From an uncultured Pelagibacteraceae bacterium (GTDB lineage: Bacteria; Pseudomonadota; Alphaproteobacteria; Pelagibacterales; Pelagibacteraceae): DNA of 52,147 nt. The translations under genes were made by a program, and so were the position numbers. Numbering within the stretch: the stretch's first letter is position 1; the number at the start of each line of letters is the position of its first letter. The notes below the pieces were generated by a model that worked only from the letters and a program-made list of their open reading frames with translations, was not told the origin of the DNA and ran no database searches. The stretch lies in contig CABZEV010000002.1 of assembly GCA_902524865.1 (NCBI GenBank), positions 1 through 52,147 of the forward strand, read 5' to 3'. This document shows, in pieces, positions 1 through 52,147 of the stretch.

Positions 1-2
1 AA

Positions 3-368
3 ATTTCAAAAGCAACTAAAGGCAAAAGAGCTGGAAAGGATAGTCACTGGTACGGAAAGAAACATACTTTAGAAACTAGACAAAAATTGTCGTTATCACT
101 TAAGAAATCATTCAAAAACCCTTCAAAAAACAGGTTAGCTGGAATTAAGATTGCTGCAAAAAAAAGATTAGGCAAACACTATCATACTAAAGAAAGCAAA
201 AAAAAAATATCTTTAGCCCACCTAAATAATAAATACAATCTTGGAAAAAAAGTTTCCAAGAGTACTAGAGAAAAAATTTCAAAAGGAAACAAAGGAAAAA
301 AAAGATCTAAGAAATTAAGGAAACAAATTTCAGAAAGTCTTAAAAAATATTACAAGTCTCTAAATTAA
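3..368 (+). CDS. NUMOD3-repeat DNA-binding protein (homing-endonuclease-associated), 5' truncated by window edge
   Basis: Frame is open from base 3 (ISKATKGKRAGKDSHWYGKKHTLETRQKLS...). At least three degenerate GKK(H/V)S..TR.KIS motifs typical of NUMOD3, ending at TAA 368. Confidence 0.6.
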   Translation: MSKATKGKRAGKDSHWYGKKHTLETRQKLSLSLKKSFKNPSKNRLAGIKIAAKKRLGKHYHTKESKKKISLAHLNNKYNLGKKVSKSTREKISKGNKGKKRSKKLRKQISESLKKYYKSLN

Positions 369-386
369 TCACGCACGGGTCTTATA

Positions 387-430
387 TGGACCAAATTTTT
401 TGGTCCAATTTTGGTCCACTGGTGGTCCAC
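387..430. repeat. Three TGGTCCA direct repeats at 11-bp period plus inverted copy TGGACCAAA
   Basis: TGGTCCA at 401-407, 412-418 and 423-429. Inverted TGGACCAAA (387-395) pairs with TTTGGTCCA (399-407). Confidence 0.85.
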
Positions 431-513
431 TAAGAAAGCCTTATTAATCGAAATTTCTACATTTCTTGTTTGAAAGAAAAAAAATAAGTAGTATATATCA
501 ACGTGAATTTAAT

Positions 514-590
514 GGCGGGGTAGCTCAGTTGGTTAGAGCGCGGGACTCATAAGCCCGAGGTCAGTGGTTCGATCCCACTTCCCGCTACCA
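514..590 (+). tRNA. tRNA-Met (anticodon CAT; elongator Met versus Ile2 not resolved)
   Basis: Cloverleaf: acceptor GGCGGGG/TCCCGCT, D-arm GCTCAGTTGGTTAGAGC, anticodon loop CTCATAA, T-arm AGTGGTTCGATCCCACT, encoded CCA. Confidence 0.93.
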
Positions 591-596
591 TTAAAG

Positions 597-1634
597 TCAA
601 ATTTTTAACCATCTTTTATTTTTTAAAGTCCAGTCGACTACTTGATCTATTCTTTCTTCTATGGAGACTTTTGGTTTCCATCCCAATTTTTTCATTAAAT
701 TACCATCTAAAGCATATCTTAGATCATGACCAGGTCTACTTGAATGAAAATCAACCATTTTATATTTCAATTTTTTGCCAACAGACTTTGCGATTAATTT
801 TGCTAGTTCGAGATTATCTAATTCTATAGGACCCACCAAATTAAATTTTGGACATTTAGCTCCACCATAATCTATTTTATTTTTTTTAATTATTTTTTTA
901 CGATTTTTGATCAAGAACAAGCATCCATCAGCTACATCTGATGCATGAATATAATGCCTGCTCCCAGCTTTAGTTTTATTTTTATTACTATGAATTTCCA
1001 CAAACAAGCCATCTCTTGCACTAATAATACATTTTGGAATAAATTTTTCAGGATGTTGTCTTTCACCAAATACGTTCATTGTATGTGTTATGAAAATTGG
1101 AATATGATAACTATTTTCAAAAGCTACTGCCAATTCTTCACCACCCGCTTTGGTTGCACTATAAGGATTAGTAGAATTGTATCTTTCTCTTTCTTTATAT
1201 TTAACTTTATTTGGTGCTGGACCAAAAACTTCATCAGTACTAAAATATACAAATAGCTCTAAATTTTTATTTTTCCTTGCAAAATTTAATATATTGCATG
1301 TTGCAACTACATTATCATATACAAATGTTAAAGGATCAGTAATTGATCTATCAACATGACTAGATGCAGCCATGTGTAAAATGAAATTAAATTTTCCTAA
1401 GTCAGCTGTCAACATGTCATTTACCTCTGCTCGAAGATCATGATGAACAACTCTTAGTCGTTTTTTATCTTTCTCAGAAATTTCAGTCATCATATCTGAG
1501 ATTCGATTTAAATTTCCTGAGTAGTCTAACCTATCTAAAGAGACGATTTCCCAATCAGTATGATTCAGTATATGCCTGATAGTGTGGTGGGCAATAAAAC
1601 CTGCTCCTCCAGTAATTAAAACTCTTTTTTTCAT
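597..1634 (-). CDS. NAD-dependent epimerase/dehydratase, dTDP-glucose 4,6-dehydratase-like
   Basis: Extended SDR: GGAGFIAHH, STDEVFG, YSATK motifs. Confidence 0.85.
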   Translation of the reverse strand: MKKRVLITGGAGFIAHHTIRHILNHTDWEIVSLDRLDYSGNLNRISDMMTEISEKDKKRLRVVHHDLRAEVNDMLTADLGKFNFILHMAASSHVDRSITDPLTFVYDNVVATCNILNFARKNKNLELFVYFSTDEVFGPAPNKVKYKERERYNSTNPYSATKAGGEELAVAFENSYHIPIFITHTMNVFGERQHPEKFIPKCIISARDGLFVEIHSNKNKTKAGSRHYIHASDVADGCLFLIKNRKKIIKKNKIDYGGAKCPKFNLVGPIELDNLELAKLIAKSVGKKLKYKMVDFHSSRPGHDLRYALDGNLMKKLGWKPKVSIEERIDQVVDWTLKNKRWLKI

Positions 1635-1688
1635 ATAAGATACAACTATAGTATTTTCAAAACTGTAACAATATATTAAATATCTTAA

Positions 1689-2525
1689 ATGGACCTAACA
1701 ATTGTAATCGTTTCATTCAAGAGTGGAGACATTCTTCATAGATGTATAAAATCAATAGATGTTAAGTTTCCAATAATAATTATTGAAAATTCAATCGATC
1801 AAAATCTAAAATTAGATTTAGAAAAAAAATATCCAAATGTTAATTGTATTTTACCGAGAGAAAATTTAGGTTATTCAGGTGGAAATAATCTTGCATTATC
1901 TAAAGTAAAAACTGATTTTGCCTTGATTTTAAACCCAGATGTAGTTTTAGAGAAAAATTGTATTGAAAATTTTTTTGTAACAGCAAATAAAGTCTTAGAT
2001 TTTGGAATTATAGCACCAGTTTCTGTTGAAGAAAGGTACGATAATTTTGACCCCATTAAGGACTTAAATATAAAAGAAGTTGAAAATGTTAAAGGTTTTG
2101 CAATGTTTTTTAATATGAAAAATTTGAAATGGTGTAACTTTTTTGATGACAATTTTTTTCTTTATTTGGAGGAAATAGATTTATGTAAAAGGTTGCGTTT
2201 GAAGAATACAAAGATTTTTATCGATCCTTCTATAAAAGTAAGACATTTTGGAGGCTCTTCACATATACCAGAAATAAACCGACCCATGGAGTTGTCTAGA
2301 AACTGGCATTGGATGTGGTCAACATTTTATTTTAATAAAAAACACAATGGCTATGTATTTGCTTTAATCAAAATTTTGCCAAAATTTTTTTCATCATTAT
2401 TAAAGTATATTTTTTACTTAATTTTTTTAAAGAAATACAAAAGTGAAATATATAAGTACAGACTTTTAGGTATTATTAATTCTGTTTTATTAAAAAAATC
2501 ATGGTATAGACCAACCTTAAATTAA
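1689..2525 (+). CDS. Glycosyltransferase family 2 (rhamnosyltransferase-like)
   Basis: N-terminal LTIVIVSFKSGDILHRCIKSI, ENLGYSGGNN, LILNPDVVLE. Confidence 0.85.
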   Translation: MDLTIVIVSFKSGDILHRCIKSIDVKFPIIIIENSIDQNLKLDLEKKYPNVNCILPRENLGYSGGNNLALSKVKTDFALILNPDVVLEKNCIENFFVTANKVLDFGIIAPVSVEERYDNFDPIKDLNIKEVENVKGFAMFFNMKNLKWCNFFDDNFFLYLEEIDLCKRLRLKNTKIFIDPSIKVRHFGGSSHIPEINRPMELSRNWHWMWSTFYFNKKHNGYVFALIKILPKFFSSLLKYIFYLIFLKKYKSEIYKYRLLGIINSVLLKKSWYRPTLN

Positions 2526-2555
2526 TTTGTAAAATTTGAAATATTCGAATGAGTA

Positions 2556-3443
2556 ATGAAGAAAAATAAAAAAATTCTTATCACTGGTGGAGCTGGTTTT
2601 GTTGGAACGAATTTAATCAAACTACTTTTGAAAAAAACACAATATGAAATTTTAAGTTTAGATAATTATACATCTGGAAAAAAATCTAATCACATTCGAA
2701 ACTCTCGAGTAAAATATATCAAAGGTAGTACTACAGATATTCTTAAATTAATTAAATACCCAAAACAAATTAAATCCATTTTTCATTTTGGTGAATTTGC
2801 GAGAATTTATCAAAGCTTTTTGAGAATGAATGATTGTATATACTCCAATTCAATAGGTACAAATGCAGTTTTTAATTTTTGTTTAAAACATAAAATAAAA
2901 CTAATCTATTCAGCAACTTCTGCATCTTTAGGGAATAAAGGACAAGATAAAAATTTATCGCCTTATTCTTTTACAAAAGCAAAAAATTTAGAGTTGTTAG
3001 AAAACTTAAAAAAGTGGTTTAATTTTAAGTATGAAATTATTTATTTTTACAACGTTTATGGACCTAATCAGATATCTACAGGCCCAATGTCGACTGTAAT
3101 AGGAATATTTGAATATCAATTTATTAATAGAAAACCTCTGACAATTGTAAAACCAGGTACACAAACAAGAAGGTTTACTCACATCGATGATACTGTGGAG
3201 GTTTGTTATAATGCGTGGAAAAATAATTTGTGTAGACACTATAGTATAACAAGTAAAAAGTCTTATTCGATAATAGAGGTTGCTAAAATGTTTAATTCCA
3301 AAATAAAATATTTAAATAAAAGACCTGGTGAAAGATATGTGTCAGCTCTTACTAAAATGAATTTATCTAACAAAATTTATAAACATTATGGAAAAATATC
3401 TTTAAGAAATTACATATCTGAATTCATAAATAACAATACTTAA
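2556..3443 (+). CDS. NAD-dependent epimerase/dehydratase (extended SDR, nucleotide-sugar epimerase-like)
   Basis: GGAGFVGTNL, SPYSFTK (YxxxK), VYGPNQ. Confidence 0.8.
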   Translation: MKKNKKILITGGAGFVGTNLIKLLLKKTQYEILSLDNYTSGKKSNHIRNSRVKYIKGSTTDILKLIKYPKQIKSIFHFGEFARIYQSFLRMNDCIYSNSIGTNAVFNFCLKHKIKLIYSATSASLGNKGQDKNLSPYSFTKAKNLELLENLKKWFNFKYEIIYFYNVYGPNQISTGPMSTVIGIFEYQFINRKPLTIVKPGTQTRRFTHIDDTVEVCYNAWKNNLCRHYSITSKKSYSIIEVAKMFNSKIKYLNKRPGERYVSALTKMNLSNKIYKHYGKISLRNYISEFINNNT

Positions 3444-3445
3444 TT

Positions 3446-4126
3446 TCATTTAAACATTTTCTTAAATTCATTAATATTGATCACTCGTAAATATTTATTA
3501 TAATTTTCATAATAATCTTTGAATTTGAGATCTTTGATCTTCTTATCAACTCTAAGAATTGAAGTATTTTTTCCTTTTTTGATTATCCCAATACCTTGGT
3601 CTATTTTACAAGTATAAATATTTAAATCATCATTATGTCTTAAATCTACTATTGCTTTCCAAACATCACCATTCCAAGTCATTCTATATCTTGGAACAGC
3701 TTGTTTACTCATACAATCAGGCATACAATCATGAACTAAAACTACTCCATCCTCTTTTAAACAATCTAAAGAATTTATTATATCTTTTTTGACTTGTTCA
3801 TAAGTATGCAATCCATCAATAAAGACCAAATCAAATTTTTTATTATTTTCCTTAAAAAATTCATCACTTGTCTTTCTTAAATTTCCACCACTGACTGGGT
3901 CAACTCCAACTTTATTTTGGATATCAATTTTAGAAAATAATTGATCTTGATCACAGCCAATCTCTAAATAATCAATATAATTATATTTATTTATTAGATA
4001 TTTAATTAAATCCCAACGATAATAATCTGAGGGAAAATTATATTCTAATTTACCATTAAAATTTTCTACAAATATATTGTAATAAATTTTATTAAGTAAT
4101 TTAGAAATTTTGGATAATTTTTCCAT
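3446..4126 (-). CDS. Class I SAM-dependent methyltransferase (Methyltransf_24-like)
   Basis: YLEIGCDQDQLF, FDLVFIDGLHTYEQVKKDI, GVVLVHDCMP. Confidence 0.7.
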   Translation of the reverse strand: MEKLSKISKLLNKIYYNIFVENFNGKLEYNFPSDYYRWDLIKYLINKYNYIDYLEIGCDQDQLFSKIDIQNKVGVDPVSGGNLRKTSDEFFKENNKKFDLVFIDGLHTYEQVKKDIINSLDCLKEDGVVLVHDCMPDCMSKQAVPRYRMTWNGDVWKAIVDLRHNDDLNIYTCKIDQGIGIIKKGKNTSILRVDKKIKDLKFKDYYENYNKYLRVININEFKKMFK

Positions 4127-4654
4127 TTAATGACCAGGAAATTCTATTAAATTTTCGACTTTATAACCTTTTTTTAAAAGATTATCAGCACCATTTAAAT
4201 CAAACAAATTAATTACAAATATAAAAGCTGCAACTTTTCCTTTAGAGATTTCAACTAGCTTGGCTGCGGCTTCTGCAGTTCCCCCAGTTGCAATTAAATC
4301 ATCAATTATCAAAACATTATCATTTTCATCAATAGAATCTTTATGCACCTCTATAGTTGCAGTGCCATATTCAAGCTCAAAATCTACTGAGTGTATATCA
4401 GCCGGTAACTTGTTTTTCTTTCTAAGCATCACAAATGGTTTTTTTAATATATATGAAACTGCGGATGCAAAGACAAAGCCTCTTGATTCAACGGCTGCAA
4501 TTTTATCAAATTTCACCTTTTTACTTCTCTCAACTATCTGATTTATTGTTTCAGAAAATGCTTTTTCATTTTTAATTAATGTGGTTATATCTCTAAATAA
4601 AATCCCTTTTTTAGGATAATCTGGAATTGATCTAATAAAATCTTTTAAATTCAT
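4127..4654 (-). CDS. apt: Adenine phosphoribosyltransferase
   Basis: IRSIPDYPKKGILFRDITTL and PRPP motif VLIIDDLIATGGTAEA. Confidence 0.95.
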   Translation of the reverse strand: MNLKDFIRSIPDYPKKGILFRDITTLIKNEKAFSETINQIVERSKKVKFDKIAAVESRGFVFASAVSYILKKPFVMLRKKNKLPADIHSVDFELEYGTATIEVHKDSIDENDNVLIIDDLIATGGTAEAAAKLVEISKGKVAAFIFVINLFDLNGADNLLKKGYKVENLIEFPGH

Positions 4655-4696
4655 AAGAGTAAATTATATATTAATAATTAATTAAAATATTTTAAG

Positions 4697-5569
4697 ATGA
4701 CAATAAATAAATTAGCAATCATTGGTGGAAGTGGCCTATATGATGTTGAAGAATTTGAAAATCGAGAGTTAGTTGATTTACAAACTCCCTGGGGTAAACC
4801 TTCAGATCAAATTTTAAAGACAAAATATAAAAATAAAGAAGTTTATTTTTTACCGAGACATGGAAGAGGGCATTTTATTTCACCCTCAAAAATAAATTTT
4901 CGAGCTAACATTGATGCTTTAAAGCAATTAGGTGTTTCTGACATTGTCTCAATATCAGCGGTCGGATCTTTAAAAGAAGACTTACCACCAGGTAAATTTG
5001 TAATTGTTGATCAATTTATAGATAGAACTTTTGCTAGAAATAAAACTTTTTTTGATGACGAAATCGTTGCCCATGTTTCAATGGCTCATCCAACATCAAA
5101 TGGTCTAATGAATGCGTGTGAAGAAGCTATTAAGAAAGAAAAAATAAAATATCAAAAAGGTGGAACTTATGTAGTAATGGAAGGGCCACAATTTTCAACT
5201 TTAGCTGAGTCCAATCTTTATAGATCATGGAAAGCTGATGTGATTGGTATGACAAATATGCCAGAGGCTAAATTAGCTAGAGAAGCAGAAATTAGGTATG
5301 CATCTGTTTCAATGGTAACTGATTATGATTGTTGGCATCCAGATCATGAAAATGTAGATGTAAAACAAGTAATAAAAGTTCTTTTAGAAAATGCTGCTAA
5401 AGCAAAAAATATGATTAAAAATTTGATAGAAAATTTTGAAAATCATATTGACCCTCAAGATCCAACAAATAATTGTTTAGATGTTGCAATTATTACTGCT
5501 TCAGAAAAAAGAACAAAAAAAACTATAGATAAACTTAGAACAGTTGCTGGTAGAGTTTTAAATAAATGA
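4697..5569 (+). CDS. mtnP: S-methyl-5'-thioadenosine phosphorylase
   Basis: IIGGSGLYDVEEF, PRHGRGHFISPSKINFRANI, GPQFSTLAESNLYR, MTNMPEAKLAREAEI. Confidence 0.93.
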   Translation: MTINKLAIIGGSGLYDVEEFENRELVDLQTPWGKPSDQILKTKYKNKEVYFLPRHGRGHFISPSKINFRANIDALKQLGVSDIVSISAVGSLKEDLPPGKFVIVDQFIDRTFARNKTFFDDEIVAHVSMAHPTSNGLMNACEEAIKKEKIKYQKGGTYVVMEGPQFSTLAESNLYRSWKADVIGMTNMPEAKLAREAEIRYASVSMVTDYDCWHPDHENVDVKQVIKVLLENAAKAKNMIKNLIENFENHIDPQDPTNNCLDVAIITASEKRTKKTIDKLRTVAGRVLNK

Positions 5570-6636
5570 GAATAGAAGCAGAAGAGTATCGAACTATTTG
5601 GTTTGAAAATAATGTTGTAAAAATTATTGATCAAACAAAACTACCACATCAATTTATTATAAAAGACTTAAAGATAGTTAAAGATGCAATTAATGCTATA
5701 AAAACAATGGAAGTAAGAGGCGCACCTTTGATAGGTGCTACCGCAGCTTATGGACTAGTTTTAGCTATTATTGAAAATAATGAGCAATCATTTTTGAAAA
5801 AATCTGCAGATGATTTAATGAGTTCAAGGCCAACAGCAATCAATTTAAAATGGGCTGTTGATAGAATGATGAACAAATTATCAGGTTTAAATAGTGATAA
5901 AATTTTTGAAACAGCTCTTAATGAGGCAAAAGATATATGTGAAGAAGATATAAAATTTTGTGAAAATATAGGATTAAATGGATTAAAAATTATAGAGGAA
6001 TTTTATAATAAAAAAAAAGATACAATTAATATCTTAACTCATTGTAATGCAGGTTGGCTTGCAACAATTAATTGGGGCACAGCAACCTCTCCAATTTATC
6101 ATGCACATAAAAAAGGGATTCCAATTCATGTTTGGGTAGATGAAACGAGACCAAGAAACCAAGGAGCTAACTTAACTTCATTTGAATTAAATGAAGAAGG
6201 AATTAAAAATACAATCATTGCAGATAACACAGGTGGAATTTTGATGCAAAGTGGAGAGGTTGATATGTGTATTGTTGGAACGGACAGAACTCTAGCCAAT
6301 GGAGATGTTTGTAATAAAGTTGGAACTTATCTAAAAGCACTAGCAGCTCATGATAATAAGATTCCTTTTTATGTAGCACTTCCAAGTTCCACTATTGATT
6401 GGAATATAAAAGATCATAAAGATATTCCAATTGAGGAGAGAAATTCAGAGGAATTATCTCATATGGAAGGTTTAGATGAAAAAGGAAATATAAAGAAAAT
6501 ACAAATATATCCAAAGAAAAGTAAGGCTATGAATTTAGCATTTGATATCACACCTGCAAAATATGTTACAGGTTTGATTACTGAAAAAGGTGTTTGTGAT
6601 GCCTCAACAGAAGGATTAAAGAAGTTATTCAAATGA
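5566..6636 (+). CDS. mtnA: S-methyl-5-thioribose-1-phosphate isomerase
   Basis: MEVRGAPLIGATAAYG, THCNAGWLAT, DETRPRNQGA, VGTDRTLANGDVCNKVGTY; 4-nt ATGA overlap with mtnP. Confidence 0.93.
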   Translation: MRIEAEEYRTIWFENNVVKIIDQTKLPHQFIIKDLKIVKDAINAIKTMEVRGAPLIGATAAYGLVLAIIENNEQSFLKKSADDLMSSRPTAINLKWAVDRMMNKLSGLNSDKIFETALNEAKDICEEDIKFCENIGLNGLKIIEEFYNKKKDTINILTHCNAGWLATINWGTATSPIYHAHKKGIPIHVWVDETRPRNQGANLTSFELNEEGIKNTIIADNTGGILMQSGEVDMCIVGTDRTLANGDVCNKVGTYLKALAAHDNKIPFYVALPSSTIDWNIKDHKDIPIEERNSEELSHMEGLDEKGNIKKIQIYPKKSKAMNLAFDITPAKYVTGLITEKGVCDASTEGLKKLFK

Positions 6637-7289
6637 AAAATTTAGAGCAACGAAAACAAATTATTGAATATTCATTAAAACTAAATTCTACAAATCTTTC
6701 ACCATTAAGATCAGGTAATATATCCTTAAGATCTGAAGAGAATAGTACTGACGGTTATTTAATTACCCCATCTGGAAAAAAATATGAAACTTTAAAGCCA
6801 GAAGATATAGTATTCATGAATCTAAATGATGATGCACAAGATAATGTCTCAATTAATAAACCATCCTCAGAATGGAAATTTCACAGAGATATTTATTTAA
6901 ACAAACGAGATGCGGAGGCTATTGTTCACGCTCATTCACCACACGCAACAGCTGTATCTTCACATGGAAAGTCGATACCCCCGTTTCATTACATGATCGC
7001 GCTTGCTGGAGGAGAGGATATTAAATGTGCTGAATACGCGACTTTTGGAACAGAAGAACTTTCTAAAAATGTTATTAAAGCTTTAGAAAATAGAAGTGCT
7101 TGTTTGATGTCTAATCACGGACAGGTTGCTTTTGGAAAAAATTTAGACCAAGCATTTGAACTAGCACAAGAGATAGAAAATATTTGTCATCAATACACTA
7201 TTGCACTAAAGTTAGGTGAGCCGAAGATTCTTTCATTAGAGGAAATGAATAAAGTTTTGGAAAAAGCTAAAGATTATAAAAAAGGGTAA
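6633..7289 (+). CDS. Class II aldolase/adducin family protein (MTRu-1-P aldolase or dehydratase candidate)
   Basis: GNISLR, TPSG, VHAHSPHATA, SNHGQVAFG; 4-nt overlap with mtnA. Confidence 0.85.
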   Translation: MKNLEQRKQIIEYSLKLNSTNLSPLRSGNISLRSEENSTDGYLITPSGKKYETLKPEDIVFMNLNDDAQDNVSINKPSSEWKFHRDIYLNKRDAEAIVHAHSPHATAVSSHGKSIPPFHYMIALAGGEDIKCAEYATFGTEELSKNVIKALENRSACLMSNHGQVAFGKNLDQAFELAQEIENICHQYTIALKLGEPKILSLEEMNKVLEKAKDYKKG

Positions 7290-7290
7290 T

Positions 7291-8331
7291 ATGATAAAAG
7301 TAGGGGAGCACATTACTTTAGATATAATTGGCACTGATAAAGAATATGATCCGTCAGTTTATGAAAGAGTTATCAAAGAGATTGCTAAAGTAGCTAAAGT
7401 TACAATCTTAAATATATCAAAATATAAATTCGAACCACAGGGCTTTACAATTCTTGCATTATTAGCTGAAAGTCATATCAGTTTTCATACATTTCCCGAG
7501 AAAGGAATCATAAGTTTTGACTTCTTTACATGTGGAAAAATCAGTCCATCAGTAGCGATCGATATTGTTAAAAAAGAATTTAAGCACAAAAGAATTGTAA
7601 AAAAAGAGTTTAATAGAGATACAAGATCTCTTTATCACGATATTTACAGCTCCCCAGGTTTACAAAAATCATATGTTGTAAATGAAGTTTTGGAAGATTT
7701 TAAATCAAAGGTGGGTCAACATATTGAAATTTTAGAGTTAGAGCAATTCGGAAAATCATTGTTTATTGATAGTGAAATTCAAGTAGCAGAGTTTGACGAA
7801 CATTTGTATAGCTCAACATTTGTGGGTGCAGGGTTGAAGTTAAATAAAAATAACGAAAGAGCTGCAATCATTGGCGGTGGTGATGGAGGCGTTGCCAGAG
7901 AATGCATATCTAAAAAATTTAATTTTATCGATTGGTATGAGCTTGATCCTGAAGTAGTTGAAGTTTGTAATAAACATTTAGGGGACATTGGAAAAAAAGC
8001 TACAGAGAAAAATTCAGTTAAATGTGTCTGGGGAGACGCATTTCATAGTATTAAATCAGTAAAAGATGATACGTATGATCATATCTTTGTAGATTTAAAT
8101 GACGATCAGTTTTGTATAGATTTAGCTGCGAAAAATATGGGCTCTTTAGTAAGAATACTAAAACCCAAAGGTGTGATCACAGCTCAAGTTGGCAGCCAAG
8201 ATAAAAAACCTCTTCAAGTTGAAAATTGGATGAATGTTTTTCATCATCATTTTGGAAATACCAAATTATCTAGGGTTTATGTACCCAGTTTTGATTGTTC
8301 TTGGAATTTTTCATCGTCTATAAATCATTAA
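7291..8331 (+). CDS. Fused S-adenosylmethionine decarboxylase (SpeD) - spermidine synthase-like (SpeE) protein
   Basis: N-terminal SpeD processing-site motif LAESHISFHTFPE...FFTCG; C-terminal aminopropyltransferase motifs IIGGGDGGVARE and YELDPEVVEVC. Confidence 0.9.
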   Translation: MIKVGEHITLDIIGTDKEYDPSVYERVIKEIAKVAKVTILNISKYKFEPQGFTILALLAESHISFHTFPEKGIISFDFFTCGKISPSVAIDIVKKEFKHKRIVKKEFNRDTRSLYHDIYSSPGLQKSYVVNEVLEDFKSKVGQHIEILELEQFGKSLFIDSEIQVAEFDEHLYSSTFVGAGLKLNKNNERAAIIGGGDGGVARECISKKFNFIDWYELDPEVVEVCNKHLGDIGKKATEKNSVKCVWGDAFHSIKSVKDDTYDHIFVDLNDDQFCIDLAAKNMGSLVRILKPKGVITAQVGSQDKKPLQVENWMNVFHHHFGNTKLSRVYVPSFDCSWNFSSSINH

Positions 8332-8387
8332 TTTTTCTTTTTTAAGCCTCCAATTTGTGAAATAATATTTATTTATTAAAGGAGATA

Positions 8388-9218
8388 ATGATGAATATAT
8401 TTAAAAAAATTATTTTTTCAGTTTTATTTTCATTTTTAATAATTGGAAATGTTAATGCTGATAAAATTAAAATTGGAACAGAAGGTGCTTATCCTCCATG
8501 GAATTCTAAAGATGCTTCGGGTAAATTAATCGGTTTCGAAGTTGAATTAGCTTACACACTTTGCAGATACATTGGACAACAATGTGAGATTGTCGAGCAA
8601 GATTGGGATGGAATGATACCAGCATTAATTATGAGAAAGTTTGATGCGATTATGGCAGGTATGTCTATTACTGCAGAAAGACAAAAAGCTATCAGCTTTT
8701 CACAAGGCTATGCAGATGAAGTTGCATCTCTAGCAGTTATGAAAGGTTCTGATCTTGAAAGCATGGATACACCAGAGGGGATAAATCTTACTCTAGGTGG
8801 TTCAGGTGTTAAAAAAACTCTGAAAACCTTGACTGGTGCACTTGCTGGTAAAACAGTTTGCACGCAAACTGCAACAATTCACCAAAACTTTTTAGAATCT
8901 GGTGATGTAGGAAAAATAAACTTAAGAACCTACAAAACACAAGATGAAGTCAATTTAGACTTAGCTTCAGGAAGATGTGATGTTGCATTAGCAGCTGCAG
9001 TTGCCTTTACAGATTATGCTGATAAATCTGGAAAACCAGTTATTCTTGTAGGTCCAACTTTTTCAGGTGGTGCTTTTGGTAATGGTGTTGGAGTTGGAAT
9101 TAGAAAAGATGACACTGAATTACTAAAAGCATTTAATAAAGCTATCGATAAGGCTAGAAAAAATGGAGACATTAGCAGAATTGCTACAAAATATTTCGGT
9201 TTTGATGCCTCTATGTAA
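8388..9218 (+). CDS. Polar amino acid ABC transporter substrate-binding protein (SBP_bac_3; Arg/Orn/octopine-type)
   Basis: Signal peptide; IKIGTEGAYPPWNSKDASGKLIGFEVELAYTLC; MAGMSITAERQKAISFS. Confidence 0.9.
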   Translation: MMNIFKKIIFSVLFSFLIIGNVNADKIKIGTEGAYPPWNSKDASGKLIGFEVELAYTLCRYIGQQCEIVEQDWDGMIPALIMRKFDAIMAGMSITAERQKAISFSQGYADEVASLAVMKGSDLESMDTPEGINLTLGGSGVKKTLKTLTGALAGKTVCTQTATIHQNFLESGDVGKINLRTYKTQDEVNLDLASGRCDVALAAAVAFTDYADKSGKPVILVGPTFSGGAFGNGVGVGIRKDDTELLKAFNKAIDKARKNGDISRIATKYFGFDASM

Positions 9219-9226
9219 TTAATTTT

Positions 9227-9260
9227 AGATTTGGCGACTATAATGTATAGTCGCCAATCT
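9227..9260 (+). promoter_or_regulatory. Intercistronic hairpin between SBP and permease
   Basis: AGATTTGGCGACTATA - ATG - TATAGTCGCCAATCT: near-perfect ~15-bp stem with one bulged T, ending 2 nt before the permease ATG (9263). Confidence 0.85.
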
Positions 9261-9262
9261 AT

Positions 9263-9955
9263 ATGGAACTTCTAACATTTGGAGATACTGGTTGGGGCGA
9301 TGAACTATTTCGTGCCACCCTGATGACTATAGCTGTTTCGATTACAGCAATGATTGTAGGTTTTCTTTTTGCATTAATTTTTACTCCATTAAAATTATCT
9401 AAAAATAGGTTCTTAAATTTTATTGCCAATTCATACACTACAATAATAAGAGGTGTTCCAGAATTATTAGTGATTTACCTTTTCTTTTTTGGTGGGACCG
9501 GTGCAGTTATGTTTGTAGCTTCAATATTTGGATATAATGAATATATTAAAATAAACGCTTTCATTACAGGAGCTTTTGCAATTGGAATTATTTCAGGCGC
9601 ATATTCGACAGAAGTTTTTAGAGGGGCGATCCAATCAATTGATAAAGGCCAGTTCGAGGCTGCTAATGTATTAGGTTTAAATAAATTTGGAAAATTTTTC
9701 AAAATTATTTTACCTCAAACATTAAGATTAGCTATTCCAAATCTAAGTAATGTTTGGCAGATAACTCTAAAAGACACTTCTCTAATTTCAGTTACAGGTT
9801 TAGTTGAAATTATGAGACAATCTTACATTGCTGCTGGATCAACGAGAGATCCATTATTCTTTTATTCATTTGCTGCAGTTTTGTATTTATTACTTACTTT
9901 TGTGAGTATGAAATTAATTAACAGATTAGAAGTAAAATATAATAGGGGGTACTAA
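9263..9955 (+). CDS. Polar amino acid ABC transporter permease (HisQ/ArtQ-type)
   Basis: Multiple TM segments; EAANVLGLNKFGKFFKIILPQTLRLAIPNLSN (EAA loop). Confidence 0.88.
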   Translation: MELLTFGDTGWGDELFRATLMTIAVSITAMIVGFLFALIFTPLKLSKNRFLNFIANSYTTIIRGVPELLVIYLFFFGGTGAVMFVASIFGYNEYIKINAFITGAFAIGIISGAYSTEVFRGAIQSIDKGQFEAANVLGLNKFGKFFKIILPQTLRLAIPNLSNVWQITLKDTSLISVTGLVEIMRQSYIAAGSTRDPLFFYSFAAVLYLLLTFVSMKLINRLEVKYNRGY

Positions 9956-10629
9956 TGGATCTTGAATTAATGATTAATAGTCTCCCAAAGTTACTAAATG
10001 CTGCTCTAATAACTTTAAAACTTCTCTCAGTTTCTCTAATAATTGGATTATTCATTGGCTTATTTTTTGCAATCCTAAGATTAAATAAAAATATATTTAT
10101 CAATAGATTTGCTTATGGATATTCCTATGTTTTTAGAGGTACACCACTTTTAGTACAGATATTCATTATTTATTTTGGATTAGGTCAGATTGAATATTTA
10201 AGATCGACAGTTTTATGGGTAATTTTAAAAGAACCATATTGGTGTGCAATAATTGCTTTTGCTCTAAACACGGGTGCTTACACTTCAGAGATAATGAGAT
10301 CAGCATTTCAAACCATTAAACCTGGAATAATAGAGGCAGGTAAAAGTTTGGGTATCTCAAACAAAGTAATCTTCTATAAAATTCAAATTCCTATCGCTAT
10401 TAGACAATCTTTACCAGCTTATGGAAATGAAATTATACTAATGATGAAAGGAACTTCTTTAGCAAGTACTGTCACAATTATGGATTTAACAGGTGTTGCA
10501 AAATATATAATTTCAACAACTTTTAAACCAATTGAGGTATTTATTGTTGCTGGTGGTATTTATCTATTTATGACCTTTATAATCCATAATATGATTAAGT
10601 TTTTAGAAAAGAAATACAGCTTTAATTAA
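9955..10629 (+). CDS. Polar amino acid ABC transporter permease (HisM/ArtM-type)
   Basis: FRGTPLLVQIFIIYFGLGQ; EAGKSLGISNKVIFYKIQIPIAIRQSLPAYGNE. Confidence 0.88.
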   Translation: MDLELMINSLPKLLNAALITLKLLSVSLIIGLFIGLFFAILRLNKNIFINRFAYGYSYVFRGTPLLVQIFIIYFGLGQIEYLRSTVLWVILKEPYWCAIIAFALNTGAYTSEIMRSAFQTIKPGIIEAGKSLGISNKVIFYKIQIPIAIRQSLPAYGNEIILMMKGTSLASTVTIMDLTGVAKYIISTTFKPIEVFIVAGGIYLFMTFIIHNMIKFLEKKYSFN

Positions 10630-11777
10630 AGCACAACTAAATCAATTTTTTGCTTACCAAGTCTTTGATTACCTTGCTCAGTGACTAAATAAGTTTCACC
10701 CAGGTTCATTGCTAATTGATTTTCTGAGTCCATTAAAATCATGTGCATAAAAAAAACATTTCCAGGCTCAATCACATATGGATTTTCGGTATATAACATT
10801 GGCCAATCCATCCAATTTGGAGCAAAAGTAGCACCTAAAGAATATCCACATGCATTCATTCTTGCTTTATTAAAACCAAGATCATCAAAAGTTTTTGCGT
10901 GAATATCAAAAACCTCTCCAATTTTATTTCCAGGTTTTAATTTATTTTCACAATTCTTTAACGCTTCAACACACGCCTCATGCATTTTATGATGTTTAGG
11001 ATCTGCTTTACTTATAGGAATTGTTCTAAACATTGCTGAATGGTAATGTCTATAAGTGCCAGCCCATTCTATAGTTAATTGATCTTGATCATTTAAAGTT
11101 TGTTTTTCTGATTGATAACGGCAAAGCAGAGCATTTTTGCCTGAACCAATAATAAATTCATTTGCAGGATAATCTCCGCCTCCTTCAAATATAACTTTAT
11201 TCATTTCAGCCAAAATTTTAGACTCATTCACACCCGCTTTGGCATATTTCCAAACTTCATCCAAAGCTTGATCAGCTAGCTCTGCAGCTTTTTTTACATA
11301 AACTATTTCCTCTTTGGATTTCACTACTCTTAACTTTGTTATTAAGTCTGATTTATCTTCAACACAGCAATAATTCTCTAAAGATTTATTGAGCTTCAAT
11401 GTATTTTTTCCAGTCAATCCATAAGCCTCATATTCAATTCCTAATTTTTTTCCTTTAAGATTTAGCTCGTCCAAAATAACTTTAAGATCATCGGTTGGGT
11501 TCGATCCATCTTTATCAACCCAAATTCTAATGTCTTTTATATTGGATGTATTTTGTGCCTGTCTTAAATCTGGAGCTCTAGTTAGTAATATCGTGTTTCC
11601 TTTTTTATCTAAAATTAATGTTTGAAAGAAAACATATCCAAATGTGTCATAACCAGTTAACCAATACATTGACTCTTGTCTAAACATTAATAAGGCTTCT
11701 ATGTTTTGATCTTTCATAGAATCTAAAACTTTAGATTTTCTAGTTCTAAATTCTTCCTGTGAAAAATGAAGTCCCAT
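10626..11777 (-). CDS. M24-family Xaa-Pro peptidase (PepQ/DoeA-like)
   Basis: Creatinase N-domain followed by pita-bread fold: KLRVVKSKEEIVYVKKAAELADQAL, ACGYSLGATFAPNWMD, EPGNVFFMHMI. Confidence 0.82.
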   Translation of the reverse strand: MGLHFSQEEFRTRKSKVLDSMKDQNIEALLMFRQESMYWLTGYDTFGYVFFQTLILDKKGNTILLTRAPDLRQAQNTSNIKDIRIWVDKDGSNPTDDLKVILDELNLKGKKLGIEYEAYGLTGKNTLKLNKSLENYCCVEDKSDLITKLRVVKSKEEIVYVKKAAELADQALDEVWKYAKAGVNESKILAEMNKVIFEGGGDYPANEFIIGSGKNALLCRYQSEKQTLNDQDQLTIEWAGTYRHYHSAMFRTIPISKADPKHHKMHEACVEALKNCENKLKPGNKIGEVFDIHAKTFDDLGFNKARMNACGYSLGATFAPNWMDWPMLYTENPYVIEPGNVFFMHMILMDSENQLAMNLGETYLVTEQGNQRLGKQKIDLVVL

Positions 11778-11784
11778 TAATGAT

Positions 11785-12174
11785 TTAATAACTGGTGTAT
11801 TCTTTTATTTCTTTGATAGCTGACCCAGTGTGATTGTTAATCTCTAATTTAATTTTTGCACGGTCATCATTAAGAAAATGCACATCTCTTGAAAGCTTAA
11901 TAAATTTTTCCCCAAAATCCTTTTCTTTCTCACATTGTCTTTTATCATCCTCGATAACCCAAAGTTTTGCATTAATTACTTTAAGAGATTGGTAAAGATT
12001 ATTTAGTTTTTGATCAGATTTGATATTTTCATCTAATTGATTTTTTAGAATAGAGTGTTCGTTATTAATAAATTTTAATTTTTCAGCATCTTTTATCTTT
12101 TCTTTTTTAATCTCTAAAATTGAAATTTTATCTAAAAGTTCTCCAATTGAAACTTCTACTATAATTTTATTCAT
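11785..12174 (-). CDS. Small hypothetical protein, DUF6165-like
   Basis: IVEVSIGELLDKISILEIKKEKI with charged helical remainder; divergent from a GT9 gene. Confidence 0.55.
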   Translation of the reverse strand: MNKIIVEVSIGELLDKISILEIKKEKIKDAEKLKFINNEHSILKNQLDENIKSDQKLNNLYQSLKVINAKLWVIEDDKRQCEKEKDFGEKFIKLSRDVHFLNDDRAKIKLEINNHTGSAIKEIKEYTSY

Positions 12175-12206
12175 AAAATTTAATACTATGTTATCTTGTT
12201 ATAATT

Positions 12207-13145
12207 ATGTCTAATATACTAATTATCAAACACGGATCTTTAGGAGATATAGCTCAAGCAAGTGGTGCTATTCAAGATATATCTGAAAATTACAAAAGTG
12301 ATAAAATTCATTTTCTTACCACAAGACCTTATATAGATTTATTTAATAAAAATCCTTTTGTACACAATGTTATTTTAGATAAAAGATTATCAAAAATTAA
12401 TTTGGTTTATCTTTATTTCTTGATGCGTGAATTAAAAAAGCATAATTTTGCACGAGTTTTTGATTTACAAAATTCTTCTAGGACAAACTTTTATAAAAAT
12501 ATTCTTTTTCCAAAAGCAACAAATGAGACATGGTCCAGCTCAATGACAACTTTGCCTAAAAATGAGATAAAAGAGAACTTTGATAAGAAATCGGTACTAG
12601 AGAGATTTGATTATCAATTAAAGATTTCAGGGTTAAGCACTCTTAATACTTTGAAACCTAACTTTAACTGGGCATCCTCGGATATTAGTGAAATTAAAAA
12701 ACAATATAATTTAAAAAAATATATTTTATTATTTCCTTTTTGCTCACCACATTTAACAATAAAAAAATGGCCATTTTATAATGACTTAACCAAACTATTT
12801 TTTAATAAGTTTGGTGAAGAATTTAAGGTAATAACTGCACCAGGTTCTCAAGAAATAAATGAAGCAAAAAAGATTAATGCAATTAGTATTTTAGACAATG
12901 GAAAAGCATTAGACATTTCTCAACTAACTTCACTGATCAAAGATAGCGTTTTTGTAATTGCTAATGATACTGGACCAGCACATATTGCTGCTCATGTTGG
13001 AGCTAAAGGTTTGAGTTTGTTTGGGAAACATACAACAGCGTATAAAGTAAATATTGAAACAGAAAATTTTAAATCAATTGAGGTCAGCGACCTTAAAAAT
13101 TTAAGCGCAGATAAAGTGTTTGAAAGATCTATACAAAGTATATGA
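12207..13145 (+). CDS. Glycosyltransferase family 9 (heptosyltransferase-like)
   Basis: ILIIKHGSLGDIAQASGAI, FVIANDTGPAHIAAHVGAKGLSLFG. Confidence 0.88.
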   Translation: MSNILIIKHGSLGDIAQASGAIQDISENYKSDKIHFLTTRPYIDLFNKNPFVHNVILDKRLSKINLVYLYFLMRELKKHNFARVFDLQNSSRTNFYKNILFPKATNETWSSSMTTLPKNEIKENFDKKSVLERFDYQLKISGLSTLNTLKPNFNWASSDISEIKKQYNLKKYILLFPFCSPHLTIKKWPFYNDLTKLFFNKFGEEFKVITAPGSQEINEAKKINAISILDNGKALDISQLTSLIKDSVFVIANDTGPAHIAAHVGAKGLSLFGKHTTAYKVNIETENFKSIEVSDLKNLSADKVFERSIQSI

Positions 13146-13148
13146 GTA

Positions 13149-14231
13149 CTAACTTTTTTTAAATTTTTTTAAAATAAAAGGTAAGATAATAACAATCGAA
13201 AGAATCCTTAAAAAATGATGATAACTAACAAATATTGGGTCAATATTGTAAGCGACACTTATTACAACCATTTCATGAATTCCACCGGGAGCAAAACTTA
13301 AAAATGTAGGTATAAAACTAAATCCTAGGAACTCTTGCAACACATAAGCAGTTAGCATCGCAACAATCACCAAAATAGCGCTAACAATTATTCCGTGGAA
13401 TATGAAAAAGAGTAATTCTTTTATTTTCAAACCATTAAGTCTACTTCCTAGAGCTGTTCCCAAGAATATAAAGGCTATATTAATGAAAGTGTTTGGAAAT
13501 CTTGAGTCTACTATTTCAAGAGTATAAAGAAGACCAGACAAAGCCATTGCCCCAATCAAGGTCGGTGAGGGTATATTTAGTTTTTTCAAGAAAATAGCAA
13601 ACATTACACAAACTACTATTAGAAACGTAATTTCAAAAAAATATTTTAAATCGTAAATATTTGTAAAATTATAACCAGTCATTTCTGAAAAACCAAAATT
13701 ATTTATAAATAGTATTGGTACAAAACTGACGATGAAAATCACTCGTGTTGCCTGTGGAATTAATACCCCTTTGTAATCACTTTTTTTCCCAAACTCTAAC
13801 AAAGCTGCAGAGATAGGAACAAATGCACCAGGTAATGCTGCAAGAATAGATACTAATTTTTCAAATTTACAAATTTTATAAAAATAATATCCAGCAAGTA
13901 TTGTACTAACGAGAGTACATATGAGCATGGCAAAAGATGAATAAATCCATAAATGAATTTTGTATAATAAAGTAACGTTTAGAGTTCCACCTAATATTAT
14001 TCCAACTATTAAAAATACAGGATTTAACAATTTGGTTGGAAAAATTATTTTATAATTTGTAAAAGCAAAGCAAAGATTAAAACCCAAAGAACCAAGCAGC
14101 CAGGGAAGGGGCAAACCTATTAATGTCCCAATATATCCACCGATTATACCTATAAATAAAGCCTTATAACTTTTTTTTAAATCTTTTAAAATTCCAGAAA
14201 ACTGGAGAAAAATATTTAATTTTAACATCAA
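13149..14231 (-). CDS. AbrB-family membrane protein
   Basis: Polytopic; two repeats with IGGYIGTLIGLPLPWLLGSL and LNIPSPTLIGAMALSGLLY; SFAPGGIHEMVVISVAYNIDPIFVSYHHFLRI. Confidence 0.75.
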   Translation of the reverse strand: MMLKLNIFLQFSGILKDLKKSYKALFIGIIGGYIGTLIGLPLPWLLGSLGFNLCFAFTNYKIIFPTKLLNPVFLIVGIILGGTLNVTLLYKIHLWIYSSFAMLICTLVSTILAGYYFYKICKFEKLVSILAALPGAFVPISAALLEFGKKSDYKGVLIPQATRVIFIVSFVPILFINNFGFSEMTGYNFTNIYDLKYFFEITFLIVVCVMFAIFLKKLNIPSPTLIGAMALSGLLYTLEIVDSRFPNTFINIAFIFLGTALGSRLNGLKIKELLFFIFHGIIVSAILVIVAMLTAYVLQEFLGFSFIPTFLSFAPGGIHEMVVISVAYNIDPIFVSYHHFLRILSIVIILPFILKKFKKS

Positions 14232-14367
14232 TAATTAGTGTTTATATTAAATAAGTCAAAAAAATAGACTTTATATTATTAACATATCTTTTTGTGATAT
14301 TGCTCATTGACTTAAGTTTCTATTTAAGGTTATTTTTTAAATATATTAATTAATCAGAGGGATAAAA

Positions 14368-15345
14368 ATGATAAAAAAAATACAAAGTATTTTCTTATGC
14401 TTCGCGTTAGTAGTTACTTCTTTTGTCGGTATGGGACAAGTTGCAACTATTGCAATTGCTGCTGATTTCCCATCAAAACCAATTGAGGTAGTAACTCATG
14501 CTGGGTTAGGTGGAGGAACTGATACAACAGCTAGAATGTTGTTAATTCGAACAAGAAAAAATCTTAAAAATAATGCTTACATAACTCCAAAAAAAGGAGA
14601 TAGTGGAAATAAAGCTATGGCTTACGTTAAATCTAAGCCAAAAGATGGTCATACAGTTTTAGCTATAACACCCACTCATTTATTTAGAATGGCGAGAGGT
14701 GAAGCTGCATTAACAATCGATGATTTCGTTGGAGTTGCTAGAACTACAGTTGACCCGATTGTAATCTTCGTCAATGCAAAAAGTCCTTACAAAACAATTG
14801 AGGACTTAATTAAAGCTGGAAACAAGAAACCTATTAAATATGGTGGAACTAATGTTGGAAGTGTTGACCATATATCTGGTCTAATTTTTGCAAGAGAGGC
14901 AAAAACTAAAATTGCTTTTGTACCTTTTGAAGGAGGTGGAGCAATTATGACGAGCTTAGTAGGAAATCAAATTGAAGCAGCAGGTTTGAACTTAGATGAA
15001 GGTAAAGATCAACTTGATGCTGGAGAATTAAGAGTGCTAGCTGTTATGGCAGATCAGAGGATGGCCGCTCTTCCTGATACTCCAACTTTGAAAGAAAAAG
15101 GTATCAATGCATCGTTTGCAACGGTTAGAGGAGTTGTTGTGTTAAAAGGTACACCTCAAAGTGCAATTGATAAACTTGAAAAAGGTTTTCTTAAAGCGAT
15201 GAAGCATCCTGTATATCAAAACTATTTACAGGGTGCAGGTTTAGACTCATCTAGCGTTGCTGGCTCAAAAGCTTGGGATAGCGAAATTAAATCAATTTAC
15301 AAAGAAGCAAGAGCTGCTTTAGTAAGTTTAGGTTTAGCTAAATAA
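14368..15345 (+). CDS. Tripartite tricarboxylate transporter substrate-binding protein (TctC/Bug family)
   Basis: Signal peptide; FPSKPIEVVTHAGLGGGTDTTARML; Bug-family pattern to the C-terminus. Confidence 0.88.
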   Translation: MIKKIQSIFLCFALVVTSFVGMGQVATIAIAADFPSKPIEVVTHAGLGGGTDTTARMLLIRTRKNLKNNAYITPKKGDSGNKAMAYVKSKPKDGHTVLAITPTHLFRMARGEAALTIDDFVGVARTTVDPIVIFVNAKSPYKTIEDLIKAGNKKPIKYGGTNVGSVDHISGLIFAREAKTKIAFVPFEGGGAIMTSLVGNQIEAAGLNLDEGKDQLDAGELRVLAVMADQRMAALPDTPTLKEKGINASFATVRGVVVLKGTPQSAIDKLEKGFLKAMKHPVYQNYLQGAGLDSSSVAGSKAWDSEIKSIYKEARAALVSLGLAK

Positions 15346-15357
15346 TTAAATTTATAT

Positions 15358-15383
15358 TCAACGGGAGCAAAAACTCCCGTTGA
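15358..15383 (+). promoter_or_regulatory. Intercistronic hairpin between TctC and TctB
   Basis: TCAACGGGAG - CAAAAA - CTCCCGTTGA, perfect 10-bp stem; no strong U-tract follows. Confidence 0.85.
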
Positions 15384-15392
15384 TACTTTCTC

Positions 15393-15857
15393 ATGATAAA
15401 AGATATTAAAATCTTAAGTGTTATAATATTTATTTCGTTAATTCTTTTTGGTTATACATTCACATTCGATGAAGTACCTGAAATTTTGGCCCAAGGTATG
15501 CAACCCACAATGATGCCAAGATTAATTTTTTCACTTATAATTTTTTTGTGTTTTTTTCAAATTTACCAAAACAAATCACTTAAATCGGAAAATAAAGATA
15601 TCATTAAAAGAAATGCATTTATTACTTTTGCATATACATTGTTTATAGTTTTAATTGCAGATAAATTAGGTTTTTTAATATCTGTATTTCTTTTTACTTT
15701 AATAACTCCTATTCTTTGGCAAAGAAAAGATTATGTAAAAATTACTTTATATTCTTTTTCTATGACAATATTTGTATTTGTTTTTTTTACTTTGATTCTT
15801 CAATTAAAGTTTCCACAAGGAATCCTCGAAGATTTTATAATTAGAAATTTTTATTAA
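15393..15857 (+). CDS. Tripartite tricarboxylate transporter small membrane subunit TctB
   Basis: Four predicted TM segments in TctC-TctB-TctA order. Confidence 0.75.
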   Translation: MIKDIKILSVIIFISLILFGYTFTFDEVPEILAQGMQPTMMPRLIFSLIIFLCFFQIYQNKSLKSENKDIIKRNAFITFAYTLFIVLIADKLGFLISVFLFTLITPILWQRKDYVKITLYSFSMTIFVFVFFTLILQLKFPQGILEDFIIRNFY

Positions 15858-17338
15858 TGGACATATTTTCTAACATTTCATTAATATTAGATGCAAAAAC
15901 GTTAGCTTTAATTTTGGGTTCCACTATTACTGGAGTTCTTATTGGGGCTTTACCTGGTCTAAGTTCTGGAATGGCAATTGCTTTATTATTACCTTTCACA
16001 ATTTATCTCGAACCAAGTCAAGCAATTGCAGCAATGGCAGCTTTATATTGTGGTGGCACATTTGGAGGTTCAATCACAGCAATACTTATTAATGCGCCAG
16101 GAGCACCACCTGCGGCAGCTACAGCTTTTGATGGTTTTCCTATGGCTCAAAAAGGACAAGCTGGAAAAGCATTAGGCATGGCAGCAGTATCAAGTGTCGT
16201 TGGCGGTGTTATATCTTTAATGGTTTTAATTACATTTGCTCCAACACTTGCTCGTATTGCTTATAAATTTGGACCACCAGAATATTTTGCATTAGCTATA
16301 TTTGGCTTGTCAATGCTTGCCTCAATAAGCTCTAAATCCCCAGTCAAAAATTTAATTGGTGGTCTGATAGGATTATTTGTTGCAACTATTGGTGTTCATT
16401 TAACCACAGGAATTTCTAGATTTACCTTTGGAGTTGATGAGTTGTTTGAAGGAATAAGTTTTGTTCCAGTTTTAATTGGATTATTTGCCATGTCAGAAAT
16501 ACTAGTGCAAGCATCTAAAAGTGAGCTGTTATTGGAGAGGATAAAATTTTCGGCAATTAAGTTACCTTCGATTAGTGAATTTAAAAGTTGCGGGAAATCA
16601 ATTCTAAGATCATCAGGTATTGGAACTTTTATTGGTATTTTACCAGCCGAAGGTGGAACAGTTAGTGCAATGATTGGTTACAATGAAGCTAGAAGATGGT
16701 CCAAGAATAAAGAAAATTTTGGAAAAGGGGAAATTGAAGGAGTGGCTGCACCTGAGTCAGCAAACAATGCTGCAACAGGTGGAGCAATGATACCAACACT
16801 GGCTCTTGGAATTCCTGGATCTGCGACAACTGCTGTAATACTTGGTGGATTCCAAATTCATGGATTAAGAGCAGGACCATATCTATTTGAGCAACAACCG
16901 GACCTTTTATACACAATTTTTTATGGGATGCTTTTAGCTAATTTTATTTTTTTAGTTTTTGGACTTATGGGTGCAAAAATTTTTTCTAGAATTTCTTTAA
17001 TACCCAGAGGTTATTTGTGGCCATCTGTTTTTGTTTTTTGTTTAGTAGGATCATATGGCTTATCCCAATCAATGGTGGATGTTTACATTATGTTAATTTC
17101 AGGTGTAATGGGTTTCTTTTTAAGACGATATGGTTTTTCTCCCGCGCCAATTATAATGGGTATTGTTTTAGGAGAATTAGTTGAAAATTCTTTAGCTCAA
17201 TCTATAATAATTTTTGATCAAAATATTTTTATGTTTTTCACAAGACCGATATGTTTATTATTTTTTGGATTAACTTTTTTAAGTTTATTTTACAGACCAA
17301 TAAAAAATTTGATAATGAAAGGAAAAAAAGATGAGTAA
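15857..17338 (+). CDS. Tripartite tricarboxylate transporter large permease TctA
   Basis: GVLIGALPGLSSGMAIALLLPFT, YCGGTFGGSITAILINAPGAPPAAATAFDGFPMAQKGQAGKALG. Confidence 0.95.
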   Translation: MDIFSNISLILDAKTLALILGSTITGVLIGALPGLSSGMAIALLLPFTIYLEPSQAIAAMAALYCGGTFGGSITAILINAPGAPPAAATAFDGFPMAQKGQAGKALGMAAVSSVVGGVISLMVLITFAPTLARIAYKFGPPEYFALAIFGLSMLASISSKSPVKNLIGGLIGLFVATIGVHLTTGISRFTFGVDELFEGISFVPVLIGLFAMSEILVQASKSELLLERIKFSAIKLPSISEFKSCGKSILRSSGIGTFIGILPAEGGTVSAMIGYNEARRWSKNKENFGKGEIEGVAAPESANNAATGGAMIPTLALGIPGSATTAVILGGFQIHGLRAGPYLFEQQPDLLYTIFYGMLLANFIFLVFGLMGAKIFSRISLIPRGYLWPSVFVFCLVGSYGLSQSMVDVYIMLISGVMGFFLRRYGFSPAPIIMGIVLGELVENSLAQSIIIFDQNIFMFFTRPICLLFFGLTFLSLFYRPIKNLIMKGKKDE

Positions 17339-18755
17339 AGCCTTTACCCCTAATATAAAATCAAAAAAAGGAAAAGATTTAACCAAATATGTCACTAAGT
17401 TTATACATGGAAATAAATTTAAAAATATTCCTAAAAACGTTATTGAATTAGCAAAAAAACATATTTTAGATGGATTTGGATTAGCATTATCAGGCTCTGT
17501 TGCAAGGACCGGTGAGTACCTATTCAAACATATAAAGAAAAATTCAGCTAAAGGAAAAGCCACTGTTATTGGTTCTACTATGAAATTACCAAGTCAGTTT
17601 GCTGCCTTGGCAAATGGCGTTGGTATTCACTCAGACGATTATGACGATACTCAATTAGCTGTAGCAAAAGATAGGGTATATGGTTTGTTAACTCACCCTA
17701 CAGCACCATGCTTACCAAGCGCATTTGCAGAAGGTGAAATTCATAAGATAAATGGTAAAGATTTTCTTAATGCTTATCTAATTGGTGTCGATGTTGAATG
17801 TAAAATCTCAGAAGCAATGTCTCCAAGACACTATCAACATGGTTTTCATTCTACAGCAACATGTGGAACATTTGCATCTGCAGCAGCAGCTTCAAAAATT
17901 AGAAAATATAGTTTTGATAAAACTTTAAGATCTATTGGAATCGCAGCCTCTTTAAGCGCTGGATTGAGAGAAAATTTTGGAACTATGACCAAACCATTGC
18001 ATGCTGGGAGAGCGGCTGAGAGTGGTGTAATTGCTTGTGATTTATCTGATTACGGATGGTCATCAACGGATAAAATTTTAGAGTCTCCAAGAGGTTTTTT
18101 CCAAGCCCACGGAGGTGGTTATGATATTAACGCCATTAAAGGAAAACTTGGTAGACCATGGACCTTCTCAAAACCAGGCATATCAATTAAACCTCATCCG
18201 TGTGGTTCTTTAACCCATCCAGGTATGACAAAGATGTTAGAGTTGATTAAAAAACATAACATAATATCTGATCAAGTTTTAAAAGTTGATGTAGGAACAA
18301 ATCATAATATGCAAAATGCTCTCATACATCATAGACCAACAAATGAATTTCAAGCAAAATTCAGTATGGAATATTCAATGGCAATTTTATTAATTGAGAA
18401 GAGAGCTTATATTCCAGAATATCAAGATAAAAGAATAAATAAATCCGATGTGCAAAAAATGTTGAGAAAAATTAATTTTTATAAAAATAAAACTGCTGAA
18501 GCTGCAGGCTATGATAAAATGACAACTTTAATCGACATCTATTTGAAAAATGGAAAAAAAATTTCAGGTCGAGGAGATTTTGGTAAAGGAAGTCCTGCGA
18601 TACCAATGTCTTATGATGAAGTTGCAGATAAATTTTTGGGTTGTGCAGAATTTGCTAAATGGCCAATTTTAAAATCAAAAAAAATAATTGAATTAGTTAA
18701 AGATTTAGAAAAAATTAAAGATATAAGGATCCTCGGAAGATTATTGAGTAAATAA
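17331..18755 (+). CDS. MmgE/PrpD family protein
   Basis: LAKKHILDGFGLALSG, GVGIHSDDYDDTQLA, HYQHGFHSTATCGTFASAAAAS, KPLHAGRAAESGVIA. Confidence 0.88.
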   Translation: MSKAFTPNIKSKKGKDLTKYVTKFIHGNKFKNIPKNVIELAKKHILDGFGLALSGSVARTGEYLFKHIKKNSAKGKATVIGSTMKLPSQFAALANGVGIHSDDYDDTQLAVAKDRVYGLLTHPTAPCLPSAFAEGEIHKINGKDFLNAYLIGVDVECKISEAMSPRHYQHGFHSTATCGTFASAAAASKIRKYSFDKTLRSIGIAASLSAGLRENFGTMTKPLHAGRAAESGVIACDLSDYGWSSTDKILESPRGFFQAHGGGYDINAIKGKLGRPWTFSKPGISIKPHPCGSLTHPGMTKMLELIKKHNIISDQVLKVDVGTNHNMQNALIHHRPTNEFQAKFSMEYSMAILLIEKRAYIPEYQDKRINKSDVQKMLRKINFYKNKTAEAAGYDKMTTLIDIYLKNGKKISGRGDFGKGSPAIPMSYDEVADKFLGCAEFAKWPILKSKKIIELVKDLEKIKDIRILGRLLSK

Positions 18756-18794
18756 TTAAAAATTCAATTCAAAGTTGTGTTTTAAAATTTAAGG

Positions 18795-18824
18795 TTGCAT
18801 TCAATTTCATACTATAATTATAAT
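18795..18824 (+). promoter_or_regulatory. Candidate sigma70-type promoter for second TTT operon
   Basis: TTGCAT (18795-18800), 18-bp spacer, TATAAT (18819-18824). Confidence 0.4.
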
Positions 18825-18855
18825 TATTTTTTAAATTAACTGAGGAAAATAAATA

Positions 18856-19836
18856 ATGATAAATATAAAAAAAATACTTTCAGTATTATTTTCAGCAATT
18901 CTTTTAATCTCAGCGACAGCTACTAATTCAATCGCCATTGACAAAATACATTTTGTAATTGGCGGTGGTGCTGGGGGTGGTTGGGATGGAACTGCTAGAG
19001 GGACTGGAGAAGCATTAACAAAAGCTGGTTTTTTAAAAAGTGCATCATTTGAAAATATGTCAGGTGGTGGTGGAGGCAAAGCACTTGCTTATATGATTAA
19101 TACTAAGCCTGAAAATACTGTCTTAGTTCAATCTACTCCATTAGTTTTAAGATCAATTACAAGACACAAAGGTTACGTAAGTGGCAGTGGTACTTTGTCT
19201 TATAAAGATGTTGTACCGATTGCTGGTGTAATAGGTGATTATGGTGCTATAGCAGTTGCTAAAAACTCACCTTATAAAAACTTTGCAGATGTTGTAAAAG
19301 CTTACAAAGCAGATCCTAATTCAATAAAAATGGCTGGTGGTTCTGTTAGAGGAAGTATGGATCATTTAATTGGTGCTTTAGCTTTTCAAGCTGCTGGAGC
19401 AAATCCGAACGACGTAGCTTATATTCCTTATGATGCAGGTGGAAAAGCATTAGCTGGACTTTTATCTGGGGAAACTCAAATTATCTCTACAGGTTTAGGT
19501 GAATTAATGGGTGCAAGAGACCAAGTAAGAATAATTGGTATCACTGCTCCTGACAGAGTATCTGATGCACCAGATGCACCAACACTTAAAGAACAAGGCT
19601 ATGATGTACAATTCGTTAATTGGAGAGGATTTTTTGGTCCTCCAGGTATGAGCAACAAGGATAAAAAAGCTATTGCTAAAATGTTAGGAGATGTACAAAA
19701 AACTCCAGAGTGGGAGACAGTTAGAGCAAGAAACGCATGGGTGAATATATACAATCCTGATAAAAAGTTTGTTAAATTCCTTAAAACACAAACTAAAGAA
19801 ATGACTGATCTAATGAAAAAATTAGGGGTTATTTAA
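18856..19836 (+). CDS. Tripartite tricarboxylate transporter substrate-binding protein (TctC), second copy
   Basis: Signal peptide; KIHFVIGGGAGGGWDGTARGTGEAL; Bug-like fold pattern. Confidence 0.87.
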   Translation: MINIKKILSVLFSAILLISATATNSIAIDKIHFVIGGGAGGGWDGTARGTGEALTKAGFLKSASFENMSGGGGGKALAYMINTKPENTVLVQSTPLVLRSITRHKGYVSGSGTLSYKDVVPIAGVIGDYGAIAVAKNSPYKNFADVVKAYKADPNSIKMAGGSVRGSMDHLIGALAFQAAGANPNDVAYIPYDAGGKALAGLLSGETQIISTGLGELMGARDQVRIIGITAPDRVSDAPDAPTLKEQGYDVQFVNWRGFFGPPGMSNKDKKAIAKMLGDVQKTPEWETVRARNAWVNIYNPDKKFVKFLKTQTKEMTDLMKKLGVI

Positions 19837-19857
19837 TCTTATAAAGATTAATAAATT

Positions 19858-19904
19858 AAAGAGCAGTGAATATAAATACTACAAAAATTATATCACTGCT
19901 CTTT
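19858..19904 (+). terminator. Terminator-like hairpin overlapping the 5' end of downstream tctB
   Basis: AAAGAGCAGTGA (19858-19869) pairs with TCACTGCTCTTT (19893-19904), extendable with TATAA/TTATA inside, followed by T run; predicted GTG start (19866) lies in the stem. Confidence 0.75.
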
Positions 19905-20336
19905 TTTATTTTTTCAGCATTTTATTTGTACACAGCTTTTCAAATACAAGTTTTTGCTTTCGATGAAAATGCTCCATTTAATGCAAGAACTTTTCCAATT
20001 TATTTAGGTTATGCAGGTTTATTTTTTTCTGGATTAAAATTAATTCTACCAGATCCAGGCACTATTTGGGTAGACTATAAAAATCTGCAATATAAAAAAA
20101 CTTTATTACTTATAATTGTTTCTATTATATATGGAGCTACAATTTTAAAATTTGGATATTTTTTAACTACTTCTTTATTTTTATTTACTTCTTATTATTT
20201 TTTGGGTGAAAGAAGATGGACTTTAATGTTTTTTTTATCTTTTCCATTTGTTGCAGTATTTATGTATTTTATTCATGGTGTTCTTGAAATTTATTTGAGG
20301 GATCCTTTTTTACAGGCAATTGGAGTAATGGGATGA
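19866..20336 (+). CDS. TctB-like small membrane subunit, second copy
   Basis: Four TM segments, position between TctC and TctA; GTG start uncertain. Confidence 0.72.
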   Translation: MNINTTKIISLLFFIFSAFYLYTAFQIQVFAFDENAPFNARTFPIYLGYAGLFFSGLKLILPDPGTIWVDYKNLQYKKTLLLIIVSIIYGATILKFGYFLTTSLFLFTSYYFLGERRWTLMFFLSFPFVAVFMYFIHGVLEIYLRDPFLQAIGVMG

Positions 20337-21835
20337 TTGAGGGGATAATCATTGGTTTAAAAACAGCTCTTTCGTTTCAAAATATTCTTATGGTAATGAT
20401 AGGCTGTTTTTTTGGAACCATAATAGGTATGCTACCTGGGCTCGGTCCAATGACAGCTATAGCCTTAATGATACCAATTACTTATGGATTTGATCCAGCT
20501 ACTGGTTTAATTTTAATGGCAGGTGTTTACTATGGAGCCGTATTTGGAGGTTCTACATCATCAATATTATTAAATGCTCCAGGGATTCCAGGAACAGTAG
20601 CCACAGCATTTGATGGTTATCCAATGGCACAACAAGGTAAAGCTGGTAAAGCATTAGCTATTGCAGCTTGGAGTTCATTTGCAGGTGGAACTTTATCTGC
20701 AATTTATTTATTATTTTTAGCTCCAAGTTTATCAAAAGTAAGTTTATCTTTTAGATCCCCAGACTATTTTGCTTTAATGATTTTAGGATTAACTGCTATT
20801 GCAGCTTTTTCATCAAAGGGGCAATTTTTAAAAGCAATGATGATGGTAGTTCTTGGTTTAATGTTAGCATCAGTTGGTCAAGATTCTTTATCTGATATTA
20901 CGAGATTTACTTTTAATAATATGAATTTAACAGATGGTATAAGTTTTGTTCTCATCGTTATGTCAACTTTTGCAATGAGTGAGGCATTAACTATTATTCT
21001 TAAAAAAAAAGATCCAACTTCAGCAGCTAAACAAGTTTCACTAACAAAACTGGGTTCAATTAAAATCAATAAAGAGGAAAGAAGAAAGATGTACAGAACA
21101 ATTCCAAGATCTTCTATAATGGGATTTTTAATTGGTGTGTTACCAGGGGCTGGTGCAACTATTGCATCATTTTTAGCTTACGGGATGGAAAGAAATTTAG
21201 TCAAGGATGAAGAAAAAGAAAAGTTTGGTAAAGGGAGCGTTAATGGGTTATCTGCGCCAGAAACAGCAAATAATGCTGCTTGTTCAGGATCCTTTGTTCC
21301 GATGTTAACCCTGGGGATACCAGGAAGCGGAACAACTGCCGTAATGCTAGGTGCTCTTTTGGGGTTTGGAATTCAACCTGGACCAAGACTTTATATGACT
21401 AATCCAGAAATTTTCTGGTCTGTTATTATTTCTATGTACTTCGGAATGGTTATATTGTTAATACTAAATTTACCATTAATACCATACATAGCTAGAATTC
21501 TAGCAGTTCCAAAAAATTATTTAATTCCATTAATTTTATTTTTTTCGATGACAGGAATTTATGTAATGTCATTTAATAACTTTGATATTTATTTAATGAT
21601 AGGAATTGCTGTTATCGCAACATTTTTAAGGTTGTATGATTTTCCTATGCCTCCGCTTATATTAGCATTTATTCTTGGCGGTTTAATGGAAGAGAATTTA
21701 AGAAGATCATTGCTTTTGAGTAATGGTTCTTGGGAGTTCTTATGGGATAGAACTCTTACAATTTGTATTCTGGGTACAACAATTTTAATTGTTTTGTGGC
21801 ACATTTATAAAACTTTAATTAAAAATAAATCTTAA
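20333..21835 (+). CDS. TctA large permease, second copy
   Basis: GTIIGMLPGLGPMTAIALMIPITYG, YYGAVFGGSTSSILLNAPGIPGTVATAFDGYPMAQQGKAGKAL. Confidence 0.95.
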   Translation: MIEGIIIGLKTALSFQNILMVMIGCFFGTIIGMLPGLGPMTAIALMIPITYGFDPATGLILMAGVYYGAVFGGSTSSILLNAPGIPGTVATAFDGYPMAQQGKAGKALAIAAWSSFAGGTLSAIYLLFLAPSLSKVSLSFRSPDYFALMILGLTAIAAFSSKGQFLKAMMMVVLGLMLASVGQDSLSDITRFTFNNMNLTDGISFVLIVMSTFAMSEALTIILKKKDPTSAAKQVSLTKLGSIKINKEERRKMYRTIPRSSIMGFLIGVLPGAGATIASFLAYGMERNLVKDEEKEKFGKGSVNGLSAPETANNAACSGSFVPMLTLGIPGSGTTAVMLGALLGFGIQPGPRLYMTNPEIFWSVIISMYFGMVILLILNLPLIPYIARILAVPKNYLIPLILFFSMTGIYVMSFNNFDIYLMIGIAVIATFLRLYDFPMPPLILAFILGGLMEENLRRSLLLSNGSWEFLWDRTLTICILGTTILIVLWHIYKTLIKNKS

Positions 21836-22914
21836 TTTAAAATTTTCTTATATTCCTCAATCTTATTAGACCAGTAGAATTTTGAGGATAATTCTTTAGC
21901 ATTTTTACCAAAATGTAAATATTTTTTATTTTCAATCATAGAATTTAATGATGAATAAATTTCATCTAGATTATTTCCATCACATATTAATCCAGTTTTA
22001 TCATGTTTAATTGCATCTGCTGCGCCACCATCAGCTCCACCTAAAGATGGAACTCCGTATTGTGCAGCCTCTATATAAGCTATACCAAAACCTTCAATTG
22101 AGCTTTTATATTTTATTGATGGCATCACAAATATATTTGATTTTGCCACTAAAGCATTTTTAAGTTCATCAGTTATTTCTTTAAAAAACATAACTTGACC
22201 ATTTAAATTGAGTTCATTTACCAAATCTTTTAAATTTTGTTCTTCCTCTCCATAGCCAATACAAATGTAAACAATATTTGGATAAATTTGTTTTAAGTTT
22301 CTTAAAGCCATCAACACTTTTTCATGATTTTTTCTTTTATCAAATCTTGAAACTGTAATTAAACGTGGTGATTTTGTTCTAAGTAAGCTCTCAACTTTAT
22401 TTAACGATGTCTTATTTAATTCTTGGACAGGACTGACTCCTGGATTTATCACAACAACTTTTTCTTGTTCTACACCGTTTTGAATAGCTAAATTCTTTGT
22501 ATAATCAGAATTCGCTATTACTTTTTCAACACTATTTAAAACTTTGTTTGCTCTCTTATTTAAAGAGCTTCCTTTAGGGTGATTGATTTCTTTTCCGTGA
22601 ATTAAACAATACTTTTTTTTATCAGTGTCCATTAATTCTAAACTTTTCCAATGATCAGCTATAATACCTTGAACTTTACTTTCTTTTAAATATTCATTAA
22701 TTAGCTGTGCTTTTCTAATCTTTCTTAGGAATTTAATTCCACCGACTCTTTCAATTGAAAAATTTTCTTTTGTATCAAATTCTTTATGATTTTCGTAGTA
22801 ATCAGCAAAAACTTTAATCATAAAGTTTTTAGACATTTCTTTCGCTAAACCCCACATCAAACTTTGCATACCACCCACCTCAGGTGGAAAAGATCTAGTA
22901 ACAATTAAATACAT
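21832..22914 (-). CDS. Glycosyltransferase family 4
   Basis: FPPEVGGMQSLMWGLAKEM, LITVSRFDKRKNHEKVL, EGFGIAYIEAAQYGVPSLGG. Confidence 0.9.
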   Translation of the reverse strand: MYLIVTRSFPPEVGGMQSLMWGLAKEMSKNFMIKVFADYYENHKEFDTKENFSIERVGGIKFLRKIRKAQLINEYLKESKVQGIIADHWKSLELMDTDKKKYCLIHGKEINHPKGSSLNKRANKVLNSVEKVIANSDYTKNLAIQNGVEQEKVVVINPGVSPVQELNKTSLNKVESLLRTKSPRLITVSRFDKRKNHEKVLMALRNLKQIYPNIVYICIGYGEEEQNLKDLVNELNLNGQVMFFKEITDELKNALVAKSNIFVMPSIKYKSSIEGFGIAYIEAAQYGVPSLGGADGGAADAIKHDKTGLICDGNNLDEIYSSLNSMIENKKYLHFGKNAKELSSKFYWSNKIEEYKKILN

Positions 22915-23468
22915 TAACTATTTTTCCACTTAATACTACAGCCAGCACTTGGAGTTTGATTTTCAGGTCCTTTACCAGTTTCAGCAATTTGTTTCATTGC
23001 ATTAAATAAATCGCTATCACCATCTCTTACAGGAATTAAATTTTTTAATTCTCTTAATCTACCTCGATATTGAAGCTCTAAATTTTTGTTGTATCCAAAA
23101 AAATCTGGAGTACATACCGCATCATAAGTTTTGGCTATCTCTTGTGTTTCATCAACTAAATATGGAAAACTGAATTGATTTTTTTTTGCAAATTCAATCA
23201 TATTTTCAAACGAGTCTTCTGGATAATTCTCAGCATCATTGGCACAGATTGCTACAGCGTTAATTCCTAAATCTTTCAATTTTTTAGTATCCTCAGCAAT
23301 ATCTTTTGTAACTGCTTTAACATAGGGACAATGGTTGCAAATAAACATTATTAAGGTTCCATTTTCACCTTTTATATCTTCTAAAGATAAAATTTTATTA
23401 TCAGTTGATTTAAGCTTAAAGTCGTGAGCCTTTTGACCGAAATCACATATTGGAGTTTGTATTGGCAT
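22914..23468 (-). CDS. Thioredoxin-like/redoxin family protein
   Basis: FICNHCPYVKAV, thioredoxin-fold layout, VCTPDFFGYNKNLELQYRGRL. Confidence 0.85.
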   Translation of the reverse strand: MPIQTPICDFGQKAHDFKLKSTDNKILSLEDIKGENGTLIMFICNHCPYVKAVTKDIAEDTKKLKDLGINAVAICANDAENYPEDSFENMIEFAKKNQFSFPYLVDETQEIAKTYDAVCTPDFFGYNKNLELQYRGRLRELKNLIPVRDGDSDLFNAMKQIAETGKGPENQTPSAGCSIKWKNS

Positions 23469-23488
23469 AATGTAATAATATATAAATT

Positions 23489-24001
23489 ATGTTTTACGAT
23501 TTAAAAGATAAAAAACCAAAAAACTCTGGCGAGAATTGGGTAGCACCCAATGCGGTTGTGATTGGGGATGTAACTTTAGAAAAGAATACAAGTGTTTGGT
23601 TTAATGCAACTTTAAGAGGAGATATTGAAAATATTCATTTAGGAGAGGGATCAAATGTTCAAGATGGATGTGTTTTGCATACCGATCCAGGATATCCCAT
23701 TAAAGTTGGAAAAGACGTAACTGTAGGTCATATGGTTATGCTTCATGGGTGTACGATTGGAGACAACAGTTTAATTGGAATTGGCGCAGTGATTCTTAAT
23801 AACGCTAAGATTGGAAAAAATTGTATCATTGGCGCAAAAGCTTTAATTACTGAAAACAAAGAGATACCAGATAACTCTCTAGTAATTGGTTCGCCTGGTA
23901 AAGTTGTAAGGGAAGTCACTGAAGAGGAAAAGAAAGCAGTATTTGAAAATACAAAACACTATCAAGACAATTGGAAAAAATATTCTCAATCAATTTTTTA
24001 A
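23489..24001 (+). CDS. Gamma carbonic anhydrase family protein
   Basis: Left-handed beta-helix: [56 protein letters not shown]. Confidence 0.92.
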
Positions 24002-24009
24002 TTATTTAC

Positions 24010-25407
24010 ATGTGTTTTTTTAAGAAATTCCTTTTTACAATAATACTATCTACATTTTTTATTGCAGAGTCTTTTGCTGAGATAACTTATTTACAAATTT
24101 TAAAAGATCCGACAGATTTAAGATTAAATCTTCAGTATGCAAAAGAGCAAGAGTCTAAGGGTCGGTTTAAAGCTGTAATTGCGACTTTAGAAAGACTGAA
24201 TGCTTTGTATCCAAACAATATAGATTTAAAACTCTATTTATTATCGATTTCAATTAAAACTGATAGCACAGAAAAAACCTTGAACTTGATTAGCAAAATT
24301 CAATCTAGTGATCAAATATCTGATGAAATCAAAAAGAAAGTTGAACAAATTTTTGATGATATGAATAAGAAAAAAATAGATAAAGAAATAATCGAAAAGA
24401 AAAAAAAAAGAAAAAAAGCTCAACTGGTATCCAAAAAAAAACAACCTGATGAAAAAAGTCCTTGGACTTGGTACGTTGAGTTAAGCTATACTAACATGCT
24501 TAATTCAAATATTTCTAGTATCTCAGACTCTAAAACACAATTTTCAGGTGGAAGTGTTGTTGCGATGACAGGTGTTGAGGGTGACAATTTAACAACGTTA
24601 AAAAATGGGTGGGGGGCAATCTATCAAATAAATTCCTCATCTAATCTATCTTTATATTCCAGTCATTCAACCTCAGAACAGAATAGAGCAACATCAGATG
24701 AAAATGATACTCAAACATTTTCAGCTACATATAGCAAATTTTTAGAAAATAATACTGTAACATCAACGTTCTCGTTCACTGATTTAAATACAAGAAGAGC
24801 TGCAGATACACTTACTAGAAATATTTCACTAGATAATCGATATTTTTTTAATGATAAAATAAAATTTTTAAATGGTATAAATCTTGGAACTTCAGAGGGA
24901 AATCAAAACCCCTCAAACCGAACTAAAAGAAACAGTAATACAAGAAAAAAAGGTTTGGTATTTGGACCAGAATATTATTTTACTCCTCAACATAATTTTA
25001 AATTGAAATATGCATTAACTGGTACAGATGCTATAGCTGATTATAATTCATTGGAAGATGAAACGGTTTCTGCATCTTACGCAAAAAACTTTAAATTTGG
25101 AAATTTAGGATTAACATATTCACTTTCTGATAAAAAATATAAGGAGCCAGATAGTGTATTAATTCATCCTAATATAAGTAGAAAAGATGATAGCAAAACA
25201 ATGACTATTAGTTTCAGTGGTAACCTAAACCAATTGTTTTCATCACTAAATTTTTTCCCAGTTTCAGAAAAACTTGGCAACTTCTTAAATACAATAAGTT
25301 ATAGTACTTCATGGTCAGATACTCAGTCAGAAAGCAACCTTTTACAATACAATTATAACAAAGAATCCTTTACATTTGGATTAACAAAAAGAACTTATTT
25401 TCAATGA
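24010..25407 (+). CDS. TPR plus outer-membrane beta-barrel protein (Slam/DUF560-like)
   Basis: Likely ATG 24010; signal peptide ending FAESFAE, N-terminal TPR-like helices, Lys-rich linker, then amphipathic beta strands from WTWYVELSYTNMLNSNISS with near-terminal aromatic TKRTYFQ. Confidence 0.6.
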   Translation: MCFFKKFLFTIILSTFFIAESFAEITYLQILKDPTDLRLNLQYAKEQESKGRFKAVIATLERLNALYPNNIDLKLYLLSISIKTDSTEKTLNLISKIQSSDQISDEIKKKVEQIFDDMNKKKIDKEIIEKKKKRKKAQLVSKKKQPDEKSPWTWYVELSYTNMLNSNISSISDSKTQFSGGSVVAMTGVEGDNLTTLKNGWGAIYQINSSSNLSLYSSHSTSEQNRATSDENDTQTFSATYSKFLENNTVTSTFSFTDLNTRRAADTLTRNISLDNRYFFNDKIKFLNGINLGTSEGNQNPSNRTKRNSNTRKKGLVFGPEYYFTPQHNFKLKYALTGTDAIADYNSLEDETVSASYAKNFKFGNLGLTYSLSDKKYKEPDSVLIHPNISRKDDSKTMTISFSGNLNQLFSSLNFFPVSEKLGNFLNTISYSTSWSDTQSESNLLQYNYNKESFTFGLTKRTYFQ

Positions 25408-25435
25408 TTTATATTATGTTAAAGTATTATTTTTT

Positions 25436-28393
25436 ATGAAATTATTTTTTAAAACGTTAATAATTTTTATATTTGCCACACAATCATTTGCGTCCTCTCA
25501 ACAAATAGGAGTCATTGGCTTTGTGATCGGTAACGTTTTTAATCAAAAAGGAGAGGAATTAAAAGTAGGTGACCCAATATATTTTGGTGACACCATTAGT
25601 GCCGGTGCTGGAGCAAAATCACAACTTTTATTTATAGACGAAACAGTTATGACAATTGGCTCAGATACTAAATTAACAATTGATGATTTTATTTTCGATC
25701 CCTCAGCAAATGATGGTAAACTTTTAGCTTCAATTATAGCCGGAAGTGTAAAAATTCTTTCAGGAAAAATTAGTGAAATAAATCCAGCCAATTTAGAGGT
25801 AAAAATTCCTTCGGGTACAATTGGTTCTAGAGGAACTGAATTTAAAGCCTCAGTTGATCCATTGACCACTCAAAGTAAAATTTTACTTGTAGGACCTGGA
25901 CCAAATAATTCATTAAATTTAAGAGCAGGAGCTGTTGAGGTATCAAATGAATTAGGAACAGTTACTTTGGACCAACCATATTTATTCACTGAGTTAACAG
26001 AAAACAGAGCGCCTACAGATGCAGTGGTTATTCCTCAAGCTGAATTAAAAATTTTTCAAAAATTAGAAGTTGAGCCTGAAAGTACAATTGCTCAATTATC
26101 TGGTGACGAAACGAGTACTGATGAAGAAAATTCTGAAACAGCTGAAGATAATACTGAGGAAGAAAATGTTACAATAGTTGAAAATGATAATTTACCAGAG
26201 GATGCAACAGAGGAATTAATTTTAACTGATGAGGCTGAAATAAATTCAATAATTAAAGATGAAATTTTTACTGATGACCAAAGTGAGGGTGACTTAGTTG
26301 TTGAAACACTAGTTGCAGCATTAGCAAAAGATGATGGTGGAATTACTGCTCAAATGTTAGGAAAATCTTTCTTAAGTAGTGGAAATGATATTAGACCAGA
26401 TTTAGATTTACCTGAGGGTATGATTTTAAACTCAGAGGAAGCCAACACTTTTATAGAAGAAAAAGCAATGCAGGAAATAGAAAAAGTAATGTTAGTGAGT
26501 GCGAGAGTGAAGAATGTAGAATATGTCCCCACTAAATTTAATCAGTTAAGTGGTTTTGATGACATTAGAGTTCCAATTTTAAATGATGAAACAGGTGATG
26601 TTGTATTTCTTGATATGGGTAATATAGATTTTAAACCCCAAGTTTTACCAGCCAATTTTAATGAAGATCAACCTCAATTACTACCTAGAATACCAGAACA
26701 GTTATTTCTTAAAGGTGGTGATGAAAACGTATTTATAGACTTTGATGAAGGTCAATTTGTTGAAACAGTATTTGACCCTGAAATCGAAATACTGGATCAA
26801 AAATATCAAGCTGCCGTTAATGCAGGTGCTACTCAAGATGAAATAGAGGAAATATTTATTGAAATGGATGAAATCATGCAAAAAGCTGATGAGTCTAAGG
26901 TTACTATAAATATGAAGAGTATGGAAAATGAAATTATACCTGCAGGTTTAAATATGGATTTTTTAACTGCAGAGGAGTTTGTAAAGGAACAAGATAGTTT
27001 TTTATTTAGTACAGATGTTTATACTGAGTCTTGGGAACAGGCAGAAGAAGGAAAAGTAGCTATTTTTAAAATAGATGGTTCAGTTGATTATGTAGATCAA
27101 GAAGACGCAAATACTGCATGGGAAGAAGCTGATAAAGCTTATGAACAAGAGTTTGCCGAAGCTTTTCCTGAGATTTATCAAGCAGAAAAAAAAGCAGAAG
27201 CTTTAATGGCAAAAGCAGATGCCCAGGCAGAAGAATTGTTTTTAAATATTGATCAATTAATTCAATCAGGGGCTTCAGATGAAGAAATAGAGGAAGCATT
27301 TATAAAAGTTGATGCTGAGTTAAGTCAAGCTTATTTCGAAGTTGATGCAGCATTTGAGGAAGTAATGCTGGTTGAAATGAAAACCGATGTATTAATGATG
27401 GCAGAAGAAGCTGCAAGTTTAAAGTTCGAAGTAAATAATGCTAAAAAGACTGGTATGCTCAACGGTAAAGAATTGTCAGAAGCAGAGATAAAAGAGTTTG
27501 AAGAAGAAGTAAAATTTTTAGAATTGGCGGTTGAGGATACTAAAGAGAACTATCTAGAAGAGGTAAAATTTGTAAATCAAGTATTAGACGTTAGACAAGC
27601 CGATATGCAAGTAGAATTTGAAATTCCAGAAATAGATTTTCAATTAGCTTCATTAGACATTGAACAAAATTTACAGATACAAGAAGTACAAATTCAAGAA
27701 GAACAAGGATTGCAACAAGAATTTCAAGCAATAGAAATGTTCTATATTGAGCCAGAAGCTTTCCTTGAAGAGCCAGAACGTCAGATTGATGCTGTACAAC
27801 AACAAAATACAATTAGCGCTGGTACCACTACATATGCAGATTTAAATACAAAATCAAGTGGAACAGATACTTATAATGGATCAAGAACAAATTTAACTAT
27901 TACTTCAGCTGCAAGTAATGCATCTGTAGCAGCATCAGTTGGTACGGTTGTTGGGGGGTTTTCACCAGTGCACGTAATAGATTATTCCAACAGACAAATA
28001 AAACAACAAGTAATAATTGATGTCATGGCTTTAGGGCGAAACACAATGGGTAGAATATCTTTAATAGAGAAGACCCATAGTTATAGCGCAAGTGATACTG
28101 GAAACGTTACACCAAGTGCAGCATTTACAGTGGGACAAATGGGTCTTGGCATTGAAGTTAATTCTAGTTTGACTTCAACTGTTTCGAATGATGTTACAGC
28201 AGGATCCACATATCTTGAAAATGAAGAACTTCCAAGTTTAACAAATTATTTAATTACAGTTTCATCAGAGGCAACCAATACAACTGGTGTTGCAAATTCT
28301 ATACAAACAACCGTGACAGTCGAATCTGATGGTGGTGTAGCTGGCAACACTAATAAAGCTTCAGGCACAGACAGTGGGGCAACAAAACAATAG
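25436..28393 (+). CDS. Large acidic FecR-domain protein, 985 aa, putative exported/surface protein
   Basis: Signal peptide; FecR-like domain (IGVIGFVIGNVFNQKGEELKVGDPIYFGDTISAGAGAKSQLLFIDETVMTIGSDTKLTI); long D/E-rich region; Ser/Thr/Gly-rich beta-type C-terminus. Confidence 0.75.
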   Translation: MKLFFKTLIIFIFATQSFASSQQIGVIGFVIGNVFNQKGEELKVGDPIYFGDTISAGAGAKSQLLFIDETVMTIGSDTKLTIDDFIFDPSANDGKLLASIIAGSVKILSGKISEINPANLEVKIPSGTIGSRGTEFKASVDPLTTQSKILLVGPGPNNSLNLRAGAVEVSNELGTVTLDQPYLFTELTENRAPTDAVVIPQAELKIFQKLEVEPESTIAQLSGDETSTDEENSETAEDNTEEENVTIVENDNLPEDATEELILTDEAEINSIIKDEIFTDDQSEGDLVVETLVAALAKDDGGITAQMLGKSFLSSGNDIRPDLDLPEGMILNSEEANTFIEEKAMQEIEKVMLVSARVKNVEYVPTKFNQLSGFDDIRVPILNDETGDVVFLDMGNIDFKPQVLPANFNEDQPQLLPRIPEQLFLKGGDENVFIDFDEGQFVETVFDPEIEILDQKYQAAVNAGATQDEIEEIFIEMDEIMQKADESKVTINMKSMENEIIPAGLNMDFLTAEEFVKEQDSFLFSTDVYTESWEQAEEGKVAIFKIDGSVDYVDQEDANTAWEEADKAYEQEFAEAFPEIYQAEKKAEALMAKADAQAEELFLNIDQLIQSGASDEEIEEAFIKVDAELSQAYFEVDAAFEEVMLVEMKTDVLMMAEEAASLKFEVNNAKKTGMLNGKELSEAEIKEFEEEVKFLELAVEDTKENYLEEVKFVNQVLDVRQADMQVEFEIPEIDFQLASLDIEQNLQIQEVQIQEEQGLQQEFQAIEMFYIEPEAFLEEPERQIDAVQQQNTISAGTTTYADLNTKSSGTDTYNGSRTNLTITSAASNASVAASVGTVVGGFSPVHVIDYSNRQIKQQVIIDVMALGRNTMGRISLIEKTHSYSASDTGNVTPSAAFTVGQMGLGIEVNSSLTSTVSNDVTAGSTYLENEELPSLTNYLITVSSEATNTTGVANSIQTTVTVESDGGVAGNTNKASGTDSGATKQ

Positions 28394-28404
28394 AATCAAT
28401 ATAT

Positions 28405-28845
28405 ATGCCAACTTACACAGTCACAAATTCAAACTTTAGTTTTTCCTCAAGACAACAAAAAAAATTAGCAGAGGGTATAACCAAAGTTCATAATGTAGTA
28501 ACAGGGGCTAATACTTATTTTGCTCAAGTAATTTTTAATAAAACTAAAACAGACAATCATTTTATGGGAGGAAAGAAAGTTAAGGAGCCTTCATTATTTC
28601 TACTTGGTCAAATTAGAGCTGGACGATCAAAAGAGGTAAAAGATAAATTAATCTCAGATTTAAAAGATGTATTAGTTAAAAATTCAAAATTAGATGAAAC
28701 CCAAGTTTGGGTTTATATTAATGATCTTCCCCCATCTCAAATGATTGAATATGGTGCAGTTTTACCAGAATCTGGTAAAGAGAGCGAATGGTTTAATAAC
28801 CTATCTAGTAAATTAAAAGATAAACTTTCAAAGATTGAGAGATGA
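28405..28845 (+). CDS. Tautomerase family protein (4-oxalocrotonate tautomerase-like)
   Basis: MPTYTVTNSNFSFSSRQQKKLAEGITKVHNVVTGA, small size. Confidence 0.65.
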   Translation: MPTYTVTNSNFSFSSRQQKKLAEGITKVHNVVTGANTYFAQVIFNKTKTDNHFMGGKKVKEPSLFLLGQIRAGRSKEVKDKLISDLKDVLVKNSKLDETQVWVYINDLPPSQMIEYGAVLPESGKESEWFNNLSSKLKDKLSKIER

Positions 28846-28859
28846 AATTATACAAAAAC

Positions 28860-29459
28860 TTAAGGAACTAACCAGGTATCCTTATTATTTTCTAAATCAA
28901 ATTTAGCTCTTCGATGACCTTTGGCAGCAAGATATAACCATTCAATACATTTTATTTTACATTTTATAACCGCAAAGTTTTTGTAACCTTCCTCGCTTTG
29001 TTCCATTGTATAATCAAAATCTTCTAATTTAGATATCATACCAGATGTTGGACTTTCTGATGCAGTTCCTGGAGGACTATCAGTTAAATAACATCTTCTA
29101 CTTATATGTTGGGTTTTTTTCCAAGATTCTTCTGTTGTAAAATTTTGATTATTAACTTCACACTCAACTTTTACTCTTAATTGTATCTTTTCTTCTTTAT
29201 CGTAGAAAACTAGAGAAGCATTATTATTTTTCATAAGAATATCTACTTTTGGCGATCTTAAATCAGTATGGAATTGCAATAGATTAATCAATCTATCTGA
29301 TTTTCTAAGAACAACAATTCTACCATCAACCTCATCTTGATGAGCACAAATAAAAACGGGAATTCTAAAAGGAGAACCTCTATTTGTCACAGCATCATCC
29401 AGCATTGACCAATACTTATTTTTTATTTCCTCGAAATTTTCATAGTATGCCGGTTGCAT
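28860..29459 (-). CDS. Pyridoxamine 5'-phosphate oxidase-like FMN-binding protein
   Basis: Split-barrel pattern: VDGRIVVLRKSDR..LQFHTDLRSPKVDIL; IKCIEWLYLAAKGHRRAKFDLEN. Confidence 0.78.
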   Translation of the reverse strand: MQPAYYENFEEIKNKYWSMLDDAVTNRGSPFRIPVFICAHQDEVDGRIVVLRKSDRLINLLQFHTDLRSPKVDILMKNNNASLVFYDKEEKIQLRVKVECEVNNQNFTTEESWKKTQHISRRCYLTDSPPGTASESPTSGMISKLEDFDYTMEQSEEGYKNFAVIKCKIKCIEWLYLAAKGHRRAKFDLENNKDTWLVP

Positions 29460-29462
29460 ACA

Positions 29463-30332
29463 TTACTTTCTAAATCTTTTAATTAAACTCGATGTATCCC
29501 AACGATTACCACCTAATCCTTGTACTTCTTCATAGTATTTATCGACAAGTTCCGTAACAGGTAATAAAGAACCATTATTTTTAGCTTCATCCATTGCAAT
29601 TTTTAAATCTTTTCTCATCCAATCAACTGCAAAACCAAAGTCAAACTTATCATCTATCATTGTCTTGTACCTATTTTCCATTTGCCATGATTGAGCTGCA
29701 CCTTTCGAAATAACTTCAATTACATCCTCCATATTTAGTCCAGCCTTCATACCAAAGTTAATAGCTTCAGATAGTCCTTGTACTAAACCAGCAATACAAA
29801 TTTGATTAACCATTTTGGCAAGTTGTCCATTGCCTGCATCACCAAGTAGTTTCATTTTTTTACTGTAGCAATCAATTTTATCTTTTGCTTTATCAAAATC
29901 TGCTTTATCACCTCCAACCATCACTGTTAGCGCGCCATTCTCTGCTCCAGCTTGTCCACCAGATACAGGAGCATCTAATGCACCAAATCCATTTTTCTTT
30001 GCATAATCATATATCTCTCTAGCAATTTTTGCTGAGGCTGTAGTGTTATCAATATAGACTGCGCCCTTTTTAATTGTTTTGAAAGCTCCTTTGTCACCAA
30101 AAGTTACTTCTTTTAAATCATTATCATTACCAACACAGGTAAAAATATATTCAGCATCTTTAGCTGCATCCGCTGGAGTTTCAGCCATTTTACCTTTGTA
30201 TTCTCCAATCCATTTTTCTGCTTTTGATTTTGTACGATTAAAAACAGTTACATTGTGACCACCTTTTGATATATATCCTGCCATTGGATAGCCCATTACA
30301 CCAAGACCTATGAAAGCAACATTACAGCTCAT
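29463..30332 (-). CDS. NAD(P)-dependent oxidoreductase, 3-hydroxyisobutyrate dehydrogenase family
   Basis: VAFIGLGVMGYPMAGYISKGGHNVTVFNRT, DAPVSGGQAGAENGALTVMVGG. Confidence 0.9.
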   Translation of the reverse strand: MSCNVAFIGLGVMGYPMAGYISKGGHNVTVFNRTKSKAEKWIGEYKGKMAETPADAAKDAEYIFTCVGNDNDLKEVTFGDKGAFKTIKKGAVYIDNTTASAKIAREIYDYAKKNGFGALDAPVSGGQAGAENGALTVMVGGDKADFDKAKDKIDCYSKKMKLLGDAGNGQLAKMVNQICIAGLVQGLSEAINFGMKAGLNMEDVIEVISKGAAQSWQMENRYKTMIDDKFDFGFAVDWMRKDLKIAMDEAKNNGSLLPVTELVDKYYEEVQGLGGNRWDTSSLIKRFRK

Positions 30333-30340
30333 AATTTTTT

Positions 30341-31552
30341 ATGTTTAAAAGTTTAAGTATAAAAGTAATTATATTTGGGTTTATCTTTACATTTTTTTCT
30401 AGTTTTGGACAGAGTTTTTTTCTTGGTTTATTTAATTCAAGTATTAGAGAAACACTTTCAATAACTCATGGACAATTTGGCTCAATTTATGCTTCGGCAA
30501 CATTATTGAGTAGTTTTCTTTTAATTTGGGTTGGTAAAAAAATTGACGACATAAATATTTTTAGATTTGCTTTATATGTAACTCTTTTGTTAGCTTTTTC
30601 TTGTTTTTTCTTTTCAAAAATTTCATCAATAATTTTTTTATTTATTGCTGTTTTTCTAATGAGGTTTTCCGGTCAAGGATTAATGTCTCATACTGCAACG
30701 ACAACGATTTCAAGATTTTTTACTAAATCTAGAGGCAAAGCTCTAAGTATTGGTTGGTTTGGATTATCAACCGCAGAATTTATTTTACCAGTTTTAATTG
30801 TCTATTTACTTACTTTAAATGCATGGCAAAACATTTGGTTATCTATTTCTATATTTATACTATTATTTTTACCATTTATTTCTTTTGCATTAATTAAAAA
30901 TTTGAACTTTGACTCGAGAGAAGAAGTAAATGATCAAAATTTTGTTGAAAAAGAAATTAAAAATTGGACACGAATTGAGGTTTTAAAAGATTATAGATTT
31001 TATATAGTTTGTTTGAATATGTTAGCAATGCCTTGGATTGCTACTGGTGTATTTGTTTATCAGTCATATATAACAGAGTCAAAAGAGTGGGGTGAATTTG
31101 TCATAGCACAATCATTTATGGCTTACTCTGTCTTATCAGTGATTACTTTGTTGGGCTCTGGTTTTTTAATCGATAAATTTACAAGTAGAAAATTATTGAT
31201 CTTTATGAATATACCTTTGTTGATTTCAATGTTTGTTTTGTTTTATTTAGATATTTCTATTTCTGCTTTTGTATTTCTTGGTTTAATTGGAATTTCAAAT
31301 GGGCTTGCCAATGTCTTGGGGTCCTCTACTTGGGCTGAGATTTATGGCGTAAAATACATTGGATCAATTAAAGCATTAACAACAGCATTGATGGTATTTT
31401 CTACTGCTTTTGGCACAGCTTTATTTGGATTGTTAATTGACAAAGGCTTTACTATTGAGCAAATAGCAGTGATTTCATTTGTATATATTTTCTTATCTTT
31501 AATAGCTCTATTCGTGGTTAGAAACAGGTTAAATCCTGAATATATTAAATAG
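30341..31552 (+). CDS. MFS transporter
   Basis: About 12 hydrophobic segments; RFSGQGLMSHTATTTISRFFTKSRGKALSIGWFGLS. Confidence 0.82.
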   Translation: MFKSLSIKVIIFGFIFTFFSSFGQSFFLGLFNSSIRETLSITHGQFGSIYASATLLSSFLLIWVGKKIDDINIFRFALYVTLLLAFSCFFFSKISSIIFLFIAVFLMRFSGQGLMSHTATTTISRFFTKSRGKALSIGWFGLSTAEFILPVLIVYLLTLNAWQNIWLSISIFILLFLPFISFALIKNLNFDSREEVNDQNFVEKEIKNWTRIEVLKDYRFYIVCLNMLAMPWIATGVFVYQSYITESKEWGEFVIAQSFMAYSVLSVITLLGSGFLIDKFTSRKLLIFMNIPLLISMFVLFYLDISISAFVFLGLIGISNGLANVLGSSTWAEIYGVKYIGSIKALTTALMVFSTAFGTALFGLLIDKGFTIEQIAVISFVYIFLSLIALFVVRNRLNPEYIK

Positions 31553-31590
31553 TCCTTGCTTTTTTTAATTACAGCTTATAGATAACCGGC

Positions 31591-32118
31591 ATGGCAAGAG
31601 TTACAGTTGAAGATTGTATTGATAAAGTAGATAGTCCATATGAATTAGTTTTGGTTGCAAAAGAAAGAGCAACTCAACTTAATACTGGAATAGAACCAAC
31701 TTTAGATCGTGATAACGATAAAAATACAGTTATTGCATTAAGAGAAATAGCTGAAGAAAATATCAAAGTAGACGATCTAACTGAAAGCGCTGTCTATAAA
31801 TTAAGAAAACATGTAGAGCAAGTTGACGATGGCGCTGAGGCTGATGAGGATGTTGGTGATGATTTTGAAAGTTTATATAAAGGTGAAATCTCGAAAAGTG
31901 GAACTCCTATTCTACCATCTAAAAGAGCACGAAAAGCTCCAGAAAAAATTCAAGTTTCTAAAGATGATTTAGCAGAATTGTCTGAGACAGCTAAGCCAGA
32001 CGTGCCAGAAGCTCCTGTATCCGAAGATGCTGAAGCCGAACTGGGAGACGTCTCTTTAGATCAAGTGTCTGAAAGTGAAGATCAAGCAGCAGACGACACA
32101 GACACTTCAAATTCTTAA
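31591..32118 (+). CDS. rpoZ: DNA-directed RNA polymerase omega subunit with extended acidic C-terminus
   Basis: [30 protein letters not shown]...[13 protein letters not shown]; about 75-aa D/E-rich tail. Confidence 0.93.
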
Positions 32119-32124
32119 AATTTA

Positions 32125-33270
32125 TTAATTACAAAATTCCTTTATAATTTTTTGTCGATGTTCATCTAAATCAGGTATGTCACCTCTTATTTTTTCATCT
32201 TTATAAGATGACATTTTTATTGGGTTACCAGCCAGTTTAAAATCTCCAACAACTTTGTGAAACGCTTTAACAATCATGTTTCTAGACTCTATTTGTGGGT
32301 TTTCAACAGCCTCTTTAATATTGAAAATTGGTCCACATGGAATTTTATCTTTTTCCATTTCACTAACCCAATCACTTGTTTTTTTACTTAATAATTTTTC
32401 CTCTAAAATTTTTTTTAGTTCATCCATATTTTTTGCTCTAGATGAGTTATCTGAAAATTTTGGATCTTTACTTATCTCTGGAATTTTAAGAAGGTTACAA
32501 AGTTTTTCAAAAAGTTTATCATTTCCAGCTGCAATGATTATGTAATTATCTTGTGTCTTAAAGGCTTCAAAGGGTGCAATTGATGGATGTCTTGATCCCA
32601 TTGGTTTTGGAATTTCATTTTTAGACAGATAACGTGCTATAGCGTTTTCTAATATAGCTATTTGACAATCAAGCATAGAAACATCTATGAACATTCCTTT
32701 TCCAGTTTTTTGTCTATCATATAAAGCTGCATTAATACCTATCGCAGTGAAAAGCCCAGCAGTAATATCACCAATTGAGGTTCCAACTCGAGTAGGTTCA
32801 GAGTTTGGTTGACCAGTAACACTCATTAAACCACCCATGCCTTGAACCACCATGTCATAAGCAGGCAATTCTTTAAGTGGACCAGTTTGACCAAAGCCTG
32901 ACGCTGAAGCATAAATTAGTTTTGGATATTTCTTATTAACATCTTTCCAGCCAAACCCCCATTTTTCTAAAGTTCCGGGTTTAAAATTTTCAACTAGAAT
33001 ATCTGCTTTAGATAAAAGTTTTTCAAAAATTTTTTTATCTTCTTCATTTTTTAAATTAAGAGCAATACTTTCTTTTCCTCTATTAAGAGACATGAAATAA
33101 GCTGAGTAATCTTTTATAAATGGTCCAAATTTTCTTGAGTCATCTCCAATTTCAGGCGCCTCAACTTTAATTACTCTAGCTCCTAAATCAGATAATATCA
33201 TAGTACAATAAGGACCAACTAATACCCTTGTTAGATCAATTACTAGTAAGTTTTTTAAAGGTCCATCCAT
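32125..33270 (-). CDS. Class III (CaiB/BaiF family) CoA-transferase
   Basis: MDGPLKNLLVIDLTRVLVGPYCTMILSDLGARVIKVEAPEIGDDSRKFGP; start moved to ATG 33270 from the ORF-track start. Confidence 0.9.
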   Translation of the reverse strand: MDGPLKNLLVIDLTRVLVGPYCTMILSDLGARVIKVEAPEIGDDSRKFGPFIKDYSAYFMSLNRGKESIALNLKNEEDKKIFEKLLSKADILVENFKPGTLEKWGFGWKDVNKKYPKLIYASASGFGQTGPLKELPAYDMVVQGMGGLMSVTGQPNSEPTRVGTSIGDITAGLFTAIGINAALYDRQKTGKGMFIDVSMLDCQIAILENAIARYLSKNEIPKPMGSRHPSIAPFEAFKTQDNYIIIAAGNDKLFEKLCNLLKIPEISKDPKFSDNSSRAKNMDELKKILEEKLLSKKTSDWVSEMEKDKIPCGPIFNIKEAVENPQIESRNMIVKAFHKVVGDFKLAGNPIKMSSYKDEKIRGDIPDLDEHRQKIIKEFCN

Positions 33271-33364
33271 ATTACTTAGTCTTAATTGAGTTTTTGTCGA
33301 CTTGACTCTTATTAATAAGTTCATTTTAATTGAATTATTAAAAATAACAATAGAGGGAAAAATA

Positions 33365-34375
33365 ATGTTAAAAAGAATATCTTTATGTTTAAGTGCATTA
33401 GTTTTTGTTTTTACTACTATTGGTTCTGCTTATGCGGTTACGCTAAAAGCAAGTCACCAATGGCCTGGTACTCCAAGAGCTGATGGATCTTTTGATCCAC
33501 GTCATGAAATGGTTCAAATCATTGCTGACGAGGTTAAAAAAGCAAATGTTGGAATAGATATCAGAATTTATCCAGCTAAATCATTATACAAACCAAAAGA
33601 ACAGTGGAAACCTATGACAACTGGTCAGTTAGATATTTCTGCTTTTCCTTTAGCATACGCATCTAAGTTTCATCCAGAATTTGATGCAACATTAATGCCA
33701 GGAACAGTAAAAAATCATGATCACGCATTGAGATTTAATAAAGGTCCAATGATGACTGAAATTAAAAAAATCATTAATGATGCTGGTGTTGTAGTTTTAT
33801 CTGATGCTTGGTTAGGCGGTGGTTTTGCTTCAAAATCAAAATGTATTAAAAATCCTAGCGACGCAAAAGGACAAGTGATGAGAGCTGCTGGTAAAGCATT
33901 TAACCAAATGTTAGAGGCTGCAGGAGCAGGTATACAGAGTATGCCATCATCTGAAATTTATACTGGTTTACAAACCGGTGTTTTAACAGGTGCTAATACT
34001 AGTTCAGGAAGTTTTGTGAGTTATAAAATTTATGAACAAGTTTCATGCGCAACACCTCCAGGAAAATTTGGATTATGGTTTATGTATGAGCCAATTCTGA
34101 TGTCTAAAAAGTCTTTTGATGCACTAAATTCTAAGCAGCAAAAAGCTTTGATGAAAGCAGGAAAGGTTGCTGAAAAATACATGACAGCTCAAGTTGAAAA
34201 CTTAGATAAAAAGTTTGAAGAAGCTTATAAAGCTGCAGGTGTTAAATTAGTATACATGAACGAAAAAGATCATGCTGCGTGGGTAGAGATTGCAAAAAAA
34301 TCATCTCACAAAGCATTTGCTGATAAAGTTCCAGGTGGCGATAAGCTAATGGAAATGGCTTTAGCAGTTAAATAA
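33365..34375 (+). CDS. TRAP transporter substrate-binding protein (DctP)
   Basis: Start at ATG 33365 with signal peptide; LKASHQWPGTPRADGSFDPRHEMVQIIADEVKKA, DctP-type pattern; upstream of DctQ and DctM. Confidence 0.9.
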   Translation: MLKRISLCLSALVFVFTTIGSAYAVTLKASHQWPGTPRADGSFDPRHEMVQIIADEVKKANVGIDIRIYPAKSLYKPKEQWKPMTTGQLDISAFPLAYASKFHPEFDATLMPGTVKNHDHALRFNKGPMMTEIKKIINDAGVVVLSDAWLGGGFASKSKCIKNPSDAKGQVMRAAGKAFNQMLEAAGAGIQSMPSSEIYTGLQTGVLTGANTSSGSFVSYKIYEQVSCATPPGKFGLWFMYEPILMSKKSFDALNSKQQKALMKAGKVAEKYMTAQVENLDKKFEEAYKAAGVKLVYMNEKDHAAWVEIAKKSSHKAFADKVPGGDKLMEMALAVK

Positions 34376-34389
34376 AATAATATATAAAG

Positions 34390-34425
34390 AACCCCTATTT
34401 ATTCTTATTAAATAGGGGTTTTTTT
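34390..34425 (+). terminator. Intrinsic-terminator-like hairpin between dctP and dctQ
   Basis: AACCCCTATTTA - TTCTTAT - TAAATAGGGGTT perfect 12-bp stem followed by TTTTT, directly abutting the dctQ ATG at 34426. Confidence 0.9.
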
Positions 34426-34920
34426 ATGAAAAAAAAATATCTTAAATTTTGTGATTTTATAGCAAAAGCTTGCGGTGCTTTTGCTGTATTAGCTTTGCTT
34501 TTATCAATTTTAGTTATTGTAGAGTTAGTTTTTGAGAGATATTTTTTTCAAAGAGCAATTACTTGGCAAACAGAATTAGTTACCATGTTATTAGTTGCAT
34601 CAACTTTCATAGGAAGTGTGTATGTGCTTAGTGAAAAAGCTCACGTTAGTATGGAATGGATTTATGATTTCCTTTCTAAAAAAAATATCATTCGCTTAAA
34701 AATTTTTACTTCCTTATTAAGTTTATTATTTTTTCTAATTTTATTTTATTTTGGATTTTTAATGGTTGAAGAGGCATTCACAAAAAATTATTCGACTGGA
34801 ACAGTTTGGGATCCACCTTTATGGATACCGTATTCTTCAATGGCTTTAGGCGCTATACTAATGATTCTTCAATATATAGCTGAAATTATTAAACTAACTG
34901 ATGATAAGGATTATAGTTAA
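34426..34920 (+). CDS. TRAP transporter small permease (DctQ)
   Basis: Four TM segments; ITWQTELVTMLLVASTFIGSVYVLSEKAHVSMEWIYDFL. Confidence 0.87.
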   Translation: MKKKYLKFCDFIAKACGAFAVLALLLSILVIVELVFERYFFQRAITWQTELVTMLLVASTFIGSVYVLSEKAHVSMEWIYDFLSKKNIIRLKIFTSLLSLLFFLILFYFGFLMVEEAFTKNYSTGTVWDPPLWIPYSSMALGAILMILQYIAEIIKLTDDKDYS

Positions 34921-36251
34921 TGGATCCATTGATAATAGCTTTAATTGTTGCAGTTTTTACTCTACTGGTGCTTTTTTCTGGTATCCCAATTGCTTTTGGT
35001 TTGAGTTTTGTATCAATAGTTCTTTTAGTGTCATTTGAAGGTTTTCAAATGCTCGATGTTTTTGCTGAAACATTCTTTGCTGGATTAAATTCATTTGTTT
35101 TACTCTCAATACCAATGTTTATTTTAATGGGAATGGCTGTTGCTAATTCTCCTGCGGGGAAAGATTTGTATACAGGATTAGATAGGTGGCTTTGGAGAGT
35201 ACCGGGTGGACTAGTTATTTCTAATATTGGAGCATGCTCAATTTTTGCTGCATTAAGTGGATCAAGTCCTGCAACTTGTGCAGCCATTGGAACTATGGGA
35301 ATACCCGAAATGAGAAAAAGAGGGTATTCAGATCAAATAGCTACAGGAACTATTGCTGCTGGTGGAACACTAGGAGTTTTAATTCCTCCAAGCATTGTTT
35401 TAATTGTTTATGGAATTGCAACCGGGACATCAATTGGAAGATTATTTTTATGTGGGTTAGTACCTGGTTTTATGTTGGCAGGTATGTTTGCAATTTGGGC
35501 ACTTATCCATAGTTATTTTATAGATAAAGATGCTGCAAAAGCTTTACGAAACAGGGTAAAGCCAACATTAAAAGAAAAACTTGAAGTATTACCAAGAATT
35601 CTTCCATTTCTAGCAATTATTGCTGGGGTTTTATATGTTTTGTATGGTGGGGTTGCAACTCCATCTGAAGCATCTGGAGTTGGGGCTTTCTTAGTTTTTG
35701 TCTTGATAGCTGTTGTCTACAAAATTTATCAGCCAAAAAAGATTTGGAACATTGTAAAAGTATCAATGAAAGAAAGTGTAATGATAATGTTCATTATTGC
35801 AGCTTCTTATCTTTTTGCATTCACTCTTTCACAACTTTACGTAACTCAATCATTAGCTCAAAGTATGGTTGAGTTAAGTTCAAATAAGTGGGTTGTATTT
35901 ATTTTAATTAATATATTTCTTTTGATTGCTGGTTTCTTTTTACCTCCGGTGGCTGTAATTGTTATGACTTCTGCAATTTTGTTGCCCGTAATAACAACTT
36001 TAGGATTTGATCCTTATTGGTTTGCAATTGTATTTACTATCAATATGGAAATAGGATTGATAACACCTCCTGTAGGATTAAATCTTTATATTATAAAGGG
36101 TATTACGCCAGATGTAAGTTTATCTGAAATTTTAAAAGGCTCTATTCCTTTCATGATAATTATGGCATTGGCTATTTTAATTCTATGTATTTTTCCTGAA
36201 ATTGTTACATGGTTACCTGATAAAATCATGGGTAAGGCACTTGGATACTAA
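34920..36251 (+). CDS. TRAP transporter large permease (DctM)
   Basis: FSGIPIAFGLSFVSIVLL, ALSGSSPATCAAIGTMGIPEMRKRGYSDQIATGTIAAGGTLGVLIPPSIVLIVYG. Confidence 0.95.
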   Translation: MDPLIIALIVAVFTLLVLFSGIPIAFGLSFVSIVLLVSFEGFQMLDVFAETFFAGLNSFVLLSIPMFILMGMAVANSPAGKDLYTGLDRWLWRVPGGLVISNIGACSIFAALSGSSPATCAAIGTMGIPEMRKRGYSDQIATGTIAAGGTLGVLIPPSIVLIVYGIATGTSIGRLFLCGLVPGFMLAGMFAIWALIHSYFIDKDAAKALRNRVKPTLKEKLEVLPRILPFLAIIAGVLYVLYGGVATPSEASGVGAFLVFVLIAVVYKIYQPKKIWNIVKVSMKESVMIMFIIAASYLFAFTLSQLYVTQSLAQSMVELSSNKWVVFILINIFLLIAGFFLPPVAVIVMTSAILLPVITTLGFDPYWFAIVFTINMEIGLITPPVGLNLYIIKGITPDVSLSEILKGSIPFMIIMALAILILCIFPEIVTWLPDKIMGKALGY

Positions 36252-37245
36252 ACAAAAAATTAATAGAAAAGTTTCAGTCGCTCCAATGATGGATTGTACT
36301 GATAGGCACGATCGTTTTTTTCTCAGATTAATGAGCAAAAATGTAATGCTTTATACTGAGATGGTTGCCACAAAATCTGCAATTCATGGGGATAGAAATA
36401 AAATTTTATCATTTAGCCCTGAGGAAAAACCCTTGGCTTTACAGGTTGGTGGATCTGACAAAAATGAATTAGCAGAGGTTGCAAAAATTGCAGAGGACAT
36501 GGGATATGATGAAATAAATATTAATCTTGGATGTCCAAGCAAAAAGGTTCAAAAAAATAAGTTTGGCGCATGTTTGATGAAGGAACCAGATTTAGTAGCA
36601 GAATGTATTCATACTATGGTTAAAGCGTGTAAAATTCCCGTAACAGCTAAAACTCGCATAGGTTTTGATAATGTTGAAGATTTTGATTATATAAATAATT
36701 TTATTCACAGATTAAGAGACGTAGGCACTAAAACATTCATTTTGCATGCAAGAAAAGCAATGCTTTCTGGATTGTCACCAAAACAAAACTTAAATATTCC
36801 AAAATTAAATTACAACATGGTTTATGAGATTAAAAAAGCAAATCCAGATTTAGAAATAATTATAAATGGTGGAATAACTAAAGTGAGTGAAATAAATCAT
36901 CATATGAAGTTCTGCGATGGAGTAATGATTGGCAGATCAATCTACCAAAATCCATATTCATTGGTCGAAATTGAAAAAGAAATATTCAAAACAAATGACA
37001 ATCCTTCAAGAGAAGAAGTGGTTAAAAAACTTTTAGAATATTTGGATAATGAAGTAAAGAAGGGAACCAAAGTAAATCACATAATGAGACACACAGTTGG
37101 TTTGTACCATGGTCAGGTAGGCTCTAAACAGTGGAAAAGATATTTAAGTGATAATATGATGGCAAGAGACTCTGATTTTCAAAAGGCAAAACATATTATG
37201 ACCATTGTTCAAAATAATGAAAAAGCCAATCAAGTAAGTTCCTAA
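36241..37245 (+). CDS. tRNA-dihydrouridine synthase (DusA-type)
   Basis: VAPMMDCTDRHDRFFLRLM, ININLGCPSKKVQKNKFGACLM, KTRIGFDN; likely TTG start at 36241. Confidence 0.9.
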   Translation: MDTKQKINRKVSVAPMMDCTDRHDRFFLRLMSKNVMLYTEMVATKSAIHGDRNKILSFSPEEKPLALQVGGSDKNELAEVAKIAEDMGYDEININLGCPSKKVQKNKFGACLMKEPDLVAECIHTMVKACKIPVTAKTRIGFDNVEDFDYINNFIHRLRDVGTKTFILHARKAMLSGLSPKQNLNIPKLNYNMVYEIKKANPDLEIIINGGITKVSEINHHMKFCDGVMIGRSIYQNPYSLVEIEKEIFKTNDNPSREEVVKKLLEYLDNEVKKGTKVNHIMRHTVGLYHGQVGSKQWKRYLSDNMMARDSDFQKAKHIMTIVQNNEKANQVSS

Positions 37246-38081
37246 TGGAAATAATTGCCACTGCTGAATTAGTAAACTTGTTATTTGTTTTAGCAGTTGC
37301 GGCTGCGGGAGCAGGTTTTATGGCTGGATTATTGGGAGTGGGTGGTGGTATTGTTATGGTTCCAGCGCTCTATTACGCTTTTACTGTTTTGGATTTCGAT
37401 ATCGTTACAAGAATGCATCTTTCAGTTGGAACATCACTTGCAATAATTATTCCAACGTCAATCATTTCAACAATGACCCACAAAGAGTATGATGCTGTTG
37501 ATTTTAAAATGGTCAGATCATTTGGAGTTTTTATTTTAGTAGGTGTTATTGGTGGAACTTTCTTGGCTGTTAATTTAAAAACTCCTGCATTAGTTTTATT
37601 TTTTTCAATCTTCGCACTAATGGTTGGATTGTTTTTTATTTTTTTAAGAGAAAAACTGGTAGATAACCCAAAACAAATTTCAGCCTTAGTAAAAAATATT
37701 TCTGGTGTAATTATTGGATTTATATCTGTGCCTTTAGGAATTGGAGGTGGATCTTTAATGGTTCCTTTTATGAGGACCTTTGGATATGACATTAGAAAAT
37801 CAATAGGCACAGCAGCAGCAGTTGGATTTTTGATTGCTGTAACAGGAACTATTTCAATGATAACTGGTGGTAAAATAATTGATAATGTAAATACCCCCTA
37901 TAGCGTTGGTTACATAAATCTATTAGGCTTTGCAGTATTTGTACCTGTTACTATGGTTATGGCTCGAATAGGAGCTAAAGTTGTTCATAAAATTGATAAG
38001 AAGTTACTCAGTAAAATTTTTGGGATATTTTTAATTTTAGTATCAATACGATCGTTTATCGAGTATTTAAGTATAAATTAA
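37245..38081 (+). CDS. TauE/SafE family sulfite exporter/permease
   Basis: AGFMAGLLGVGGGIVMVPALYYAF, VPLGIGGGSLMVPFM. Confidence 0.88.
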   Translation: MEIIATAELVNLLFVLAVAAAGAGFMAGLLGVGGGIVMVPALYYAFTVLDFDIVTRMHLSVGTSLAIIIPTSIISTMTHKEYDAVDFKMVRSFGVFILVGVIGGTFLAVNLKTPALVLFFSIFALMVGLFFIFLREKLVDNPKQISALVKNISGVIIGFISVPLGIGGGSLMVPFMRTFGYDIRKSIGTAAAVGFLIAVTGTISMITGGKIIDNVNTPYSVGYINLLGFAVFVPVTMVMARIGAKVVHKIDKKLLSKIFGIFLILVSIRSFIEYLSIN

Positions 38082-38092
38082 AAATATAAAAA

Positions 38093-38926
38093 TTGACTGA
38101 CTCCCTTACAAATCTAAATTACTTTTATTTAATTATTTTAATGGTCATTGCTGCCGTACCAGTTGGTTTTTTTGCTGGACTTTTTGGGATTGGAGGTGGC
38201 TTAATATCAGTCCCATTTCTTTTTTTTATATTTGACTTTTTAAATCTTACTGATGATTACACAATGCACTTAGCTGTTGGTACTGCATTTTTCATTACAA
38301 TATTTACCTCTACAGCTTCAGTTCTTACACACAGAAAACATAATGCAGTTGATTTAAGTATTTTAAAAATTTTTGGATTTTTTGTTATTTTAGGAGTTTT
38401 TTTTGGATCCTTTCTAGCAGCTATTTTAAAAACAAAATATTTAGTTCTTTTTTTTTCAATTGTTGTTTTCATTTTTGGTGCATACTTGCTTTTACAGCAA
38501 GAAAATTCTAATAAAATCAAACCTAGTTTTGGTTTTTTTCCTAAAGCTATTTTAGGATTTATATCTGGTTCAATTTCTGCCCCTATGGGTATTACAGGTG
38601 CAATGATGAATGTTCCTATATTAAGATTTTTTGGCTATCCAATTACAAAAGCTATAGGGAGCGCTGCTGCAATCGGTTGGGTTATTTCCATTTCTGGAAC
38701 AATAGCATTTTTTTCAACTGGAGTTTATTTAGATGTTAGTATGCCTTTAAGCATTGGTTTTGTAAATATCCCAGCTTTTTTAATATTTGTTCCAATAACA
38801 ACTATAATGGCAAGAGTAGGAGTTAATACAGTGCATAAAATGAGTAAAATTAAAGCTCAAAGAATGTTTGGGGTTTTTCTCTATGTTATTGGAACAATTT
38901 TTATATTTAGATATTTTAGTTTATGA
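38093..38926 (+). CDS. TauE/SafE family permease, tandem paralog
   Basis: VGFFAGLFGIGGGLISVPFLFF, APMGITGAMMNVPIL; alignable with the preceding gene; TTG start. Confidence 0.87.
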   Translation: MTDSLTNLNYFYLIILMVIAAVPVGFFAGLFGIGGGLISVPFLFFIFDFLNLTDDYTMHLAVGTAFFITIFTSTASVLTHRKHNAVDLSILKIFGFFVILGVFFGSFLAAILKTKYLVLFFSIVVFIFGAYLLLQQENSNKIKPSFGFFPKAILGFISGSISAPMGITGAMMNVPILRFFGYPITKAIGSAAAIGWVISISGTIAFFSTGVYLDVSMPLSIGFVNIPAFLIFVPITTIMARVGVNTVHKMSKIKAQRMFGVFLYVIGTIFIFRYFSL

Positions 38927-38939
38927 TTAATTTAAAATT

Positions 38940-39590
38940 ATGAAAGAAATTATTAAAGTTGTTAAAGAAAAACTTGTAGCTAAATATTTGAAAGATGGTT
39001 CACTTAAAAACTATTCAAAGAGAGCTAAGAAATTTAAGCCAAGAATAAAAGCAAGATTAAGAAAGAATAAACAAATTATAGGTAAAAATATTGGTAATTT
39101 TTTTGATTGGATTAAAGGCTCAGAGTTAGTTGAGTTGAAAGAGTGTAATACTAAAGAGGATCCTGTAAGACCAGAACTTGATAATACTTTTAGAAGAAGT
39201 TATGGAAGAAAAATTTTTGGGGTTAAGTATAAAGGAGAAATCCATGCCGTCATGTGTTTTGCTTATACGAATGAAATACCAAAGTCTGTTGAGGAGCTAG
39301 ATATTATGAGCCAAGATGCTCATTTACAGAGTACTCTGAGGGGACAGAATGTAGGCAAAATTGCTATTGCCTATACTGTTTGGTCTAAAAAAAAAGGTGG
39401 TGGAAAATTAATTGTCAAAGAAGTATTTAATAAAATAAAAAAATCAAATCATCTTAACAGATTAGTTACTTTATCTCCTTTAACAGATATGGCTTATAAA
39501 TTTCATATAAAAAATGGCGCTAAACTAATTAGTGTGAACGAAACAACTCAAAATTTTGAATATAAAGTTATAAAGAATAAAAAGTACTAA
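38940..39590 (+). CDS. Hypothetical protein, possibly GNAT-like
   Basis: Basic N-terminus; IHAVMCFAYTNEIP..., VGKIAIAYTVWSKKKGGGKLIVKEVFNKIKK resembles an acyltransferase core only weakly. Confidence 0.5.
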   Translation: MKEIIKVVKEKLVAKYLKDGSLKNYSKRAKKFKPRIKARLRKNKQIIGKNIGNFFDWIKGSELVELKECNTKEDPVRPELDNTFRRSYGRKIFGVKYKGEIHAVMCFAYTNEIPKSVEELDIMSQDAHLQSTLRGQNVGKIAIAYTVWSKKKGGGKLIVKEVFNKIKKSNHLNRLVTLSPLTDMAYKFHIKNGAKLISVNETTQNFEYKVIKNKKY

Positions 39591-39624
39591 AAAAAAGGGT
39601 GGCTTCAGTCTCCCTCTACCACCC
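39591..39624 (-). terminator. Minus-strand intrinsic terminator
   Basis: On the minus strand: GGGTGG-TAGAGGGAGACTGAAG-CCACCC followed by TTTTTT. No annotated minus-strand gene lies upstream. Confidence 0.6.
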
Positions 39625-39710
39625 ATAGTTAAAAATTATTCGATTCTCCTTGCGAATCAAAATATTTTTTTCAAAAAAATTATCTTATTGTGCACGTAAA
39701 AAGTGAAATA
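39597..39710 (-). ncRNA. Candidate minus-strand small RNA ending at terminator 39591-39624
   Basis: Intergenic span with a terminator on the minus strand and a second small hairpin (GATTC-N7-GAATC); 5' end undefined. Confidence 0.3.
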
Positions 39711-39777
39711 ATTAAAAAACTTCAATTCAAACACATGGTTTATATTTAAAATAATTAAAATAGTGTTATTTTTTAAT

Positions 39778-40842
39778 ATGGCTTTAAAAAAAAAGGATAA
39801 TAATAAATCTAGTAGTCAAGATAGTAAAAAGGGTAAATTTAATATGAACCCATTTCATTTCATTGAACAAAGTAAAAACAAATTAGAGAATTTTTATAAA
39901 AAACTCCAAAAAGAAAGAAAAATAAACAAACAGAGGTCCGAAAAGCAGAGAATTATTTACGAAAAAAGAGAACTTGAGAATCAAAAAAAACAAGCTCAAA
40001 GAGAAAAAGAAGAAAGAATAAAAGAGGAAAAAAAACAAATTTTTGAACAAAGAAGACTGATTATTGAAAATGAAAAGCAAAATAAAAAAAATGAGGAAAA
40101 ACGAAAAAAGATCGAAGCTAAAAGGATATTTATTGAACAACAAAAAATTAAAGATGAGGAAGCTAGAAAAATAAGAGAGGATGCTAGAAAGATCAAAGAA
40201 GAAGAACTTAGATTAAGAATGTTAGAGAGACAAAGAGCTAGAGAGGAAAAAATAAAAATAAAAGAGCAAGCTTTAAAAGAAAAGGAAATTAAGTCACAGC
40301 AGTTAAGAGAAGAGAAAGAGAGAAACAGACAAGAACAAATTAAACTTAATGATATACAAAAACAAAAAAGATTAGATGAAGAACAAAGAACAAGAGAAGC
40401 CGCTAAAAGACTAAAATATGAGGAAGAAAAACTAAAAGAGTCAGAGTTAAGATTAAAAGAGATTGAAAATGAGAGACAAAAAGAGATAGAAAGACAAATC
40501 TCACAAGAGCAAGCAGAACAGAAAGTTAAAGAGGAGAAATTAAGGCTTAAAGAGGAAAAAATTAAAGCAGAAGAAGAAGAGAGATTTCTACGTCAAAAAG
40601 AAGAATTTGAAAGAACAGAGAAATTAAGAAAAGAAGAAGAGGAACAAAAAAGAATAGAAGAAGAAAAAGAACGAGAAATAAAACAAAAATTAGAAGAAGA
40701 ACAAAGAATACTAGATGAAGAGAGAAGGTTGAAAGAGTGGGAGGAAAAATTTGATTTAGAGCAAAAAAAGAAGGAAGAGGAATTAATTAAAAAATTTTAT
40801 AGCGACAAATCTTTAAATAAAAATGAACCGGAAGAAGAATGA
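39778..40842 (+). CDS. Highly charged K/E/R/Q-rich helical protein (coiled coil or single alpha-helix)
   Basis: Start at MALKKKDNN (39778); about 300 residues of KEE/REE/EEE repeats with few helix breakers. Confidence 0.7.
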   Translation: MALKKKDNNKSSSQDSKKGKFNMNPFHFIEQSKNKLENFYKKLQKERKINKQRSEKQRIIYEKRELENQKKQAQREKEERIKEEKKQIFEQRRLIIENEKQNKKNEEKRKKIEAKRIFIEQQKIKDEEARKIREDARKIKEEELRLRMLERQRAREEKIKIKEQALKEKEIKSQQLREEKERNRQEQIKLNDIQKQKRLDEEQRTREAAKRLKYEEEKLKESELRLKEIENERQKEIERQISQEQAEQKVKEEKLRLKEEKIKAEEEERFLRQKEEFERTEKLRKEEEEQKRIEEEKEREIKQKLEEEQRILDEERRLKEWEEKFDLEQKKKEEELIKKFYSDKSLNKNEPEEE

Positions 40843-40846
40843 TTAA

Positions 40847-42301
40847 TTAAATTTTTTGGTCGTATTCACCAATTTTACCGGTTTTTTGAAGTAGAGAGTC
40901 TATAAATCTAAATATTTTTAATTTTCTATCATCGGATGTAGGACTTTCTGTTACAATTACTAACGAAGGTTTGTTAGAGGAAGCTCTTATCAAACCCCAT
41001 GAGCCGTCTTTAAATGAAAATCTAACTCCATTTACTGTCAAGATTTCCTTAATTTCCTGCTCATCTATTTTAACTTTTTCATTTTTCAGTTTTTCAATAT
41101 CTTTAACAATTTTATCGACTAACACATATTTGTCCTCATCCTTACAATAGGGAGCCATAGTAGGTGTTTGAAATGTTTTGGGAATATCTTTTATGATATC
41201 ACTTATTTTTTTGTTCTGATTATCTAATAAATGACAAACTTGAATAGCCGAATTAATACCATCATCATATCCATATCCTAAAGGTTGATTGAAAAAAAAG
41301 TGTCCGCTTTTTTCAAATCCAGCCAAGGCGTTTTCATTGTTAACTTTCCTTTTGATATGTGAATGGCCAGTTTTCCAATAAATAGTTTTACATTTATTAG
41401 AATTTAATAACTTATCATTGGCATACAATCCTGTTGACTTTACATCTACTACAAAAACTGAATTTTTATATTTATTTGATAAACTTCTTGCAATTAATAA
41501 TCCTATTTTATCTGAAAATATTTCATTACCTTCATTATCGATTACTCCTACTCTGTCACCATCACCATCAAATCCAAAACCGATATCAGCATTATTTTTT
41601 TTAACAGCATCCGAAATTGCATGTAACATTTTTAAGTCCTCTGGATTAGGATTGTATTTAGGGAAGGTCCAGTCTAAATTACAATCAAGTTCTATTACGT
41701 TACAACCAATTCCACGCAAAATATCGGGAGCAAAAATTCCTGCAGTTCCATTGCCACAAGCAACTACTGCTTTAATTTTTTTTTTAATTTTATTGTTTTC
41801 TACTAAGCTTTGTTTATATATATCTTGAAAATTTTCTATTTTTTTTTCCTGACCTTGTCCGTTTATAAAATTTTTACTTAATGTTATTTCTTTTAATTCC
41901 TGCATTTCATCAGGTGCATGTGTTAATCCTTTCTTAATACCCATTTTAACGCCCGTCCAACCATTATCATTATGACTTGCAGTTACCATTGCAACAGCAT
42001 CAGAATTAAAATGGAATTGTGCATAATAAACCATTGGAGACAAAGACAAACCTACATCTTCAACATAACAACCCGTTGAAATTAAACCTTTTTTAAGTGC
42101 TGCTTTTATATCCTCGCTATAAGATCGATAATCATGACCAACAATTACTTTTGGATTAGTTTTGTTTGTTTGTTTTATTATTTGTGTGCCTAATCCTTTA
42201 CCAAGATTCGCTATGCCTAAGATATTTATGTCTTTTTCATACACCCATCGAGCATCATATTCTCTAAATCCATAGGGGTCGATTTTTAAATTTCCTGACA
42301 T
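40847..42301 (-). CDS. Phosphomannomutase/phosphoglucomutase
   Basis: DPYGFREYDARWVYE, MVTASHNDNGWTGVKMG, GFGFDGDGDRVGVID, GFEKSGHFFFN. Confidence 0.92.
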   Translation of the reverse strand: MSGNLKIDPYGFREYDARWVYEKDINILGIANLGKGLGTQIIKQTNKTNPKVIVGHDYRSYSEDIKAALKKGLISTGCYVEDVGLSLSPMVYYAQFHFNSDAVAMVTASHNDNGWTGVKMGIKKGLTHAPDEMQELKEITLSKNFINGQGQEKKIENFQDIYKQSLVENNKIKKKIKAVVACGNGTAGIFAPDILRGIGCNVIELDCNLDWTFPKYNPNPEDLKMLHAISDAVKKNNADIGFGFDGDGDRVGVIDNEGNEIFSDKIGLLIARSLSNKYKNSVFVVDVKSTGLYANDKLLNSNKCKTIYWKTGHSHIKRKVNNENALAGFEKSGHFFFNQPLGYGYDDGINSAIQVCHLLDNQNKKISDIIKDIPKTFQTPTMAPYCKDEDKYVLVDKIVKDIEKLKNEKVKIDEQEIKEILTVNGVRFSFKDGSWGLIRASSNKPSLVIVTESPTSDDRKLKIFRFIDSLLQKTGKIGEYDQKI

Positions 42302-42379
42302 TATTGTTAATTACTTACATTTTTTTTAATTTTTTTATTGATTTTTTTTCCTTGTGTTCTATAAATGTTCTATTGATTT

Positions 42380-42426
42380 GTTATTTATATAGTGTATTAA
42401 CGCTAAACGCACACAACATATAGTTG
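42380..42426 (+). promoter_or_regulatory. NrdR box pair upstream of nrdAB
   Basis: GTTATTTATATAGTGT (42380-42395) and ACACAACATATAGTTG (42411-42426) match acaCwAtATaTwGtgt at 11/16 and 13/16; starts are exactly 31 bp apart. Confidence 0.75.
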
Positions 42427-42460
42427 TTTTCGTACTAATAACAAAATATAATACAAAATT

Positions 42461-44401
42461 ATGAATAAAATTCTATCGCAGGCCCTGAAGAAAGCTGTCT
42501 CTGAATATAGTCCGCAAGTTAAAGAAGTAGAAAAAAATAATAGACCGGATCTTTTTTCACTTAATAATGAAACTGAACTTTTTCAGAATGATAAAGGTAT
42601 CATAATCAAAATAGATCGCTCGCGAGATACGAACTTAACTGATTTTGGTAAGGCAACTTTGAAAGATAGATATCTTGGACATAATGAGTCTTACCAAGAC
42701 TTGTTTGCAAGAGTTGCAAGTACATATGCTGACGACAATTTACACGCTCAAAGAATTTATAATTACATTAGTAATCTTTGGTTCATGCCAGCAACCCCAG
42801 TTTTGTCGAATGGTGGAACAAAAAGAGGACTACCCATTTCTTGTTTTTTGAATGAAGCTTCAGATAGTCTAGGTGGTATTTTAGATCTTTGGAGTGAAAA
42901 TGTTTGGCTAGCTGCAAAGGGTGGAGGTATAGGAAGTTATTGGGGTAATTTAAGATCAATTGGTGAAAAGATTGGTAAAGTCGGAAAAACTTCTGGGATC
43001 ATTCCATTTATTAAAGTTATGGATTCTTTAACTATGGCAATAAGTCAAGGATCTTTAAGAAGAGGTTCAGCTGCTTGTTATCTTCCTATTGATCATCCTG
43101 AAATAGAAGAGTTTATTGAAATGCGAAGACCAACTGGAGGTGATCCAAATAGAAAAGCTTTAAATTTACATCACGGAGTTTTAGTTTCAGATGCATTTAT
43201 GCGAGCTGTTGAAACTGATGATCAGTGGGCACTTAAAAGTCCGGCTGATGGATCTATTCAACAAACTATATCTGCAAGAAATTTATGGATTAGGTTGTTA
43301 ACAGCTAGAATTGAAACTGGTGAACCATACATTATTTATATAGATACAGTTAATAGACAAATTCCACAACACCACAAACTTGCAAACTTAACTGTAAAAA
43401 CTTCTAATCTGTGTAGTGAAATAACTCTTCCCACAGGTATTGATAAAGATGGAAGAGACAGAACAGCTGTTTGTTGTTTATCGTCTTTAAATTTAGAAAA
43501 ATATGATGAATGGAAAGATGATTCAAACATGATTAGTGATGTAATGAGATTTTTAGATAACGTCTTATCAGACTTTATTAACAAAGCTCCAGACCAATTT
43601 AAAGATGCAAAATATTCTGCGGAGAGAGAAAGAAGTGTCGGTCTCGGAGTTATGGGTTTTCACTCATTTTTACAAAAACACAGAATTCCACTTGAGTCTG
43701 TAATGGCTAAATCCTGGAATAAAAAAATATTCAAACAAATTGATGAACAAGTTAATAAAGCATCAAAAGAATTAGCTGAAGAGCGAGGTTCATGTCCAGA
43801 TGCAGCGGAATATGGATTTAATGAAAGATTTTCCAACAAGACAGCAATAGCGCCAACCGCTTCTATTTCAATTATATGTGGAGGAGCTTCTCCTGGGGTT
43901 GAACCGATTGCAGCTAATAGTTATACGCATAAAACTTTGTCAGGATCTTTTAATGTTAGAAATAGATATTTAGAAGAAATTTTAGAGAGTCATGGTAAAA
44001 ATGATGATGAGACATGGTCGACAATTACTACAAACCAAGGATCAGTATCTCATTTAGGTTTTTTAACAGATTTAGAAAAAGATGTTTTTAAAACTGCTTT
44101 TGAATTAAATCAAAAATGGATTATTGAACTGAGTGGGGATCGAACTCCATATATTTCTCAAGCACAATCAGTTAATTTATTTTTACCCGCAGACGTACAT
44201 AAAAGAGAATTACATAGAATTCATTTTGATGCATGGAAAAAAGGTTTAAAAAGTCTTTATTATTGCAGATCGAAATCAATTCAAAGAGCTGAAAATATCA
44301 ATAATGCTAAATCAACTGATATTACAGCCAATGTATATAAATCAAAAAATCAACAAACTAACAAACAACCAGAATATGAGGAGTGTTTATCATGTCAGTA
44401 A
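42461..44401 (+). CDS. nrdA: Class I ribonucleoside-diphosphate reductase alpha subunit
   Basis: NGGTKRGLPISCFLNEASDS, LCSEITLP, IAPTASISIICGGASPGVEP, C-terminal ECLSCQ redox cysteines. Confidence 0.94.
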   Translation: MNKILSQALKKAVSEYSPQVKEVEKNNRPDLFSLNNETELFQNDKGIIIKIDRSRDTNLTDFGKATLKDRYLGHNESYQDLFARVASTYADDNLHAQRIYNYISNLWFMPATPVLSNGGTKRGLPISCFLNEASDSLGGILDLWSENVWLAAKGGGIGSYWGNLRSIGEKIGKVGKTSGIIPFIKVMDSLTMAISQGSLRRGSAACYLPIDHPEIEEFIEMRRPTGGDPNRKALNLHHGVLVSDAFMRAVETDDQWALKSPADGSIQQTISARNLWIRLLTARIETGEPYIIYIDTVNRQIPQHHKLANLTVKTSNLCSEITLPTGIDKDGRDRTAVCCLSSLNLEKYDEWKDDSNMISDVMRFLDNVLSDFINKAPDQFKDAKYSAERERSVGLGVMGFHSFLQKHRIPLESVMAKSWNKKIFKQIDEQVNKASKELAEERGSCPDAAEYGFNERFSNKTAIAPTASISIICGGASPGVEPIAANSYTHKTLSGSFNVRNRYLEEILESHGKNDDETWSTITTNQGSVSHLGFLTDLEKDVFKTAFELNQKWIIELSGDRTPYISQAQSVNLFLPADVHKRELHRIHFDAWKKGLKSLYYCRSKSIQRAENINNAKSTDITANVYKSKNQQTNKQPEYEECLSCQ

Positions 44402-45408
44402 CAGATAAAATTAAGACAGAAAAGAAAGAAATAATTCAACCTAAAAAAATGGGATTATTGGTAGAGAATCCTGTTTATAAACCATTTAGATATCCTTGGT
44501 GCTACGATGCGTGGCTAACTCAACAAAGAATACACTGGTTGCCAGAAGAGGTTCCACTTGGAGACGATGTAAGAGATTGGCAAAAAAACTTATCTCAGCC
44601 AGAAAAAAATTTGGTAACACAAATTTTTAGATTTTTTACTCAAGCAGATGTTGAAGTAAATAATTGTTATTTAAGACATTACACAACCGTTTTTAAGCCA
44701 ACAGAAGTTTTAATGATGATGACAGCTTTTGCTGCAATGGAAACAGTACATGTTGCGGCTTACTCTCATTTACTAGATACAATTGGAATGCCTGAGTCAG
44801 AATATTCAGCTTTTATGAAGTATAAAGAAATGAAAGACAAATACGATTACATGCAAGGATTTAATGTAAATTCTAAAGAAGATATAGCAAAAACTGTTGC
44901 AGTGTTTAGCGCCTTTACGGAAGGCTTACAACTTTTTGCAAGTTTTGCAATTCTTTTAAACTTTCCGAGACATAATAAATTAAAAGGAATGGGTCAGATA
45001 GTAACCTGGTCAGTTAGAGATGAAACTCTTCATTGTAATTCTATGATAAGAATTTTTAAAGAGTTTATAAAAGAAAACCCAGAAATCTGGACACCTAAAT
45101 TAAAAAAAGAGCTTTATGAAGCATGCAGAACAATTATTTCTCATGAAGATGCTTTTATTGACCTAGCTTTTGAGATGGGTCCAATGGAAGGCTTAACTGC
45201 ACAAGAGGTTAAAGACTACATTAGATTTATTGGAAATAGAAGATTAGTTCAACTTGGTCTTGAACCAATCTATGATGTAGAGAAAAATCCGCTAGGATGG
45301 CTTGATACTATGTTAAATGCTGTTGAGCATATGAACTTTTTTGAAGGTCGTGCAACAGAGTATTCTAAAGCATCAACTCAAGGGACTTGGGTAGAAGCAT
45401 TTAGTTAA
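44392..45408 (+). CDS. nrdB: Class I ribonucleoside-diphosphate reductase beta subunit
   Basis: METVHVAAYSH, VRDETLHCNSM metal-ligand motifs; ATG 44392 overlaps the nrdA end. Confidence 0.94.
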   Translation: MSVTDKIKTEKKEIIQPKKMGLLVENPVYKPFRYPWCYDAWLTQQRIHWLPEEVPLGDDVRDWQKNLSQPEKNLVTQIFRFFTQADVEVNNCYLRHYTTVFKPTEVLMMMTAFAAMETVHVAAYSHLLDTIGMPESEYSAFMKYKEMKDKYDYMQGFNVNSKEDIAKTVAVFSAFTEGLQLFASFAILLNFPRHNKLKGMGQIVTWSVRDETLHCNSMIRIFKEFIKENPEIWTPKLKKELYEACRTIISHEDAFIDLAFEMGPMEGLTAQEVKDYIRFIGNRRLVQLGLEPIYDVEKNPLGWLDTMLNAVEHMNFFEGRATEYSKASTQGTWVEAFS

Positions 45409-45413
45409 TTCAT

Positions 45414-46043
45414 TTGAAATATAAAAAATATTTTAGAAAAACCAGTCTTAAGCAGGATGGTGTTGGTGATTATTTTCTCAATATAGTAAAAGAGAAAAGT
45501 CCTAAAACTTTTTTGGAAGTGGGTGTTTTTCATGGTGTAACAGCAAGAAATGTTTGTGAACTACTTTACAAAATTCATAAAGAAGATTTTAAATACATAG
45601 GTTTGGATTTATTTGAAATAAACGATGAAAATAAATCAGAGGTAGTACCCAACACATTTTTATCCAATCCATTGAAAAATATCTATTTTAAATTTTTTAA
45701 AAATCAAAATCCATATAGTAAAGAGGCAGTTGAAGATCTTTTAAAAAAGTACAAAAATAATATTACTTTGATTAAAGGTAATTCTAATTTGGTTTTAAAA
45801 AAAATTGATATGTCAAAAATTGATTTTGTATTTTTGGATGGTGGTCACGCTTATGAGACTGTTAAAAATGATTTAGAATGTTGTTTAGAAGTGATTAATT
45901 CTAACGGAACAATATTATGTGATGATTATGATTTAGCCGCTCAAGCGCCGCAGGTTAAAAATGCGATAGATGAGTTTATTCAAAAATATAAATTAAAATG
46001 TGAGATTTTGTGGAATACTAGGTTTGCAAAAATTGAAAAGTAA
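45414..46043 (+). CDS. Class I SAM-dependent methyltransferase (Methyltransf_24-like)
   Basis: FLEVGVFHGVTARNV, DFVFLDGGHAYETVKNDLE, GTILCDDYD; TTG start. Confidence 0.75.
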   Translation: MKYKKYFRKTSLKQDGVGDYFLNIVKEKSPKTFLEVGVFHGVTARNVCELLYKIHKEDFKYIGLDLFEINDENKSEVVPNTFLSNPLKNIYFKFFKNQNPYSKEAVEDLLKKYKNNITLIKGNSNLVLKKIDMSKIDFVFLDGGHAYETVKNDLECCLEVINSNGTILCDDYDLAAQAPQVKNAIDEFIQKYKLKCEILWNTRFAKIEK

Positions 46044-47168
46044 TTACCTTTGGTTTAATTGAATAACTTTTCTGTGCTGATTCCCTTTATAACTAGCTAG
46101 AGGTCTTATTAATTTATTGGCTGCGTGTTGCTCCATAATATGTGCCGACCACCCGGTAATTCTTGAAATGACAAAGATCGGTGTAAAAAAGTCCGTATCA
46201 AATCCCATTAAATGATATGTAGGACCAGTTGGATAATCAACATTTGGATGGATATTTTTTCTGTCTATCATTACTTTTTCAACAATATCGTAGATTTTTT
46301 CAAATTTTTTATCTTTTTTGAGCTTTGCAACTTTTGCAAAGTATTTTCTCATTGTTGGAACTCTAGAGTCCCCAGATTTGTAAACTCTATGACCAAATCC
46401 CATTACAACTTCCTTATTATCCAATGCATCATTAATCCATTTAAGTGCATTTTTAGGACTTTTTATTTTATTCATCATATGCATTACCTCTTCATTCGCA
46501 CCACCATGAAGTGGACCTTTTAAACTTGCAATAGCACCTGTAATTGCCCCATGGATGTCTGATAAACTACTGGTAATAGTTCTCGCGGTAAATGTTGATA
46601 CGTTGAAACTATGCTCTGCATAAAGAATTAAAGATACATCGAAAGCTTTTACAATTTCTTTTTGTGGAACTTTCCCGAAGCACATATAGAAAAAGTTTTC
46701 TGCTATATTCAAATTTTTTTTAGGTTTGATAATATTTTTTCCTTTTCTTATTCTATAAAAAGCTGCTAAAGCAGTAGGAGTTTTAGCTAAAATTCTTATT
46801 GCTTTCCTCATATTTGCTTCTTGAGAAGAATCTGTTGTCTCTTTATCTTCAAGCCCCATTATACTTACAGCTGTTCTGGCGACATCCATTGGATGAGACT
46901 TCTTCGGCATTTTTTTAATAATTGAATAAAGGTCTTTAGATAAATCTCTATTATTTTTTTCCTCTTTTTCAAATTTTCTTAATTCAATTGTATTTGGTAA
47001 ATCTTTATTCAAAATTAGATAGGCCACTTCCTCGAATCTGCAATATTCACATAAATCTTGAGCAGCATATCCTCTATATGTTAAAGAATTTATCTCAGGC
47101 ATAACTTTAGAAACTTCTGTTTCATCAACAACTATTCCTAATAAACCTTTTTTTATATCATCACTCAT
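46044..47168 (-). CDS. prpC: Citrate synthase family, 2-methylcitrate synthase
   Basis: LTYRGYAAQDLCEYCRFEEVAYLIL, LKGPLHGGANEEV, GFGHRVYKSGDSR; adjacent to prpB and prpD. Confidence 0.9.
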   Translation of the reverse strand: MSDDIKKGLLGIVVDETEVSKVMPEINSLTYRGYAAQDLCEYCRFEEVAYLILNKDLPNTIELRKFEKEEKNNRDLSKDLYSIIKKMPKKSHPMDVARTAVSIMGLEDKETTDSSQEANMRKAIRILAKTPTALAAFYRIRKGKNIIKPKKNLNIAENFFYMCFGKVPQKEIVKAFDVSLILYAEHSFNVSTFTARTITSSLSDIHGAITGAIASLKGPLHGGANEEVMHMMNKIKSPKNALKWINDALDNKEVVMGFGHRVYKSGDSRVPTMRKYFAKVAKLKKDKKFEKIYDIVEKVMIDRKNIHPNVDYPTGPTYHLMGFDTDFFTPIFVISRITGWSAHIMEQHAANKLIRPLASYKGNQHRKVIQLNQR

Positions 47169-48064
47169 TATTCATGTCCTTTAGTGCTAAAATTATAAAT
47201 TTTTTCGTCCAAGCTATTATATTTTTCGTAATCAACTAGTTCATATAACCTCTTTCTAGTTTGCATTTTATCGATGATATTGTTTTGATGTCCATTTGCA
47301 TAAATGTCTCGCAATCCATCTTCAACATTTTTCATAGCTAGTCTCTGGGTAGTAACTGGGTAGATAACGATATTATAACCAAATTTCTCTAATTCTTTAT
47401 AATTGAACAATTTTGATTTACCAAATTCAGTCATATTAGCTAACAAATAACAGGATAATTCTTTTCTAACTTTTTCAAAATCTTTCTCATCTTTCAAAGC
47501 CTCTGGAAAAATTATCTCTGCCCCGGCGTCTACATAAGCTTTGCATCTTTCTATCATTTTATCAATTCCTTCTACGCTCTTTGCATCAGATCTAGCTATA
47601 ATTTTGAAGTTTCCATCTTTTTTTGCTGATACACATTCTTTAATTTTTTTGATCATTGCATCTGTTGATATGATTTCTTTATTATCAAGATGCCCACATC
47701 TTTTTCTCTCAATTTGATCCTCTAAATGAACTGCAGTAATTCCAAATTCCTCAAAAGTTTCAATAGTTTCTTTACAAGATTTAAAACCAGTATCAATATC
47801 AACGATAGTTGGAAGATTAGTCACTCTCGAAATAAGGTATGATCTTGTACTTACATCTTGAAGAGTAGTTAACCCAATGTCAGGAAATCCCAAGTCATTA
47901 GCCATGACTCCACCTGAAACATAAACTGCATCGTATCCAATTTCCTCAATTAACTTCGCGGTTAAAGGGTTGTATGCACCAGGAACTCTTAAAATTTTAC
48001 CAGATTTTAATTTATCAACAAAATCTTTTCTTTTTTGAACTGGTTCTTTTTCTATAAAGTGCAT
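47168..48064 (-). CDS. prpB: 2-methylisocitrate lyase
   Basis: VYVSGGVMANDLGFPDIG, DIDTGFKS, EDQIERKRCGHLDNKE. Confidence 0.92.
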   Translation of the reverse strand: MHFIEKEPVQKRKDFVDKLKSGKILRVPGAYNPLTAKLIEEIGYDAVYVSGGVMANDLGFPDIGLTTLQDVSTRSYLISRVTNLPTIVDIDTGFKSCKETIETFEEFGITAVHLEDQIERKRCGHLDNKEIISTDAMIKKIKECVSAKKDGNFKIIARSDAKSVEGIDKMIERCKAYVDAGAEIIFPEALKDEKDFEKVRKELSCYLLANMTEFGKSKLFNYKELEKFGYNIVIYPVTTQRLAMKNVEDGLRDIYANGHQNNIIDKMQTRKRLYELVDYEKYNSLDEKIYNFSTKGHE

Positions 48065-49566
48065 TAAAAAATACCTTTTTTAAAATTTCTTTTTAGTTTA
48101 CTCTTTTTGACTTTAATATTTAACTTATCAAGTTGACCTGGTTTTAATTTTTTTAAATTTTGCACTATTTTTAAAAATCTATCACTTTCTTTTTTAACTA
48201 AGATATTTTCAGTTAAAGTTAAAAATTTATTAATATAATTTCTTCTTTTGAAGGGACGTGAACCATAAGGATGTGCATCTGCCACTCCTTGTTCCTCAGT
48301 AATTTTTTTACCATTATTGAGAGTTATTACTACTTTTGCACCAAATGCTTTTTTTCTTGGGTTTGGATCATGGTATTTTTTGGTCCATTTTTTATCTTCA
48401 TGGGTTTTTATTGATCTCCAAATCTTAATTGTGCTTTTCTTTTTTGCTCTAGTTTTTGTATAAGATTTTACATGATGCCAAGTGCCATCCTCAAGTGCAA
48501 CGGCAAATATATACATTATTGAGTGATCTAAAGTTTCTCTGCTTGCATTAGGATCCATTTTTTGTGGATCATTTGCACCTGTTCCAATCACATAATGAGT
48601 ATGATGACTTGTAAAAATATCTATTTTTTTTATCTGATTGAGATTTCTAACTTTCTTTTTTAATTTTTTTGCTAAATCTATTAAAGCTTGAGATTGATAT
48701 TCAGCAGAATACTCTTTTGTATATGTTTCAAGAATTGCTTTCTTTGTTTCACCTTTTTTAGGTAATGGAACTTTATACAAAGCCTTTTTACCATCAAGAA
48801 TTCTTGCTATCACACTATCCTCACCTTCATAAATTGGACTTGGTGCTCCTTCACCGCGCATAACTCTATCAACAGCCTCTATGGCAAGTTTTCCCGCATG
48901 TGCCGGAGCGTAAGCTTTCCAACTTGAAATTTCTCCTTTTCTAGATTGTCTTGTAGAAATTGTTGTATGTAATGCCTGCTGAACAGCTTGATAAATAGTT
49001 TCAGTGTTTAATCTTAACATTGAGCCAATCCCAGCAGCTACACTTGGACCTAGATGTGCTATATGGTCTACTTTATGTTTATGAAGGCATATACCTTTAA
49101 CTAAATTAACTTGTACTTCATAAGCAGTTATTATTCCTCTTAAAAGATCTAAACCGCTTTTTTTATTTTGTTGAGCAACGCTTATTAGTGGAGGAATATT
49201 GTCTCCAGGATGACTATAATCAGCAGCTAAAAAAGTATCATGAAAATCTAATTCTCTAACAGCAGTTCCGTTAGACCATGCTGCCCATTCACAATCGAAT
49301 TTTAATTTACTATCAACACCGAATAATGTTGCACCATTTTTTCTTGAATGTTTTAGAGCCATTTCTCTTGACGAAATAACTGGTTTTCTATTTAGGGATG
49401 CTATTGCAACAGATGCATTGTCGATTATTCTATTGATTGACATTTCAATAGCATCTTTATTTAACTTTACATTATCATTTGCAATTTCTGCAATTTTCCA
49501 TGCAAGCTGATTTTTTTTTGGTAAATGAATTTTAGATGGATAAACTTTAATTTTATGAACTATCAA
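48064..49566 (-). CDS. prpD: 2-methylcitrate dehydratase (MmgE/PrpD family)
   Basis: [46 protein letters not shown], in operon with prpB and prpC. Confidence 0.9.
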
Positions 49567-49620
49567 AATAACTCCTAATTAACGAAATCGTTTTTAATAG
49601 TTAAAAAAAAATAATCAATA

Positions 49621-50304
49621 TTAAAGATATTTTGATACTATCTTTTCGATACCGATAAAGTCTTTTATTAAGTGATTATGGTAAATTTCATTCGTTTTTT
49701 TTTCAGTATATCCATCTTCCATTAAGATTACTGGTATCCCAGCATCTTTTGCTGCATTTGCGTCAGTTTCACTATCTCCAATCATTAATGATTTTTTTAT
49801 ATCACCTTGTAATATTTCAATTACAGAGGTTAGATGTCTTGGATCAGGTTTACAATAATCAAATGTATTGTGTCCAGCAATGTATTCAAAAAAATCGTAA
49901 ATCCCAATTTTTTTTAAAAGATCGACAGCTAAGTAATCAGTTTTGTTGGTACAAACAGCCATAGAAATACTATTTTTTTTTGACCATATTAGAAAATCTT
50001 TGACACCATTTATCAGTGTACTTTCATTTACAATGTTTTTTCCATAAAAGTTAGTAAAATCTTTTATCATCTCTTTTTTAACCTTTTCGTCTTGCACTTT
50101 TCCAAACTCTTTTTTAGCTTGCCCCCAAATAGACCTACCAAGCATTGCACCTGCACCTTGTCCAACAAGATTTCTTATTTCCTCAGTAGACTTAGTGGGA
50201 TAACCAAATTTTTTCATTACATGATTATGTGCACGCATAAGATCTGGAGCTGTGTCAACTAAAGTTCCATCTAAATCAAAAAGAAGTGTAAATTTTTGTT
50301 TCAT
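49621..50304 (-). CDS. gph: HAD-family phosphoglycolate phosphatase
   Basis: FDLDGTLVDTAPDL, VCTNKTDYLA, KPDPRHL, MIGDSETDANAAKDAGIPVI. Confidence 0.88.
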   Translation of the reverse strand: MKQKFTLLFDLDGTLVDTAPDLMRAHNHVMKKFGYPTKSTEEIRNLVGQGAGAMLGRSIWGQAKKEFGKVQDEKVKKEMIKDFTNFYGKNIVNESTLINGVKDFLIWSKKNSISMAVCTNKTDYLAVDLLKKIGIYDFFEYIAGHNTFDYCKPDPRHLTSVIEILQGDIKKSLMIGDSETDANAAKDAGIPVILMEDGYTEKKTNEIYHNHLIKDFIGIEKIVSKYL

Positions 50305-50375
50305 AACTAAAAGTTTTATTAAGAAATATTTTGTGAATTAAGAAACTTATACACTTAATATAAAGAATTTAATAG

Positions 50376-50999
50376 ATGAAACAATTAAATTTACAAAAGC
50401 TTCAAAGTAATCTTAGAAAAAAATTTTTAAAAGTGGGTGTTAAAATGATTGGTCCTGAAACAATATTTTTTTCAAAAGACACCAAGATAGGAAAGAATGT
50501 TACCATAGAGCCTTATGTTGTAATTGGTTCAAAAGTTAAGATCGGAAGCAATGTTACAATAAAATCTTTTTCGCATTTGGAAAATTGCAAAATAGAAAAT
50601 AAAGTTGATATTGGACCATATGCCAGAATAAGACCAGGTGTAGTTTTAAAAAGTGGTTCAAAAATTGGTAATTTTGTTGAAATTAAAAAAAGTATTTTGG
50701 GTATAAATTCTAAAGTAAATCATTTAACATATATCGGTGATAGCCAGATTGGTAAATCGGTCAACATTGGTGCTGGGACAATTACTTGTAATTATGATGG
50801 AGTAAAAAAAAGTAAAACTAAAATAAAAGACAATGCATTTATTGGTTCAAATTCATCATTAGTTGCCCCACTTACAATCGAAGAGAATAGTGTGGTAGGG
50901 GCTGGTTCGGTTATAACAAAAAATGTAAAGAAAAAATCATTAGCATTAACGAGAAGTATACAGACTGAAATTAAAAACTATAAAAGAAAATCAAAATAA
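50376..50999 (+). CDS. GlmU C-terminal acetyltransferase domain only (left-handed beta-helix)
   Basis: GVKMIGPETIFFSKDTKIGKNVTIEPYVVIG, GPYARIRPG, KVNHLTYIGDSQIGKSVNIGAGTITCNYDG; no N-terminal NTP-transferase domain. Confidence 0.88.
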   Translation: MKQLNLQKLQSNLRKKFLKVGVKMIGPETIFFSKDTKIGKNVTIEPYVVIGSKVKIGSNVTIKSFSHLENCKIENKVDIGPYARIRPGVVLKSGSKIGNFVEIKKSILGINSKVNHLTYIGDSQIGKSVNIGAGTITCNYDGVKKSKTKIKDNAFIGSNSSLVAPLTIEENSVVGAGSVITKNVKKKSLALTRSIQTEIKNYKRKSK

Positions 51000-51001
51000 T
51001 T

Positions 51002-52147
51002 ATGTGTGGAATAATCGGAATTAATAGCAATAAACCTGTATCAGCAACTATAATCAATTCTCTAAAAAAATTAGAGTATAGAGGTTATGACTCAGCTGGT
51101 ATGGCAACTCTCTATAATGGATTGATAAATGAGGTAAAATCTGAGGGAAGAGTAGAAAATCTCGAAAAAAATTCTTTAGTTCAAAACATGGAGGGAACTA
51201 TTGGTATTGGTCATGTGAGATGGGCAACACATGGGCTCCCTAATAGTGTTAATGCACATCCACATTCTTCACAGAATGTTTCTGTTGTTCATAATGGAAT
51301 TATTGAAAATTCAACAATATTAAAAAAATTTTTAGTTAGAAAAGGTCACAAATTTAAATCTCAAACTGATACAGAGGTAATAGTTCATTTAATTACTGAA
51401 AATCTTAAAACAGAAAATATTGTGAATTCAATTCAAAAAACATTGAAGTCGTTACACGGGAGCTTTGCACTTGGTATAATTTTTAAAGATCAACCAGATT
51501 TAATTGTTGGTGCAAGAAGAGGTTCACCATTAGCTGTTGGATATGGCCCTAATGAAAATTATCTAGGATCTGATTCCTACGCACTTAAATCAATGACGAA
51601 TAAAATTACGTATTTAAATGATGGTGAATTCTGCATTATTAAAAAAGATCATGTGGAATTTTTTAGTGAAGAGGGAACTAAAATTAATAAAAAAGTTTTA
51701 GAATTGTCCTCTACAGAGGAGAAATATGACAAAGGTGATTACAAACATTTTATGGCTAAAGAAATTGAAGAACAACCAAACACAATTAGAAATGGAATTA
51801 ATGAATATATAGATATGTCTAATAGAGATATTAATATTTATAACTTTCCTTGGAAAAGTGATGAGATTACATCACTAACTTTGATTGGATGTGGAACAGC
51901 GTATCATTCATGTTTAATGGCAAAATATTGGTTTGAGGAAATAACATCATTAGATGTAAATATTGATATAGCATCAGAATTTAGATATAGAAAAAATAGA
52001 TTTAAAAAAGAAACACTTTATGTATTTGTCTCACAATCTGGAGAAACAGCAGATACTTATGCTGCTTTAGATCTTTGTAAACAAAGTGGTGCTAAAACTT
52101 GTGCAGTTGTAAATGTAGTAGAAAGCTCAATTGCAAGAGACTCCGAA
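51002..52147 (+). CDS. glmS: Glutamine-fructose-6-phosphate aminotransferase, 3' truncated by window edge
   Basis: MCGIIGINSNKPVSATIINSLKKLEYRGYDSAGMATL, GHVRWATHG, VSQSGETADTYAAL; open to the window end and absent from the ORF track. Confidence 0.95.
   Translation, partial: MCGIIGINSNKPVSATIINSLKKLEYRGYDSAGMATLYNGLINEVKSEGRVENLEKNSLVQNMEGTIGIGHVRWATHGLPNSVNAHPHSSQNVSVVHNGIIENSTILKKFLVRKGHKFKSQTDTEVIVHLITENLKTENIVNSIQKTLKSLHGSFALGIIFKDQPDLIVGARRGSPLAVGYGPNENYLGSDSYALKSMTNKITYLNDGEFCIIKKDHVEFFSEEGTKINKKVLELSSTEEKYDKGDYKHFMAKEIEEQPNTIRNGINEYIDMSNRDINIYNFPWKSDEITSLTLIGCGTAYHSCLMAKYWFEEITSLDVNIDIASEFRYRKNRFKKETLYVFVSQSGETADTYAALDLCKQSGAKTCAVVNVVESSIARDSE

Follow-up and report, generated by a model that had tools for sequence, protein, structure and literature searches.

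The window, i.e., the whole stretch of 52,147 nucleotides that was analysed (G+C = 31%), carries four importer operons of three transporter families: one ABC, one TRAP and two TTT (TTT-1 and TTT-2). In each of them a hairpin separates the gene of the substrate-binding protein (SBP) from the following membrane gene. Is this recurrence a rule of the genome and of its relatives, and what would such hairpins do? The window belongs to a SAR11 genome of the Pelagibacteraceae (0.78 Mb, 49 contigs, 67.6% complete). The ABC SBP is 98% identical to its counterpart in uncultured Pelagibacteraceae AG-916-F23, and its best 80 named matches all belong to Pelagibacteraceae, Pelagibacterales or Ca. Pelagibacter.

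Hairpins between SBP and membrane genes in the window

The preliminary description of the window had reported a strong stem-loop at all four SBP-permease junctions. The four hairpins are indeed at these places and Pfam confirms the flanking genes (Table 1), i.e., SBP_bac_3 then BPD_transp_1, TctC-TctB-TctA twice, and DctP-DctQ-DctM; no SBP beyond the four was found among the window genes scanned with Pfam. The word «strong» is also justified: the minimum free energies (MFE) range from -17 to -20 kcal/mol, with shuffle z-scores of -5.3 to -7.6, and when the intergenic stretches are folded alone 0/200 dinucleotide shuffles match the MFE of any of the four. With a sliding 44-nt fold along the window, the SBP junctions reach -16.2 to -20.0 while the 30 other co-directional junctions are at -13.0 or weaker.

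Table 1. Genes and hairpins at the four SBP-membrane gene junctions (window coordinates; MFE in kcal/mol).
Feature	Position	Strand	Support
ABC importer SBP gene (SBP_bac_3)	8388..9218	+	Pfam PF00497, E 2e-37
ABC junction hairpin, without U-tract	9226..9260 (about)	+	MFE -20.0, z -7.6
ABC permease gene (BPD_transp_1)	9263..9955	+	Pfam PF00528
TTT-1 SBP gene (TctC)	14368..15345	+	Pfam PF03401
TTT-1 junction hairpin, weak U content 3' of stem	15358..15383	+	MFE -17.1, z -6.2
TTT-1 small membrane gene (TctB)	15393..15857	+	Pfam PF07331
TTT-2 SBP gene (TctC)	18856..19836	+	Pfam PF03401
TTT-2 junction hairpin with U6 tract	19857..19907 (about)	+	MFE -19.2, z -6.4
TTT-2 small membrane gene (TctB)	19866..20336	+	Pfam PF07331
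TRAP SBP gene (DctP)	33302..34375	+	Pfam PF03480
TRAP junction hairpin, terminator-like, U7 tract reaching the dctQ start codon	34386..34424	+	MFE -19.5, z -5.3
TRAP small membrane gene (DctQ)	34426..34920	+	Pfam PF04290

A U-tract follows the stem in only two of the four hairpins (TTT-2 and TRAP); 4 T are found among the 8 bases after the TTT-1 stem. The last G-C pair of the ABC hairpin lies about 8 nt upstream of the permease ATG. At TTT-2 the DNA has a dual use, in the window as in the orthologues L047-L060: the GTG start of tctB is located within the terminator-like stem, and the 3' arm and the U-tract encode the first membrane helix of TctB.

None of the four junctions has an Rfam match at gathering score, the only such match in the window being a tRNA at 514-587. 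Besides the junction hairpins, the strong non-coding structures of the window comprise the tRNA-Met and, at 385-430 upstream of its gene, nested palindromes made of GGTCCA/TGGACC repeats. On the minus strand, at 39590-39625, the 172-nt gap that precedes the gene at 39763 contains a hairpin (GGGTGGTAGAGGGAGACTGAAGCCACCC) with eight T after it. This hairpin has no Rfam match at gathering score and may be a terminator or a small RNA.

Frequency of the hairpins at gene ends of the genus

The sample comprised the loci around the SBPs of six Pfam families in 40-odd congeneric genomes, together with background stretches. Each gene end was scored by its best 44-nt fold at most 85 nt from the stop, with an arbitrary threshold of -12 kcal/mol. 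The background corresponds to sampled stretches, the genes were delimited by a simple ORF caller, and the genomes are related to one another; upstream proteins were clustered at 50% identity to lessen pseudo-replication.

Among SBP genes with a co-directional next gene, 189/191 reach the -12 kcal/mol threshold (median -18.8), vs. 33/696 (4.7%) of the other co-directional junctions (median -6.1). The proportion is 3.6% for the 193 non-SBP junctions matched for gap length (20-150 nt) and 6.9% for 189 convergent non-SBP gene ends. When counted by orthologue cluster, the hairpin is present in 28/30 SBP clusters vs. 22/342 others (p = 3e-26). For the genome of the window itself, as far as sampled, the values are 9/10 and 9/130, respectively (p = 1e-8). 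The enrichment over other junctions is thus strong, genome-wide and genus-wide. Two families were searched afterwards: PstS has the hairpin in 27/28 cases (the remaining one being at -11.5) and NMT1 in 30/30. AapJ-like SBPs have it in 3/3. The weak junctions of the genus sample are two, of the DctP/BP6 type.

Conservation of the pairing

The ABC stem is present in 81/81 junctions (the window and the 80 named orthologues). Over its 23 distinct sequences 94.8% of the cells pair, two-sided changes occur in 5/10 pairs, and the covariation score is 0.247 vs. 0.147 in shuffles (0/500); if the partners are slid by 1-3 columns, pairing falls to 28-55%. The orthologues of TTT-1, whose SBPs are about 90% identical, have wholly different stems (TCAACGGGAG.., AATGGGGGTT.., TAACGGGGGA..), every one of them fully paired. 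At TTT-2 the stem containing the tctB GTG start is retained across the orthologue junctions listed, and at TRAP the stem is retained in the orthologues, with changes. A convergent architecture had been put forward rather than a copied repeat, and this view is borne out: the stem sequences are unrelated, which rules out a copied repeat, and among orthologues the stems covary or are rebuilt with pairing kept.

Two structural classes

For 174 distinct junctions, the median values are 12 bp for the stem, 5 for its G-C pairs and 4 nt for the loop. The 8 bases after the last G-C pair contain at least 6 T in 53% of these junctions and at most 3 T in 27%. The class (U-tract or none) is mostly fixed per orthologue group. 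TRAP and TTT-2 are of the U-tract type, the latter as seen by eye since the automatic count for the TTT-2 group is wrong (the stem-finder chose an upstream A+T stem), and ABC and TTT-1 are of the other type. The hallmark of intrinsic terminators, i.e., a G+C-rich stem followed by a U-tract, is present at TRAP and TTT-2 and absent at ABC. The structure of a decay barrier, i.e., a stable stem without U-tract at the 3' end of a message, fits ABC and TTT-1. A consensus terminator scan taken alone was discarded as uninformative at the base composition of the window (10 found vs. 7.8 expected).

Proposed mechanism and alternatives

The hairpins probably act at the 3' end of the SBP message and thereby set the SBP:permease ratio. 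The gene order and the short gaps fit a co-transcription of the SBP and membrane genes, in which RNA polymerase would reach the SBP gene first. Where a U-tract is present (TRAP, TTT-2 and many orthologue groups), a share of the transcripts would terminate at the stem-loop. Where it is absent (ABC, TTT-1), RNA polymerase would read through, and the longer transcript would be cleaved downstream, then trimmed back to the stem, which would stop 3'-5' exonucleases. By either route, stable messages carrying the SBP alone would be numerous and permease messages scarce. An experimental precedent with this outcome exists for each class, so that the SBP:permease ratio is most likely raised by a mixed mechanism, in which transcripts terminate in part and/or are protected at their 3' ends. 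From the features observed, i.e., presence, strength, near-universality, specificity, conserved pairing and two classes, we infer that termination or protection occurs in vivo, with a certain efficiency and with consequences for the protein ratio.

The hairpins might act mainly on translation, by hiding the ribosome entry site and the start codon of the membrane gene, which would lower permease synthesis. The tctB GTG start lies inside the TTT-2 stem in the window and in the orthologues, the ABC stem stops about 8 nt before the ATG, and many last G-C pairs are 5-15 nt upstream of the next start. However, the start region is predicted to be only slightly less accessible than at gap-matched junctions (0.41 vs. 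0.44), many stems are 20-45 nt upstream of the start, and hairpins are also present without any downstream permease. A translational block is unlikely as the main effect and was set aside on account of the small accessibility shift and of the operon-end hairpins; as a local effect, occlusion is plausible at TTT-2 and may perhaps occur at ABC, as judged from the position of the stems. Ordinary operon-end terminators, with permeases driven by their own promoters within or after the hairpin, would agree with the classical U-tracts of half of the hairpins and with the same structure at SBPs that end operons. This explanation is nevertheless quite improbable: with gaps of 29-90 nt in most cases and a stem near the start codon, there is scant room for a promoter, the U-less class is expected to terminate poorly, and such hairpins are found at only 6.9% of the other operon ends.

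Protein-binding or ligand-sensing elements (an operator palindrome or a riboswitch-like attenuator) exerting a conditional control on the permease are very improbable, even though the ABC stem GGCGACTAT..ATAGTCGCC is conserved past mere pairing in most orthologues. The stems are indeed unrelated across operons and replaced in the TTT-1 orthologues, they are single with no alternative fold, G-U wobbles and two-sided changes suit RNA pairing, and an Rfam match at gathering score is lacking at the junctions. Chance has a negligible probability. A+T-rich intergenic DNA does yield palindromes, among which a reader could have picked four; many weak ones occur in the window, and the terminator scan hardly exceeds its expectation. 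Such an origin is refuted by the shuffles (z of -5.3 to -7.6), by the gap-matched controls (99% vs. 4%) and by the covariation.

Hairpins outside SBP-permease junctions and the iron SBP

The pattern had been described as one of SBP-permease junctions. It is found there, but it extends further and has an exception. SBPs located at operon ends have the hairpin in 7/7 cases. Strong intergenic positives outside SBPs are those of proteorhodopsin, isocitrate lyase, rubrerythrin and a 2-hydroxyacid (formate-type) dehydrogenase. For proteorhodopsin, a U-tract hairpin is present in 29/29 readable relatives (L440-L469) and after the copy of the window genome (G000:C1 near 103026, minus strand), i.e., 30/30. 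Since operon-end SBPs and proteorhodopsin have hairpins too, the common factor would be an abundant upstream message, and the hairpins seem to mark the 3' ends of abundant messages. The products of the hairpin-bearing genes are abundant in SAR11, according to published statements and general knowledge.

The exception is the Fbp/Sfu-like iron SBP, for which an intergenic hairpin is absent in the 15 genomes read; a hairpin is thus not needed for every SBP. In the window genome a 56-aa Cys-containing ORF (MEEKKKFISEVDLNKSSKACSPCSLEC...; L361, 1324-1494, minus strand) lies directly 3' of the iron SBP, and an alike coding sequence is found in most relatives (L362-L375). A few 3' regions of iron SBPs fold moderately, inside apparent coding sequence.

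Comparison with known systems

The preliminary description had likened the hairpins to the stabilisers of malE-malF. The comparison is apt, as a stable hairpin is located between SBP and permease in both cases (PMC5927463), but about half of the hairpins, TTT-2 and TRAP included, look like intrinsic terminators. In E. coli malE-malF, the SBP message is stabilised and the hairpins have no U-tract, as at ABC and TTT-1 here. In every E. coli ABC operon found to decay differentially, the SBP is the gene stabilised, and when the first gene of a differentially decaying operon is stabilised most 3' ends are just past a hairpin without U-tract (PMC5927463). Two differences must be mentioned: (i) a handful of ABC operons is concerned in E. 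coli vs. nearly every ABC, TRAP and TTT SBP here; (ii) the E. coli hairpins are often within the downstream coding sequence, whereas here they are mostly in the gap and about half have U-tracts.

Cellulolytic Clostridia also have a single stem-loop directly after the 5' SBP gene, whose stem is long and whose U content varies (PMC9045158). These internal terminators halt 21-96% of the transcripts, and a lower U content together with long stems leads to an intermediate efficiency (PMC9045158). Partial termination was demonstrated by test in Clostridia while function is predicted from sequence here. Moreover, Clostridia are Gram-positive and only ABC importers are concerned, whereas the present case is a SAR11 alphaproteobacterium in which TRAP and TTT importers are included and hairpins are scarce elsewhere. 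The stem-loop placed directly 3' of the SBP and 5' of the membrane gene is found in 4/4 cases in the window and in 189/191 in the genus. The rhtB element of Ca. Pelagibacter ubique (PMC2704228) is from the same clade and is a single hairpin as well; about 50% of its representatives have a tract of 6-9 U after it, and it is sometimes near livK/livM (PMC2704228). It was described as one motif near rhtB/proC, with no SBP rule, and the likeness drawn here is based on that description.

Taxonomic range and significance

In 25 distant Alphaproteobacteria, 6 DctP 3' flanks have a shuffle z ≤ -3, vs. 20/20 in the genus. A comparison of raw energies in G+C-rich genomes was dropped since it is biased by composition. 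Elsewhere in the order (chiefly a sister family), 5/13 Peripla_BP_6 flanks pass. In this sister family (L339-L356) several Peripla_BP_6 genes have gaps of 0-13 nt and no hairpin, unlike the genus of the window, and some of these hairpin-less genes form tandem SBP pairs. The few DctP flanks that pass in distant Alphaproteobacteria indicate that near-universality is a SAR11 trait, i.e., one of this genus and perhaps of its family.

Devices of this kind are already known from malE-malF and, in Clostridia, as internal terminators. That SAR11 uses them almost universally after SBP genes, for TRAP and TTT importers as well, and rarely elsewhere in the genome appears to be undescribed: surveys of SAR11 RNA motifs list a related single hairpin but no SBP rule (PMC2704228, PMC6429828), and neither an SBP-hairpin rule in SAR11 nor a genetic means was found in the searchable literature, most subscription journals being outside it.

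SAR11 is predicted to keep a high ratio of binding protein to transporter (PMC8168909). The hairpin could, tentatively, be a near-exclusive and hard-wired dosage device, with an independently evolved stem for nearly every SBP and for proteorhodopsin and a fixed class per transporter, that provides this high ratio without a regulator. If this dosage reading is true, it would be a regulator-free route to the ratio predicted by oligotroph theory. The hairpins are a concrete sequence-level candidate for the genetic means of the high ratio, and the hairpin-less iron SBP offers a built-in contrast. With their help, one might also recognise from sequence the SAR11 genes intended for high abundance.
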